Shown piece by piece: positions 1-64,000 of a DNA stretch of 64,000 nt (the stretch's first letter is position 1; each line of letters opens with the position of its first letter). A model generated the notes under the pieces. The model searched no databases, had not been told where the DNA came from, and saw nothing but the letters and a program-made list of their open reading frames with translations. The DNA is taken from positions 10,051,953 to 10,115,952 of the forward strand of contig OX424565.1 of the NCBI GenBank assembly GCA_949152475.1, given 5' to 3'. The stretch is from Terebella lapidaria (lineage: Eukaryota > Annelida > Polychaeta > Terebellida > Terebellidae). A program made the translations under genes and the position numbers.

Positions 1-585
1 TCAGCCAGGTCGTAAGAACTGAACGTCTTTATAAGTACAGTTGAACGACTGTGCAGCACAGTGTAGGAGTTCTGTCGATTCCTATATGTCAGACATTCCC
101 TGTTCTTTGTGACCCAAACAGCCTATTATGTTCAGGTGGTAGTGGGCGTCATTGTAAAGGCTTCTTCAAATACGATTTGTGGGTGTGTTCAAATACTCTT
201 AGTGGAAATTGTCTTATGAATTGTTCCAATGCACCATCACATATTTATCAAATAATTTCTTGTCCCTTTGTATGTGGCCAGTATGAAACAACAATTCAAA
301 TACATACGAATCAACTCTCTACAAAAGTAACACCCGGTCATATATCATATATGTACATCATAAAACTATACATTACATGTATGAAAACTCCACACACAAA
401 AACCCGGGTGGAATCAAACTCTTGCATCATTGTGGCAAAATGTCAAAACGGCATATGACGTCTGGAATAAATCCACTCAGCGACAAACACCTGACGCCAA
501 ATCCCAACTCCGCCAATCACAGAAAGATTCCGACAGGGAAGTTCAGATGAGGCAAGAACAGAAACGCTTACTCGGTCTGTGTGAT
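1..585 (+). repeat. Left LTR-like direct repeat
   Basis: This segment matches 5319-5915 with scattered differences, starting at the first base of the window and fading near 585. It is read as the 5' LTR of the fossil spanning 1-5980. The true left boundary is not visible. Confidence 0.6.
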
Positions 586-672
586 AGAAACAATCATGTA
601 CGCAGAGAAATGAGGCCAAAATAAATATTTATTTCGTTTGTGTCCCCTTGCGCATCGTCTCAAAACGGCAAA

Positions 673-812
673 CCATAGGTGACATGTGCGTGACATTTTT
701 CTATGTTTTTTTTACAAAAAAGCTAGCACGTTCGAACGTGGAAGCATTAATTTTAACACTATCACGTTCGCACGTGGAAACAATTAAGGCTACTGCGTTC
801 ACACTTGGAAAA
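673..812 (+). repeat. Foldback-family fragment with CACGTTCGCACGTGG units
   Basis: A lead sequence reading CCATAGGTGACATGTGCG is followed by three spaced copies of a near-palindromic unit of the type CACGTTCGCACGTGGAA. The same lead and units, on the other strand, form the right half of the larger copy at 46464-47124, so this is a dispersed family. No coding potential is seen. Confidence 0.65.
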
Positions 813-845
813 TGGAAGGCTCAAACCAAAATTTTTCGCTAAGCT

Positions 846-1719
846 GCCTGATTATGCATGAATGACGGTAAGTTTATCGTCCTAACATATTATCCGCCCT
901 TAACAGAACAGTTAAAAGACATGGATTCTTTTTTCATTTGGGTAATAATTACCATTTTAGCAATGACCAATCATAGCAATTCATGTGGTTGAAAACAGTC
1001 GTCCCTGGAATACTCCACGGACCTTGACACGATTGCTTCGTTCATCGCCTAATGGTATTGCACTCAATCACGTGTAATTATTTCCACCTTTCTTCTTGTG
1101 ATTGGGTCGAGCATGAAGGATTCTAGGTAGGAATGGAGTGATGGTGCTTGCGAAAGTTGGTACACTTGCAGAGCGAAATACAAACTATAATTGAAGAAAC
1201 TGATGCCATACCCTCCTGATAACTCAAATTTGATGCTATTCGATGGTAATTTTCATTTGAGACTAAAGGACTGGTTCTTCATCTAGTTTCAACACGCTAC
1301 GTAAAAAGTCAACGACGTTATAACGTTAAACGTCAATTTTTGAAATACGGCTGTATCCCGGTAAGTATTTCTCCCAGAGTGGAACAGATTACACCACTGG
1401 AGAGCTCGTTCAATTCTGCTCAAGTCAGGTCATATGTGATACTATCCCGCCACGATAAATGTTCGATATGACGTCATAAACGTAGTTCTCGTAATGCCAG
1501 TGTGGCTTTCATTGCTCTATTAAAGGCTATACATTCCACACTAAAATCAACTTCGAATGGGTTTGAAACTGTTTGTGAGTGTGAAGCACTATCAATCTCA
1601 TGTCATGTTTCACCTCATTGGTTCCGTTGAATGTCATTGGCGATATATGGATTATCGTAAGATATTTTAATGTTTTCCCACCAGAATGTAACATCTGTAA
1701 ACAATATTTATAGGTAATT
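846..1719. other. No recognisable gene
   Basis: Internal part of the LTR fossil region. I see no convincing coding frame, RNA gene or tandem repeat here. Short open frames lack any family resemblance. Confidence 0.5.
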
Positions 1720-1832
1720 GACTGGATACATTGTTTGAGGCCAGAGGTCGTGTCTGGGCCGTAGCACGCACGAGTTTGCGAGTGTGTTGGCGACACAGAC
1801 ACGACCTCTGGCCTCAAACAATGTATCCAGTC
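1720..1832. repeat. Perfect 37-bp inverted repeat (hairpin)
   Basis: The arms at 1720-1756 and 1796-1832 are exact reverse complements, separated by a 39-bp spacer. The transcript of either strand would fold into a long uninterrupted stem. Four further bases pair beyond one mismatch at the outer edge. It could be a snap-back insertion, a tiny palindromic element or a small-RNA precursor. Sequence alone does not separate these. Confidence 0.9.
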
Positions 1833-4129
1833 GATTTACTTATTATGCCGCATCATGATATGCACACACATCGGGAGAAATATTATTACAAATGCTCACT
1901 TCCCTAGCCATTTTAGACCCTGAGAGCAAAGAATTTCATAAACATGTTTATGCACTACAAAACCAAAACGTCATTTCACCAGCGCATGAATACCGAATCG
2001 TCAAAAGACCCTCGTTTGCTATGCGTGACAACAGTCAATCTGAAGGAGGTCAATACCGCAGTATATCGGACCAATTGCACTCTGTGTAATCCATTGCAGC
2101 ATTTCCGTAGGCATAATAATAACATGTATATTTAGAAACACCAGTATATCATTAAGTTGGGCCTTTAGGCCAATGGTATCTCGTTTCCATTTTTAACGTC
2201 TCGAAAAACAACGTATCTGCTTCATACATTATTTTTTCTTGTAGGTGACATAAATACATGATATTGTTACCGTGCTTGAGTTGGTATGAGCCCTGGACGT
2301 GTTGCTACTTTCTCTTGATCAGTACTTTGAACTTTCCGTGTATTTGAAGACACTCATCAACGTATTTGCAGCAAACACACACGGTGACGCCCACAACCGC
2401 CGCAAGCTGTTTGGGTCACCAAGAGCAAGAAACCTCTGACATTTGCATGGACAGCAATCCATTCACTGTTCTGAAGGACACAGCAGCATTAATTGGAAAT
2501 AGTTATGCTTCTAACCACATTGTTGATTGATAACCCGACGGAAAATTCAGTGTCCGCAACAAAATACACTCCCTTATTTCGTAAGAGTATCCTGTGTGTA
2601 ATTATACTCGTATGAATTACACTTCCATAATAAAGATAATCATTAGTATATGTTCATTCCCCATTCAACAAGTTGGAATCATGATTCCAGTGTTTAGCAT
2701 CTGATCACATTTTTTTTTTCAGCACAAATTTGTCCCACATAGTAATTATATTGTTCACACAACACCAAAAAATGACATTACATGTAATCCAATCCTAAAC
2801 AATGCTGCAGGGTGATGTATCAATTTCTTAAACCAGATCAAACCTGAACTAATCATACATGGCTGTCAATGTAATCAAGACAACATGGTCATCGTGGTGA
2901 CGGATATTTTTTCTTTATTTGTTTAGCTCGGTTGGAATACACCCGCGCAATGCTGCATATACAGGCCCTTTTGTGGTATTTTCGTGAGCTCCATCAAACC
3001 GAGGATAATATCTTGATATAATTTTGTTATTCTATTGGTCGTCTATCATTCATTATATCGTTCATGTGTGCACTGTAGGTCTAAAAATTGTAATGAGCTG
3101 TCAAAAATAACCTACCGGTAAATGCACATACTCAATCTGTTCCCTATGATTCTTACTGGATAAAATGAAATATACTTTGTATGTTACAAAACATAAAAAT
3201 TCACTCGGGGAAATACTTGGCTCATCATTCTAGTTTGTATAAGCAGAATATTGCACGAAACATATTGGTCAGAAACCTCGGACCTGGCTACATATATATT
3301 TTCCTCTTCCAAATTATATGCAATAGTTCAATGCATCTTTTCGCAAAAGTTTAGAAAAAAAACCCTTTGAAATGAAGTGAAGCTCGAGACATTTGATTTC
3401 ACATGGAATGTTTTCTTTCAGCATTTTTATCCACTGAAGCAATGTATACACTAACACATGCATGGCCTGTTCTTTGGCATCGACCTTCCCTCAGTGCCTT
3501 GTGGGCATTGAACCTTGAGGTGCGCGGTCATTCGATTCCAAGATATGAACATCCAATGATAATACTATCCACCAACACAACTACTCGTATTGTGCACAAC
3601 TCAATTAACCCTTATTCAATCAGGCATTTGCACATGTTTTTATCCGGTGCGTAGTGTGTGTGATTTTTTTTTGCAAGTCGACCCGCATCTTCTGTTTTCA
3701 TGGTGACATGCTGTTGTTAGTTAGGTATTTGTAGACTTTTGCGGAGACAAGAGATAGAGTCTGTAGCCCGTACAGACATACATTTCATGATCATCCGATT
3801 ACGCGTTCTGTATAGGTTGTGATACCCAACGAAGAAAAAAGAAAAGAAAAATACATTAAGAACGACGCAAAACATGTATGAATTTTACAGTAATAATCCA
3901 GTGGAATGTGGTAAGTGTGGACTCAGTACTGGCTGAACTTGTGTTTTTAGCTCTAGTCGGTAAGTTTGCCCATTTTGTGGGTCCTAAATATAACAGACTG
4001 CGTCTCGCCGTTTCAAATGTTATTAGAGGTATAATCGGGTCATCTCCATGGCGAGTTATTTGTCTATTCATCTGTGGGCGATAATGAAATAGTTCTAGGA
4101 GGGCATTAGGCAGTTTCTCATGAACAAAT
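1833..4129. other. No recognisable gene
   Basis: AT-rich sequence inside the LTR fossil. Open frames are short and resemble no family I know. No tandem repeat or RNA gene was noticed. Confidence 0.5.
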
Positions 4130-4821
4130 GTGTACATGAATTCATTCATTTGCAGCTCGACACAGCAAGTCGACCTCAGCGTCGGAGTGGTGCGACAGTG
4201 GGTATTGGACGGCACGAAACCTACGTCAAAAGAGATCGCTCGCCACGGTGAGGAAGTGAAAACTCTGGTCTCACGATGGAGTTTATTTGCCTTACAAAAC
4301 GGAGTCCTCATACGGAATACTCAGCCGGACCCAGCCGGCACCCCCGTAACACTCGAGTCGTCCATCTTGACGTCATCAAGCCGTACGAAGGTGACGCACA
4401 ACTGCCGAACCTCTACAATCGAGTCGCATCACCACCCGAGTCGTCAAGCCGCACGGACTCAAAGACTGAGCCACCTAACAACCCCCTGGGGCTCTTCAAT
4501 GAATTCCTCTACCCCTGGGATGTTACCATACATGTACAAGACAAGTCGTCAGAAACAGATCGGACTACTGAGACTGATACAACGTCATCACCTACAAGTC
4601 GTCTAAATGTCCCGACCGGACCCCGACATCGTCACAAGAAAAGAAAAGCATGCAAATCGAACTCTAGTGCTTCACAGCAAGCGCCTAGAAGGCGCGGATC
4701 CAAACTCGCGATTACTACGGATCTGCAAGCGAGGCTACATCCTGGCCTGCTCCACACAGTCGATCCAACCACGGCTGTGCTAGGGAGTGATTACCATGAT
4801 GATGACATTATGCCTGTCTAA
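4130..4821 (+). pseudogene. Gypsy pol relic (RNase H-integrase linker and integrase tail)
   Basis: Fossil coding sequence of the element at 1-5980. The first part resembles the segment before the integrase zinc-binding domain; the second carries the basic, proline- and serine-rich tail that follows the integrase core in Ty3/Gypsy elements. The catalytic core is not present between them. Broken. Confidence 0.6.
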
Positions 4822-5318
4822 TGAATTATGAAGTATTATTACTCCCAAATAATTTTATAATATAATAATAATATGTAATATCTATCATAATGACCATTTT
4901 CAATGTATTCGATATCAGTGAGGCACTTTTCATATATTTCTATTGAGATGACGTTGTGATATTGATGTTGGTCGTTATTACATGTATATCATGTGGGACG
5001 CAAGGTGTATGATTAATATACATTTAATTTGGTTTGACAGATTGATACATCGCCCTATCACAGTGAAACTGAAATTGTTTGATTTGGATTAGATGCCATG
5101 CTTTGTTTGAACACTATAATTATTGTCACACCAATATGTGTGTCCTTAAGTGTTTCAATGTGTGTTTTACCATGCAGTCATAATTACAAACTGTTAGTGA
5201 CGGATAGAAAAATGTAATGATGATTACAATTATGTGGAGTTGTTTTACAAACCAGTGTGACACACAGAGCATATACTCCTTCTCAATATTGGTTTGTTGT
5301 TTTGCCGGCAATGAGGTA
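4822..5318. other. AT-rich segment, no gene seen
   Basis: Very AT-rich stretch between the pol relic and the right LTR-like repeat. No coding or RNA feature could be supported. Confidence 0.5.
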
Positions 5319-5915
5319 TCAGCCAGGTCGTAAGAACTAAACGTCTTTCTAAGTACAGTTGAACGACTCTGCAGAACAGTGCAGGAGTTCTGTCGATGCC
5401 TATATGTCAGACATTCCCTGTTCTTTGTGACCCAAACAGCCTATTATGTTCAGGTGGTAGTGGGCGTCATTGTAAAGGCTTCTTCAAATACGATTTGTGG
5501 GTGTGTTCAAATACTCTTACTGTAAATTGTCTTTATGAATTGTTTCCAATGCACCATCACTTATTTATCAAACCATTTCTTGTCCCTTTGTATGTGGCCA
5601 GTATGAAACAACAATTCAAATACATATGAATCAACTCTCCAAATAAGTAACACCCGGTCATATATGTACATCATAAAACTATGGCATTACATGTATGAAA
5701 ACTCCACACACACAAAAAACCCGGGTGGAATCAAACACTTGCATCATTGTGGCAAAATGTCAAAACGGCATATGACGTCTGGAATAAAGCCACTCAACGA
5801 CAAAAACCTGACGCTAAATCCCAACTCCGCCAATCACAGAAGGATTCCGACAGGGAAGTTCAGAGGTGTAATAGACATTGGCGGCAAGAATAAAAACGCT
5901 TACTCGGTCTATGAA
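5319..5915 (+). repeat. Right LTR-like direct repeat
   Basis: Second copy of the sequence at 1-585, beginning TCAGCCAGGTCGTAAG and retaining similarity to about 5915 with some insertions and deletions. Read as the 3' LTR of the same fossil. Downstream sequence to about 5980 is of uncertain membership. Confidence 0.6.
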
Positions 5916-5980
5916 AGCTGGGTATCGGGGAAAAGAGGAGCCACAGTATTACCTAACTATTCCCCTGAGCACAACTGAGG

Positions 5981-8444
5981 GAAATCGACATACCTTATTT
6001 TACGATTTCGCTGCCACATTATTTCCCAGAAAGATCTTCTAAACTTCGACACAGTTTTAATCATGCTCATGTCTTCACCTTGTTGCCTTATTTCTTCCAG
6101 TACGTGCATATTTCAAACTTGGAAATCAAGCAAAAGTACACAAATACTGGAAATAAACCGTTGGAAGTGTGATATTTCAGCCGAGACCGCTGTGTCTGTT
6201 GACAGTTTGGAAGTATTTGTCTGACCAATGGATCGGATTAGCCAATCAAGGACAGGGCGCATAAATGCTAAAAAAGACATACATGTAAGTCACACAAAAA
6301 ATACTTCATTGATATCCACTTCTATATTGATTTGTGACCAGGTGATATCATGAACCATCCAAGATCGTGAATATAAGGGTTGTCAGCTGATATCACTGAT
6401 TCCACTGACGATATTAAACAGAGTATTGAACATAAAATATGCAGTATAAATCTTAGAGATTGGGAGGTCAATATCAATAGTTCTGGTCGTGGACGAGAAT
6501 ATGGTCGAATAGATATATCGCAAGAAGAAAAAAAAATGTTTTAGTCCCAAGTCAAGTTACTATGTGTTTTGAGTGATTTTTCAGCCACTAACTTCCTTAA
6601 ATGAAAGCCTATTCTACTCCCAGAATATTTGGAATATAACTTACATCATGGCACATTCAAAAGGGGGAGTCATACATGGCGATTTGAGTGGTGACATTTT
6701 AGGATTTTGGAACTTCCTGCCATTTTTGTCAAAAAATTACCAATTTTGAACTTTGGCTGCCATTGTTTCAAAATGGGCATGGGGAATATGACCAAAAAAC
6801 ACAAAATGTTAACACGTTCTACAAATAAAAGTATGCGGATCTCATTTTGCCATTTTCTAGTACAGTTTTGGTCAACTTTTATTTGGAATATTAACGTCAA
6901 AACAAATTGATCACAAGAATAACTGAAAAGTTTGCAACAGTGCACTCAAAGCCATGAGGCCTCTTGTTTATTCATAGCTTCAAGTATTTAGCTATGAGAA
7001 TGCCACCAACTTTCATCAACATGGTCATACTATTGAGTACAATACCATCAAGTGATGAACAAGGTGCCCGTGTCATGGCCAAGTATTTCACGAAAGACTG
7101 GTTCATCAGAACCATCCCATGAATCACTGTGAATGGTTATTACTTGAACTGTACTTGAATAATACATGAATGGAAGAATTACTAATGGTTTGTGAAACGT
7201 TCAATGGTTCGTCTTTAATGACTCAGAATGAATTAGTAGGTTATCAATTGACCATCATTGAAACAAACATAAGAATAGAAATTCCACACAGACTATGGTT
7301 TCAACACAACAGCACTGTTCTTTTTCCGAGAAATAAGGTTACTCTCCTAATCCACACCAAACCTGATATTTAGATGATACAGCTATATAATATTTGATTT
7401 TTGTGCGTCATGTATCATTATACCTGTACGTATATACCTGAAACCATAACTAAAAAGTCTTTTCGGTTTGTGTTTATCATGTACATAGAGATATACACTT
7501 CAGGAAAACGATATTGATCAATATTTCATAATTAAGAATATCACAAACATGGCATATAGTTATGGTATTTTTGTCGTCATATTGATAGGATTACTTTGTC
7601 TGTGATCGTGTTGTATATGAAATACCATTGCGATGACCACAATATATTCTATATTCTAATGGCATAGTTTGATGTCCATGGACATATATTTATGTGGTGT
7701 TATGCAGTTTAATATCCTCATTCCATGTGATGTCATCCTGACACCAATAATAAAATTCAGTAATTATCATGAAATGCATTTCCTCATAGTGTCTACAAAC
7801 GCATTTCCTCACAATGTTTTGCAAATACTGACAGTATAATGACAGCCTTAAATAACACCATAAATATCGTGTCACGATGAAAACAAAAGATCTAGATCGA
7901 TTTGAAAAACACTATGCAGCACTGGGATATAAACATGTGCACATGCCTGATTAGTGAAGGGTATAATAGGGATTTTTCAAAACCACAACTAGGGATTTAG
8001 TACTCGTTAGGGGGCCGTGCTACAAGTCAAGGTTCGTGCTCCAATAGTTCACAGCGTGGGAGCGACTTCGTGTTGAATGCTCTGACTACCACATTTTACA
8101 ATCCTTCCTTCAGATATAACCTGACTTCAAATTTTCACGATTTGATGTTCCTCTAAGAAATTTTGAATTGCTACTGACAAGTTAATTGTTGTGGCAGTGT
8201 TGCCATGGCTAGTAAGTTGCATGTATTCAATATACAGGCTGGTCTCTGGAATGTTCTTTTCTTTTGTTGTAAATTTTAGAAAACGAAAATTCTATTGTTC
8301 TGTTCTTTTCTTGCATTTCTGAATGGGTGTATATATTGGGTTGAACGTGTTTTGAGTAGTAGTTATTGTTGGCTGAACATAGGAGACAAACAATGTTTTG
8401 AATTGAAGTATTACGATCTGAGTTGGAGATTAACTTGACTGGGA
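5981..8444. other. Intergenic, no gene recognised
   Basis: No supported gene. A fragment at about 6640-6970 resembles the interior of the GGTTACCGG repeat family (see 47346-48925), with the same run of words around TTTGAACTTTG and AAAATGG. The rest is AT-rich with short unremarkable open frames. Confidence 0.5.
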
Positions 8445-9360
8445 TTGGATTTGTCATCTAATTGGATATTAGGGGCTATATTCTGGATTAGTCGCTCAAC
8501 GCCAACATCATCGCATCGCAGGATATCATTCGCCAAATCAGTTGGAAACAGTGACAATCTGGATCCAGATTTCGGCACGGCGCAGATGATTGCGTACTGT
8601 GCCGGGATCGACGCTCTGGGACCCGCTGAATGCTGTGCGCTCACCTCCAGACCAGCCTTGAACCGCCCCTGTTATTGCTGTGGAAAGCAGGGACACTTCT
8701 GGCCTAAGTGTCCGGAGCTGTTGGAGTGCCTGCGGGCACGCGGCTATCAAGGGAACTTTCCCGTACTGGAGAAGTTCCTCGTTTTGGCCAGGTCCTTCGG
8801 GACAGCAACGTCGACCTCCGTGTGAGGGAAACTGAGGCCAGACGTAGTAGCGACCAACAGTGTGTCCGGGGACAGTTGTCCTGTGGTACCAGTGGCTGCA
8901 TCACATGCGGACAAGCTGGACGATGCTCAGGTAGATATACCTTCTCCAGAAGTGGTCCCTGAGGAATTTTCTGGCTCCTCCACCGCAGAGGCAGATAACG
9001 AGGACTCTGTAGCAGAACCCAGCACCCCGGGTGACTCCGGTCATTCGCGTTGGTGAGGGATCCGTGCTGGTACCTGCCCTTGTCTTTTGGGCAGGAGCCA
9101 GTCCGGTTCCTTGTAGATTCCGGCTCAGTGGTTACCCTCGTAGCCATAGGGACGTTTAAGCGGGAACCCGCTCTCCGCGACCTTGATATGCGGGATCCTG
9201 GCCGTTACAAGCTTTTCAGGGCTGGTAACAACTGCATCCGTATCCATGGAATCATCGATCTGCCCACTACCCTTGGGCACAAGTTGTATATGACAGAGGC
9301 AATCATTTCGGATCATTGGGATGAAATCTGCAGTTGTGGCAGACCCAATTCTGATAGAAA
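8445..9360 (+). mobile_element. Ty3/Gypsy-type gag-protease relic
   Basis: Plus-strand retroelement fossil. One frame (8445-8825) contains a CCHC zinc knuckle, CYCCGKQGHFWPKC, typical of the nucleocapsid part of Gag. A following frame (9050-9350) contains an aspartic protease-like motif, FLVDSGS. Order and spacing fit the Gag-protease junction. No reverse transcriptase follows; the sequence abuts an oppositely oriented fossil near 9370. Broken. The locally higher GC than its surroundings supports insertion. Confidence 0.65.
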
Positions 9361-9369
9361 TGAGCCTTC

Positions 9370-11480
9370 CATAGAGCCTACGCTTCCTTGCAACGAGTCC
9401 GTTGACGTGAATGCCCTCGAAGCGCCCAGCCTCTTTGCCTCCATGCTTGCCATCCCTTTGAGGAGGGTGAGGGCCAGGGCGGCTGCGCAGAAGCGGATGC
9501 CTGTGATGCCTGAGGTTGAGCAGGTTTCTGGCCCTCAGTCTTCTTGCCTGCTCCTGACCCCACCGCCTTCCCAAGCAAAGCCTTCGCCATAGCTTCATCT
9601 CGGAGGTGTTCCTGCATAACAGAAATATCAGATCGAGAGAGGCTAGCATGTGTGAACCCCGAGGAAGAGGCCTCCCATGCAGCTCAGCGATGTCCGTAGC
9701 AGACATGTCAAGCATGCGGTGATCAGCATCACGCATGGTGAGATCCAGTTACGCTCAGCAGCATGCACAACTCCGTCCAAAACGCTATGTGCTGCATGGA
9801 TATTGGCGTGACTCCCATTCTCCATACAGATCTACCTGATCAACGAACTCCTGACCCAGGTGGTTAGGTGATCCGCCAATGAGAGTTGACCCATCAGTGT
9901 CTGTGAGAGAAAGGCGAGCCTTCTTCACATAAGCTGACCAAACCATCACCTGACTCCCGGAAAGCAGGTGGAGGTTTGGGTCTTCGACCGGGATGGAAGT
10001 CTGATGACCGCCTTCGGACTCTAAAGTCTGGTTGAACACGGCTAGTCAGGATCGCCGACTCTGTATGAGACACATCCTCCTTAGCTGTACCCCCCTTATT
10101 GATCTTGGCGAATGACTTGACCGATGCAGGAGCCACAGGAAGCTGGATCGGATGGCGAACAGGAGCCGACGCAAATCTACCGGTACCCCATGAGGGCCTT
10201 AGAGCACCGATCGGCAAGTCAATATGCCTTGCAACCGATTCCGAAGCTCACCAAGTGTTGGAACCCCGGCTTGATCAGCAGTTTCATCCTCCGAAGAGGA
10301 CGACTCCTGATCGCCGTCCGCGACCCCCCCCCCCCCTCCCAGCCGCACCACCCCCCTCCCGGATCACTTGACCTCACAGGTACGATTGAGGATCTCGACG
10401 ACCCCGTGGTTATATGAGGGACAGATGAGGGACAGACCTGCTTAGCAAACACGAACTAACAACAACATACACAGGACATGAGTGGTCCTGAGGAACGAAC
10501 CCATAACTACTCGCCAGATCGTGCTGTGGTCGACGACCAGAGACATGATCGCCAAGTGATAACCGATAACATGAGCGATCGAGAGCCCCATCCCAAACCT
10601 AGGGAACTCGTCCCCCTCGAACCTCGAGACTGAGGACTTGAACGAGCTATCCAAGATGATCCGCCGATCGAAGGCCGAAGCATGATCGCCGACCACCGAG
10701 AGGTCGTTCGAGGACTGAATCCTATCAGAAATCGATGCAAGCTTAGCACCACGGCACTTAGAGGAAGCACACATCCTCCTCTTGGAAGAGTGAACGGACC
10801 CCTCCACCTCGATCGTCCCCGACGGAGGGACGACGAAAGATGACTGCCGTTCCTTGACCACTTTTGCCTCAGCAAGGATCGAAGCCTTCTTCTTAGAGGA
10901 CTTCACCTTCTTGCCTACAGAGGGAGCAAGCTCTCCCTGTAAGGCAGCCAGAGGCCAAGCTCTCCCTGTAAGCCAGCCAGGACTCCCTGTCCAAGCAGGG
11001 AAAGGAGACCAGGTAAGAGGGGACCCTGGAGGGACGACAGCGTATGTGCAAAAAAAGGACTCCTGTGTTAGCCCCAGGAGCTGACTAACACCGGACGTGG
11101 TCTGTGTGGTCAATGGCGGTGCCTTCACCTCCATGGGCTACTGATGGACTGACAGAGGAGTAGAAGTCTCCATAAGCCTCAAAGCATCCCGTCTAACCAA
11201 TGAGGCTTCAGAATACTTTGCAGTCGCCTGCAAAAAAGGAAGAGGGACGCCAGGTATAACACAGATCACACCTCAAACCTTCCGTTGATGCCGGTCCATG
11301 GTCCACACAATTGAAACACACGGTGTTTTGCTCCTCTCTACAAAAGATATTGACCAAGCACTTCGGGCAAGGACGTTCGACCATGGCACTGGCACCAAGG
11401 GAAGATTGGGAGGTCATGGTAAGGGTACTATACAACTGACAGTAACTGGGAGGGCGATAAACGCAAATCTGAGACTGCAC
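9370..11480 (-). mobile_element. Unassigned retroelement Gag-like ORF1 relic
   Basis: GC-rich minus-strand region with fragmentary open frames. The upstream end (11208-11480) has paired cysteines (CPKC, CFNC, CDLC) suggesting a zinc-ribbon fold. The middle is rich in Ser, Lys and Pro. The downstream end is a charged, Gln/Ala-rich stretch. This looks like the first protein of a retroelement, possibly DIRS-type, but I cannot name the family. Broken in several places. A C-run at about 10325-10337 lies in it. Confidence 0.4.
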
Positions 11481-13212
11481 TAAAAAAAGAACCCTAACGG
11501 GGCTACGAATACCACAGTATATAATTGATAAATATACAGTAGAAAATTACGTAGATAAACCGATAGATGTAACAAGTTACAACAGCTACACTATCTACAA
11601 GTACAACGATTGGACGATAATAGGGTGAACTAGCTATACGAATCCTTCATGTTCTAGCAAGCAACAAACTATCGACCAATGCTTATCCAAATATACACAA
11701 ATCAATGTCTATGACGTGGCAGGCGAAATTCCGTAAGAATATATCACAAAAGACTAATTTGCAGACTGAATTATATGAATTCACTGGGAGCCAAAATCCA
11801 AAACTGCCTAGCAAAAATGGCGGTGGACAGAAAAGTGAAGTTCTGCGCAGCTGCGCGTGCACATGCGCAGCGGTTTTGGCGGCAAAAGGACCGCTGGAGT
11901 CATATGCAGGCATACGATTGTGCCTTGCTTTTAGTACGCGAATTTCTATCCATAATGATCCACAGGATCGAGGAGCATGTAGTAGTTTAGATTGGTGATG
12001 TATAAAAGATTAACCCAAGGGATAAGATAGGTTACCGGACAGTTTTGATTTTAAGCATTGCAGGTGACATATGACCTTGAGATTTAAGTCCAAAATTTTT
12101 TTCAAAGAATGAAATTTTTTCTCCCCTAGAAATGGCCCAAAACGAATAGAAAATGGCCGCCAAAGTCCAAAATTGAGCATTTTTCACAGAAAACGGTCGT
12201 CATTTCTACCGTTTGAAAAATAATAAATACCTCCTTCTTGAATTATTTTAAGGTATCTTGTCCCAAATTCTCAGAAAGATTATGTACACTAAATAAAAAT
12301 GTGGACGGACAGACGAACGGATGCATCACGACGGCGATAAACGCAAATCTGAGACTGCACTAAAAAAAGAACCCTAACGGGGCTACGAATACCACAGTAT
12401 ATAATTGATAAATATACAGTAGAAAATTACGTAGATAAACCGATAGATGTAACAAGTTACAACAGCTACACTATCTACAAGTACAACGATTGGACGATAA
12501 TAGGGTGAACTAGCTATACGAATCCTTCATGTTCTAGCAAGCAACAAACTATCGACCAATGCTTATCCAAATATACACAAATCAATGTCTATGACGTGGC
12601 AGGCGAAATTCCGTAAGAATATATCACAAAAGACTAATTTGCAGACTGAATTATATGAATTCACTGGGAGCCAAAATCCAAAACTGCCTAGCAAAAATGG
12701 CGGTGGACAGAAAAGTGAAGTTCTGCGCAGCTGCGCATGCACATGCGCAGCGGTTTTGGCGGCAAAAGGACCGCTGGAGTCATGCAGGCATACGATTGTG
12801 CCTTGCTTTTAGTACGCGAATTTCTATCCATAATGATCCACAGGATCGAGGAGCATGTAGTAGTTTAGATTGGTGATGTATAAAAGATTAACCCAAGGGA
12901 TAAGATAGGTTACCGGACAGTTTTGATTTTAAGCATTGCAGGTGACATATGACCCTGAGATTTAAGTCCAAAATTTTTTTCAAAGGATGAAATTTTTTCT
13001 CCCCTAGAAATGGCCCAAAACGGATAGAAAATGGCCGCCAAAGTCCAAAATTGAGCATTTTTCACAGAAAACGGTCGTCATTTCGACCGTTTGAAAAATA
13101 ATAAATACCTCCTTCTTGAATTATTTTAAGGTATCTTGTCCCAAATTCTCAGAAAGATTATGTACACTAAATAAAAATGTGGACGGACAGACGAACGGAT
13201 GCATCACGACGG
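11453..13212. repeat. 880-bp tandem duplication
   Basis: Bases 11453-12332 are repeated at 12333-13212 with only about seven visible differences, including one 2-bp gap, so roughly 99% identity. The unit joins the edge of the Gag-like fossil to most of a GGTTACCGG-family element, and its right boundary cuts through that element. Both copies contain the same unremarkable short frames, so no duplicated gene is implied. Confidence 0.95.
12017..12332 (-). repeat. GGTTACCGG-family element, copy cut by duplication
   Basis: Begins with the AGGTTACCGGACA end and runs to the duplication junction at 12332. The opposite end with its hairpin is missing, because the duplication breakpoint lies just short of it. 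Confidence 0.75.
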
Positions 13213-13243
13213 CAATAGATTATCGGACCATAGGTCCGGTAAC
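12897..13243 (-). mobile_element. GGTTACCGG-family short element
   Basis: Complete short form of a dispersed family, about 345 bp. On the minus strand it starts with a hairpin (AGGTTACCGGACC, then its near complement), followed by a GTCC-rich tract and blocks with GGCGGCCATTTT, and ends in TGTCCGGTAACCTATCTTA. It lacks the 134-bp internal repeats found in longer copies. No coding capacity. Confidence 0.75.
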
Positions 13244-14004
13244 CTAATAAACCCCTTTAATACTGACTGGGTGGGCTACTCTACGCATAATTCTAGCAGT
13301 TGGCATATAATTGGTGACCAACAGTCAGTGATTGGCAAATTGGCAATTAGCATTAGCAATTCGCATTTCTCTACTGGTGTTCCATACATATCGGGTTTTG
13401 GTTTACTCCTAATGTCTGCCTATTTTGTCCATGAACCTAATTGTACTACGCTTTCAACTGCAAAGTTTAACGATCATTATAATAAACGTTATAGGCACAT
13501 TACTCTGATCAGAAATCCATAAGAGATTCTCTTATGGGTTTCTGCTCTGATTATGGTGTCCATAGCGTTTGTCGGAATATGTCACTAGATTGGATGAATA
13601 CATTATGATCCGAGTATTTTATCTACTAGATCTATGTGAACGTAATTCATATGTGATTGAGTGACACCATTATGATTAGAGAATAATAACCCTTGCTTGT
13701 TTTGCTATTTTAATATGCCAAATAGAAATCTGAGTATATACTAGGTAACACTGAAACAACTAGAAAAGAAACATGGTGACTGAATATATTATAAAGTCCT
13801 ACTATTTGCATACTTAGCAGACTGAGATGTTTATTGAAGACCAAATATGTATTGTTTTTTTTATTGGACACACTGAGCAAAGGCATTAGAAAATATAGTA
13901 TTTTTTCAATATTGCATTCCTGTCACATATAATCAGTTCAAACACCTGTGGAATTGGAAACAAGTTCTTACAAAACATAGATAATTGGAAAATTTGCCCA
14001 AAAG
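13244..14004. other. No recognisable gene
   Basis: AT-rich sequence with no supported coding region or repeat. One 107-codon open frame (13199-13522) overlaps the repeat end and has no family resemblance. Confidence 0.5.
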
Positions 14005-14990
14005 CTTAGATAGGTTACCGGACAATTTTGTTTTGGATAACGGCAGGTAACAGACTTGAGATTTACCAATCAAGGTCATCCATGTGAACTTCGATATCAC
14101 CATTACATGTACATGTGCGGCATTTGATATTCTGTATGTTCATGATACAAAGATATATCTGGGTGCAAGCGTTTAGGTCGCTCAGGCCAATTTACATATT
14201 CTGGGTCAGACAGTTGGCACTCAAGGTCATCTGAGGTCAAGTTCATGGTCATCATTAGTTGTGCCATATATGTCTTCCTATATGTTCATAATGCATAGGC
14301 TATATCTGCAAGCATTTCACCTATAGAGGCAAATCTGGGAATTTTTTTTTACCCAAAAATGGCGGTGGACAGAAAAGGTCATCGAAGGTCAAATTCAAGC
14401 TCACCACACAAGTCGCCATATACAACTTCCCATTTGAAAGCGCCAATTTCTAAGCTCTATTTTCAGGCATTTGTATGAGTACAGTCCTGGCTGCTCCCAT
14501 TATGAAGGAAAAAGTGGGAAAATTTCCAAATTTTTCTCCAAAGGGTGAAAAATTTGTTGGCCTAGAAATGGCCCAAAATGGATAGTAAAGTGAATTTGGC
14601 CGATTTTTTTTTTTTTCGTTGGCACGTCGAAAATTCAAAATGGCCGCCACACGCAGACAGGCGATTCAAGGGCAACCAAACTTATACACATCACAAAGGT
14701 ACATAAAAGGAATCTTTTGAAACAAAAATCTCAAACCTGTTTGAACAGTTTTTGAGAAAATGGCCGTCAAAGTCCAAAATTGGGCATTTTTCAACGAAAA
14801 TGGCGGCCATTACGAGGAAAAGACGAAAAAAATCTTTCCTGGGAATATTTTGAGCTATTTTCGTGAAAAATTTCAGAAAGATTGGACCGTAAATTTTAAA
14901 GGTAAGAATGTCGACGGACGTTGGACAGACAGATGCCGGACGCATTGCCATGCCAATAAGTTATCGGACCAATGATCCAAAGGACTAAAA
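14005..14990 (-). mobile_element. GGTTACCGG-family element, diverged
   Basis: The left end AGGTTACCGGACAATTTTG and the right end, a worn form of the hairpin terminus (AAGTTATCGGACCAATG), bracket sequence with the family's GGCGGCCATT and AAAATGGCCG words. The orientation is minus by comparison with other copies. More diverged than the copy at 12897-13243. Confidence 0.6.
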
Positions 14991-15907
14991 ACATTATAAT
15001 TCAAACTTGATAATTTAAAGACATTCTAAAACAAAATATACTGAACATGATCAATTAACAAACAAGAGTGACCCACCAGCTAATCATCAATCAAATGTAG
15101 ACAAAGAAAAATAAACAACTACTCCATATAAGATGAATATACAACTAAATCATAACTGGAACATGAACTAACTTAAAAACCTTTAAATTATTTGAAACTA
15201 TATACTGTATACATATACTTCACCCCAACGCTTTGCCAACTATTGTACATGTTGTATATACATGTATATATTATATATATATATATTATTTTTAAAAAAT
15301 GTAAACCAATAAAACATGAAAAATATATTTGTACATGTATATACCTATATAGATATTAAGATAAAGAGTATGTACATTCACAAAAATTATGGCACAGTTT
15401 CAACCAAACTAAACCTGAAAGTGTCTTAAATGAAAATGTTCACGAGCGAATCACAGATATTTGCACTGGAGTAGTGTAGTGTACGTAACACAGACATCTT
15501 GTCCCAAAACCTGGTAATTTCCAGATGAATCAACCCACAAAACATGCAAAATGAGCTCGTTTTTCTTCACCAAAAAAAAACATTTCCCAAACACAATGTT
15601 TCCTATACAACAGACGACAGTGTTTCTAGTATAGTTTCTGGCATAGATGTACATATGTTTTAATTACAATACATGTAATAAACGATAAACAAATAGACAT
15701 TCTACATCCACGATATTTTCAACAATTCTCGCTCTGTATCAATTACATGTACGGTTTCCAATATACAAATGATATACAATACATGTGCAATGTATACCTA
15801 ACGATATTCTCAAACAAATTCAAAACAAAACTGGCACAAAGATATGCAGGACAAATAATTAAATATCATGGATTTTGAATAGATCTACACATAAAGAAAA
15901 GAAAACG
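14991..15907. other. AT-rich 3' flank of the Rieske gene
   Basis: Low-complexity AT-rich sequence, including TA-rich runs around 15240-15300. It probably contains the 3' untranslated region of the minus-strand Rieske gene, but I could not pick a clear polyadenylation signal. Confidence 0.45.
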
Positions 15908-16137
15908 CTATGAAAAATTTTCTCCAGTGAAAAATTCTGGTGCAAATGCATCAAATCCAACGAACAACTGTCCTTCATTTGTGACTTTGGTCGGGAACAC
16001 TGCTGCTTTCAGTCTACGACCTTGAGGCCGCTTGACCTGACCAGTTTCAAGGTCAAAGCACCAGCTATGCCAGGGACACCTGACACACACGGACTTGTCT
16101 GGGAGCACCTCTATGTCCCCAACGTGCAGTGGTCCAC
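15908..16137 (-). CDS. Rieske [2Fe-2S] protein, last coding exon
   Basis: Second and last coding exon seen for a small Rieske-type ferredoxin-like protein. It opens after a CCCGAAG acceptor and continues the motif begun in the upstream exon: joined, they read CPHAGGPL, then 13 residues, then CPWHSWCFD. The two Cys and two His of the Rieske cluster (C-x-H and C-x2-H) are therefore all present. A basic stretch follows, then the stop at 15908-15910. Such proteins are soluble electron carriers; the RFESD group is the closest I can suggest. The substrate is unknown. It is the only non-repeat gene on this side of the window. Confidence 0.85.
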
Positions 16138-16418
16138 CTTCGGGGAAAAAAACAGTTTACATGTATAACTTATTGACCATGGGTGTTTTACACAGAAATT
16201 TTACCAGTAGGCCATAACAAGATTTGAAAATCTGCCTCTGATAGTATTGATTGTCCATGTTATATGGAATATATTGTATGCAAATCAACAGAAATGCCTG
16301 AAAATCATTCAAATAACCACCAGTGGCAGTGCGTTAGTGTTCACATTACTGAACTGGTCAGTGGTCACAATGTTTTATAATAATGTTGCAAGAACCCGGG
16401 GAAGGTAGCAAAACTCAC

Positions 16419-16634
16419 CAGCATGTGGGCAGTTTTCTGCAATGGCATAAACTTGTGATTTGAAGCGAAAGAGCGCAATTTTCTGGAGGTTGACGTGGGC
16501 GAGTGTCCCAGTACGACTGCTCTGTCGTCGCAGTGTCCTCTTGCCCCCTGGCGGAATCTCCATCCCGGGCAAAATGTTCCCAGACACCACTATACTCTGA
16601 CCTCTGTTCCTTGGCTCAGACCAGTCCAGCAGAT
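16419..16634 (-). CDS. Rieske [2Fe-2S] protein, upstream exon (partial gene)
   Basis: 216-bp phase-1 exon bounded by a CCAATAG acceptor on its 16634 side and a GTGAGT donor on its 16419 side. It encodes about 72 residues ending NCPHA, the first half of the cluster motif, preceded by the beta-strand pattern ALFRFKSQVYAIAE that is usual before the first Cys-x-His. An upstream exon with the initiator ATG must lie further right on the minus strand and was not identified. Intron 16138-16418 is short and clean. Confidence 0.8.
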
Positions 16635-16957
16635 CTATTGGTTAAAAGAGAAACATGGGAAAGCTTTACATGAACATGCCAAATGTCTTACAATGTGGAT
16701 AAATTGAGTACAGATTTTGTGTTCTGAATATAAATATATGTCATTTTTATCAGACACTCAAGACAATATACCATCAAATTTGCCTTAGACAGTACTGTAT
16801 GCATGGTATACACCTCATATGATATACACCTCATATATATGAGCACATATAGAACATGTAGAATCCAGCAGGTAATTTTTCATCACAATATTTTAACATT
16901 GGCAGGTTGCCTGTTCAATCTAGTGGGCAATTTCATTCCCAGCTAATTTCCCATGGG
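16635..16957. other. Upstream intron sequence, nothing recognised
   Basis: Probably intronic to the Rieske gene, since the exon at 16634 begins in phase 1. No exon or repeat identified. Confidence 0.4.
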
Positions 16958-17187
16958 TACGAGCCATCCGTCCTAAACTCGCCGCATCCCAAAATTCGCC
17001 AACTTGATATTATCAGAACTCAGAAGCTCGTTTTGTGGAAAATAAATTACTGGAACAAAGATTAGATATCAGAGTCTCGATTGACGATCGAACTTGTTAG
17101 TTTCATTTACATTAAAAGGCCTGAAATTCACGTTGGCGAATTTGGGAATGCGGCGAATTTAGGACGGAATCCGACGGATGGCTCGTA
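16958..17187. mobile_element. Palindromic MITE-like element
   Basis: The left arm from 16958 (TACGAGCCATCCGTCC, then CTCGCCGCAT and TTCGCCAAC) is matched in reverse complement by 17133-17187, ending GGATGGCTCGTA. The arms are about 45-55 bp and the right arm carries a roughly 10-bp insertion. No coding capacity. The size and structure fit a small non-autonomous DNA transposon. Confidence 0.75.
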
Positions 17188-17337
17188 GGATCAGGAATGA
17201 TAATCGGTTATGACATAAAAGTGTTCATTGTTACACACCAGATATTCTTTCCATTTGTATTTATCATATTAGGTAACTTCTAAACTCATTTATTATCATA
17301 GAGAAACAGGATTGCCCACTTAATTGAACTAGACGTC

Positions 17338-19300
17338 AAGGCCTAAAGATGCCTTGGAGGCATTTCGGTGTGATGAATAATTTATAATACTAGATATCGA
17401 CGAAAATGAAAAATGTCGACAAATTTCGAGTCAAGGTCAAAGTTCATCCATAATACCCCTTAGACATGTTTGTCTAGTGCGACGAGTCCGAAAATAACGT
17501 CCGTTTCGCTCTACGATGCACCGTTTCCGAGATATCGACGAAAAAGAAAAATGCCGACTCGGCAAAAAAATTTCGAGTCAAGGTCAAAGTTCATCCATAA
17601 TACCCCTTAGACATGTTTGTCTAGTGCGACGAGTCCGAAAATAACGTCCGTTTCGCTCTACGACGCACCGTTTCCGAGATATCGACGAAAACGCAAAAAT
17701 GCCGACTCGGCAAAAAAATTTCGGGTCAAGGTCAAAGTTCATCCTTAATACCCCTAATACCCCTTGTCTAGTGCGACGAGTCCGAAAATAACGTCCGTTT
17801 CGCTCTACGACGCACCGTTTCCGAGATATCGACGAAAACGAAAAATGCCGACTCGGCAAAAAAATTTCGGGTCAAGGTCAAAGTTCATCCATAATACCCC
17901 TTAGACATGTTTGTCTAGTGCGACGAGTCCGAAAATAACGTCCGTTTCGCTCTACGACGCACCGTTTCCGAGATAACGACGAAAACGAAAAATGCCGACT
18001 CGGCAAAAAAATTTCGGGTCAAGGTCAAAGTTCATCAATAATACCCCTTAGACATGTTTGTCTAGTGCGACGAGTCCGAAAATAACGTCCGTTCCGCTCT
18101 ACGACGCACCGTTTCCGAGATATCGACGAAAACGAAAAATGCCGACTTGGCAAAAAAATTTCGGGTCAAGGTCAAAGTTCATCAATAATTCCCCGTAGAC
18201 ATGTTTGTCTAGTGCGACGAGTCCGAAAATAACGTCCGTTTCGCTCTACGACGCACCGTTTCCGAGATATCGACGAAAACGAAAAATGCCGACTCGGCAA
18301 AAAAATTTCGGGTCAAGGTCAAAGTTCATCCATAATACCCCTTAGACATGTTTGTCTAGTGCGACGAGTCCGAAAATAACGTCCGTTTCGCTCTACGACG
18401 CACCGTTTCCGAGATATCGACGAAAACGAAAAATGCCGACTCGGCAAAAAAATTTCGGGTCAAGGTCAAAGTTCATCCATAATACCCCTTAGACATGTTT
18501 GTCTAGGGCGACGAGTCCGAAAATAACGTCCGTTTCGCTCTACGACGCACCGTTTCCGAGATATGCAGGATGAATCAAGGATGACTCAGCAAAAAATTAT
18601 TTCGACCTCTAGGTCAAAGGTCGTTTGAGGTATCGATCCCAAAATCAATAGGGTTTCTTCCCTGGTGATATATAAACCTCCGTGCAAAATTCTGCAACTA
18701 TTGCCTGAATATTTTTTGAGTTATCGTCCGGAAACCAAGTTCCTCGATTTCATCCTCACGGACCTCACGGACCTCGGAGCCGGATCAAAAAAAAAAGTAC
18801 ACCCTAGAGATGTTTGTCTAGGGCGACGAGTCCGAAAATAACGTCCGTTTCGCTCTACGACGCACGGTTTCCGAGATATGCAGGAAGCCTCAAGGATGAA
18901 TCAGCAAAAAATTATTTTGACCTCTAGGTCAAAGGTCGTTTGACGGATCGATCCCAAAATCAATAGGGTTCTTCCCTGGTATCATATGAACCTCCATGCA
19001 GAGTTCTGCAACTATTGCATAAATATTTTTCCAGTTATCGTCCGGAAACCAAGTCTTAAAATTAGCCTTGATTTCATCCTCACGGACCTCACGGACCTCC
19101 GATCCGGCTCAAAAAGAATAGGGTTCTTCCTCATATCATTTCTGACTTGCGGTGAAAATTTGACAAGGATCCGTCAAGGCAATCTAAAGTTATCGTCCGG
19201 AAACCAAAAGTGGCGGAAGAAGAAAAAAAAGAAAAAAAAGAAAAAAAAAAAAAAAAAAAATTCTGCTAAAACCATAAAGGCATTTCTGCCGAAATGCCTT
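17338..19300 (+). mobile_element. Hairpin-ended repeat element with 147-bp core array
   Basis: Begins near a partial palindrome (GATGCC-GGCATT) and ends in a perfect 10-bp stem with a 4-bp loop, AAGGCATTTC-TGCC-GAAATGCCTT (19277-19300). The core is an eight-unit tandem array. The right third repeats a different block twice (from 18564 and from 18881) and ends in an A-rich run at 19216-19260. A minus-oriented relative lies at 29784-30515 and shares the terminal hairpin. A 3' hairpin with an internal satellite-like array suggests a non-autonomous Helentron/HINE-type element. No Rep/helicase sequence is present, so this is inference. Confidence 0.6.
17461..18560 (+). repeat. 147-bp tandem repeat, about 8 units
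   Basis: The word TGTCTAG recurs at 17471, 17618, 17765, 17912, 18059, 18206, 18353 and 18500, each step exactly 147 bp. Units are nearly identical; the third has a local rearrangement that leaves the period unchanged. Each carries GACGAGTCCGAAAATAACG and a GTTTCCGAGATATCGACG block. Confidence 0.95.
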
Positions 19301-19337
19301 AACAAGTGCTCCGCGGTTGAACTTGGCTTGCGCTATA

Positions 19338-19763
19338 GTCGGCGTCATTGGTCTGTGAGCGGTGGTTTTTCGGCGATTACTCAATCAATATTTGAGATAA
19401 TCTGATGGAATTTTGACAGGTATATTATCTTATGACCGCCTAACTAGAGATGCATTTTCGAGAAGATTGGATGCGAAGCAAAAATGTTGGCCTATCTCGT
19501 CCACAGTAAAAATCTGGTGAAATCGGCCGTGGACCGCCCCCGATCGCCGTAGCATTTCTATAGATAACGTTTTGACGTTTTCCTATTCCGTTATATATAG
19601 GTCAAATGGGCTATTTTTTTTGTTTTCACACCAATCTCTCCGAAAATTTATACCCTATTAGGCGAGTATAAAATAACACTCTTGCCAAAATTTCATCGAA
19701 ATATACGAAATATTGACGGAATAATCGCGAAAAAACCACCGCTCACAGATCAATGACACCGAC
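19338..19763. mobile_element. MITE-like element with 42-bp inverted ends
   Basis: The left arm 19338-19380 (GTCGGCGTCATTGG ... GAGCGGTGGTTTTT) and the right arm 19722-19763 are imperfect reverse complements. The 340-bp interior has no coding frame. It sits directly between the hairpin-ended element and the left arm of the larger inverted repeat. Confidence 0.7.
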
Positions 19764-20639
19764 TTTAGTAGGTAAAGTTACTTCACTCTGGGGTGGATGG
19801 CCCCACAGAGGTGAAGCGGTTCCATGCGATAACGTAACCGCGTGCGGTCTACGAGAGTGACCGCACGCATCTAGCGCGTATTAAAATCTACGGAATAGTC
19901 CATAAATACCAAAAAATTCACGTTATGAATCTCATCGAGTGTTTTGAGTTACAATGTCGACTTGTAATTTACAAAACATTAGTTTCTTCGAAGGTATCCA
20001 TCAACATGTCTGGACTTTCCAAATATTCAGTGCGGACCTAATTCCTCGTATGGCTCGCATAAAACGATTTGTATTTCAAACGATTTCCACACACATTCTG
20101 ACAGATATATCCTTAATTTGAATAAGTACAATTGAATGGAAGAAACAAAAAATGTTAACAGTTTGACTATGATGTTGAAAAAAGCAGACACTCTTCATTG
20201 CTGTAAAACCGGGTAGATCTAGTAATATATGATTGAACAGATGAATGACATTAATGACTATGGAAACTATACATTCCTTGCATTTTCTTCATTATTCTTG
20301 AATTTCACTCGCATTTTATTGTTTTTTGGTATGTACGTATGAAGTCAGGGGTCATCATGCACAAAAATGTTTTCCGATACAATAAGTACACTCCAAAATC
20401 AACGATTTTAAAGAATAAGTTTCCATAAATATTTCAAGTAAAAATTTTCAAACGAAGATACCGAACATTGGATTATCTTTTTGACAAATTGATAGCGTGT
20501 TTATTAGTCAATCACACATAATGTAGGCTATAGATGTGTACATATATGTGTATGGTTATATATATATCTAGGTATAGAGTAAAATAACCATTTAGTAAAT
20601 ATAATGACAGTCCGACTTTTGATTTATATCCAAAAAATA

Positions 20640-21120
20640 GCTCACAGGTTACCGGACAAGATGTGTGATATATTTTAGATACCGTATTTGTCCTAATAGT
20701 AGGATGGCGAGCCAAAGCAAGACTTCCTGCAGCAGTGCGGGCAAAAATAAGGTCAAACTTGAGGTCAAATTCAAGAAAATCACTGACTAAATGCAACGAA
20801 TGCAACGTCATGAGAATATCCAGCAAACATTTATATCATCCCCCAAAATGTCCACAATTGATTACTAAGCTGTAAGTTCAATAACAAGCAAGATAAAATA
20901 GCAATTGTGTTGTGTGACCTTGAAAATAAGGTCGAAGGTCAATTAAAGATCATCGAAATATTCGGCATACATCATTCCCTATACATGTATGTGCACAATT
21001 GATTCCTAAGCTGTAAAATCGACAAGAAGGGAGATATTAGCCATTTTGTTCTGTGACCTTGAAAATGAGGTCAAATGTCAAGTTCAAGGTCATGACAATA
21101 TTCAGCATTTTCGTTTCACA
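20640..21120 (-). repeat. GGTTACCGG-family end with 134-bp units, minus oriented
   Basis: Starts with AGGTTACCGGACAAG, the inverted form of the family's 3' end, then repeats blocks such as GACCTTGAAAATAAGGTC and CACAATTGATTCCTAAGC, the complements of those in the plus-oriented arrays. Confidence 0.6.
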
Positions 21121-21249
21121 TCTTCGTTTGTGAGTCGAGAGAGGACGTGTATGTGTAAACCTGCACAATATGTGACAACTTGTTTCAGAACCAGGTAAGT
21201 GCAAACTGATGAATGAAGATGAAATTAAATATCATACCTGTGTTAACCG

Positions 21250-21760
21250 TATGCATATGCATTAAGTAATTGCGAATTAGTTAATCTCATCACAAACACA
21301 CATGTTCTCGGTAACATCAGTGCTCTTCCTGCTTGAGGTCGGTTCAGTTTGCACATGGAACCTGACAGCAGCACTGGCATTTGTTTTTGTACTGGAAAGG
21401 TACTTCCTGTATTCCAGCCACAGTCTGGGACTGCACAATAATTCGCCGAATGCACTCGCCACATTTCACAGACGTCTTCTGCCACCGTCCCTACAGATTC
21501 TCTGGGGACACCAGAACAACAGAATGAGTTCCACTGTCTACATCCAGCCTCGACCCATCTTCACCCAACATGCTGATGCTCACTTGTTTGTTTTTTGTTT
21601 CTGTGTAACGTGTGACCGTGTCACTCGTCAAGCTAACCAGTGGGGGGAAATGATGAGGACTTGATGGACTTCAACTTCAAACTCGTCCAGGATCAGTGGC
21701 ATATTTATCACGAGAATATCACCCTTGCCATATCCTATTGGGAACACCACCATGACACTG
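21250..21760 (-). other. Coding-like patch of unknown nature
   Basis: Between two oppositely oriented repeats, the minus strand offers short stretches with balanced composition, such as VVFPIGYGKGDILVI and LDVDSGTHSVVLVSPENL. They lie in different places and no splice structure or family could be assigned. It may be a transposon-carried relic or a stray exon. Weak evidence. Confidence 0.2.
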
Positions 21761-21829
21761 CAGAAATTTGTCAGCTTGTTATGGCAAACACGTACTTCTC
21801 ATGAATTTTCCTGAAACGTCACAATTTTT

Positions 21830-22500
21830 TTGACATGATCATGAGGTGATGATCATGAACAAAATGGTCACAGAACAAAATGGTCACAGAACAAAATGGT
21901 TATTATCTCGCGTATTATCGACTTCAGAGCTTGGGAATCAATTGTGAACACATAGGAAATGATATGTGCTGAATATTGTCATGACTTTGACCTTGACCTT
22001 ATTTTCAAAGTCAAAGCACAAATTTGTAAGGACTAATATCTTGCTGATTATTGACTCTACAGTTTGTGAATGGATTGTGTACATATAGGAACTGATATAA
22101 GCTAAATATTCTCATAACCTTGAATTTGACCTTCGACATTATTTTCAAGGTCAAAGCACAAAATGGGTAATATATTGTTTGTTAGCAACATAATCAATTA
22201 GAAATCAATTGTGTACATATGAAATGATATGTGGTAAATATTGTTATGACCTCGAATTTGGCCTTTGATATTCTTCCTTCATAATGGGAGCTGTATGGAG
22301 TAAACTCCTAGAACACTTCAAGGTAGAACTTAAATATTGGTCTATCAAATGGGAAATCATATTGCAGTTTCAATGGTGCCCATAAATTGGACCTTCATTG
22401 ACCTTGAATGGTCAATACGGCAATTTTGATGAAAAAAAGTTGTTTTAAAACTAACATTCTTCCGGTGACCTTTCTTAGCCCTTGAACTAATTTTAGTTTA
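21830..22500 (+). repeat. GGTTACCGG-family end with 134-bp units, plus oriented
   Basis: Diverged units with GACCTTGACCTTATTTTCAA and GAATCAATTGTG words, ending in CTTCCGGTGACCTTTCTTAG, the plus-strand 3' end of the family. Mirrors the minus-oriented segment at 20640-21120. Confidence 0.6.
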
Positions 22501-23105
22501 TATCAAAGAGTTAGAAAATATTTCAGACAAGTTAAAATTCAAACTATACACAGATGTCATTTTAGCAATATCGTTTACTCTTGTTGTTTTATTTTGATTT
22601 TCAAAGCTTATTTACATAGATCTATATATAATACTCTCTATGCTTGGGTGCGCTATTATGAATGTTGAATATTGAATAAGCTGATTTGAAATTTGAAACT
22701 GGATTTCTGATCTGTACCGGTACAAATTTGTCAACGGTTTGAAGAAAAAGAATGTCGCATTAGGCGATTGTACAAATCTTTCAAAATAGGTCCGCACAAA
22801 ATGCACAGTTTGCAAAAGGCAGCGGCAAGTTACACCACTTCAAATAAAAAATGTGTTCAATTTTCACAACTACACTCTATTTCTGTCTGCGTATGCTGAA
22901 ATCAAGTAGCATAACATCCAATGTCCTAAAAAAAACGTACAACGGATCCAATAACAGCCCATTTTTGCCAACAAACTTCGAAACACAGTCCGCTCTTATC
23001 GCGGTTACGTTATCGCATGGAACCGCTTCACCTCTGTGGGTCGGGCCATCCACCCCAGAGTGAAGTAACCCCAGAGTGAAGTAACTTTACCTACGACTTT
23101 AGTTG

Positions 23106-24375
23106 CTCAGTTGCGGTTGAAATGGTCCTACCCCGCGTGGAGTTACGGTCAAACTTACCATCAAACACGACATCTTCGACTTGGAAGAATATTTTATCAG
23201 TCATTACAATTTAGCAACACTAAAATGAAAGGCAATGTACCCACAAATTACGGCCAGTCAAAACAGGAAATTCAAAAACTGCGCCCGTTCCTGGGCGATA
23301 ATAGATATATACAGTGACTGTGCGTGAAGAAAGAAAACTCCGTCACGGTGAAGTAGGCGGCGTTCGATATCTGTCGTCAAATGAGCGGTTGCTGTCTTAT
23401 ATAGTCTCTAGTACATATACCCGTAAACCGATTGTTATAATACCGGGACACGTGTTCAGAGATTACAGGAATAGCAGCATTAAAAGAAAACAAATCACAG
23501 CATGTCTACTGTACGTTCACAACTAATTGAAATAAAAACGCGTCAAAATGGAATTAGCCATGCATTTTGATTGACAATTGCAGATTAAATTATTAATTTA
23601 TTTGTTCCAGTTGAGTGAGTCTGGAACATATTTGACAGCGTCTCAAAGTAAATCTCTGGTTGTCTGCCGACGAAAGTCGACATTTCCATGTTTTGTAGGT
23701 TTTTAAATCGTACTTTTAGACTTTGCCCCCAAGTGGCTTTCCAAACAGGTAGCGTAATGAGACCACATGGACCAGTGCTCATATAGTCAATGAAATAATC
23801 GAACTATGGCAGATAATTTTTTTTATGATTCTACAGACATCAGAGCAAATGTGAGTAACTTTACTTGATTAGGAATCGGAAAACTAACTGGTGTGCCGCA
23901 ACTCATGAATGGTTTATTTTGTTTCCTTGACAACTTCTGAAGAGTGTTCACAGATTTAGGCCGCCCCTGATAGGACATGATCGAACAAAATTACTTCGTT
24001 GCATGAAGTACTACATCGTTTGCACATAATAGGCCTACTAAGTCGTTTACACAAAGCACTAAGTCGTTCACATGAAGAACTAAGTCGTAATGGTGAACCT
24101 CTAAATACTTGGAATTTTGAGTTGGCGTTTATTTCGTGGAACTTTGGCTTGAAATCAGCAATGAAACTGGTCTCAAACACCAACAATGTTATCAACATTA
24201 TTTTTGCTAACATTATTTCTTGCTTTTTGTTTCAGTAATAATAATAATAGTCAAGCTCATATTGATTAATAACGAAACTAATATTGATGTGTTTGTTCAT
24301 ATACTAATACGAGACTGCGTGTTCTTCATGTAACTATGCGGCATGACATTAATTCTTACTCAATTTATTTTTTTC
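23106..24375. other. Intergenic, no gene recognised
   Basis: No supported gene. A short run of repeated ACTAAGTCGTT-like words lies at about 24015-24090. Confidence 0.5.
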
Positions 24376-24412
24376 GGGGAAGGACGTGCTTAATTTAAGC
24401 ACGTCCTTCCCC
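24376..24412. repeat. Perfect 18-bp palindrome
   Basis: GGGGAAGGACGTGCTTAA at 24376-24393 and its exact reverse complement at 24395-24412 are separated by one base. It lies about 0.66 kb upstream of the EGF gene's start codon. Function unknown. Confidence 0.9.
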
Positions 24413-25062
24413 CAAAAATTGTAGCAGCCTAAGTTTGTAAAATGGTAATCAGAAGTAATTTGTTTCAATGATGATATTTCTCTCAATTTATTCATTATTA
24501 TAACTTTTTTTCAACATAAAAACAGTTCTCAGTAGCTGCAGTAGCTGATCAATGTTCATAGACCACCTTTGTTATACAGCTCGTGCTTTGTACACTTCTA
24601 TATTTTTTGCCTCATCCCATTTAGATAAATTTACGTTTCATTCTTCAAAAAATATTCCGACTGATGAAGCAAGATAAATGAAGTATGATCATAGACGACA
24701 TCTTGTGCTAATTGCTTCGCCGATGTAGACCGCATTGTCTCCAGCAAACCTAATACCATAATGTGTATACAGTTGAGCAATTCAGAAAACATCACCAGAT
24801 GTATCGTCATTGTTCTCAACCCGTATATCTGGAGGGTATCATAGCTGTATAATAAAGGCTACAGATGCTTAGTGACGATCGTAGCTTAGTGACAATTTCC
24901 CATTTTATTCCTTCCAACGCAAAAAGAGACACGTTCGTTCCGCAGGATTGGGATTAGCGACGAATGTGGAGGAAACAAAATTATAAATTCGTTATTTATA
25001 AGCATTTATATCTCATTTCCGGTGAATGTTGAGAAGCATTCAAATACATCCGTTCACAAAGG

Positions 25063-25077
25063 ATGAAATCAAAATGA
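25063..25077 (+). promoter_or_regulatory. Four-codon upstream ORF overlapping the main start
   Basis: ATGAAATCAAAATGA: the stop TGA overlaps the chosen start ATG at 25074 by two bases. The upstream ATG has A at -3, a favourable context. Such an arrangement can lower or gate initiation, but whether the transcript includes it is not known. Confidence 0.45.
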
Positions 25078-25146
25078 CCCACATGTTTTCGCTTCAGTGG
25101 ACGTTATTGCTACTCTCATTATCTCTAGGAAAAATCGCTGCTCAAA
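25074..25146 (+). CDS. EGF gene exon 1: signal peptide
   Basis: 24 codons plus one base. A short polar start is followed by the hydrophobic core [11 protein letters not shown] and a small-residue cleavage region near KIAAQ. The start at 25074 is preferred because it has A at -3 and gives a compact signal peptide; an in-frame ATG at 25026, just after an in-frame stop, would add 16 residues. The donor is GTAAGT. Confidence 0.75.
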
Positions 25147-28100
25147 GTAAGTATTGCGTTCCAAGAAAAGAGAAAAACTGCTAATCGGGCGTATTTAAAA
25201 TAATGACTTTGCCATGTGAATTTGCCCTGTGAATATGCCAAATCTGAAATCATTCATGATTTGCTACTAAAATATCATAAAAATGTAAGTACGTTGGTCG
25301 GTGGAGTATATATGACATATTTGTCTATATATCAGGATATTTTGGAATATACACTCAATTATGTAATCCACAGGGGACACTTTTTTCCCCACGAGAAAAA
25401 ACTATTTCCTCCATGAGGGAAATGTCCCCCCGTGAGGTGTTTTCCCTGCGAGTGAAAAGCCCCCCCCCCCCCCACGATATATATGACATAATATTTTTTT
25501 CATTTATGATATTGAGATATTCCTTGTGGTCCGCAGAAGAATATATTGAATTATGTAATTGACGGGATGAACTATTTCACCAGCGAGGTATATATGTTTC
25601 CTTTTCCCCCGGTGGAAAAATTTTCCTCCCAGTGAAAAACAGTTTACCCTCTCAATTACATCTTTGTAGATACTAGTATCGGAAGGATATATAAAATAAT
25701 GTAACGGGGTAAAATCTTTTCCCCGGAAGTGCACCTTCTTCTTCACGGGGAAAACATTCCAAGCTTAAGAATCACAATTGTGGACATTTATATATAGGGA
25801 GTGATATATACGCTGAACTTTCTCGTTACCTTGAATTTCACTTTTGATCTCATTTTAAAGATCAGAGCAAAAAATTCCTAGTATCTCGCTTAGTATCAAC
25901 TTTGAAGCTTAGGAATCATTGTGGACATATCGGAAGTAATATACGCTGAATTTTCTCGTTATCTGGAATTTCACTTTTGATCTCATTTTCAAGGTCAGAG
26001 CACCAAATGGCTAATATCTCTCTTATTATCGATTTTGCAGCTCAGGAGTCAGTTTTTCCCATATTGCAAATGTTATACGCTGGATATCCTCATGACCACG
26101 AACTTGACCTTTGACCTCATTTTCAAAATTAGAGCACAAAATTGCCAATATCTCGCTTACTTTGCAGCTTGTGAACAGGAAACGATATGTAATGAATGTT
26201 GTCATGACCTTGAATTTGACTTTTGACCTCATTTTTAAGATCAGAGCATAACATGGCTAAATTCTCGCTTATCATCGACCTTATAGCTTAGGAATCAATT
26301 GTGGACATATAGGAAGTGAACTATGCTGAATATTCTCGTGACCTTGAACCTGACCTTTGATTTCATTTTCAAGGTCAGATCAGAAAATCGCCAATACTTT
26401 GTTTGTTATCGACTTTACAGCTTAGGAATCAGTTTTGGACATATCTGAAATGATATATGCTGAATATATTCTTAGCTGAATTTGACCTTTGACCTTATTA
26501 TCAAGGTCAGAGCACAAAATGGCCGATATATCGCTTTTTGTCGACCTTATAGCTTTGGAATACAATTGTGCACATCTAAAAAATGATATATGCTGTATAT
26601 TCTCATGACTTTGAATTTGACTGTTTACCTCATATTCAAGGTCAGAGTAGAAAATGGCCAATATTTCGTTTATTATCGACTTTACAGCTTAGGAATCAGT
26701 TTAGGACATATCTGAAATGATATATGCTAAATATCTTCTTACCTTGAATTTGACCTTTGACCTTATTTCTACGTCCAGAGCACAAAATGGCTAATATCTT
26801 ACATATTATGGACTTTGCAGCTCAGGAATCAATTGTAGATACATAGGAAATGATATATGCTGAAAATCATCGTGACCTTGCATTTTTGGACCTCATTTTC
26901 AAGGTTAGAACACAAAATGGCTAATGTCTCGCCCATTATCGACTTTACAGTTTAGGAATCAATTGTTGACATACTTGAAGTGATATATGCTGAATATTCT
27001 TAGGGCCTTGAATTTGACCTTTGATCTCATTTTCAAGGTCATGACACAAAATGGCTAATATCTTGCTCATTGTCGATTTTACAGCAGGAATATTTTGTGG
27101 ATATGAAATAGTATATGCTGAATATTTTCGTGACCTTGAATTTCACATTTGACCTCGTTTTCAAGGTCACGGGACAAAATGGCCTATATCTAAGATCTAA
27201 AACATTGTCCGGTTATCTTTCTCAGCCGTAGGGCAATTTTTTTTGTATGCAACACTTTTTGTTAGGTTACCGGACCTATGGTCCCGTAACCTATTCCCGT
27301 GACATTGCGTTCGTCGTCCGTCCGTCGTCGTCATTGTCGTCGTCGACGTCCGTCCAAATTTTTATCTTCAAAGTTTACAGTCCAATTTTCTGTAAATTTA
27401 ATTAAAAGATGCCTTAAAATTATTCGAGAAGCAGGTATTTTTTATTCTCAAAATGGCGGCAATTTTCGACAAAAAACGATAAATTTTCTCAAAAACTGTC
27501 TGATCAGTTTTGAGTTTTGTGTTTCGAAAGATTCCCTTCATACATGTGTGTGACATGTATAAGTTTCGTTTCCTTTGAATCGCCGATATGCATGTGGCGG
27601 CCATTTTGATTTTTTGACGGTTGCCAAATAGGACTCTTCCATGGTAAATTCTCCTATGCTTTATAACGGGAGACATTATGCCTAATATCTCACGTAATAT
27701 CAAGTTTGGAGATTAGGAATCAGTTGCGGGCATATAGTAATATATGTTGAATGGAATGTTCTCGTGACCTTGAATTTGACTTTGGCCTTATTTTCAAGGT
27801 CAGAACACAAAATGGTTAATTTCTCGCTTATTATCGACCTTACAGCTTTGGATACAATTGTGCACTTATAGGAAATGATATATGCTTAATATTGTCATGT
27901 GCTTGAATTTGACCTTGACCTCATTCTCAAGGTCACAACACAAAATGGCTAATATCTCGCTTGTTATGACCTTACAGCTCAGGAATCAATTGTGCACATA
28001 TAGGAAATGATATATGCTGAATATTCTCACGACCTTGAATTTGACATTTGACCTCCCAAGGTCAGAACACAAAATGGCTAATAGCTTGCTTAATATCGAC

Positions 28101-31100
28101 TTTGCGGCCTAGGAATCAATTGTGCACACCTAGGAAATGATATATGCTGAATATCCTCATGAACTTGCACTTGACCTCTGACCTTATTTTCAAGGCCAGA
28201 GCACAGAATTGCTAACATATCTCTTATTATCTGTTATCAACTTTACAGCTTAGGAATCAATTGTGAACATGTAGGAAATGATATATGCTGGATATTGTCA
28301 TGACCATCAATTTGACCTTTCATCTCATTTTCAAGGTCAAAGCACAGAATGACTAATACCTCAATTATCGACTTTACAGCTTAAGAATCAGTTGTGCACA
28401 TATAGGGAATGATATATGCCGAATATTTTGATGACCTTTAATTTGACCTTCAACCTTATTTCAAGGTCATAGAACAAAACTGCTATTATTTTACTTGTTA
28501 CTGACTTTACTGCTAAGCAATCAACTGTGGACATATGTGGAATGTTATACATGTTTGCTAGATATTCTCATGATGTTGCATTTGACCAGTGACCTTATTT
28601 TCAAGGTCATGGGACAAAATGAATAATACATAAAAAATATAATATATATTGTTCGGTAGCCTATCTTAGCCATTGGGCTAATTTTTTTTCCAGTGTGTGT
28701 ATGGTAATATTGTGAATAACTGTAATGGGGTTCCCCCGTTTCACAGGAATAATGTCCAGAAGGGGAACCTCAAAACTGCTGGGATCATAGTTGAATTGTT
28801 TGATTTGTTGTGTTTTCCGCAGTTTTGAAATAAATGTACATTAATTAATCTACATAACATCACTATTCCCGCAGCCTGTCATCCGGTGATCACGGATGAT
28901 GTGCCCTGTGATGACGGGTTTGGCTCTATATCCCCGCTCTGGATGTGTGACGGGATCGTCGACTGTTTCGACGAGTCGGATGAGGACATAGTAGTTTGCC
29001 AGGCTACAACTTGTCCTACTGGTAAGTTTTGTCACATAGGTCACGAACTGCGTGAGTTGCCGATATATTTTAGAAAAATATTGATGATTCCGGATCAGAG
29101 AAGAGTATGTTGAAAACTAATCATGGTGTCGTCAAAGTTTAATGCAAGATATACAAGGTAACTTAAATGTGATACATATTGTACGTGGGCTCTGCATGCG
29201 TGGTGCCACTCCACCCGTGTACACGTGTACATGTATTTATATTGACAGACTACACCCGATGTCCGGACGGCTTTTGTATCCGTAACGCGTTCTTCTGTGA
29301 CGGGGTGAATGATTGTAAAGGTCCAGGTGGAGTTCCATCCAACTTTGACGAGCTCCCAGCCAACTGCCCAGGTCAGTGTGTACACACAGATTTTCCTTAA
29401 AGACTAGGCTTCTCTTGAGACGAATTGAAGATGTACACACAGATACGAAACCAATATTATTTGTGTAATTCGTGATATCTGGATGGTAGAAGTGGCATAT
29501 GACCCAGAGGTGAAATAACAGTGAACAACAGACATGAAAACCATCAAACATTTACCATTATTATTATAAAGCAACAACCTATGAAACATTTACAAGTATC
29601 AATGTAAAGCACTAGCCGTATATTTGTAGATCCGTGTGGGACTAATCCGTGTCTGAATGGGGGAACCTGTTCCGCCAGTGGAACGAGCTACACGTGTTCC
29701 TGTGCCACGGGGTTCACAGGAGGCACCTGTCAAACAAACATAGGTCAGGACAAGCTCATCGTGATAGGTTTCTATGTTCATTTAGGCATTTCGGCAGAAA
29801 TGCCTTTAAGGTTTTAGCAGAATTTTTTTTCTCTTTTTTTTCCGCCTTTTTGGTCCCGATCGATATCTTTATTTTTCCTCGATGTATCTTCGCCAAGTCT
29901 TCAGCATTTGTCAGACATATTATTTGGAAGAACCCCATTGTTTTTCTACAAGATCCGAGGTTCGTGAGGTCCGTGAGAATGATATCCATGTCAATTTTTG
30001 GACTTTGTTTCCGCACGATAACTCAAAAAGTATACAGACAATGGATGCAAAATTTTGGCATGGAGGTTCATACAGCACAAGGAAAGAACCCTGTCGATCT
30101 TGGGATTTATCGGTCAATCTACCTCTGACCTAGGGGTCAGAAGAATTTTCGCCAAGTCATTAAAAGGTTTCCTGCATATCTTGGAAACGGTACAATGTAG
30201 AGCGAAACGGACGTTATTTTCGGACTCAACACCCTGACAAAATGTCTAATGGGTATTAGGGATGACCTCTGGCCTTGACCTTAATTTTTTTTCTCGCTGG
30301 GTCAGCATTCTTCATTTTCGTCGATATCTCGGAAACGGTGCGTCGTTGAGTGAAACAGACATTATATTCTTACTCATCGCTCTAGAAAAACATGTCTAAG
30401 ATTGTTAGGGATGACTTTTGACCTTATCTTTAATTTTTTTCAGACTCTTTGCCTTAGACAAACATGCCTGAAAGATGACCTTTGACCTTGACCTTAATTT
30501 TTATCGCTATCGCTTTTTTAAGTCTGATTTATACTGCTTGTAGAAACACACAACGACTATCTATATACTCAAGGCGGCAAACTGTTCTTTGTACCATTAG
30601 ATTCATTGTAATATATGCTGTAAAAACACAGATGACTGTGTGGGAACTCCATGTGACAACGGTGGTACTTGTGTGGATGAGGTGAATGACTTCTCGTGTA
30701 TCTGTGCTGCTGGCTTTACTGGGGCTAGCTGCCAAACCAATATAGGTATGCACTCATTACTTGTGATGTTTTCATCAAATCATAATTAACGTGGTCACCC
30801 CTACCTGGAATGAAAAGATGAGTGTGTGTGTCGAGTAATTACGACTTAAAAATAAATTTTGCAGATCAATTATCATGAAACCAACTGAGAAAATCAAAAC
30901 AAAAATCTTTTTAGTACCAAACATAAAATTAACATCTCAGCGCATATGTGGAACTATCAATACTCATCAATTTATCATTTAGTGACATAATATTTAGTCC
31001 ATGAACCACTTTTCACAGACGACTGTACTGGAGGTCCCTGTGACAATGGAGCCACGTGTGTAGATGAAGTAGATGATTTTTCCTGTGTCTGTGCTGCTGG

Positions 31101-34100
31101 CTTCACTGGAGATACCTGTCAAACTGATATAGGTAAACACAAAATATATATGGGGCCAGTATTTTATATGTATATCAAACCGCTAATAAAACTATACCAT
31201 TTCAAGGATAGATTACATCAGTATCACCAGAAGACAACATATCAATGCTATGATATATCACAACTAAGAAGGCTTAGCTTGTATCTGCGACAGCAAACAT
31301 CCAAATTCCACTATGAATCATTTTCTTTTAAGATGACTGTGCTGGAGGTCCTTGTGACAATGGAGCCACGTGTGTAGATGAAGTAGATGACTTCTCTTGT
31401 ATCTGTGATGCTGGCTTCACTGGAGATACCTGTCAAACTGATATAGGTATGAAACATGTCCATATGACATCTAAACTACTTAAAAAGGTTAGGGATATTA
31501 CCTGTGTATTCCTGAACATGGCATAAGTGATGAAAATGAGAATGTTATTTTTTTCTTTTTGACGTTTGAGTATCTATTTAGATTTCACAAATCCAGTCAT
31601 AGTGAATTTATGTGAAGAAGTACAAATTCCACTAAAAACATCGAAACAGCATTTTTATCAGATTTTTTTCAGAAGTTATGAACTTATTCATGTCTCGGTC
31701 TTTTTTTTCTGCAGACCTGTAAGTTGCTAAATATTGTTGGTCAATATTGGAGCTTCTAAGTCTCCAAACAAACATATTGACCTCGGCATAATTAATAAAA
31801 GTATGTAATCGTGTATGCATGCAGCTTTGAGAGTATCTGTGCATGCTCCCATTGAGACATGCTTATTTTCTGAACTGATAGTTTAATTCCACAAATTGGT
31901 TCGCGTTGAACAGCAAAATCTGTTCAGAAATACTGATAACTGCCTCTACTTGTATGGTTCAATGTGGTGTGTGGTATCGCAGTACTGATTATACTACATT
32001 ATCTGTGGCAAGTAGAACACAGATAACTATGTGAATAATTCCAAGTACCCAATGAATTTGAGTAAATGCAATTTGTTTACTTGTCAGCATTAAGCATCAG
32101 CTGCTCACTTGTGACGTGTAGAAAGGCACTGTATTCATGATATGCATGCATTTACAAAGTGTCTTGTTATGTGGTCTTTTTTCCAGACGACTGTTCTGGA
32201 GGTCCCTGTGACAATGGAGCCACGTGTGTAGATGAAGTAGATGACTTCTCTTGTGTCTGTGCTGCTGGCTTCACTGGAGAAACCTGTCAAACTGATATAG
32301 GTTTGAAACATGTTCATATGACATCTAAACTACTCAAAAAAGTTAGGAATATTACCTGTGTATTCCCTTGCATGACATAAGTGACTAAAATCGCTTTTTA
32401 TTTGATTCTTCTTTTGACCTTTAAGAATCAATTCAAAATTCACAATCACAGTCATAGTGAATTTATTTGAAGAAATACAAATTCCAAGAAACATTGGACC
32501 AGCGTTTTCTTCAGATGTTCTTCAGAAGTTATGGACTGATTTATGTCTCGGTCAGTATGTTTGTTTGCAGATCTGAAAGTTGCTAATATTGACTTAGGCT
32601 TCGCCTCATGTGATATTGGTGCTTCCAATTCTCCAAACAAACATATTGACCTCAACAAAAGTCTATAATTGATAAAAAATATGTACCCGTGTATGCCTGC
32701 AGCTTCGAAAGTGTCTGCATATGCTCCTATAGAGACGTGCGTATTATCTGTACTGATAGTCTAACGCCACAAATTGGTTTGCGTTGAACAGAAAATATAT
32801 TCAGAAATACTGATAAATGCCTCTAACTGTTTGGTTTAATGTGGTATGTGGCATTGCAGTACTGATTATACTACATAGATGATGAAGAATATTTTAATAG
32901 TGTACACGTGGCAAGCAGTACACAGATGGATATACTAATAATTCCAAATACCCAATGAATTTGAATAAATGTGAGTTTGTTTACTTGCCTGTATTATACA
33001 TTAGCTACTCCCTTGTGACTTGAAGAAATGAAGAACACTATTCATGATGCGTGTGCATTTACATTGTGTCTTGTTATGTGGTCATTTTTCAAGACGACTG
33101 TGCTGGAGGTCCCTGTGACAATGGTGCCACGTGTGTAGATGAAGTAGATGATTTCTCTTGCATATGTGCTGCCGGTTTCACTGGAGATACATGTCAAACT
33201 GACATAGGTATAATCGGAGTACTTTTTATTAATTATAATACCATTGATAAAACTATACCACTTCAAGCATAGATTACATCCGTATCACCAGAAGACAACA
33301 TATCAATAATGGTATATCACGACTAGGTAAGCTCTGCTTGTATCTGCGACAGCAAACATCCAAATTCAATTATGAATCATTATCTTTTAAGACGACTGTG
33401 CTGGAGGTCCATGTGACAATGGAGCCACATGTGTAGATGAAGTAGATAACTTCTCATGTACCTGTGCTGCTGGCTTCACTGGAGATACCTGCCAGACTGA
33501 CATAGGTATGAAACATGTCCATGTGACATCTAAACTACTAAAAAAACGTTAGGGATATTACCTGTGTATTCTTTTACATGACACTTTTATTATGAGAATG
33601 TTATTTTTTTGTCTTTTTTGACGTTCGAGTATCAATTTAAAATTCACAGCTACAGTCATAGTGAATTTATGTGAAGAAGTATAAATTCCAAGAAAAACAT
33701 AGAAACTGCGTTTTTTATCAGATTTTTTTCAGAAGTTATAAACTTATTCATGTCTCGGTCTTTTTTCCATAACTGTAAGTTGCTGGATATTGTTAATAAT
33801 ATTATAACTTTCAAGACTACAAACATATTGACCTCGACAAAAGTTCATGAATAATAAAAGGCTGTGATCGTGTATGCATGCAGCTTCAAAAGCATCTGTA
33901 CATGCTCCCATTGAGACATGCTTATTATCTGTACTGACAGTCTAATTCCATAAATTGGTTTGCGTTGAACAGAAAAATCTGTTCAGAAATACTGATAACT
34001 GCCACTACCTGTTTGGTTCAATGTGGTGTGTGGTATCGCAGTACTGATTATACTATATTGATAATGAAGATTATTGTAATAGTAATAAATGTTGCAAGCG

Positions 34101-37100
34101 GAACACATATAACTATGTGAATAATCCCAAGTACCCAATGAATTTGAATAAATGCGAGTTTGTTTACTTGTTTGCATTATACATCAGCTGCTCACTTGTA
34201 GCTTGAAGAAATGGAGAACACTGTATTGATGATGTGCATGCATCTACAAAGTGTCTTATTGTGTGGCTCTTTTTCAAGACGACTGTGCTGGAGGTCCCTG
34301 TGACAATGGAGCCACATGTGTAGATGAAGTAGATGATTTCTCTTGTACCTGTGCTGCTGGCTTCACTGGAGATACCTGCCAAACTGACATAGGTATGAAA
34401 CATGTCTATATGACATCTAAACTACTTTAAAAGGTTAGGGATATTACCTGTGTATTCCTTAACATGGCATAAGTGATGAAAATCCCAACTTTTATTATGA
34501 GAATTTTTTTTTTTTGACGTTTAAGTATCTATTTAGAATTCACAGATCCAGTCATAGTGAATTTATGTGAAGAAGTACAAATCCCGAGAAAAACATCGAA
34601 ACAGCGTTTTTTATCAGATTTTTTTCAGAAGTTGTGAACGTATTTATATCTCGGTCTTTTTTTTTTGGTGCAGACCTGTAAAATCGCTAAATATTCATGG
34701 TCGATATTGGAGCTCCAAGTCTGTAAACAAACATATTGACCTCGACAAATGTCCATAAATGATACAAGTCTGTAATCGTGTATGCATGCAGCTTCGAAAG
34801 TGCTCCCATTGAGACATGTTTATTATCTGTACTGATAGTCTAATTCCACAAATTGGTTTGCGTTGAGCAGAAAAGTCTGTTCAGAAATACTAATAACTGC
34901 CTCCACCTGCTTGGTTCAATGTGGTGTATGGTATCGCAGTACTGATTATACTATCTTGATAATGAAGAGTACCTTAATAGTGATAAATGTGACAAGCAGA
35001 ACACAGATAACTATGTGAATAGTTCCAAGTACCCAATGGATTTGAATAAATGCAATTTGTTTACTTGTCTGCATTATACATCAGCTGCTCACTTGTGACT
35101 TGAAGAAATGAAGAACACTGTATTCAAAGTGTTACAAAGTGTCTTGTTATGTGGTCCTATCTCCAGACGACTGTGCTGGAGGCCCCTGTGACAATGGAGC
35201 CACGTGTGTAGATGAAGTAGATGATTTCTCTTGTATCTGTGCTGCTGGCTTCACTGGAGATATCTGCCAAACTGATATAGATAAAACATAATATTCACAT
35301 GGCCAGCACTTCGTATGCATATCTAACCATATGGACAAGGAAAGTTGATAACACAATTGCTCACAAACCACTGGAATGGCTAAATCAAGCTTTCAATTCA
35401 ATAATGAAAAAGTGGGTCTTTTGAGATATTGATTCAAATTATCACCATTTCTTTACACCAAATTATCGCCATTTCTTTGCTTTTATTGCGCACAAGTAGT
35501 GGTAAAGCAGTCGTACCCAACAACTGCACCATACCAAAAGTGTACCTATTTTTGGCAGTAGTTTTTTTACTATTGAAAGTGACTTTTCCACACAGCCAGT
35601 TCACAATGAGTTTCTTTAAATTTGCTCACAAACTATCTAATTTTTATTCTGATTCTGATTGAGGGCATTTACGACAATGACCACGTGCTTATCATCTGTA
35701 CTGATTGTCTAATACCACAGACCGGTTTATACTGAACAGAAAAATGTGTTGAGAAATACTGGTAATTGCTTCTACCTTTTTGTTTCAATGTGGTCTGTGT
35801 TATTGCGGAACTGATTATACCGTATTGATAACGAATAGTATTTTAGTAGTGATAAATATGGCGAGCAGAATACATATAATTGTATGAATAATTCCAAATA
35901 CCCATTGAATTTGAATATATGCGAGTTTGTTTACTTGTCTGCATTATACATCAGATGCGCACTTGTGACTTGAAGAAATGAAGAACACCGTATTCATGAT
36001 GTGCGTGCATTTACAACGTGTCTTATTATTTTGTCGTTTTTCCAGACGACTGTGCTGGAGGTCCCTGTGACAATGGAGCCACGTGTGTAGATGAAGTAGA
36101 TGATTTCTCTTGCATATGTGCTGCCGGTTTCACTGGAGATACATGTCAAACTGACATAGGTATAATCGGAGTACTTTTTATTAATTATAATACCATTGAT
36201 AAAACTATACCACTTCAAGCATAGATTACATCCGTATCACCAGAAGACAACATATCAATAAGGGTATATCACGACTAGGTAAGCTCTGCTTGTATCTGTG
36301 ACAGCAAACATCCAAATTCAATTATGAATCATTATCTTTTAAGACGACTGTGCTGGAGGTCCATGTGACAATGGAGCCACATGTGTAGATGAAGTAGATA
36401 ACTTCTCATGTACCTGTGCTGCTGGCTTCACTGGAGATACCTGCCAGACTGACATAGGTATGAAACATGTCCATGTGACATCTAAACTACTAAAAAAACG
36501 TTAGGGATATTACCTGTGTATTCTTTTACATGACACTTTTATTATGAGAATGTTATTTTTTGTCTTTTTTGACGTTTGAGTATCAATTTAAAATTCACAG
36601 CTACAGTCATAGTGAATTTATGTGAAGAAGTATAAATTCCAAGAAAAACATAGAAACTGCGTTTTTTATCAGATTTTTTTCAGAAGTTATAAACTTATTC
36701 ATGTCTCGGTCTTTTTTCCATAACTGTAAGTTGCTGGATATTGTTAATAATATTAAAACTTTCAAGACTACAAACATATTGACCTCGACAAAAGTTCATG
36801 AATAATAAAAGGCTGTGATCGTGTATGCATGCAGCTTCAAAAGCATCTGTACATGCTCCCATTGAGACATGCTTATTATCTGTACTGACAGTCTAATTCC
36901 ACAAATTGGTTTGCGTTGAACAGAAAAATCTGTTCAGAAATACTGATAACTGCCACTACCTGTTTGGTTCAATGTGGTGTGTGGTATCGCAGTACTGACT
37001 ATACTATATTGATAATGAAGATTATTGTAATAGTAATAAATGTTGCAAGCGGAACACATATAACTATGTGAATAATCCCAAGTACCCAATGAATTTGAAT

Positions 37101-40100
37101 AAATGCGAGTTTGTTTACTTGTTTGCATTATACATCAGCTGCTCACTTGTAGCTTGAAGAAATGGAGAACACTGTATTGATGATGTGCATGCATTTACAA
37201 AGTGTCTTATTGTGTGGCTCTTTTTCAAGACGACTGTGCTGGAGGTCCCTGTGACAATGGAGCCACATGTGTAGATGAAGTAGATGATTTCTCTTGTACC
37301 TGTGCTGCTGGCTTCACTGGAGATACCTGCCAAACTGACATAGGTATGAAACATGTCTATATGACATCTAGTCTACTCAAAAAAATTAGGGATATTACCT
37401 GTGTATTCCTTTACATGGCACAAGTGATTAAAATCCCAACTTTTATTATGAGAATGTTATTTTTTTTGTCTTTTTTGACGTTAAGTATCAATTAGAAATT
37501 CACAGCTACAGTCATAGTGAATTTATTTGACGAAGTTCAAATTCCAGGAAAAACATCGAAACAGCAGCTTTCATCAGATTTATTTCGGAAGTAATGAACT
37601 TATTCATGTATCGGTCTTTTTTTTGCAGACCTGTAAGTTGCTAAATATTGTTGGTCAATATTGGATACCTGCCAAAGTTTGCAAACAAACATATTGACCT
37701 CGACAAAATTCCAAAACTGATAAAAGTTTGTAATCGTGTATGCATGCAGCTTCAAAAGCGTTTGTGCACGCTCCTATAGAGACATGCTTATTATCTGTTA
37801 CGCCACAAATTGGTTTGCGTTGAACAGAAAATCTGTTCAGCAATACAGATAAATGCCTCTACCTGTTTGGTTTAATGTGGTATGTGGCATTGCAGTACTG
37901 ATTATACTACATTGATAATGAAGAGTATTTTAATAGTGTACATGTGGCGAGCAGAACACAGATGAATATATTAATAGTTACAAATACCCAATGAATTTGA
38001 TAAAATGTGAGTTTGTTTACTTGCCTGCATTATACATTAGCTATTCACTTGTAGTGCTGCAGGATGGGCCACCAAATGGGAGGGGACCCGACATGACTGT
38101 ACTACATTTGTCCATAGGGTTTTTTTTGCAGATGTATATATCTAGTTGATGAAACACGATGATGCCAAGCCAGCAATCAAGGGGAAAATAAGTTATGAGC
38201 TTTTGAAACAGGGTACCGTATACAAGATTTTGTGCGAAAAATCGGTTTGCGATATTTAGGGGGAAAGGTTACTCAACAGACTGCCGTTCCTTACTGACTC
38301 GCAGGATCCCCACATATGGTGTATCTATGGATAGGTATTGTAATTGCCGTTCTAATGACGTCTGCTTGTCTTACTTATATTGAAGATTTACCTCGTTATT
38401 TCCAGTATAACCTTGTTGGTGACATGCAGCTTGATGCTATTTTCAGTCAAAGAAGCAACACTTTAGAGGGTATACTTCACACCATTTATTTTTTGCTGTC
38501 CAGGTCACCGCGATCATTTCATGCTATTCTTGCAATCAGTATTTAAATACTTTTCCAGCATTATCTGGATTATAATTTATTATGCATGCATGTAATTTAA
38601 AAGTACGACGAAAAATAATATGACAATACTTCCTCTAGATAGGAACAACAGTAATAAGGTGAGTCAATATCAGAAACTATAATCGATATATTATTGCTGG
38701 AAAGGTAATCACACACATACGTACGTACGCGTTTATCCTACATAATCACTGCATTAGAAGTTCCACAGGATAGTCACTACTTTATGAATCAATTGTGTCA
38801 GAATGGAAAAATAATCGAAATATAGCATCAAAAAGCATACATGTGTGTAAAAGCAACTTGATTTGATACAGATAGTTAAATATAGCAGTGAGATTTCATA
38901 CAGGAAAGTCTATTTTACTTACAGCGTCACACTTCAAATACACACATGAAAATCACTACTTCACATGCACACACGAAATTCACTACTTCATATACCTACA
39001 AGGAAGTCACTAGTTATTTTAACAAACATCGAAAACGAATAGCGACCTGCACGAGAAAGCAGATAACCGACTGGAATTACATAATTGATCAGATATAGCA
39101 TTGCACGGCATAATAATGTGTATACCAGCTTCATCATTCGTGAACATTCGACATCACAATCAATCACCAGTTTTCACATGAAGGTCACTACTTCAAGTGC
39201 GCACACGAAAAACACTACATCAAATACACACATTGAAATCACTACTTCAAATGCACACATGGAAGGCACTACTTCAAATAAACACATGGAAGTCACTATA
39301 TCAAATACACACATGGAAGTCACTACTTCAAATACACACCGAAGTCACTACTTCAAATACACACATGGAATTCACTACTTCAAATACACACATGGAAGTC
39401 ACTACATCAAATACACACATGGAAGTCACTACATTAAATAAACACATGGAAGTCACTACTTCAAATACACACATGGAAGTCACTACATCAAATACACACA
39501 TGGAAGTCACTACATCAAATACACACATGGAAGTCACTACATTAAATAAACACATGGAATTCACTACTTCAAATACACACATGGAAGTCACTACATCAAA
39601 TACACACATGGAAGTCACTACATTAAATAAACACATGGAAGTCACTACTTCAAATACACACATGGAATTCACTACTTCAAATACACACATGGAAGTCACT
39701 ACATCAAATACACACATGGAAGTCACTACATTAAATAAACACATGGAAGTCACTACATCAAATACACACATGAAAGTCACTACATCAAATACACACATGG
39801 AAGTCACTACTTCAAATAAACACATGGAAGTCACTATATCAAATACACACATGGAAGTCACTACATCAAATACACACATGGAAGTTACTACATCAAATAC
39901 ACATATGAAAGTCACTACATCAAATACACATATGAAAGTCACTACATCAAATACACACATGGAAATCACTACCTCATGACACACATGGAAGTCACTACAT
40001 CAAATACACACATGGAAATCACTACATCAAATACACACATGGAAGTTACTACATCAAATACACATATGAAAGTCACTACATCAAATACACACATGGAAAT

Positions 40101-43100
40101 CACTACCTCATGACACACATGGAAGTCACTACATCAAATACACACATGGAAATCACTACCTCATGACACACATGGAAGTCACTACTTCAAATAAACACAT
40201 GATGAACAGGTACAAACACGAATGCACAGGACAGTCTTGTGTAGGAGAAGGCAAGAACATGAAAAGGGCAGGTCGGGTGCATTTAGGAGAGGGAAGAAAC
40301 AGGAAAAGACAAGTTGAGAATACTTAGGATAATGCACAAACACGAACAGACTGGTTGTGCACATGTATTACAGGGTATCAACGTGAAGGGACAGGTCGGG
40401 CACATGTAGAAGAGGGCAGAAGTTGGAATGGACAGGAGAGCACTGAAGTCTAGAGGTATGGTAAACATGGTAAATATGAGAAACTGTATGAACATGAAGG
40501 GGCAGGTCGGATAAATGTAGGAAAAGACGTGAACACAGGTTGGGTACATGTGGGAGAGGGCATGAACATGCAAGAGACCGGAAACGAACGAAGAGACAGG
40601 TCGGCAACATGTAGGAGAGGGCATCAACATGGAGGGACATGTCGGCAACATGTAGGAGAGAGTATCAACTCGAAGTGACAGGTTGGCAATATGCAGTGGC
40701 CCAGGAACACGAAGGGATGTGTCGGGTATATTTAGGAGAGGGCAGAAACACGAAAGGACAGGTCGCATACATGTAGGATAGGGCAGGAATACGAAGAGAG
40801 AGGTCGGGTAAGTGTAAGAGGGTAGAAACACAGGGTCGGATAGATATAGGAGAGGACATCAAAACTAGGGAACAGGTCCAGTACATGTAGGATAGGGCAG
40901 GAATACGAAGGGACTGGTCGGGTAAATGTAAGAGGGCAGAAACACAGGGTCGGATAGATATAGGAGAGGATATCAAAAAGATGAGACATGTCAGGTACAT
41001 GTAAGTGAGGGCATCAACACAAAGGAACAGATCGGGAACATGTAGGAGAGAGCATTGACATGAAGGGACAGCTCGGCAACCTGAACGAGAGGGCAGGAAC
41101 ACCCAGAGACAGGTCGGATAGATGTTGTAGAGGGCTTCAACAAGGATAGGTCGGCAACATATATGAGCCCAGGACCACGAAGGGACAGGTCGGGAGATGT
41201 GAGAGAGGGCATCAACACAAAGGGACAGGTTGGGTACATGTAGGATAGATCATCAGCACAAAGAGACAGAGCGGCAACATGTAGGAGAGGGCATCAACAT
41301 GGAGGGACAGGTCGGCAACATGTAGGAGGGGGCCGAAACACAAAAGGACAGGTCGTGCACAATGTCATGTAGGGGAGAGCGGGAACATGAAGGGACGAGT
41401 CATGTTGATGTAGGAGGGGATAGGAACATGAAGGGACAAGTCGTAACCATGTGGGAGAGGACAGGAACACGAAGGGGGATCAACTACATGTAGGAAAGGG
41501 CACCAACTGAAAGAGACATGTCAGGGAGGGCAGTGACACAAAGGGACAGGTCAGGTACAAATAGAAGAAGGCAGGATCATGAAGGACCAGCTCTGATACA
41601 TATAAGAGAGAACATGAAGGGACAGGTCGGGTACATATAAGAGAGGGCAAGAACACGAAGGGACAGGTCGGGTACATATAAGAGAGGGCAAGAACCGAAG
41701 GGACAGGTCGGGTACATACAAGAAAGGGCAAGAACACGAAGGGACAGGTCGGGTACATGTTGGAGAGAGAGAGCAGGAAAACAAAGCAGAGGGCAGGAAA
41801 ACAAAGGGACAGGTCGGATATATAGGAAAATGCAAGAACACGAAAGACAGGTCGAGTAAAAGTTCAAGAGGGCAAAAAAAACAACGGGACAGGTCATCAA
41901 CATGTAGGACATGAAGGGACAGGTCGGGTAGATGTAGGAAAGAGCAGAATCACGAAAGTACAGGTTGGCAACATATAGGAGAGGGCAGGAACACTTAGGG
42001 ACATGTCGGCAACATGTAGACGAGGGCAGCAACATGAAGGGACAGATCAGCAACAAGTAGGAGAGGGCAGGAACATAAAAGGACGTGTCGGATATATATA
42101 GGAGAGGGCATCAAGACGACGGGGCAAGTCGGATACATGTAGGAGAGGGGCAGGAACACGGAGAGACAGGTCGGGTAAATGTTGGGGAGATCAGGAAAAC
42201 AAAGGGACATGTCGGATATATAGAGGATATAGTACAAGAGCACGAGGGGATAGGTTCCTATCTGATACTCCAAAGGCCAGTCGGTTGTTCCGTTCTGAGT
42301 ATTTAAATTATCGTTATATGTTCTGGTCTATATAAGGACTTGATTTAAACAGTCAGCCAAACTGTTCTCCCGTTCTGAGAGATTAAATTATAGTATTTTT
42401 TCGGTTCTGCGAGTTTATATGATAGCCAAGTATTGCTTAGAGAGTGTATATGCCAATCAGCATTCCTACTTGGATAAAGAATACAGTACATGGTGAACCA
42501 CGAGGGGCAATAGTCAATGACTATCTGCTCAACTTCCTGTTTTAGTGACCGAATGCAAATCTGCTGTTGTGTTCAGAGGGTGATATCATAAGATGTTATT
42601 TGCTAACTGACTGGTCTTCTCAATGAAATGTATGCAAATTAACATGTTTGTTTGTGAGTTGTTCTATCATAAATAAAACGAAACAATGATGAGTGTTTAT
42701 CCTGCGAAAAATCCCTCCAGACGACAATACTTCATCTGGATAAAACCTGCAATAATAGGACAAATCATTATCAGCCATGCACAACCATACATTGCTGGAA
42801 AGGTATTTCAATGCTGATTTTAATGGGGTATAACATGAAATGATTATAGTGTCCCAGACAGCAAAAAGTACTTTGGTGTAAGTATACCCTATAAAATGTT
42901 GCTTTTTCGACTGAAAATAGCATCAAGCTGCATGTCTCCAATGAGGTTATAAGGGGAATAACGAATTAAATCTTTGACACAAGTAAGAAAAGCAGATGTC
43001 ATTAGAAAGGTGATTACATTACCTATCCATAGATACACCATATGTGGGAATCCTCCCAGTCAGGAAGGAACGGCAGCCTGTTGAGTAACCATACACCCTA

Positions 43101-46100
43101 AATATCGCTAACCAGTTTTTCACACAAAGTCTCGTATACGGTACCCTGTCTTAAAAGCTCATAACTTATCAACTAGATATATACATCTGCAAGAAAAAAC
43201 CTGAGGACAAATGTAGTACAGCCATGTTGGGTCACTTGAAAATTAGAGCCCTTTTAGAGTTGGCCCTGCAGCACTATGAAGAACATTGTTTACATGATGT
43301 TTATGCATTTACAAAGTGACTTATTATGTGGTGTGTATTTTTTCCAGACGACTGTGCTGGAGGTCCCTGTGACAATGGAGCCACGTGTGTAGATGAAGTG
43401 GATGATTTCTCTTGTATCTGTGTTGCTGGATTCACTGGAGATACTTGTCAAACTGATATAGGTAAAACACAATATTCACATGGCCAGCATTTCGTATGTA
43501 TATCTAACCGTATGGACAAGATGGACACCGTTGATAGCACAATTGCTCACAAACCACTGAAATGGCTAAATCAAGCTTTCAATTGAATTAATGAAAAAGT
43601 GGGACATTTTTTGAGATATTGAACGAAATTATCACAATTTCTTTACACCAAATTATCGCCATTTCTTTGCTTTCATTCATTACAAGTAGTGGTAAAACAG
43701 TCGTACTCAAAAACTGCACCATACCAATAGTGTACCTATTTTAGGTGGTAGTTTTTTTACTATTGAAAGTGATTTTTCAACACAGCCATTTCACAGAGAG
43801 TTTCTTAAAATTTGCACACAAACTATCTAATATTTATCCTGATTCTGAATGAGGCCATTCACGACAATGACCACGTACTTATCATCTGTACTGATTGTCT
43901 AATACCACAGACCGGTTTACGCTGAACAGAAAAATTTGTTAAGAAATACTGGTAACTGCCTCTACCTTTTCAGTTCAATGTGGTCTGTGTTATTGCGGAA
44001 CTGATTATACTATATTGACAACGAAGAGTATTTCAGTAGTGATAAATGTTGCAAGCTGAACACAGATAACTATATGAATAATTTCAAATACGATATGAAT
44101 TTGAATAAATTCAAGTTCGTTTATTTGTCTGCATTATACATCAGCTGCTCACTTGTGACTTGAAGAAATGAGGAACACTGTATTGGTGATGTGCTTGCAT
44201 TTAAAAAGTGTCTTATTATGTGGTCCTTTTCCCAGACGATTGTGCTGGAGGCCCCTGTGACAATGGAGCCACGTGTGTAGATGAAGTAGATGATTTCTCT
44301 TGTATCTGTGCTGCTGGTTTCACTGGAGATACCTGTCAGACTGATATAGGTTTGAAACATGACCATATGACATCTAAACTACTCAAAAAAGTTAGGGATA
44401 ATACCTGGGTATTCCTTTATATGGCATAAGTGATTAAAATCCCAACTTTTATTATGAGAATGTAATTTTTTGTCTTTTATGACGTCTGAGTATCAATTTA
44501 AAATTCACAGCTACAGTCACTGTGAATTTATGAGAAAAAGTAAAAGTACAAATTCCAATGAGAACAGTGAAACAGCGTTATTTATCAGATTTTTTTTCAG
44601 AAGTTATGAACTTATTTATGTCTCGGTCTTTTTTGTGCAGACCTGTAAGTTGCTAAATATATTTAATAATATTGGAGCTTCCAAGTCTGCTGACAAACAT
44701 CATGACCTCGACAAAGGTCCATAATTAAAAGTCTTTAATCGTGTATGCATGCAGCTTCGAAAGTGTCTGTACATGCTCATAGAGAGACGTGCTTACTATC
44801 TGTACTGATAGTCTAATTCCACAAATTGGTTTGCGTTCAACAGAAAAATCTGTTCAGAAACACCGATAACTGCCCCTACATGTTTGGTTCAATGTAGTGT
44901 GTGGTATCGCAGTACTGATTATACTATATTGAAAATGAATGGTACTTTAATAGTGATAAATGTGACAAGCAGAACAGAGATAACTATGTGAATAGTTCCT
45001 AGTACCCGATGAATTTGAATAAATGTGAGTTTGGTTACTTGTCTGCATTATACATCAGCTGCTCACTTGTAATATGAAGAAATAAAGAACACTGTATTGG
45101 TTATGTGCTTGCATTTACAAAGTGTCTTATTATGTGGTCTTTTTTCCAGACGACTGTGCTGGAGGTCCCTGTGACAATGGAGCCACGTGTGTAGATGAAG
45201 TGGATGATTTCTCTTGCATATGTGCTGCTGGCTTCACTGGAGTTACCTGTCAAACTGACATAGGTGCATGGCATATGTATTATGATGTTTAATCTTTCAC
45301 TTTTTTGCACATTTGATCAAAATTTATTGGAATAATTTTATGCCATTTTAAATTTGTATCATTGACGTAGAGTAATATTAAAACATGTTTTTGCTTGGAA
45401 CACCATGCATCAAACCCTATCTGTTGTTTAGTGTAGAAATCTGTAAGGGGTATTCATGACATAGAAGACAAGACTGAGCTCCTCAACTATCTGTTGACTT
45501 CAACTGTGACAAGTATATTTATTGGATTTTTCTTTTCATGTTCTCAAGATGACTGTGCTGGAAGCCCCTGTGACAATGGAGCCACTTGTGTGGATGAAGT
45601 GGATAGCTTTTCCTGTATTTGTGCTGCTGGCTTCACTGGAGATACCTGTCAGACTGATATAGGTACGTAGCATATGCATTAGGAGGTTCAATCTTTCACA
45701 TTAGATCACATTAGATCAAAATTTCTCGGGCTTATTTGATGCCATTTTAAATTTGTATCATTTACGAAGAGTAATACTAGACATGTTTTTGCTTGGAACA
45801 CCATGCATCAAACCCTATATGTTGTTTAGTGTAGTAATATATAAGGGGCAGTCATAACATAGAAGACAAGACTGAGCTCTCCAACTATTTGTTAACTTCA
45901 GCTGTGACAAGTATATTCATTGGATTTTTATTTCCATGTTCTCAAGACGACTGTGCTGGAGGCCCCTGTGACAATGGAGCCACGTGTGTAGATGAAGTAG
46001 ATGATTTCTCTTGTATCTGTGCTGCTGGCTTCACTGGAGATACCTGTCAGACTGACATAGGTTTGAAACATGTTAGGGCAGCACAACTATTTGAGAGATT

Positions 46101-49100
46101 GATATTAGCCATCCTGTTCCCAGACACACACAAAACCATTGTGTAATTGTGTTTATTGTCACCCGCAGTAGTGATAATTATCTTCACAGAAATAAATTTC
46201 GAATGAGTGTATTATGATAGATAATATTTAAAGCAGTAGTAGATCATCTGCGAAGGACAACATATATTAATAAAATATTAAAATTAATATAACAAATATT
46301 ACTATATCATTACTTTGAACAGTCTAGATGATATTTGCAATAATTTTGATATCACAGATCTTCTAGAAAAAGTGTCTCAATGTTGATTCAGCATTAAAAT
46401 TATCTACACATACACATTTGGTTAAAATGAATGTTCACAATATTAACAGGCATATATATGGAAGGCCATAAGGCTGAAATGTGCGGGAAAAAAATGGTGT
46501 TTTATCTATTAAAAACCTTGCACGTTCGCACGTAGAAAGTTCAAAACTACCACGTTCGCACGTGGAAGCATTTAACGCTATAACGTTCGCACATGGTAAC
46601 ATTAAAACCTATCACGTTCAAACGTAGAAAAATGTAGGTTTCCACGTTCACACATAGAAAGCTTCAAAGCTACCACGTTCACACGTGGAAACATTATATG
46701 CTTTCACGTTCACACGTAGAAACTTTAAAACCTACCACATTCGAACGTAGAAAGGTTTCCACGATCACACGCAGACAGTTTCAAAGCTACCACGTTCACA
46801 CGTGGAAGTATTTATACCTTTCCACGTTCACACGTAGGAAGATTTAGGTTTCTACGTTCACACGTAGAAAGATTCAAAGCCACCACGTTCACACATGGAA
46901 GGATTTGAGGCTACCACACCCAAATCTTTGCACGTGCTAACGCGGTAGCTCCTGGAGTTTCCACGTGCGAACGTGGAAGCGTTAAATGCTTCCATGTGTG
47001 AACGTGGTAACCTCAGACTTTCCACGTGTGAATACAATAGCCTAAACTGTTTCCACATGCGAACGTGCTAGGTTTTTGCTGGAAAAGACATATAGAAGTT
47101 TTTACGCGCATGTCACCTATGGGCTTCCGTACATATATGATATAACAGGCTCATACTACACTGTATAGTTTACGGTTCCAGCAGTGAGACTCATTTGTCT
47201 GTTAATCTCTCTGACCAGATGACTGTGCTGGAGGTCCCTGTGACAATGGAGCCACATGTGTGGATGAAGTGGATGATTTCTCCTGCATTTGTGCTGCTGG
47301 CTTCACCGGGGATCTTTGTCAAATTGATATAGGCATGTACTTTTTAGGTTACCGGACCTATTGGCATGGCGGTGCGTCCGTTTTCTGTCCTCCGCCGTCC
47401 ATTGTCGTCGTCCACATTTTTATCTTTGAAGGTTACAGTCGAATTTGTCTGAAATTTTCCACAAACATTCTTTAACACATTTCAAAGAGGATATATGTTT
47501 CTATTTTTTGGATTATCACAATATTTTTAAAATGGCGGCCATTTTTGATGAAATATGGTCAGTTTTGAACTTTGATGGCCTTATTCTCAAAAACTGTATG
47601 ACCACTTTTGAGATTTCTGTTTCAAACTATTCCCCTTATGTATCCTTGTGACATGTATAAGTTTCGTTGCTGTTGAGTCGCTGGGCTGCGTGTGGCGGCC
47701 ACTTTGATTTTTCAATGGGTCATCAAAAATAATTGTCCCAAATCACGCTACTATTAGTTTTGAGCTTAGGAAATTCTTGCCACTTTTTTCCTTCATAATG
47801 GGAACTGCCACAGCTGTATTTGAGAGCTTGAAGATAGATTTTAGGTATTGGCACTTTCAAACGGGAAATCATATGGTGATTGTTTGCTGATCTCGAATTT
47901 GACCTTCAATGACATTGAAATGTCAAGACAGCCATTTTTGGGTCAAGAAATTAACACATTTGCTATTTGTCTGTCTCTTCTCAAAAACTACCAAAAACTT
48001 CTACATAAGGCCCCATACATAAGTCAGAACGGTCCAAAATGCCATGAAATGTACAAATTGGCCTCTGGGGCCATAACATTCATACACAGGCCTCTAGTTT
48101 CAAACATAATTATGTAGGATGACTGATATGGACCATCTTTTGGTGACCTAGAACTTGACGTAACATTACTTTGAGTGGTAGACAGGATGTTTGCAGATGA
48201 AGCTTAGGTTTGTATTATGAGGGTATAGGCAGTCACATCAGGTAGTTCTTTTGATGACCTTGCTCTATCTTGAAGCTGCTGCCTTCGAATGTATGCAAAT
48301 TCTTTTTTCAAAACCATTTTTTTTGTTAAAAACATCTATTGCAATATAACAAAAGGTGTGCTCAATGATTTGGACGATTACAGTCCGTCCGAGTTGTCTT
48401 TTCAGCCGTTTTGGTACCCAATTTGTACCGGTTTTGTAAATAAACAAACGAAGTGTATCCATCAAACCCAAATGTAAACAAATGCTCAGATCGTGCTTAA
48501 AAGTCCACATCGAGTACATTTTCCCGTTTGTATATGCATATATAGTGTAGTTGTGAGAAAATAATCAGTGATATACCATGATGTGTGTGGAATTGTCAGT
48601 CTATCTCGCACTTCTATGCCTTGTTTACATTTGATGTGAGCATGTTTCATTCAGTTAGTTCACCATGTTTAACATGAAATATAGTTCTCAAAAAATATTG
48701 ACTAGTTTCGAAGGCAGCTGCTTTAATAGGAAATGTATGGAGCAATCGCCTAGAACACTTCAAGATAGATCTTAGATATTGGCACATTCAAATGGGAAGG
48801 CACATGTAGTGAGTTATGTGGTGACCATTAATTTGACTTTTAGTGGCAATTTTGATGGAAAAAAATGGCTCATCACTATAAATTTCTCCGGTAGCTTTTC
48901 AAGGCCTTTGGGCTATTATTTCAGTAACAATATGATATTTTCTCTACTTTCGCCATTTTTTCTTGAGTTCCAGCAACTACATATGACACCATATCCTCTT
49001 TCAACGCTACAATCTTGCAGTCTCGTCTCCTACTCATATGTAACCTGTTTAACACTGTCTGCAATGTTATACCCACTCACTTAATTTACATGAATTTTCA

Positions 49101-52100
49101 CACGTGATGCATTAACTTGGTGACTGCTTTATGGTATCCTGCTATCATACGCATTACAAACTAACAATGTATTTTACGAATGAGTAATTATTTTACAGAT
49201 GACTGTCTCGGAAATCCTTGTCAAAATGGAGCCACGTGTGTAGATGAAGTAAACGACTTTTCTTGTATCTGTGCTGCCGGTTTTACTGGGAATATATGTC
49301 AAATTGATATTGGTATGTGCAGTAACTTGGTGTGTTATTATTATCATTATTAAAATATATCAAAACCTTGTTTTCAACAATGTAGGCAAGTTGCTGGTTT
49401 ACACGTTTCGGAATTTTGATCTTGAAATTCAGTTAACAAAACTATGGAACAGCGGTCATGTGCAAACGTATTTGTCAGACATAGACATTTCGGCGTTGAG
49501 GTGTGCTCCTAAAATGTTGTTTTGCTCGGGTTGAACATAATCTTACTGCTTAAATACCATGCTTACTGCTATGGAAAATGTGCTGTGTCTGTTGTGTTGC
49601 TTGCCAGCCCTGTTGGCTTTGCTTGTGAAGTTATTATATTTATATGAATAGCACAGTCGACAATAGACAGGTACGTAGACTCGAGCTCATATATGTTTCC
49701 CAATGTTGTAGTTTGTACACATACAATCACATGGCCACAATGTACGAGATAACTTACATGTACATTGATTACTAGACGACTGTGCTGGAGGTCCCTGTGA
49801 CAACGGAGCCACGTGCGTGGACGAAGTAGACGATTTTTCATGTATTTGTGAAGCTGGCTTCACTGGACCACTGTGTGAGACTGATATTGGTAGGCATCAA
49901 TTCCAATCAAGTAATGTTAATCAACCTCGTCTTGTTGAATGCTAACCAAATTGTGGACGGGTTATGGTACGAATGCTCGTTGAAAATGGTTTAAACTTGT
50001 ATTGTTACTCTTTATGATGACTTGATGATTATCAACAGTCAAACTTACTGGCCACGATTATTGCCCTCAGCCATGGAACTTCACATCAGCCTTAATCACC
50101 CACAACGATTTAACCTAATGATAAAATAAATATCCTGGCACTAGACGACTGTGCTGGGGACCCATGTCAAAATGGTGGAACCTGTGTGGATGATGTGGAC
50201 GATTTCTCCTGTGTCTGTGTGACAGGGTTCGTAGGGGATACTTGTGAGACCAACGTCAGTAAGTACACTTTTGTCAATCTCCTGCACTGTATAATTCCGG
50301 GTTTTAGTTAACATGACTTGATACTTTGCAGATGGTATTTTCATACAATAAGTTGTGTGCTGGAGTAATATCTGATGTATGCACCGCCATTTTGGCTATA
50401 TGTTGACAACTAATTTTCCCCGTGAATTATTAATGTTGCCATTCTACAGACGATTGTGCCGGTGATCCCTGCCAGAATGGGGCTACATGTGTGGATGAGG
50501 TTGATGGCTTTTCCTGCATTTGTGTTGTTGGGTTCACTGGTACAGCATGTCAGACCAATATAGGTGTGGTATTTATTGTGGCTAACCCTTTCCATGAAAG
50601 AGTCCTCAATGATCAATGATCAAAATCGCCTTCATCTGTTCTGATTTCAGATATGTCGTATTATCATCGTTGATAACATTTGAGTGAAACGTGATTAATT
50701 TTTGTAATGTTCACATGAAGAATATATACATTAATTAAGTTTGTGTGATTTAAAATTTGTGTGATTTCAGAAATAAATATAACTATATTTATTTGTCAAG
50801 ACAAAGCTTGAAATCACATGTACATAGATATTTCAAAATAATATTTTCACCTTCTTTCTACGAGCATGTGCTTATGAATCCGATCTTGCCCTTCAATCTA
50901 ATAAAATGTTAAATAATATCTGCATATCTGCACTGAATAATATCTCATACATATGTTCGAAGGAGGTACTCATGCATGTCATTTCAATGAACCCGTTAAT
51001 TTTTCATACATGACACCTTTCGCTTTCAGACGACTGTGCTGGAGGTCCCTGTGACAATGGAGCGACTTGTGTGGATGAAGTAGATGATTTCACCTGTATA
51101 TGTGCTGCAGGATTTACTGGCGTTGTTTGTCAAACTGATATAGGTAGGATTTCCCAATATATGTGTGTGTTTCTGGTGATATTCAATGTCAAAGAGTATC
51201 TACTGTGCATATATATTTATTGTATCGTATAGTCAATGTATATATAGTCTACTTCGTTGCCACTTCCAAAACTGAAACATTACATTGTATTAATTAACAC
51301 TAGAAATGAAAAAGATCAGGTCATAGACGTTTTGCACTATATAGTCGTTTTTTGTTCGAACCAGACGACTGTGTTGGAAATCCCTGTGACAATGGAGCCA
51401 CGTGTGTGGATGATGTAGATGATTACTCTTGTATCTGTGCTGCTGGCTTCACTGGAAATATCTGTCAAACTGATATCGGTAATAACGTTTACTTTGCCTA
51501 TGTCATTGTGATATGTTGGTGTATGATATTGGCATGTTTGAAGCGTTTTGGGCAGATATACTTATCTACGTAAGTCTATGTTCATACGACTTTAATCAGT
51601 TATTTATGCTGATTAAATGTCATGAACGCAGTTGGTACAGTGTCATCCCCTGATAACATATTTCCATGTCGATTTCTTTGTGTTATGGTATTCTCGTATA
51701 CACTTTCACTATTGTGTTGTGGATAAACCTTCCTTTCTTTTTATGATACTTAGCACATGGTTCAAGGTGGTATTGGTTATCATATTCTTTGATATGACGA
51801 CATTGTCTGATTTCCATTATTTCATCAAAAACTGAAGGCAAACCACAATTGCTCTCTTCAAAATTATGTTTCAAACAGAAAACCCAGCAGCTTGCTAAAG
51901 ACGAAACTGCTCTGATTTGCCAAACACATATTCCATGGTGTACAATTGTTTTCATACCAGACGACTGTGCTGGAGGTCCCTGTGACAATGGAGCCACGTG
52001 TGTAGATGAAGTGGATGATTTCTCCTGTATCTGTGCTGCTGGCTTCACTGGAGATACCTGTCAAACTGACATAGGTTCGCATTTTAGGTCACAGTATATA

Positions 52101-55100
52101 TGACCACCATGTATTTTTCATTGGTTTGAAATGGACTTGTTTTATAAAGTTGTTTGGATTATAAATGTGACGTTTGAAGCAACATATTTATGTTTACCCA
52201 GGATTACTCACCTTGTATTTTATTATTTCTGTACTTCATTTATTGTGAGCTTGATTTATTGACCTCTTTAGGTCAGCCTGTCCATGGAACTGAACACATC
52301 ATGTCATATATCAATGAATCGACTATTTACAGACGACTGTGCTGGAGGTCCCTGTGACAATGGAGCCACGTGTGTCGACGAAGTGGATAACTTCTCTTGT
52401 ATCTGCGCTGCTGGCTTCACAGGCGATGTTTGTCAAACTGACATAGGTTTGTCATCTCAAAAAAGATTCAGAACGTTATATGAGTCAATATTCTTATGAA
52501 CATGAATTTACAGAAGATAAAATGGGAAATTCTTCCAAATTGTCATTTTTAATTCTTAACACAAACTATTCAGGCGAGAGGAATGTGTACTTTTAGTTTA
52601 CGTTACTTAAAATGGAATAGTCACCAATACATTACACTCCTCTCGGGAATAAAACTTGGCCTCACGCTTGTACATCATGTCATGTATCAATTCATTCAGT
52701 ATTTCATTGCTCTCTTACGTGTAGATGTGTCACCATTTGATGAGTATATGTCATCATTTAGTGCGGCACAAGCAAACTTGCTTATTGTCAAAATGCATCA
52801 AATGCTTCTGATTTGATAGTTCGTTTTCTGTAATTAAATTTGGTCATACTTAGTATTTTATTTGTCTAAATGGTGGCTTTGTGTTACATTTAAGGTGTTT
52901 TTTTTGCTACGTTTTTTGCACAAAACAGCTACCAGCTATGTACTCACAAAGAGTAACAATTCATTTTTTGGCTCTCATAGACACGAATGAATGTTTTCCT
53001 TTTCTAGACGACTGTGCTGGAAGCCCCTGTGACAATGGAGCCACTTGTGTGGATGAAGTGGATAACTTTTCCTGTATCTGTGCTGCAGGCTTCACTGGAG
53101 ATACCTGTCAAACTGACATAGGTTAAAATGCCAGTCCTTGATACGTGAATAAACATTTACCCAGAATTATTCACCTTATATTTCAATATTTCTGTACTTC
53201 ATTCATTGTGAGCTCAAATTGTCGATCTCTTTAGGTCGTCTTGTCTATGAAACTGTCCACATCATGTAATTTATCAATGGATCGACTCTTTACAGATGAC
53301 TGTGCTGGAGGTCCCTGTGACAATGGAGCCACGTGTGTCGATGAAGTGGATAACTTCTCTTGTGTCTGTGCTGCTGGCTTTACAGGCGACGTTTGTCAAA
53401 CTGACATAGGTTCGTCATCTCAAAAATAGGTTTTGAACGTTGTATCAGTTAATAGTTTTATGAACGTGAATTCACACAAAATAAAATGGGAAATTCTTTC
53501 AAATTGTCATTTTGAATTCCTAACACAAACTATCCAGGCGAGAGGAATGTGTATTTTTTATTCACATCACTTCAAATCGAATAGTTACCAATTAATTACA
53601 CTCCTCTCAAAAGTCAAACTTGGCCTCACGCTTGTACATCATGTCATATATCAATTAATACACTATTTCAACGCTCTCTTCACTATTTCAACTTGCTTAT
53701 TGTCAAAGTTCATCAAATGCTTCTGATTTGCTGGTTCGTTTCCTGTAATCGAATTTGGTCATACTTAGTATGTCTGACTGATGGTTTTGGGATTGTGATA
53801 TTGTACAGCTGGACCAATGTGTTACATTTAAGGTGTGTTTTGCTATTTTTTTTGCACAAAAAAGCTACCAACAATGTACCTACAGTGAGTTACAATTATT
53901 TTTTGGCTCTGATAGACTCCCACGAATGAATGTTGTCTTTTTATAGACGACTGTGCTGGAAGCCCCTGTGACAATGGAGCCACTTGTGTAGATGGAGTGG
54001 ATGATTTCTCTTGTATCTGTGCTGCTGGCTTCACTGGAGATACTTGTCAAACTGATATAGGTTATAATGCCAGTCCTTGATACATAAATGAACATTTAAT
54101 TTTTTTTAGTCAACCGTGTATCAATCAGATGATTCTTTTCACAGTGAATCATTTCATATTACGACTCATTACGATATCAATCTGGTATAAGGGTGCAACA
54201 TCAGAGTGTGATTCTTTAAGTTTTTTAGAATTCATTCTTGAGGAATTGTTAAATCAAGCGAAAATATCAAGTGCTTTTATTTATATGCATTGTTGCATTT
54301 GGGAATAATGGATGTATTTCGTCCTAAATGTTTGTCTTACAGACGACTGTGCTGGAGGTCCCTGTGACAATGGCGCCACGTGCGTGGATGAAGTGGATGA
54401 TTTCTCTTGTATCTGTGCTGCCGGTTTCACTGGAAATATCTGTCAAACTAACATAGGTACAAAATACATTCCATTTTTAAGTGTGTGATTCATAAATTTT
54501 CCATTTTATGTCTTTCTTTGGCATCATCTGAATCTTGTGGCATGAGCAAAAAAAACATTTTGGTTCATCATTTTTGATAGCTGATTTCCTGGTTTTCATA
54601 AATTGACATCCAAGTCAAAAGGCCCTGATTATCTTTGACATTGCACAATATGGTTTGTGGCTGGCCAAATGGGTAGAATTCGACCAGGTTAGCCATCAGC
54701 AGCCAATGTTTGACCATATTTGACCGGACCCATTCACCAGCAATAAAAACACAACAAATAAAATCGAATCGCTACGTCACTTTATGGGGACCCTGATAAT
54801 AATTATCATATTTTTTCTTTGCATATTGGTTACCATGGTTTGATACATATATGGTCAATAAATGTGTGGCAAGTCGTGCTCAATCTTCCCAAGCTATTCA
54901 AGTACATTCGATTTGAATATTTATGCTGTTTTGTGAATAATCGTGCGCAAATTTGTGTGCAAATCTTCTTACAGACGACTGTGCTGGAGGTCCCTGTGAC
55001 AATGGAGCCACGTGTGTAGATGAAGTAGATGATTTCTCTTGTATCTGTGCTACTGGTTTCACTGGCGATACCTGCCAGACAGATATAGGTATTTTACCGC

Positions 55101-58100
55101 TATGACAGTTTCAATACCTAGGTACATTATGGACACTGTTAGCACTTGGTATATGTCATAATTTTCACTATAATGACATGGCAATGATTACATATTTGAT
55201 GTTTCCGAAATTAGACTTAGTTCACCATTAAATTTGAATATGGAAATTCACTATCTTTGTTCTTAGACGATTGCGCTGGAGGTCACTGTGACAATGGAGC
55301 TACGTGTGTAGATGAAGTGGATGATTTCACGTGTATTTGTGCTGCTGGCTTCACTGGCAATATATGTCAGACTGATATAGGTTAGGTTTTTTGTAGGTCA
55401 CTGATATGTTGGAAAACAGATGGATTTCTGAAATGTAACTTTCTGTTGAATGCAGTTCATCTTTCACAATCAGTCATCAGGTTGATACACAGTTCGAGAT
55501 GAATATTCACAATCAGTTTTCATACTTTGTCATTGAGCGAAATGCTGTGTTTAGTTTGGTTGATATTAAATGTCTATTGTTACCCTTGTTGCATTAGTTT
55601 CTTGTCAGTGTCCGTGAAGAATTGCAGGAGGGGCACAATATGTGATATGCACTAAACTCTCAGTGTTTTTATCTTCGGGTTAAAAAATCCTAAACTAGCA
55701 GCATGACTGGACTTTTGAACATTATCATTGTTCTTCCGGTTGGTACATCAACATGTCTTATGTATAATCCAAGATGACTGTGCTGGAGGTCCCTGTGACA
55801 ATGGAGCTACGTGTGTAGATGAAGTAGATGATTTTTCTTGTATCTGTGTTGCTGGCTTCACTGGAAATATCTGCGAAACTAATATAGGTAGGTTGCCTTT
55901 ATGATGGGTTCAATACCAAGGTACATTATGGTCAATGTCAGACCCTGTTATTTTATAATTGTCAGCAAGACGATACTGTATTGGTAACATGATTGCTGCT
56001 TATGAGCATAGTTCATCAGTATTTTATTCAATCATGAATATTCATTATCCATGTTCTTAGACGACTGTGCTGGAGGTCCCTGTGACAATGGAGCCACGTG
56101 TTTAGATGAAGTAGATGATTTTTCTTGTATCTGTGCTGCTGGCTTCACTGGAAATACATGTCAGACTGACATAGGCTAGTATCAAAAATGCCCAAATCCG
56201 TCCCATTTATCTCAAACAATAATTTTGTAAATTATGCATTCAAAGATTGACCATTTAAAATAAATAACTTTCTCATTGCCAATTCGTAGTTCAGCCTCAT
56301 GCGGTAATTGTGTCATCCGTGTATCCCTTGTGCAATATATATTGTGATGTCATTTCAGACGACTGTTCTGGGGATCCATGTCTAAATGGTGGTACTTGTG
56401 TGGATGACGTCAACGATTTCTCCTGTGTCTGTGTCATGGGATTTATTGGTGATGTTTGTGAAACCAATGTCAGTAAGTATATTTTCTCTATTGTGATGTC
56501 TCCACTGAACCTTTTGCACGTCGTATAAAACTGAAGCGCTGTGTGTTTGGCACAATCGTCTCTATATGTCAGGAGAGCTACAAAAAACATGAATTAATGA
56601 AATGTCACGATCACCCTCTCTCTTTCACACCACTGTAAATTCCAATTGTTTATTATCCCCAAAATCAAGAACTATTTAGTCCGCTAGTAATATTCTTCAC
56701 AATTCACTAATGTTACGAACTTCAGGTCTCAACGTCTATTCACATGGAAGTCCAAAAGACATTCTACACCGGGGAACAGTGTGTGTGTTTGCAAGTGTCT
56801 GCTATGTTTCCTGCCTTCGAGCACGAGTTCGTGTCTGATTAGTGGATGAATGTATCATTCCCGTGGACTGTTCACTTGATGTCTGTGTGTCCGTGTTCAT
56901 GTGACATTCGCTGTCTGTTGTGTGTGTCTGGAATATGAACATATATTTGGCGCGGGTGTCCTTGATGTTGGTGTAAGTGCGTGGGCGTGTGTATACATAC
57001 ACAGTAGATGTAGGTGAGAGTACATGTTGGGGAGGGTAATGGACCGTTACTGTCACCCCTTCGTCAAACTACGCCCTCGAAGTTTACCCTGCCCATAAAA
57101 TACCAGTCCAAATTCTAAACATTATAAGCTAAACTCCTGAAGAGGGTACCCAACACACACGCTGCGCGAAACAATGTGAAATGAAATTACAACAAAATAC
57201 CTTACAGTCAGAACAACCGTCGTCAGTCAGTCCCCAACAGTCAAGCCATGATGAAACATGGCATGACACACATATATATATAAACAACAAGACATGACTG
57301 AACACATCACATGTACATATATGGAATGCACTTATTACTGTTCCCCTACGCTCTTAAAAGAACGGAAAATTGTTTATGCATGACAGAATTACAGTTCATC
57401 CACGACTGTCTGTAACTGAACAGAGTTAGCACGACATACTATCTTTTATTTCCGCACAACATATTCACAGATTCACCCAATATGGATGCAGTGACTTGGC
57501 AATTACGTGGATCACGGATGAGAATTCCAGGTCCACAAGCTGGCGCTCCTTCTGAAGGCTGTTCTATTGACCAGGCAGTGGAAGGCAGGGCGCTGGTGTG
57601 GAATGACCCATCATCATCAGCTTGTCGTGGGGCACAAATTTGGTGGGGCACCAATCAGACCAGTCATAACTTGGAATGGAGCCGGTATAGATGGAGAAGC
57701 CGACACTTCACGCAGCCCTGCCGCTTCCTGTGTCGTCCCTAATATCCCGTGGTGGGGGTGGGAGATCCAACTCTGTTGGAATGGATGAGCCCCAATGCGC
57801 GGATAGCACGAGAGACAGTTCCTGGGTTAGTTCGGCACAAAATGAGAGTGGAGGAAATTCCTCTGGTGGAGGCACGAAACCCTCGAGCACCCAATGGTCT
57901 GTTATATTAGGCATGGAAGGTCATTACCTTTCGGGATGACGTCCGAAGGTCGCTCCCAGGCAGGGGTAGAGTCTTTGGCGCAAGATAGAGCCGGGCTCGG
58001 TGAAGCATGGCTGGTTGCAGAGGCACGTATTGTAGAAGTGCAGTAGACGACTGGCCTTTCAAAGCAGATTGTGCACGTCAGAGTTTAGCAGTCTGATTTC

Positions 58101-61100
58101 ACTAGCCATCTGTAGGCTCCACTTACTAGTATCGTCCAATGCATTTCCACCCTTGAAAAACTTGACTCGGTTGAGAACGAGCCGCACGGCAGGGTTGGTG
58201 TTCAATGGGTATTGCTGAAATAACTGTGGCACTTGTGATAAGTTGTGTGATTGCGATAATTTGTGAGGTTAGCAATTGCGAGAATCTCTGCTGCATCAAT
58301 GGAGTCCAGGTATCCTCGCTTTTAGATGGGGAAGCCTGTCACATGCACGTGTGTGGCCTCCGACATGTGTCGAACCATTTCCACTTGAGTGAGGGTCACG
58401 TATCTGTGGGGCTCGATGTGGGCGCATGACATGCTTGGCAAGATGGCACGTCACTCACACGTACATTGCTCCGTCCCATGGAGGCTCAACAGCTAGCTGC
58501 CTGTGGCTCTTTATCCGCGTACATAGTATTAGAGATAACATCATTATCTATTATCCATTGCACAGTTCATCATCGTTGACATCAATCCAGTATCTCAACC
58601 GATAATATATGTACTGAGCTGAACGTTTCTTAGTCTTAGTCTTGAGGGTTTCGGCAAATCATCGCTCTTTGCTGATGATGGTGATGATGGGGAGGGGGAT
58701 GATGATGAGGGGGATGATATCGTTTCTTGTATAGCACATATCCCTGGGAGACACCTGAATCTATGCGCTTCCCACAAAGTGTTGTTTAAAGAAATGAGTC
58801 AAGCTTCTTTTGAAAGACTTGAGGTTTGGACTGTTCCTTATGGCAGTAGGGAGAGTTTTCCAGTAACGTGGGGCAACATTGCTGAGGCTTGGTTGCCTAC
58901 CTTCCGTCTGGATCCAGTGTGAACGAGGCTGGTGTCATCCGGTGCTGATTGAAGTGCCCTAGCCGGTGTGTACACTGGGAGAACCTAGGTAAGATGGTGC
59001 AAGCTGTTGGAAACACTTGTTACGTAGATCATGATACGAAATTGTGTCCGGAGGTAGCATGGGAGCCAGTGGAGATCAGCTAACACTGGGGTGATGTGAT
59101 CTCTGTGTGGTGAGCGTGCGATAATACGTGCTGCCTTATTCTGGACGATCTGCAAGCGAGGTGAGCTTGAGTAATGTCTCATAACAAGATGCTGCAATAG
59201 TCCAAGCGCGAGATAACAGAGCTTTGGATGGCAGTTTTGCAGGTATCATTTGTAAGGTACTTGGGACCTTTCCAATATTGCTGAGATGATGATTGCAAGA
59301 TCTAATGACAGCATTTACTCGATTGGACACGGAGAGATGCTGATCAAATTGTAAGCTTAAGTTCCGAACATATGAGGTTGGGTGGATGGCAATTGAGTAT
59401 ATACTGATTGATTGAGCACCAAAAACACGGAGTTGGTGGGTGGACATGAAACTCAGGAGTTTGTTATTTCCTGGTTAAGTTGCAGGTCGTTACTACTCAT
59501 CCAAGCTTTGATGTCATCAATGCATCGCTGGATGTTGTTCACAGCTGATTCGAGATCAAAAAGCAGGTCAAGATGCACAACAGAGTATTGGGAGGGTTTG
59601 CTTCCAAGGCGATTTTGTAGTCAACCTCAGTCACATGTTCGAGGATTTTCCGGGGCCCTGTCCAGGATCACTCGGTTTTATCACTCAGTGTGAGCGGCAG
59701 GGAATGTTGACAAACCAGTTCTTCTGGTTGGAATTGAGGCTGCGACACAGCGTAGGTGTCATATTCCATATTCTGGCGCACAGCAGCATGTTCCGGGTAA
59801 TCATGAGCGAACTCGTGTGCTGCTCTGATGGCACGACGCAGGTATTCCATGTATTCCCGTCCACATCTGGGAGTGGCTCCAGGTCGTATGACAGAAACAC
59901 AGAATCGACTGGCATATTGCATTAGCGTCTGTAGACCATCAGATGACGAGTGTTTTGATGTCCGGTACACCATCACCACATATGGAAGATGTAAATCCAA
60001 ATCAATATCGTGGTCGCTAGCAACCACGTTTGATGTAGCTGATTGTCAATATCTAACTGAGCGATCTCGGCGGTGGCATTTTGTGTTGACCTTTTGGGAG
60101 ACTGCACTTCCAATGGCGAATTCGCTGGCATCTGTGTCGGGGATGACATAATTATCCTCATTCTGCGATTGGTGCACAAACTTGAGCACTCAGATGATGG
60201 CGTCTTGCAGTCTCTCGAAGGTTCGGCGTTGCGGTGTTCCCCAGGTGAATTGGCAGTTGCCTCTGGTCAGTGCGACTAGCGTTTGGCCATCTCAGCATAG
60301 TCCTTGATGATCCTTCTATGGTAATTGGCAAAACCAATGAAGGCACTAACGTCAGTTATTTCACAACCACTAGTCTTCTTGATGGCTTTCACCTTGTTGG
60401 GGTCAACTCGTATTCCTTGCCCACTGAAGATGAATCCAAGTAGAGGATTTCACGCTGAAACAGATCACACTTTTTGTACAATCCGGCAGATCGTAACCTA
60501 TCCTGAACCGCTTCTAGGTTAGAAAGTGCCTGGTCAAATGTTCGCCTGTATGATATTACTTTATCCAGATAGCACATGCAGCGTTTCCACAGATATTTAC
60601 GGACGATGATCTCCATGAGTCGCTTGAAGGTTGCTCAGCCCGACTTTGGTTTATATCAGTTGACCTCTCAGCCGTTCTGCTGTTCACTTGAAATTTGTGT
60701 GTTGCCTGATAATTTTCTGGGATATGTATATGTATTTGGTGTGTGTTCCCTTGGTGTTGGTGTAAGTGCGTTGGCGTGTGTTTACATGCACGGTGAATGT
60801 AAGTGAGAGTAAAAGTGGGGGAGGGTTACGGGCCTTTATTGTCTTAAAATATACTACATTGAATGATTGAATGTTTCCAAGAGGTTGTACCTCAGTTTGC
60901 CAAAACTAAACATCCTCATCAACCGGCAGATGACTGTGCTGGAGGTCCTTGTCAGAATGGAGCGACCTGTGTAGATGAAGTTGATGGATTCAGCTGTATC
61001 TGTGCTGTTGGCTTCACTGGACCTGCATGTCAAATCAACATAGGTGATATTATCAAAATATTATGACAAAAAATGCTTGCATGCACACATTTCTCACAGT

Positions 61101-64000
61101 ACAGTATGTTCCCACTCTGATAGCCACATGATACACTTGCTGGTCCTTCTTTCCTTTTCATTGATTTTTAGGTTACCGGACATATGGTCCGATTACCTAT
61201 TGGCATGGCGTTGCGTCCGTCGTCCGACGTCGTCGTCGTCGTCGTCCACATTTTTATCTTTTTTGTTTACGGGCAAATTTTTCTGAAGTTTTGCAGAAAA
61301 ATACTTAAAAATAATTCAAGAAGGAGGTATTTTTTAGTTTTTTGATTTTCGCTTTTTCTTCAAAATGGCGGCCGTTTTCGATGAAAAAGGCCTGATTTTG
61401 GACTTTGGCGGCCATTTTCTCAAAATCTGTTCAGTAACTTTTTTTCTTTTTGATACATAAGACTTCTTATATGTACTTCTATGATGTCTATAAATTTCGT
61501 TGCGCTTGAATCGCTCGAAGTGGGCCATTTTGGCCCAAACTCGGCCCAAATGGGACTTTCCCATGTTAAATTCTCCTATGCTTTATAATGGGACACATTA
61601 TGCCTAATATCTCACTTGATATTGAGATTAGAGACTAGGAATCAATTGTGGACATATAGGAAATGATATATGCTGAATATTCTCGTGACCTTGAATTTGA
61701 CCTCTGACCTCAATTTCAAGGTCAGAGCACAAAATGGCTTATATCTCGCATATTATCGACTCTACAGCTTAGGAATCAATTGTGGACATATAGGAAATAA
61801 TATATGCTGAACATTCTCGTGACCTTGAATTTGACCTCTGACCTCAGTTTCAAGGTCAGAGCACAAAATGGCTTATATCTCGCTTATTATTGACTCTACA
61901 GCTTAGGAATCAATTGTGGACATATAGGAAATGATATATTCTGAATATTCTGATGACCTTGAATTTGACCTTCGAACTCATTTTCAAGGTCACAGGACAA
62001 AATGGCTAATATCTCGCTTGTTATCGACTTTACAGCTTAGCAATCAATTATGAACATATAGGAAATGATATATGCAGATTATTGTCATGACCTTGAATTT
62101 CACCTTTGACCTCATTTTCAAGGTCACAGGACAAAATGGCTAATATCTCACTTATTATCGATTTTGCAGCTTAGGAATCAATTGTGGACATATAGGAAAT
62201 GATATATGCTGAATATTCTCGTGACCTTGAATTTGACCTCTGACCTCATTTTCAAGGTCCAAGGACAAACTGGCTCATATCTAGCTCCTCTATTGACTGT
62301 ATGGCTTGGGAATCAATTGTAGACATGATATACAAAATGATATACATTGATTATTTTGATGATCTTGAATTTGACCTTTGCCCCTTCATTTTCAAGGCCA
62401 CAGCACAAAATTGCTAATATCTCTCTGATTATTGAATTTACAGCTTAGCAATCAACTGTGGACATGATATATGCTTAATATTATATATGCTGAATATTCT
62501 CTTGACCTTGAATTCAACCAGTGACCTGGCTAACATCTAAAATATTAAACATTGTCCGGTAACCTATCTTTTTTTTTGCTTTCAGATGTTTCACTTATTT
62601 TATTTGTTTGAGAAAAATGGAGTTCCAATTAAGTTTCTAAGTGTTACGTATCTGAAAATTCAATATGTACTGCTAATATAATATTATGCAGATGACTGTG
62701 CTGGAGGTCCCTGTGACAATGGAGCCACGTGTGTAGATGAAGTAGATGATTTCTCTTGTATTTGTGCCGCTGGATTCACTGGCGATATCTGTCAAACCAA
62801 TATAGGTTTGTACTACCAGAGGTCCTTCAAATATACTTCACAGTTCAATCTCCAGGTATGATTAAACTAAGGCAAGTTACCAGGTAAGTATCACGAGTGA
62901 TTGGCGTGACAAATGTTTCACAGTTCTCTGGCGAAAACTGTTCTGTTTTTCTTTTTTTTCTTTTTTTTCGAAAAACAAATATATAAATTGCATCGAATAT
63001 ATACTCTGGCATTGTTATGTAGGACTCACATGTTTGATGACATGTACACTCTGAAGAACCTTAATTATGATATGAATACATATTGCCATTAAGTGTGCAA
63101 TAATAGAGTAATGTATGGGAAAACAAACTTGAAGTATGAACGTATGCACTATGGAACAACCTCCCTAGTGGAGTAAACGAAGTCATTGAGTTCAAAGTAT
63201 TTAGGAATATATCCATCGTATTTACGTGGTCAAATGCCCAAAATATGCAAAAGTATCGTTTTCACAGAAGTTTCGTGATTTACAGTATTCAGTATATTGC
63301 AGTACCCATGGGGTTTGAGTCGGATTTCTAAAATATTTTCATAGGTTGTTGGGCAGTTGTATACTAATTCCATCAGGTGTACAGTAGAAACAACTACATT
63401 TAATACACTGTCTGCCCCTGATGACGCCAGTGTGTGTTTGGATAAACAATTTGGTCGGGCTTTGTTTCTATTGCAAAATGTTGTATTTTATGTTTGTTAT
63501 TGGCATCATCAAAATCTACTGTATTTGTGGTAATAGATTGATACCTACATTCATACCACTGAGTCGGTGTCACTGCTGGCGACGTTAAATCTGTCCCCGA
63601 GGATACCATCAACTCAGTAGCCTTCTGGCTATTGATTGGGTACTTATGTACTTGTCATATATCTGTTCCATGGGGTTCCATGGGGTTTGGTAATAGATTG
63701 ATACCTACAGTATATTGGTATAGTCACTAATTTGGAATATTTCTCCTCAAGACGACTGTGCTGGAGGTCCCTGTGACAATGGAGCCACGTGTGTAGATGA
63801 AGTAGATGATTTCTCTTGTATTTGTGCTGCTGGCTTCACTGGAGATATATGTGAAACAAACATAGGTATAAAACATACGTTTGGAATTTATTATTGTATG
63901 ATTTTGCGAGAATGATAATGTGCAATGTTTATGTGGAATTTTTCATGTGCAATTTTTCACAGACGACTGTGCTGGCACTCCATGTAACAATGGGGCCACT
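25074..64000 (+). CDS. Secreted LDLa-EGF repeat protein, fibropellin/Notch-like (partial)
   Basis: One plus-strand gene of at least 42 exons running off the right edge; span includes introns. Order: signal peptide (exon 1), two LDL-receptor class A-like modules (exons 2, 3), 38 full EGF-like modules (exons 4-41) and the start of another. All internal introns are phase 1, and every complete EGF exon is 114 bp (38 codons). The window contains 1,571 codons. EGF modules have the six-cysteine pattern C-x4-C-x5-C-x8-C-x-C-x8-C and mostly read D-I-D-D-C at the module junction, a calcium-binding signature. It should be extracellular; adhesion, matrix or ligand binding are possible roles. No transmembrane or other C-terminal domain is visible, so Notch identity is not claimed. 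The LDLa pair at the N-terminus argues against Notch itself. Confidence 0.85.
25790..27245 (+). mobile_element. GGTTACCGG-family element with about 10 units of 134 bp
   Basis: Array of units reading roughly GACCTTGAATTTGACC, then TTTCAAGGTCAGAGCACAAA, ATGGCTAATATCTCGC and GGAATCAATTGTGGACATA. It ends in CATTGTCCGGTTATCTTTCT, the family 3' end. The usual 5' hairpin end is not present at its left, so the copy is truncated. Confidence 0.8.
27262..28690 (+). mobile_element. GGTTACCGG-family element, full-length long form
   Basis: Starts with the hairpin terminus (GGTTACCGGACC-TAT-GGTCCCGTAACC), then a GTC-rich tract, a block with CAAAATGGCGGCAATTTTCG, about seven 134-bp units, and the 3' end TGTTCGGTAGCCTATCTTAG followed by a T-run. 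About 1.43 kb. No coding capacity. Confidence 0.8.
28875..29021 (+). CDS. EGF gene exon 2: LDL-receptor class A module
   Basis: 49 codons, phase 1 both sides. The pattern [16 protein letters not shown] then DCFDESDED and a final Cys matches an LDLa repeat, including the acidic C-D-x3-D-C-x-D-x-S-D-E calcium cage. LDLa modules bind calcium and protein ligands outside the cell. Confidence 0.85.
29249..29371 (+). CDS. EGF gene exon 3: second LDLa-like module
   Basis: 41 codons, phase 1. The pattern [19 protein letters not shown] is LDLa-like, but the acidic end reads NFDELPANC rather than SDE, so the calcium cage is less standard. Good AG acceptor and GT donor. Confidence 0.8.
29630..29743 (+). 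CDS. EGF gene exon 4: EGF module 1
   Basis: The most divergent module: it begins D-P-C, so it lacks the calcium-binding D-x-D-D-C entry, and it has SASGTSYTC where others have VDEVDDFSC, so the hydroxylation site is missing. The O-fucose (C-LNGG-T-C) and O-GlcNAc ([10 protein letters not shown]) consensus sites are kept. Confidence 0.85.
29784..30515 (-). mobile_element. Hairpin-ended repeat element in intron 4
   Basis: Minus-oriented, shorter and more diverged relative of the element at 17338-19300. It begins (plus strand) with the terminal hairpin AGGCATTTC-GGCA-GAAATGCCT and contains two or three copies of the 147-bp-type unit, seen as GAGCGAAACGGACGTTATTT and GATATCTCGGAAACGGTGCG. Confidence 0.65.
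30632..30745 (+). CDS. EGF gene exon 5: EGF module 2
   Basis: First module with the full array-type sequence: [31 protein letters not shown]. The calcium, hydroxylation, O-fucose and O-GlcNAc consensus sites are all present. Ends T-N-I. Confidence 0.88.
31019..31132 (+). CDS. EGF gene exon 6: EGF module 3
   Basis: [31 protein letters not shown]. The short intron to exon 7 is homologous to introns 9 and 13, marking the first member of a repeated exon trio. Confidence 0.9.
31333..31446 (+). CDS. EGF gene exon 7: EGF module 4
   Basis: Standard module with [10 protein letters not shown] in the last loop (D for the usual A). The downstream intron starts GTATGAAACATGTCC and belongs to the same homologous long-intron group as those after exons 8, 10, 11, 14, 15 and 17. 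Confidence 0.9.
32187..32300 (+). CDS. EGF gene exon 8: EGF module 5
   Basis: [31 protein letters not shown]. All array consensus sites present. Confidence 0.9.
33094..33207 (+). CDS. EGF gene exon 9: EGF module 6
   Basis: Standard module; differs from exon 13 by one silent base. Start of the near-identical tract shared with 36046-37369. Confidence 0.9.
33392..33505 (+). CDS. EGF gene exon 10: EGF module 7
   Basis: [33 protein letters not shown]. No difference from exon 14 was seen. Part of the likely gene-conversion tract. Confidence 0.9.
34279..34392 (+). CDS. EGF gene exon 11: EGF module 8
   Basis: Standard module with T between cysteines 4 and 5 (CTC). No difference from exon 15 was seen. 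The near-identity with the second trio stops about 25 bp into the following intron. Confidence 0.9.
35167..35280 (+). CDS. EGF gene exon 12: EGF module 9, non-GT donor
   Basis: The coding sequence is intact ([13 protein letters not shown]) and the acceptor is good, but the donor reads ATAG|ATAAAAC where the homologous exon 16 has ATAG|GTAAAAC. Read-through would meet TAA after four further codons. The exon is probably skipped, which would preserve frame, or it is a sequencing/assembly difference. Confidence 0.7.
36046..36159 (+). CDS. EGF gene exon 13: EGF module 10
   Basis: Near copy of exon 9, located 2,952 bp downstream of it. The acceptor side differs more than the exon itself. Confidence 0.9.
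36344..36457 (+). CDS. EGF gene exon 14: EGF module 11
   Basis: Copy of exon 10 at 2,952 bp spacing, with the same VDNFSCTC variant. Confidence 0.9.
37230..37343 (+). CDS. EGF gene exon 15: EGF module 12
   Basis: Copy of exon 11 at 2,951 bp spacing. The following intron carries the 5.2-kb inverted-repeat element. Confidence 0.9.
38928..40203 (+). repeat. 27-bp minisatellite
   Basis: Repeats of the type ACACATGGAAGTCACTACAT + CAAATAC, period 27 bp, with degenerate leading copies from 38928 and a dense array from about 39170. Because 27 is a multiple of three, the array is open on both strands: 260 codons of THMEVTTSN on the plus strand and 218 codons on the minus strand. I read these frames as by-products of the repeat, not genes. 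Confidence 0.92.
40204..42250 (+). repeat. 41-bp minisatellite
   Basis: About 50 diverged units of the form GGGACAGGTCGGGTACATGT + AGGAGAGGGCAGGAACACGAA. The best-preserved units (41620-41760) are 41 bp apart. The period is not a multiple of three, and the minus-strand proline/cysteine-rich frames are artefacts. Confidence 0.9.
43348..43461 (+). CDS. EGF gene exon 16: EGF module 13
   Basis: [31 protein letters not shown]. First exon after the TIR element. Its 3' intron is the close homologue of the intron after exon 12, showing what that donor looked like. Confidence 0.9.
44236..44349 (+). CDS. EGF gene exon 17: EGF module 14
   Basis: Standard module, all consensus sites present. The following intron belongs to the GTTTGAAACATG type. 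Confidence 0.9.
45150..45263 (+). CDS. EGF gene exon 18: EGF module 15
   Basis: [10 protein letters not shown] variant in the last loop. Intron 18 (285 bp) and intron 19 (284 bp) are homologous to each other and differ from the earlier intron types. Confidence 0.9.
45549..45662 (+). CDS. EGF gene exon 19: EGF module 16
   Basis: [12 protein letters not shown] with VDEVDSFSC. The GSPC loop recurs only in exons 30 and 32. It still does not meet the O-glucose consensus C-x-S-x-P-C. Confidence 0.9.
   Translation: MTVLEAPVTMEPLVWMKWIAFPVFVLLASLEIPVRLI
45947..46060 (+). CDS. EGF gene exon 20: EGF module 17
   Basis: Standard module with all consensus sites. Followed by intron 20, which holds the foldback element. 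Confidence 0.9.
46464..47124. mobile_element. Foldback element of palindromic CACGTTCRCACGTGG units
   Basis: Starts near GCCATAAGGCTGAAATGTGC and ends in the related inverted sequence GCGCATGTCACCTATGGGC. In between are more than a dozen near-palindromic units (CCACGTTCACACGTGGAA type) spaced about 30-35 bp. Units left of about 46920 face one way; those right of 46935 are inverted (TTCCACGTGCGAACGTGG). Many units contain CACGTG. A fragment of the same family is at 673-812. Confidence 0.75.
47219..47332 (+). CDS. EGF gene exon 21: EGF module 18, GC donor
   Basis: [31 protein letters not shown], ending Q-I-D-I. The donor reads ATAG|GCATGT, a GC-AG intron if spliced. A GGTTACCGG-family element begins about 13 bp past the exon. 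Confidence 0.82.
47346..48925 (+). mobile_element. GGTTACCGG-family element in intron 21
   Basis: Starts AGGTTACCGGACCTATTGGC, has the GTCC-rich tract and blocks such as AAAATGGCGGCCATTTTTG, and ends CTCCGGTAGCTTTTCAAGGC. About 1.6 kb. It lacks the 134-bp array and instead has other interior sequence. Confidence 0.7.
49199..49312 (+). CDS. EGF gene exon 22: EGF module 19
   Basis: [31 protein letters not shown]. Less similar to the bulk of the array, probably an older unit. Ends GATATTG rather than GATATAG. Confidence 0.9.
49776..49889 (+). CDS. EGF gene exon 23: EGF module 20
   Basis: Last loop reads [10 protein letters not shown], then E-T-D-I. Ends in GATATTG like exon 22. Confidence 0.9.
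50145..50258 (+). CDS. EGF gene exon 24: EGF module 21
   Basis: [35 protein letters not shown]. The O-GlcNAc consensus is lost (V for T/S). It ends in A before GTAAGT, so the next module starts N-D-C. The closest relative is exon 38. Confidence 0.9.
50450..50563 (+). CDS. EGF gene exon 25: EGF module 22
   Basis: Starts [34 protein letters not shown]. Paired with exon 24 as exon 39 is with exon 38. Confidence 0.9.
   Translation, partial: TIVPVIPARMGLHVWMRLMAFPAFVLLGSLVQHVRPI
51030..51143 (+). CDS. EGF gene exon 26: EGF module 23
   Basis: VDEVDDFTC and [10 protein letters not shown] variants; all consensus sites kept. Confidence 0.9.
51365..51478 (+). CDS. EGF gene exon 27: EGF module 24
   Basis: [21 protein letters not shown] (Tyr at the hydroxylation-consensus aromatic), [10 protein letters not shown]. 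Confidence 0.9.
51961..52074 (+). CDS. EGF gene exon 28: EGF module 25
   Basis: Standard module with all consensus sites; acceptor TACCAG. Confidence 0.9.
52333..52446 (+). CDS. EGF gene exon 29: EGF module 26
   Basis: VDEVDNFSC and [10 protein letters not shown]. Exons 29 and 30 plus introns are duplicated as exons 31 and 32 at about 950 bp spacing. Confidence 0.9.
   Translation, partial: TTVLEVPVTMEPRVSTKWITSLVSALLASQAMFVKLT
53008..53121 (+). CDS. EGF gene exon 30: EGF module 27
   Basis: [21 protein letters not shown]. The donor GTTAAAA is weak apart from GT, like that of exon 32. Confidence 0.88.
   Translation, partial: TTVLEAPVTMEPLVWMKWITFPVSVLQASLEIPVKLT
53296..53409 (+). CDS. EGF gene exon 31: EGF module 28
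   Basis: Second copy of the exon 29 type, 963 bp downstream; CVC between cysteines 4 and 5. Confidence 0.9.
   Translation: MTVLEVPVTMEPRVSMKWITSLVSVLLALQATFVKLT
53947..54060 (+). CDS. EGF gene exon 32: EGF module 29
   Basis: [12 protein letters not shown] with VDGVDDFSC (G for E). Second copy of the exon 30 type. The donor GTTATAA is weak. Confidence 0.88.
54343..54456 (+). CDS. EGF gene exon 33: EGF module 30
   Basis: [35 protein letters not shown]. Confidence 0.9.
   Translation, partial: TTVLEVPVTMAPRAWMKWMISLVSVLPVSLEISVKLT
54975..55088 (+). CDS. EGF gene exon 34: EGF module 31
   Basis: [10 protein letters not shown] variant. Exons 34-35 and 36-37 form a second duplicated pair at about 800 bp spacing, with matching introns (AATACCTAGGTACATTATGG versus AATACCAAGGTACATTATGG). 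Confidence 0.9.
55267..55380 (+). CDS. EGF gene exon 35: EGF module 32
   Basis: [12 protein letters not shown]: His replaces the Pro before cysteine 2 that the other modules keep. VDEVDDFTC. All cysteines remain. Confidence 0.9.
55774..55887 (+). CDS. EGF gene exon 36: EGF module 33
   Basis: [14 protein letters not shown]. Partner of exon 34 in the pair duplication. Confidence 0.9.
56061..56174 (+). CDS. EGF gene exon 37: EGF module 34, GC donor
   Basis: [10 protein letters not shown] (L for V) and [10 protein letters not shown]. The donor reads ATAG|GCTAGT. If it is not recognised as a GC donor, read-through meets TAG at once. Partner of exon 35. Confidence 0.8.
56359..56472 (+). CDS. EGF gene exon 38: EGF module 35
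   Basis: [35 protein letters not shown], ending A|GTAAGT. Close relative of exon 24, 14 modules earlier, and likewise without the O-GlcNAc consensus. Confidence 0.9.
56760..60850 (-). mobile_element. Ty3/Gypsy LTR retroelement fossil in intron 38
   Basis: Flanked by direct repeats at about 56860-57060 and 60680-60850, sharing GGTGTAAGTGCG and GTGAGAGTA words, read as LTRs. Minus-strand relics between them resemble reverse transcriptase (60389-60616, [11 protein letters not shown] with [13 protein letters not shown]), RNase H (about 60158-60346) and the integrase end (59668-60027, [15 protein letters not shown]). Order on the minus strand fits Gypsy. Gag and protease are missing, several breaks are present, and a LINE fragment lies inside. 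Moderately old. Confidence 0.7.
58590..59570 (-). mobile_element. CR1/L2-like LINE 3' fragment
   Basis: Minus-strand reading resembles the C-terminal reverse transcriptase region of CR1/L2-type LINEs. About 59447-59200 has [20 protein letters not shown]; 59190-58985 has [20 protein letters not shown] and [13 protein letters not shown]; 58920-58770 has [19 protein letters not shown]. Pieces fall in different frames, so it is dead and 5'-truncated. A GATGAT microsatellite near 58676-58715 lies at the 3' side. Confidence 0.7.
60930..61043 (+). CDS. EGF gene exon 39: EGF module 36
   Basis: Begins [38 protein letters not shown]. Relative of exon 25, separated from exon 38 by the Gypsy insertion. 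Confidence 0.9.
61170..62580 (+). mobile_element. GGTTACCGG-family element, full-length, intron 39
   Basis: Hairpin 5' end (AGGTTACCGGACATATGGTC), a CGTCGT-rich tract, blocks with AAAATGGCGGCCGTTTTCG, about seven 134-bp units (unit starts at 61687, 61821, 61955 and so on) and the 3' end CATTGTCCGGTAACCTATCT plus a T-run. About 1.4 kb; the best-preserved long copy. Confidence 0.85.
62692..62805 (+). CDS. EGF gene exon 40: EGF module 37
   Basis: [35 protein letters not shown]. Standard array module. Confidence 0.9.
62806..63751. other. Intron 40, no insertion recognised
   Basis: 946-bp intron. I see no repeat family or extra exon in it; a T-rich run lies near 62945-62970. Confidence 0.6.
63752..63865 (+). 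CDS. EGF gene exon 41: EGF module 38
   Basis: Standard module ending [14 protein letters not shown]. Confidence 0.9.
63963..64000 (+). CDS. EGF gene exon 42: EGF module 39, cut by window end
   Basis: First 38 bases of the next module: [13 protein letters not shown]. The array therefore continues beyond the window. Confidence 0.88.

Follow-up and report, generated by a model that had tools for sequence, protein, structure and literature searches.

Separate exon and intron histories in a large EGF-module array of the polychaete Terebella lapidaria

The EGF array and its predicted genes

We analyzed a 64,000-bp window (C12:10051953-10115952) of the 761.6-Mb Terebella lapidaria genome, together with 100 kb on either side, and located EGF exons in this 264-kb stretch by six-frame scanning; positions marked w are window positions. 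The scan identified a total of 93 EGF exons. Because ends consisting of a membrane segment plus a tail recur along the stretch, we divided the exons among gene A, gene B, and a third set, which are predicted genes rather than transcripts (Table 1). In gene A, the larger part of which lies in the window, 2 LDLa exons precede 64 EGF exons, and the array is followed by one exon for a transmembrane segment and another for a basic tail; spliced together, these 68 exons encode 2,598 aa without a stop. Its EGF exons continue past the window to module 64, which ends at w84712, and the most hydrophobic 19-residue stretch comes directly after the last EGF. The joined N-terminal piece scores above the Pfam cut-off for Ldl_recept_a. 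In the 264-kb stretch, we did not find the first exon(s) or the stop of gene A, and a candidate signal-peptide exon at w24165 was rejected. Gene B includes modules 65 to 86 (22 EGF exons, to w95932), downstream of which come a hydrophobic segment (near w96193) and a basic tail (near w96417). Seven more modules (87 to 93) lie downstream of gene B, and this third set ends in a membrane-plus-tail frame (w106646-107212) that is similar, as judged by eye, to the other two ends; searching the genome with its tail returned nothing else at E 0.01.

In a profile search of the stretch, the only broken copy was a truncated EGF exon in gene B (w92526-92606, 81 of 114 positions); one other extra match, with an E value of 0.13, was dropped. 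We also searched the genome with one module, scoring 150 of 2107 candidates, and all matches better than E 5e-11 belong to the array on C12. A search of a phage collection gave no matches. Tandem repeats with units of 147 and 133-134 bp occupy w17421-19068, w26177-28628, and w61600-62514, and the units of the latter two blocks look alike.

Table 1. Features of the array, in window positions
Feature	Position	Strand	Remarks
LDLa-like exon 1 of gene A	28875..29021	+	first recognized exon; 147 bp, phase 1-1
LDLa exon 2 of gene A	29249..29371	+	123 bp, phase 1-1
EGF modules 1-39 of gene A	29630..64000	+	module 39 extends to w64076
Modules 4-17	31333..46060	+	locally duplicated stretch; introns alpha/beta/gamma/delta
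Exchange tract, copy 1	33126..34393	+	inside exon 6 to end of exon 8
Module 9	35167..35280	+	exon intact; donor (w35281-35282) is AT, not GT
Exchange tract, copy 2	36078..37344	+	inside exon 10 to end of exon 12
Intron 12	37344..43347	+	6004 bp, beta-type; other beta introns 740-800 bp
V-P landmark pair 1, modules 21-22	50145..50563	+	
V-P landmark pair 2, modules 35-36	56359..61043	+	4.5-kb intron between
Gene A transmembrane exon	w85273-85351	+	beyond window
Gene A tail exon	w85718-85868	+	basic tail; beyond window
Gene B CBM_14 frame	w87490-87717		Pfam above cut-off

A sequence-only reading of the window had described at least 39 single-exon EGF modules, with every complete exon exactly 114 bp long and bounded by phase-1 ends, and our analysis confirms this description. 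The window contains 38 complete EGF exons (w29630-63865) and a 39th that crosses its edge (w63963-64076); all 38 are 114 bp long with an open frame, and all window EGF exons read as phase 1-1. AG acceptors are present at 39 of 39 window modules, and the donors of the 38 complete exons are GT in 35 cases, GC in two (modules 18 and 34), and AT in one (module 9). For module 9, skipping or mis-splicing is likely, and skipping would preserve the frame. Over the whole stretch, exon length is nearly constant: 63 of 64 gene A modules and 91 of all 93 exons are 114 bp, the two exceptions being number 62 (111 bp) and number 93 (120 bp, with the GT donor absent at the assumed place). Given that each module is one exon with phase-1 ends, the addition, loss, or skipping of a module would leave the frame intact. 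Exons account for 13% of the sequence across modules 2 to 63 of gene A and 31% across modules 66 to 85 of gene B.

Gene A is predicted to encode a giant single-pass membrane protein in which 2 LDLa domains and 64 EGF modules, mostly of calcium-binding type, are followed by a transmembrane helix and a tail that is short and basic. Pfam PF00008 matches the N-terminal piece plus modules 1 to 3 (E 4.9e-24, above cut-off) and modules 62 to 64 (E 1.8e-13). When we queried the PDB with a consensus-like trimer, the nearest solved modules were EGFs of Delta-like 1 and Notch. Using the PROSITE EGF_CA pattern and glycosylation motifs, we predicted calcium binding in 61 of 64 gene A modules and counted O-fucose motifs in 61, EOGT motifs in 56, and O-glucose motifs in none. 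Based on the calcium and O-fucose patterns, the likeness to Notch and Delta, and the predicted membrane anchor, the likeliest role of the protein, to which we give about even odds, would be adhesion or contact with the matrix, as a long rod at the cell surface stiffened by calcium, assuming that gene A is expressed with all of its modules.

We compared the locus with known families of multi-EGF proteins. Notch and Delta arrays share calcium-binding and O-fucose motifs with gene A and include the nearest solved modules; however, Notch has 36 EGFs that are diverse, accompanied by LNR domains. Sea-urchin fibropellin has a C-terminal avidin domain. In the genome, LNR (PF00066) has 11 matches, none of them within C12:10.05-10.16 Mb (the sole C12 match is at 10.63 Mb); avidin (PF01382) has four matches, all on C11; and the ZP domain (PF00100), the mark of dumpy and ZP proteins, has six, none on C12. 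We therefore rejected membership in the Notch, fibropellin, and ZP-protein families, since these domains are absent at the locus. The scallop byssal protein Sbp9 is a bivalve structural protein that resembles gene A in its 49 tandem EGF-like repeats and differs in carrying a PCGGPC motif along with two CBD domains (PMC6244088). Identity with Sbp9 was rejected because Calx-beta (PF03160), the mark of Sbp9/EC, is absent at the locus (12 genome matches, none on C12), and identity with Sbp5-2 was rejected because the Sbp5-2 motifs hold two cysteines (PMC9117251). Elsewhere in the assembly, C150 and C186 carry long myosin-head frames with many in-frame TAA/TAG codons and no TGA, which suggests that both come from a contaminating or associated organism resembling a ciliate. 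A muscle-myosin-like gene lies at C1:67.002-67.016 Mb, where several copies match the same head positions (593-640 and 117-165), as for alternative exons. Among solved structures, a muscle-myosin fragment of this genome is closest to squid (3i5f) and scallop (1dfk and others) myosin.

Protein uniformity, synonymous sites, and age

Mean amino-acid identity among gene A modules 2 to 60 is 85%, whereas the 114-bp modules of a control gene are 51% identical. The control was an EGF gene on C16 (C16:18617001-18627000, 10 kb read) whose modules are diverse and each encoded by a single exon. Of its 37 candidate modules, 15 were dropped for length or splice site, which left 22 that are 114 bp long and flanked by AG/GT. 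Because this C16 EGF gene, with AG/GT exons of 111-126 bp, shows only 51% identity, the uniformity of gene A is not due to chance. The sequence-only reading had stated that most modules share the same residues outside the cysteines, and "most" here amounts to about half: the exact 19-residue string is present in 20 of 39 window modules and in 28 of 64 gene A modules, and the rest of the window modules carry variants.

Synonymous divergence provides an internal clock. Among 1711 pairs of gene A modules 2 to 60, median dS is 0.58 and median dN is 0.06, and dS exceeds 1 in 534 pairs; dN/dS ranges from 0.05 to 0.18, depending on the module set. Eleven modules, of which ten belong to gene A and one to gene B, encode a single protein sequence, yet they differ at synonymous sites (median dS 0.29). 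Because identical protein coexists with synonymous differences, protein uniformity alone is no proof of recency, and it owes much to purifying selection. For this reason, the earlier inference from protein uniformity alone to recent expansion or continuing homogenization was unsafe, and we rejected the idea that the uniformity is simply due to recent duplication, since dS is too high and the introns are unrelated. Two module types, V and P, serve as landmarks: each of the V modules (21, 35, 42, 52, and 58) is followed by a P module (5/5; pairs 21-22, 35-36, 42-43, 52-53, and 58-59). Pooled dS is 0.97 among V modules and 1.15 among P modules, so the array has an old skeleton. Across the remaining 33 modules of 18 to 60, dS is 0.48 (0.51 with one module per sister set, and 0.44 when modules 18 to 20 are also omitted). 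For twelve near-consensus modules (eleven in gene A plus module 84 of gene B), dS is 0.22, a value biased low by their having been chosen for nearness to the consensus. Repeats within this one genome are thus more alike than their age predicts, as in concerted evolution.

We expressed synonymous mismatch as a ratio to the random expectation. This ratio is 0.97 for the C16 control, compared with 0.63 in gene A modules 2 to 60, 0.61 in gene B, and 0.60 in a set of 26 gene A modules whose introns are unrelated. No pair in the 26-module set has a flank score of ≥20, although BLAST detects weak similarity between the upstream introns of two of its members, modules 32 and 34. Some third positions are nearly invariant (GAC in 47/47 at codon 9; GCT in 50/51 at codon 4). 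The C16 gene does not follow the codon choices of the array (171 versus 164 expected). Together with its near-random codons, this argues against a constraint on codon use common to all EGF exons. Overall, codon choice in the array is site-specific and common to exons with unrelated introns, which supports homogenization. The ratio is higher for V modules (0.81), P modules (0.83), and end modules (0.96). These modules escape homogenization, so exchange is incomplete, in keeping with the 534 gene A pairs whose dS exceeds 1. Within-exon linkage disequilibrium (LD) falls with distance in gene A without V and P modules (p=0.0095) and in genes A and B together without them (p=0.0005); the decay is not significant in C16 (p=0.39), in the 26 unrelated-intron exons (p=0.36), or in all of modules 2 to 60 (p=0.14). 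Similarity between modules does not rise with their proximity in the array (one-sided Mantel p=0.97, 0.10).

At two further EGF loci, the synonymous ratio is 0.53 (C14, 14 modules) and 0.28 (C1 array, 42 modules), and these loci are homogenized too. The C1 array (C1:53441994-53528799) is far more uniform than the one on C12, with 114-bp exons, two alternating short introns, and a period of ~237.5 bp; its introns are homogenized as well as its exons. We read 10 kb of it (C1:53515001-53525000), which contains the 42 modules, and it would hold ~365 if the period persists over 87 kb. A genome search with this array, in which 150 of 2073 candidates were scored, returned 150 of 150 that were 100% protein-identical.

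Exon and intron histories

Most introns of gene A are unrelated to one another. Comparing 120-bp flanks across the 1711 gene A pairs, we found similarity upstream in 43, downstream in 32, and on both sides in 14. Intron families are found chiefly in modules 4 to 17, 26 to 29, 45 to 48, and 67 to 84, and their members align mostly from splice site to splice site. In the first of these stretches, the families are alpha (introns 3, 6, 10), beta (4, 5, 7, 8, 11, 12, 14), gamma (9, 13), and delta (15, 16). The 3' half of the gamma introns matches beta and the 5' half does not; they may therefore be hybrids of beta and other sequence, with the break inside the intron. Of the homologous intron pairs, 67 match at both splice sites and 30 at just one end; 36 exon pairs are flanked by homologous introns on either side, compared with 89 for which a single side is homologous. 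These counts stem from few founding events. The single-module duplications 4/5, 7/8, 15/16, and 80/81 need junctions in or at exons, because joining two unrelated introns would produce a hybrid intron and there are none there. Intron 12 is enlarged by ~5.2 kb of minisatellite-bearing DNA (27-bp and 41-bp minisatellites at w38926-42215) with relatives on many chromosomes; a 1-kb piece of the insert has 180 genome matches, itself included, and the insert is probably a dispersed mobile element with tandem repeats.

The exons have a different history from these introns. If introns had traveled with their exons, ~73% of the flanks of gene A exon pairs at dS 0.1-0.3 should be homologous, based on a simulation with the observed indel rate and with dS error allowed (83-99% at exactly d 0.3-0.2, without dS error). 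The 373 such pairs, which are non-independent and whose individual dS values are based on few synonymous sites, have homologous flanks in only 38 of 746 cases, and 341 pairs, spanning 44 exons, have no homologous flank. A second line of evidence comes from the 33 pairs of sister modules with both flanks homologous, a set that omits the recent-tract pairs 6/10, 7/11, and 8/12. Pooled dS is 0.217 in these pairs compared to a flanking-intron divergence of 0.142, although choosing sisters by intron similarity may bias intron divergence downward. Exon dS exceeds intron divergence in 25 of the 33 pairs and in 11 of 14 exon-disjoint pairs (Wilcoxon p=0.005, sign test p=0.057), some of which have a flanking intron in common. 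Counted by intron, 30 pairs have a mean exon dS of 0.232 and a mean intron divergence of 0.121. This excess in sisters indicates that synonymous sites are not specially constrained and that outside sequence apparently entered the exons. Together, the low flank homology and the sister-exon excess point to exons taking sequence from elsewhere.

One exchange tract is directly visible. It is ~1.27 kb long, both of its ends lie at exons, and its two copies are ~99.4% identical, with eight differences in 1,268 columns counted after the exon's first 32 bases; outside the tract (300 bp upstream, 400 bp downstream), ~20% of columns differ. Similarity also crosses genes: exon 56 of gene A and exon 84 of gene B differ at 2 of 114 bp, and the identity ends at the splice sites, where the flanks match near chance (10/25 and 9/25). 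Compared with four modules of its own upstream intron family, exon 84 shows 11-13 differences. GC content at fourfold sites is 0.35 compared to 0.37 in introns, so there is no visible GC-biased conversion.

Interpretation, alternatives, and precedents

Our preferred explanation, to which we assign a probability of roughly 0.7, is ectopic gene conversion and unequal crossing-over with the exons as the sole homology, combined with purifying selection. Homologous recombination requires shared sequence. The array is old; purifying selection keeps the protein of its main modules alike, and once introns have diverged, the 114-bp exons are the only homology left for exchange. Conversion confined to the exon, together with unequal crossing-over whose junctions fall in exons, would then operate in the germ line, both inside gene A and from one gene to the other; with only the exons homologous, conversion tracts would end at exon edges and crossovers would fall in exons. 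We also lean, with less confidence, toward a broader statement: the EGF exons of neighboring genes may form one exchanging pool, in which 114-bp exons are overwritten within and between genes, the introns keep a separate history, positional identity is lost, and module number drifts through exon crossovers.

An old array held alike solely by purifying selection on the protein would fit the low dN/dS and the conservation of the V and P protein types at dS ~1. We nevertheless consider it unlikely, as it leaves unexplained the site-specific synonymous codons shared by exons with unrelated introns, the near-identical exons in different genes, and the presence of dS 0.44-0.51 beside dS ~1 in one stretch. 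If the synonymous sites themselves were constrained, for example by splicing enhancers or RNA structure, the result could mimic exchange, and the near-invariant third positions are compatible with this. However, dS in sister modules exceeds intron divergence, the V and P exons have dS ~1, and the C16 exons are near random, which makes such constraint very unlikely.

Recent expansion by ordinary block duplication, in which exon and intron are copied jointly, holds for modules 4 to 17, 26 to 29, 45 to 48, and 67 to 84, where the introns are homologous. As an account of the whole array it is quite unlikely: so few of the 1711 gene A pairs have similar flanks, and low-dS pairs mostly lack flank homology despite high power, which contradicts it for most modules. 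Of the two possibilities raised by the sequence-only reading, homogenization is thus supported by the shared codons and unrelated introns, whereas recent expansion holds only locally and fails for the V-P skeleton. The exons might instead be cassettes used alternatively, like those of arthropod Dscam, and not parts of a constitutive rod, given that symmetric phase-1 exons are skippable in frame and that module 9 has an AT donor. We regard this as extremely improbable, since the full 64-module splice is open and the modules are homogenized here, whereas no gene conversion was reported between the duplicated Dscam exons tested in Daphnia (PMC3236188).

Internal repeats that evolve in concert have precedents in dumpy, spidroins, and tenascin, and exchange from exon to exon in equal-length arrays has one in Tetrahymena. 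The LRR genes of Tetrahymena are arrays of 90-bp exons, and their authors suggest that the exons undergo ectopic recombination or gene conversion as well as unequal crossing-over (PMC6564038). Both systems have equal-length single-module exons, one intron phase, and near-identical exons across genes; the Tetrahymena case differs in being a ciliate LRR system with phase 2 introns and retroelement association, whereas ours is an animal EGF array in which exon and intron histories are decoupled within one array. Drosophila dumpy, like the gene A product, is a giant membrane-anchored EGF protein, and its PIGSFEAST repeats evolve in concert, ascribed to unequal crossing-over; its homogenized unit is a 102-aa non-EGF repeat in a large exon, and it has a ZP domain (PMC2930355). 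The Argiope MaSp2 spidroin genes share with our array within-gene repeat homogenization, alternating intron types, and gene conversion, but their within-gene introns average 97.6% alike, which is proposed to aid homogenization, whereas the introns here are mostly unrelated (PMC9779670). Tenascin EGF repeats are likewise homogenized within the gene, in a different domain architecture (Hughes 1999, as described in PMC2267704). Among the literature matches listed, searched by titles and abstract openings and mostly outside the subscription literature, there was no description of exon-confined homogenization of an animal EGF array.

When repeat proteins evolve in concert, the usual explanation is joint duplication of exon and intron. 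Here, one genome provides a built-in test: block history is preserved in the intron families and age in the V-P pairs, and the main exons fit neither. The array makes exon-confined conversion, with a homology limit of ~114 bp, directly testable, and matching the modules of such arrays across species by sequence would be unsafe.
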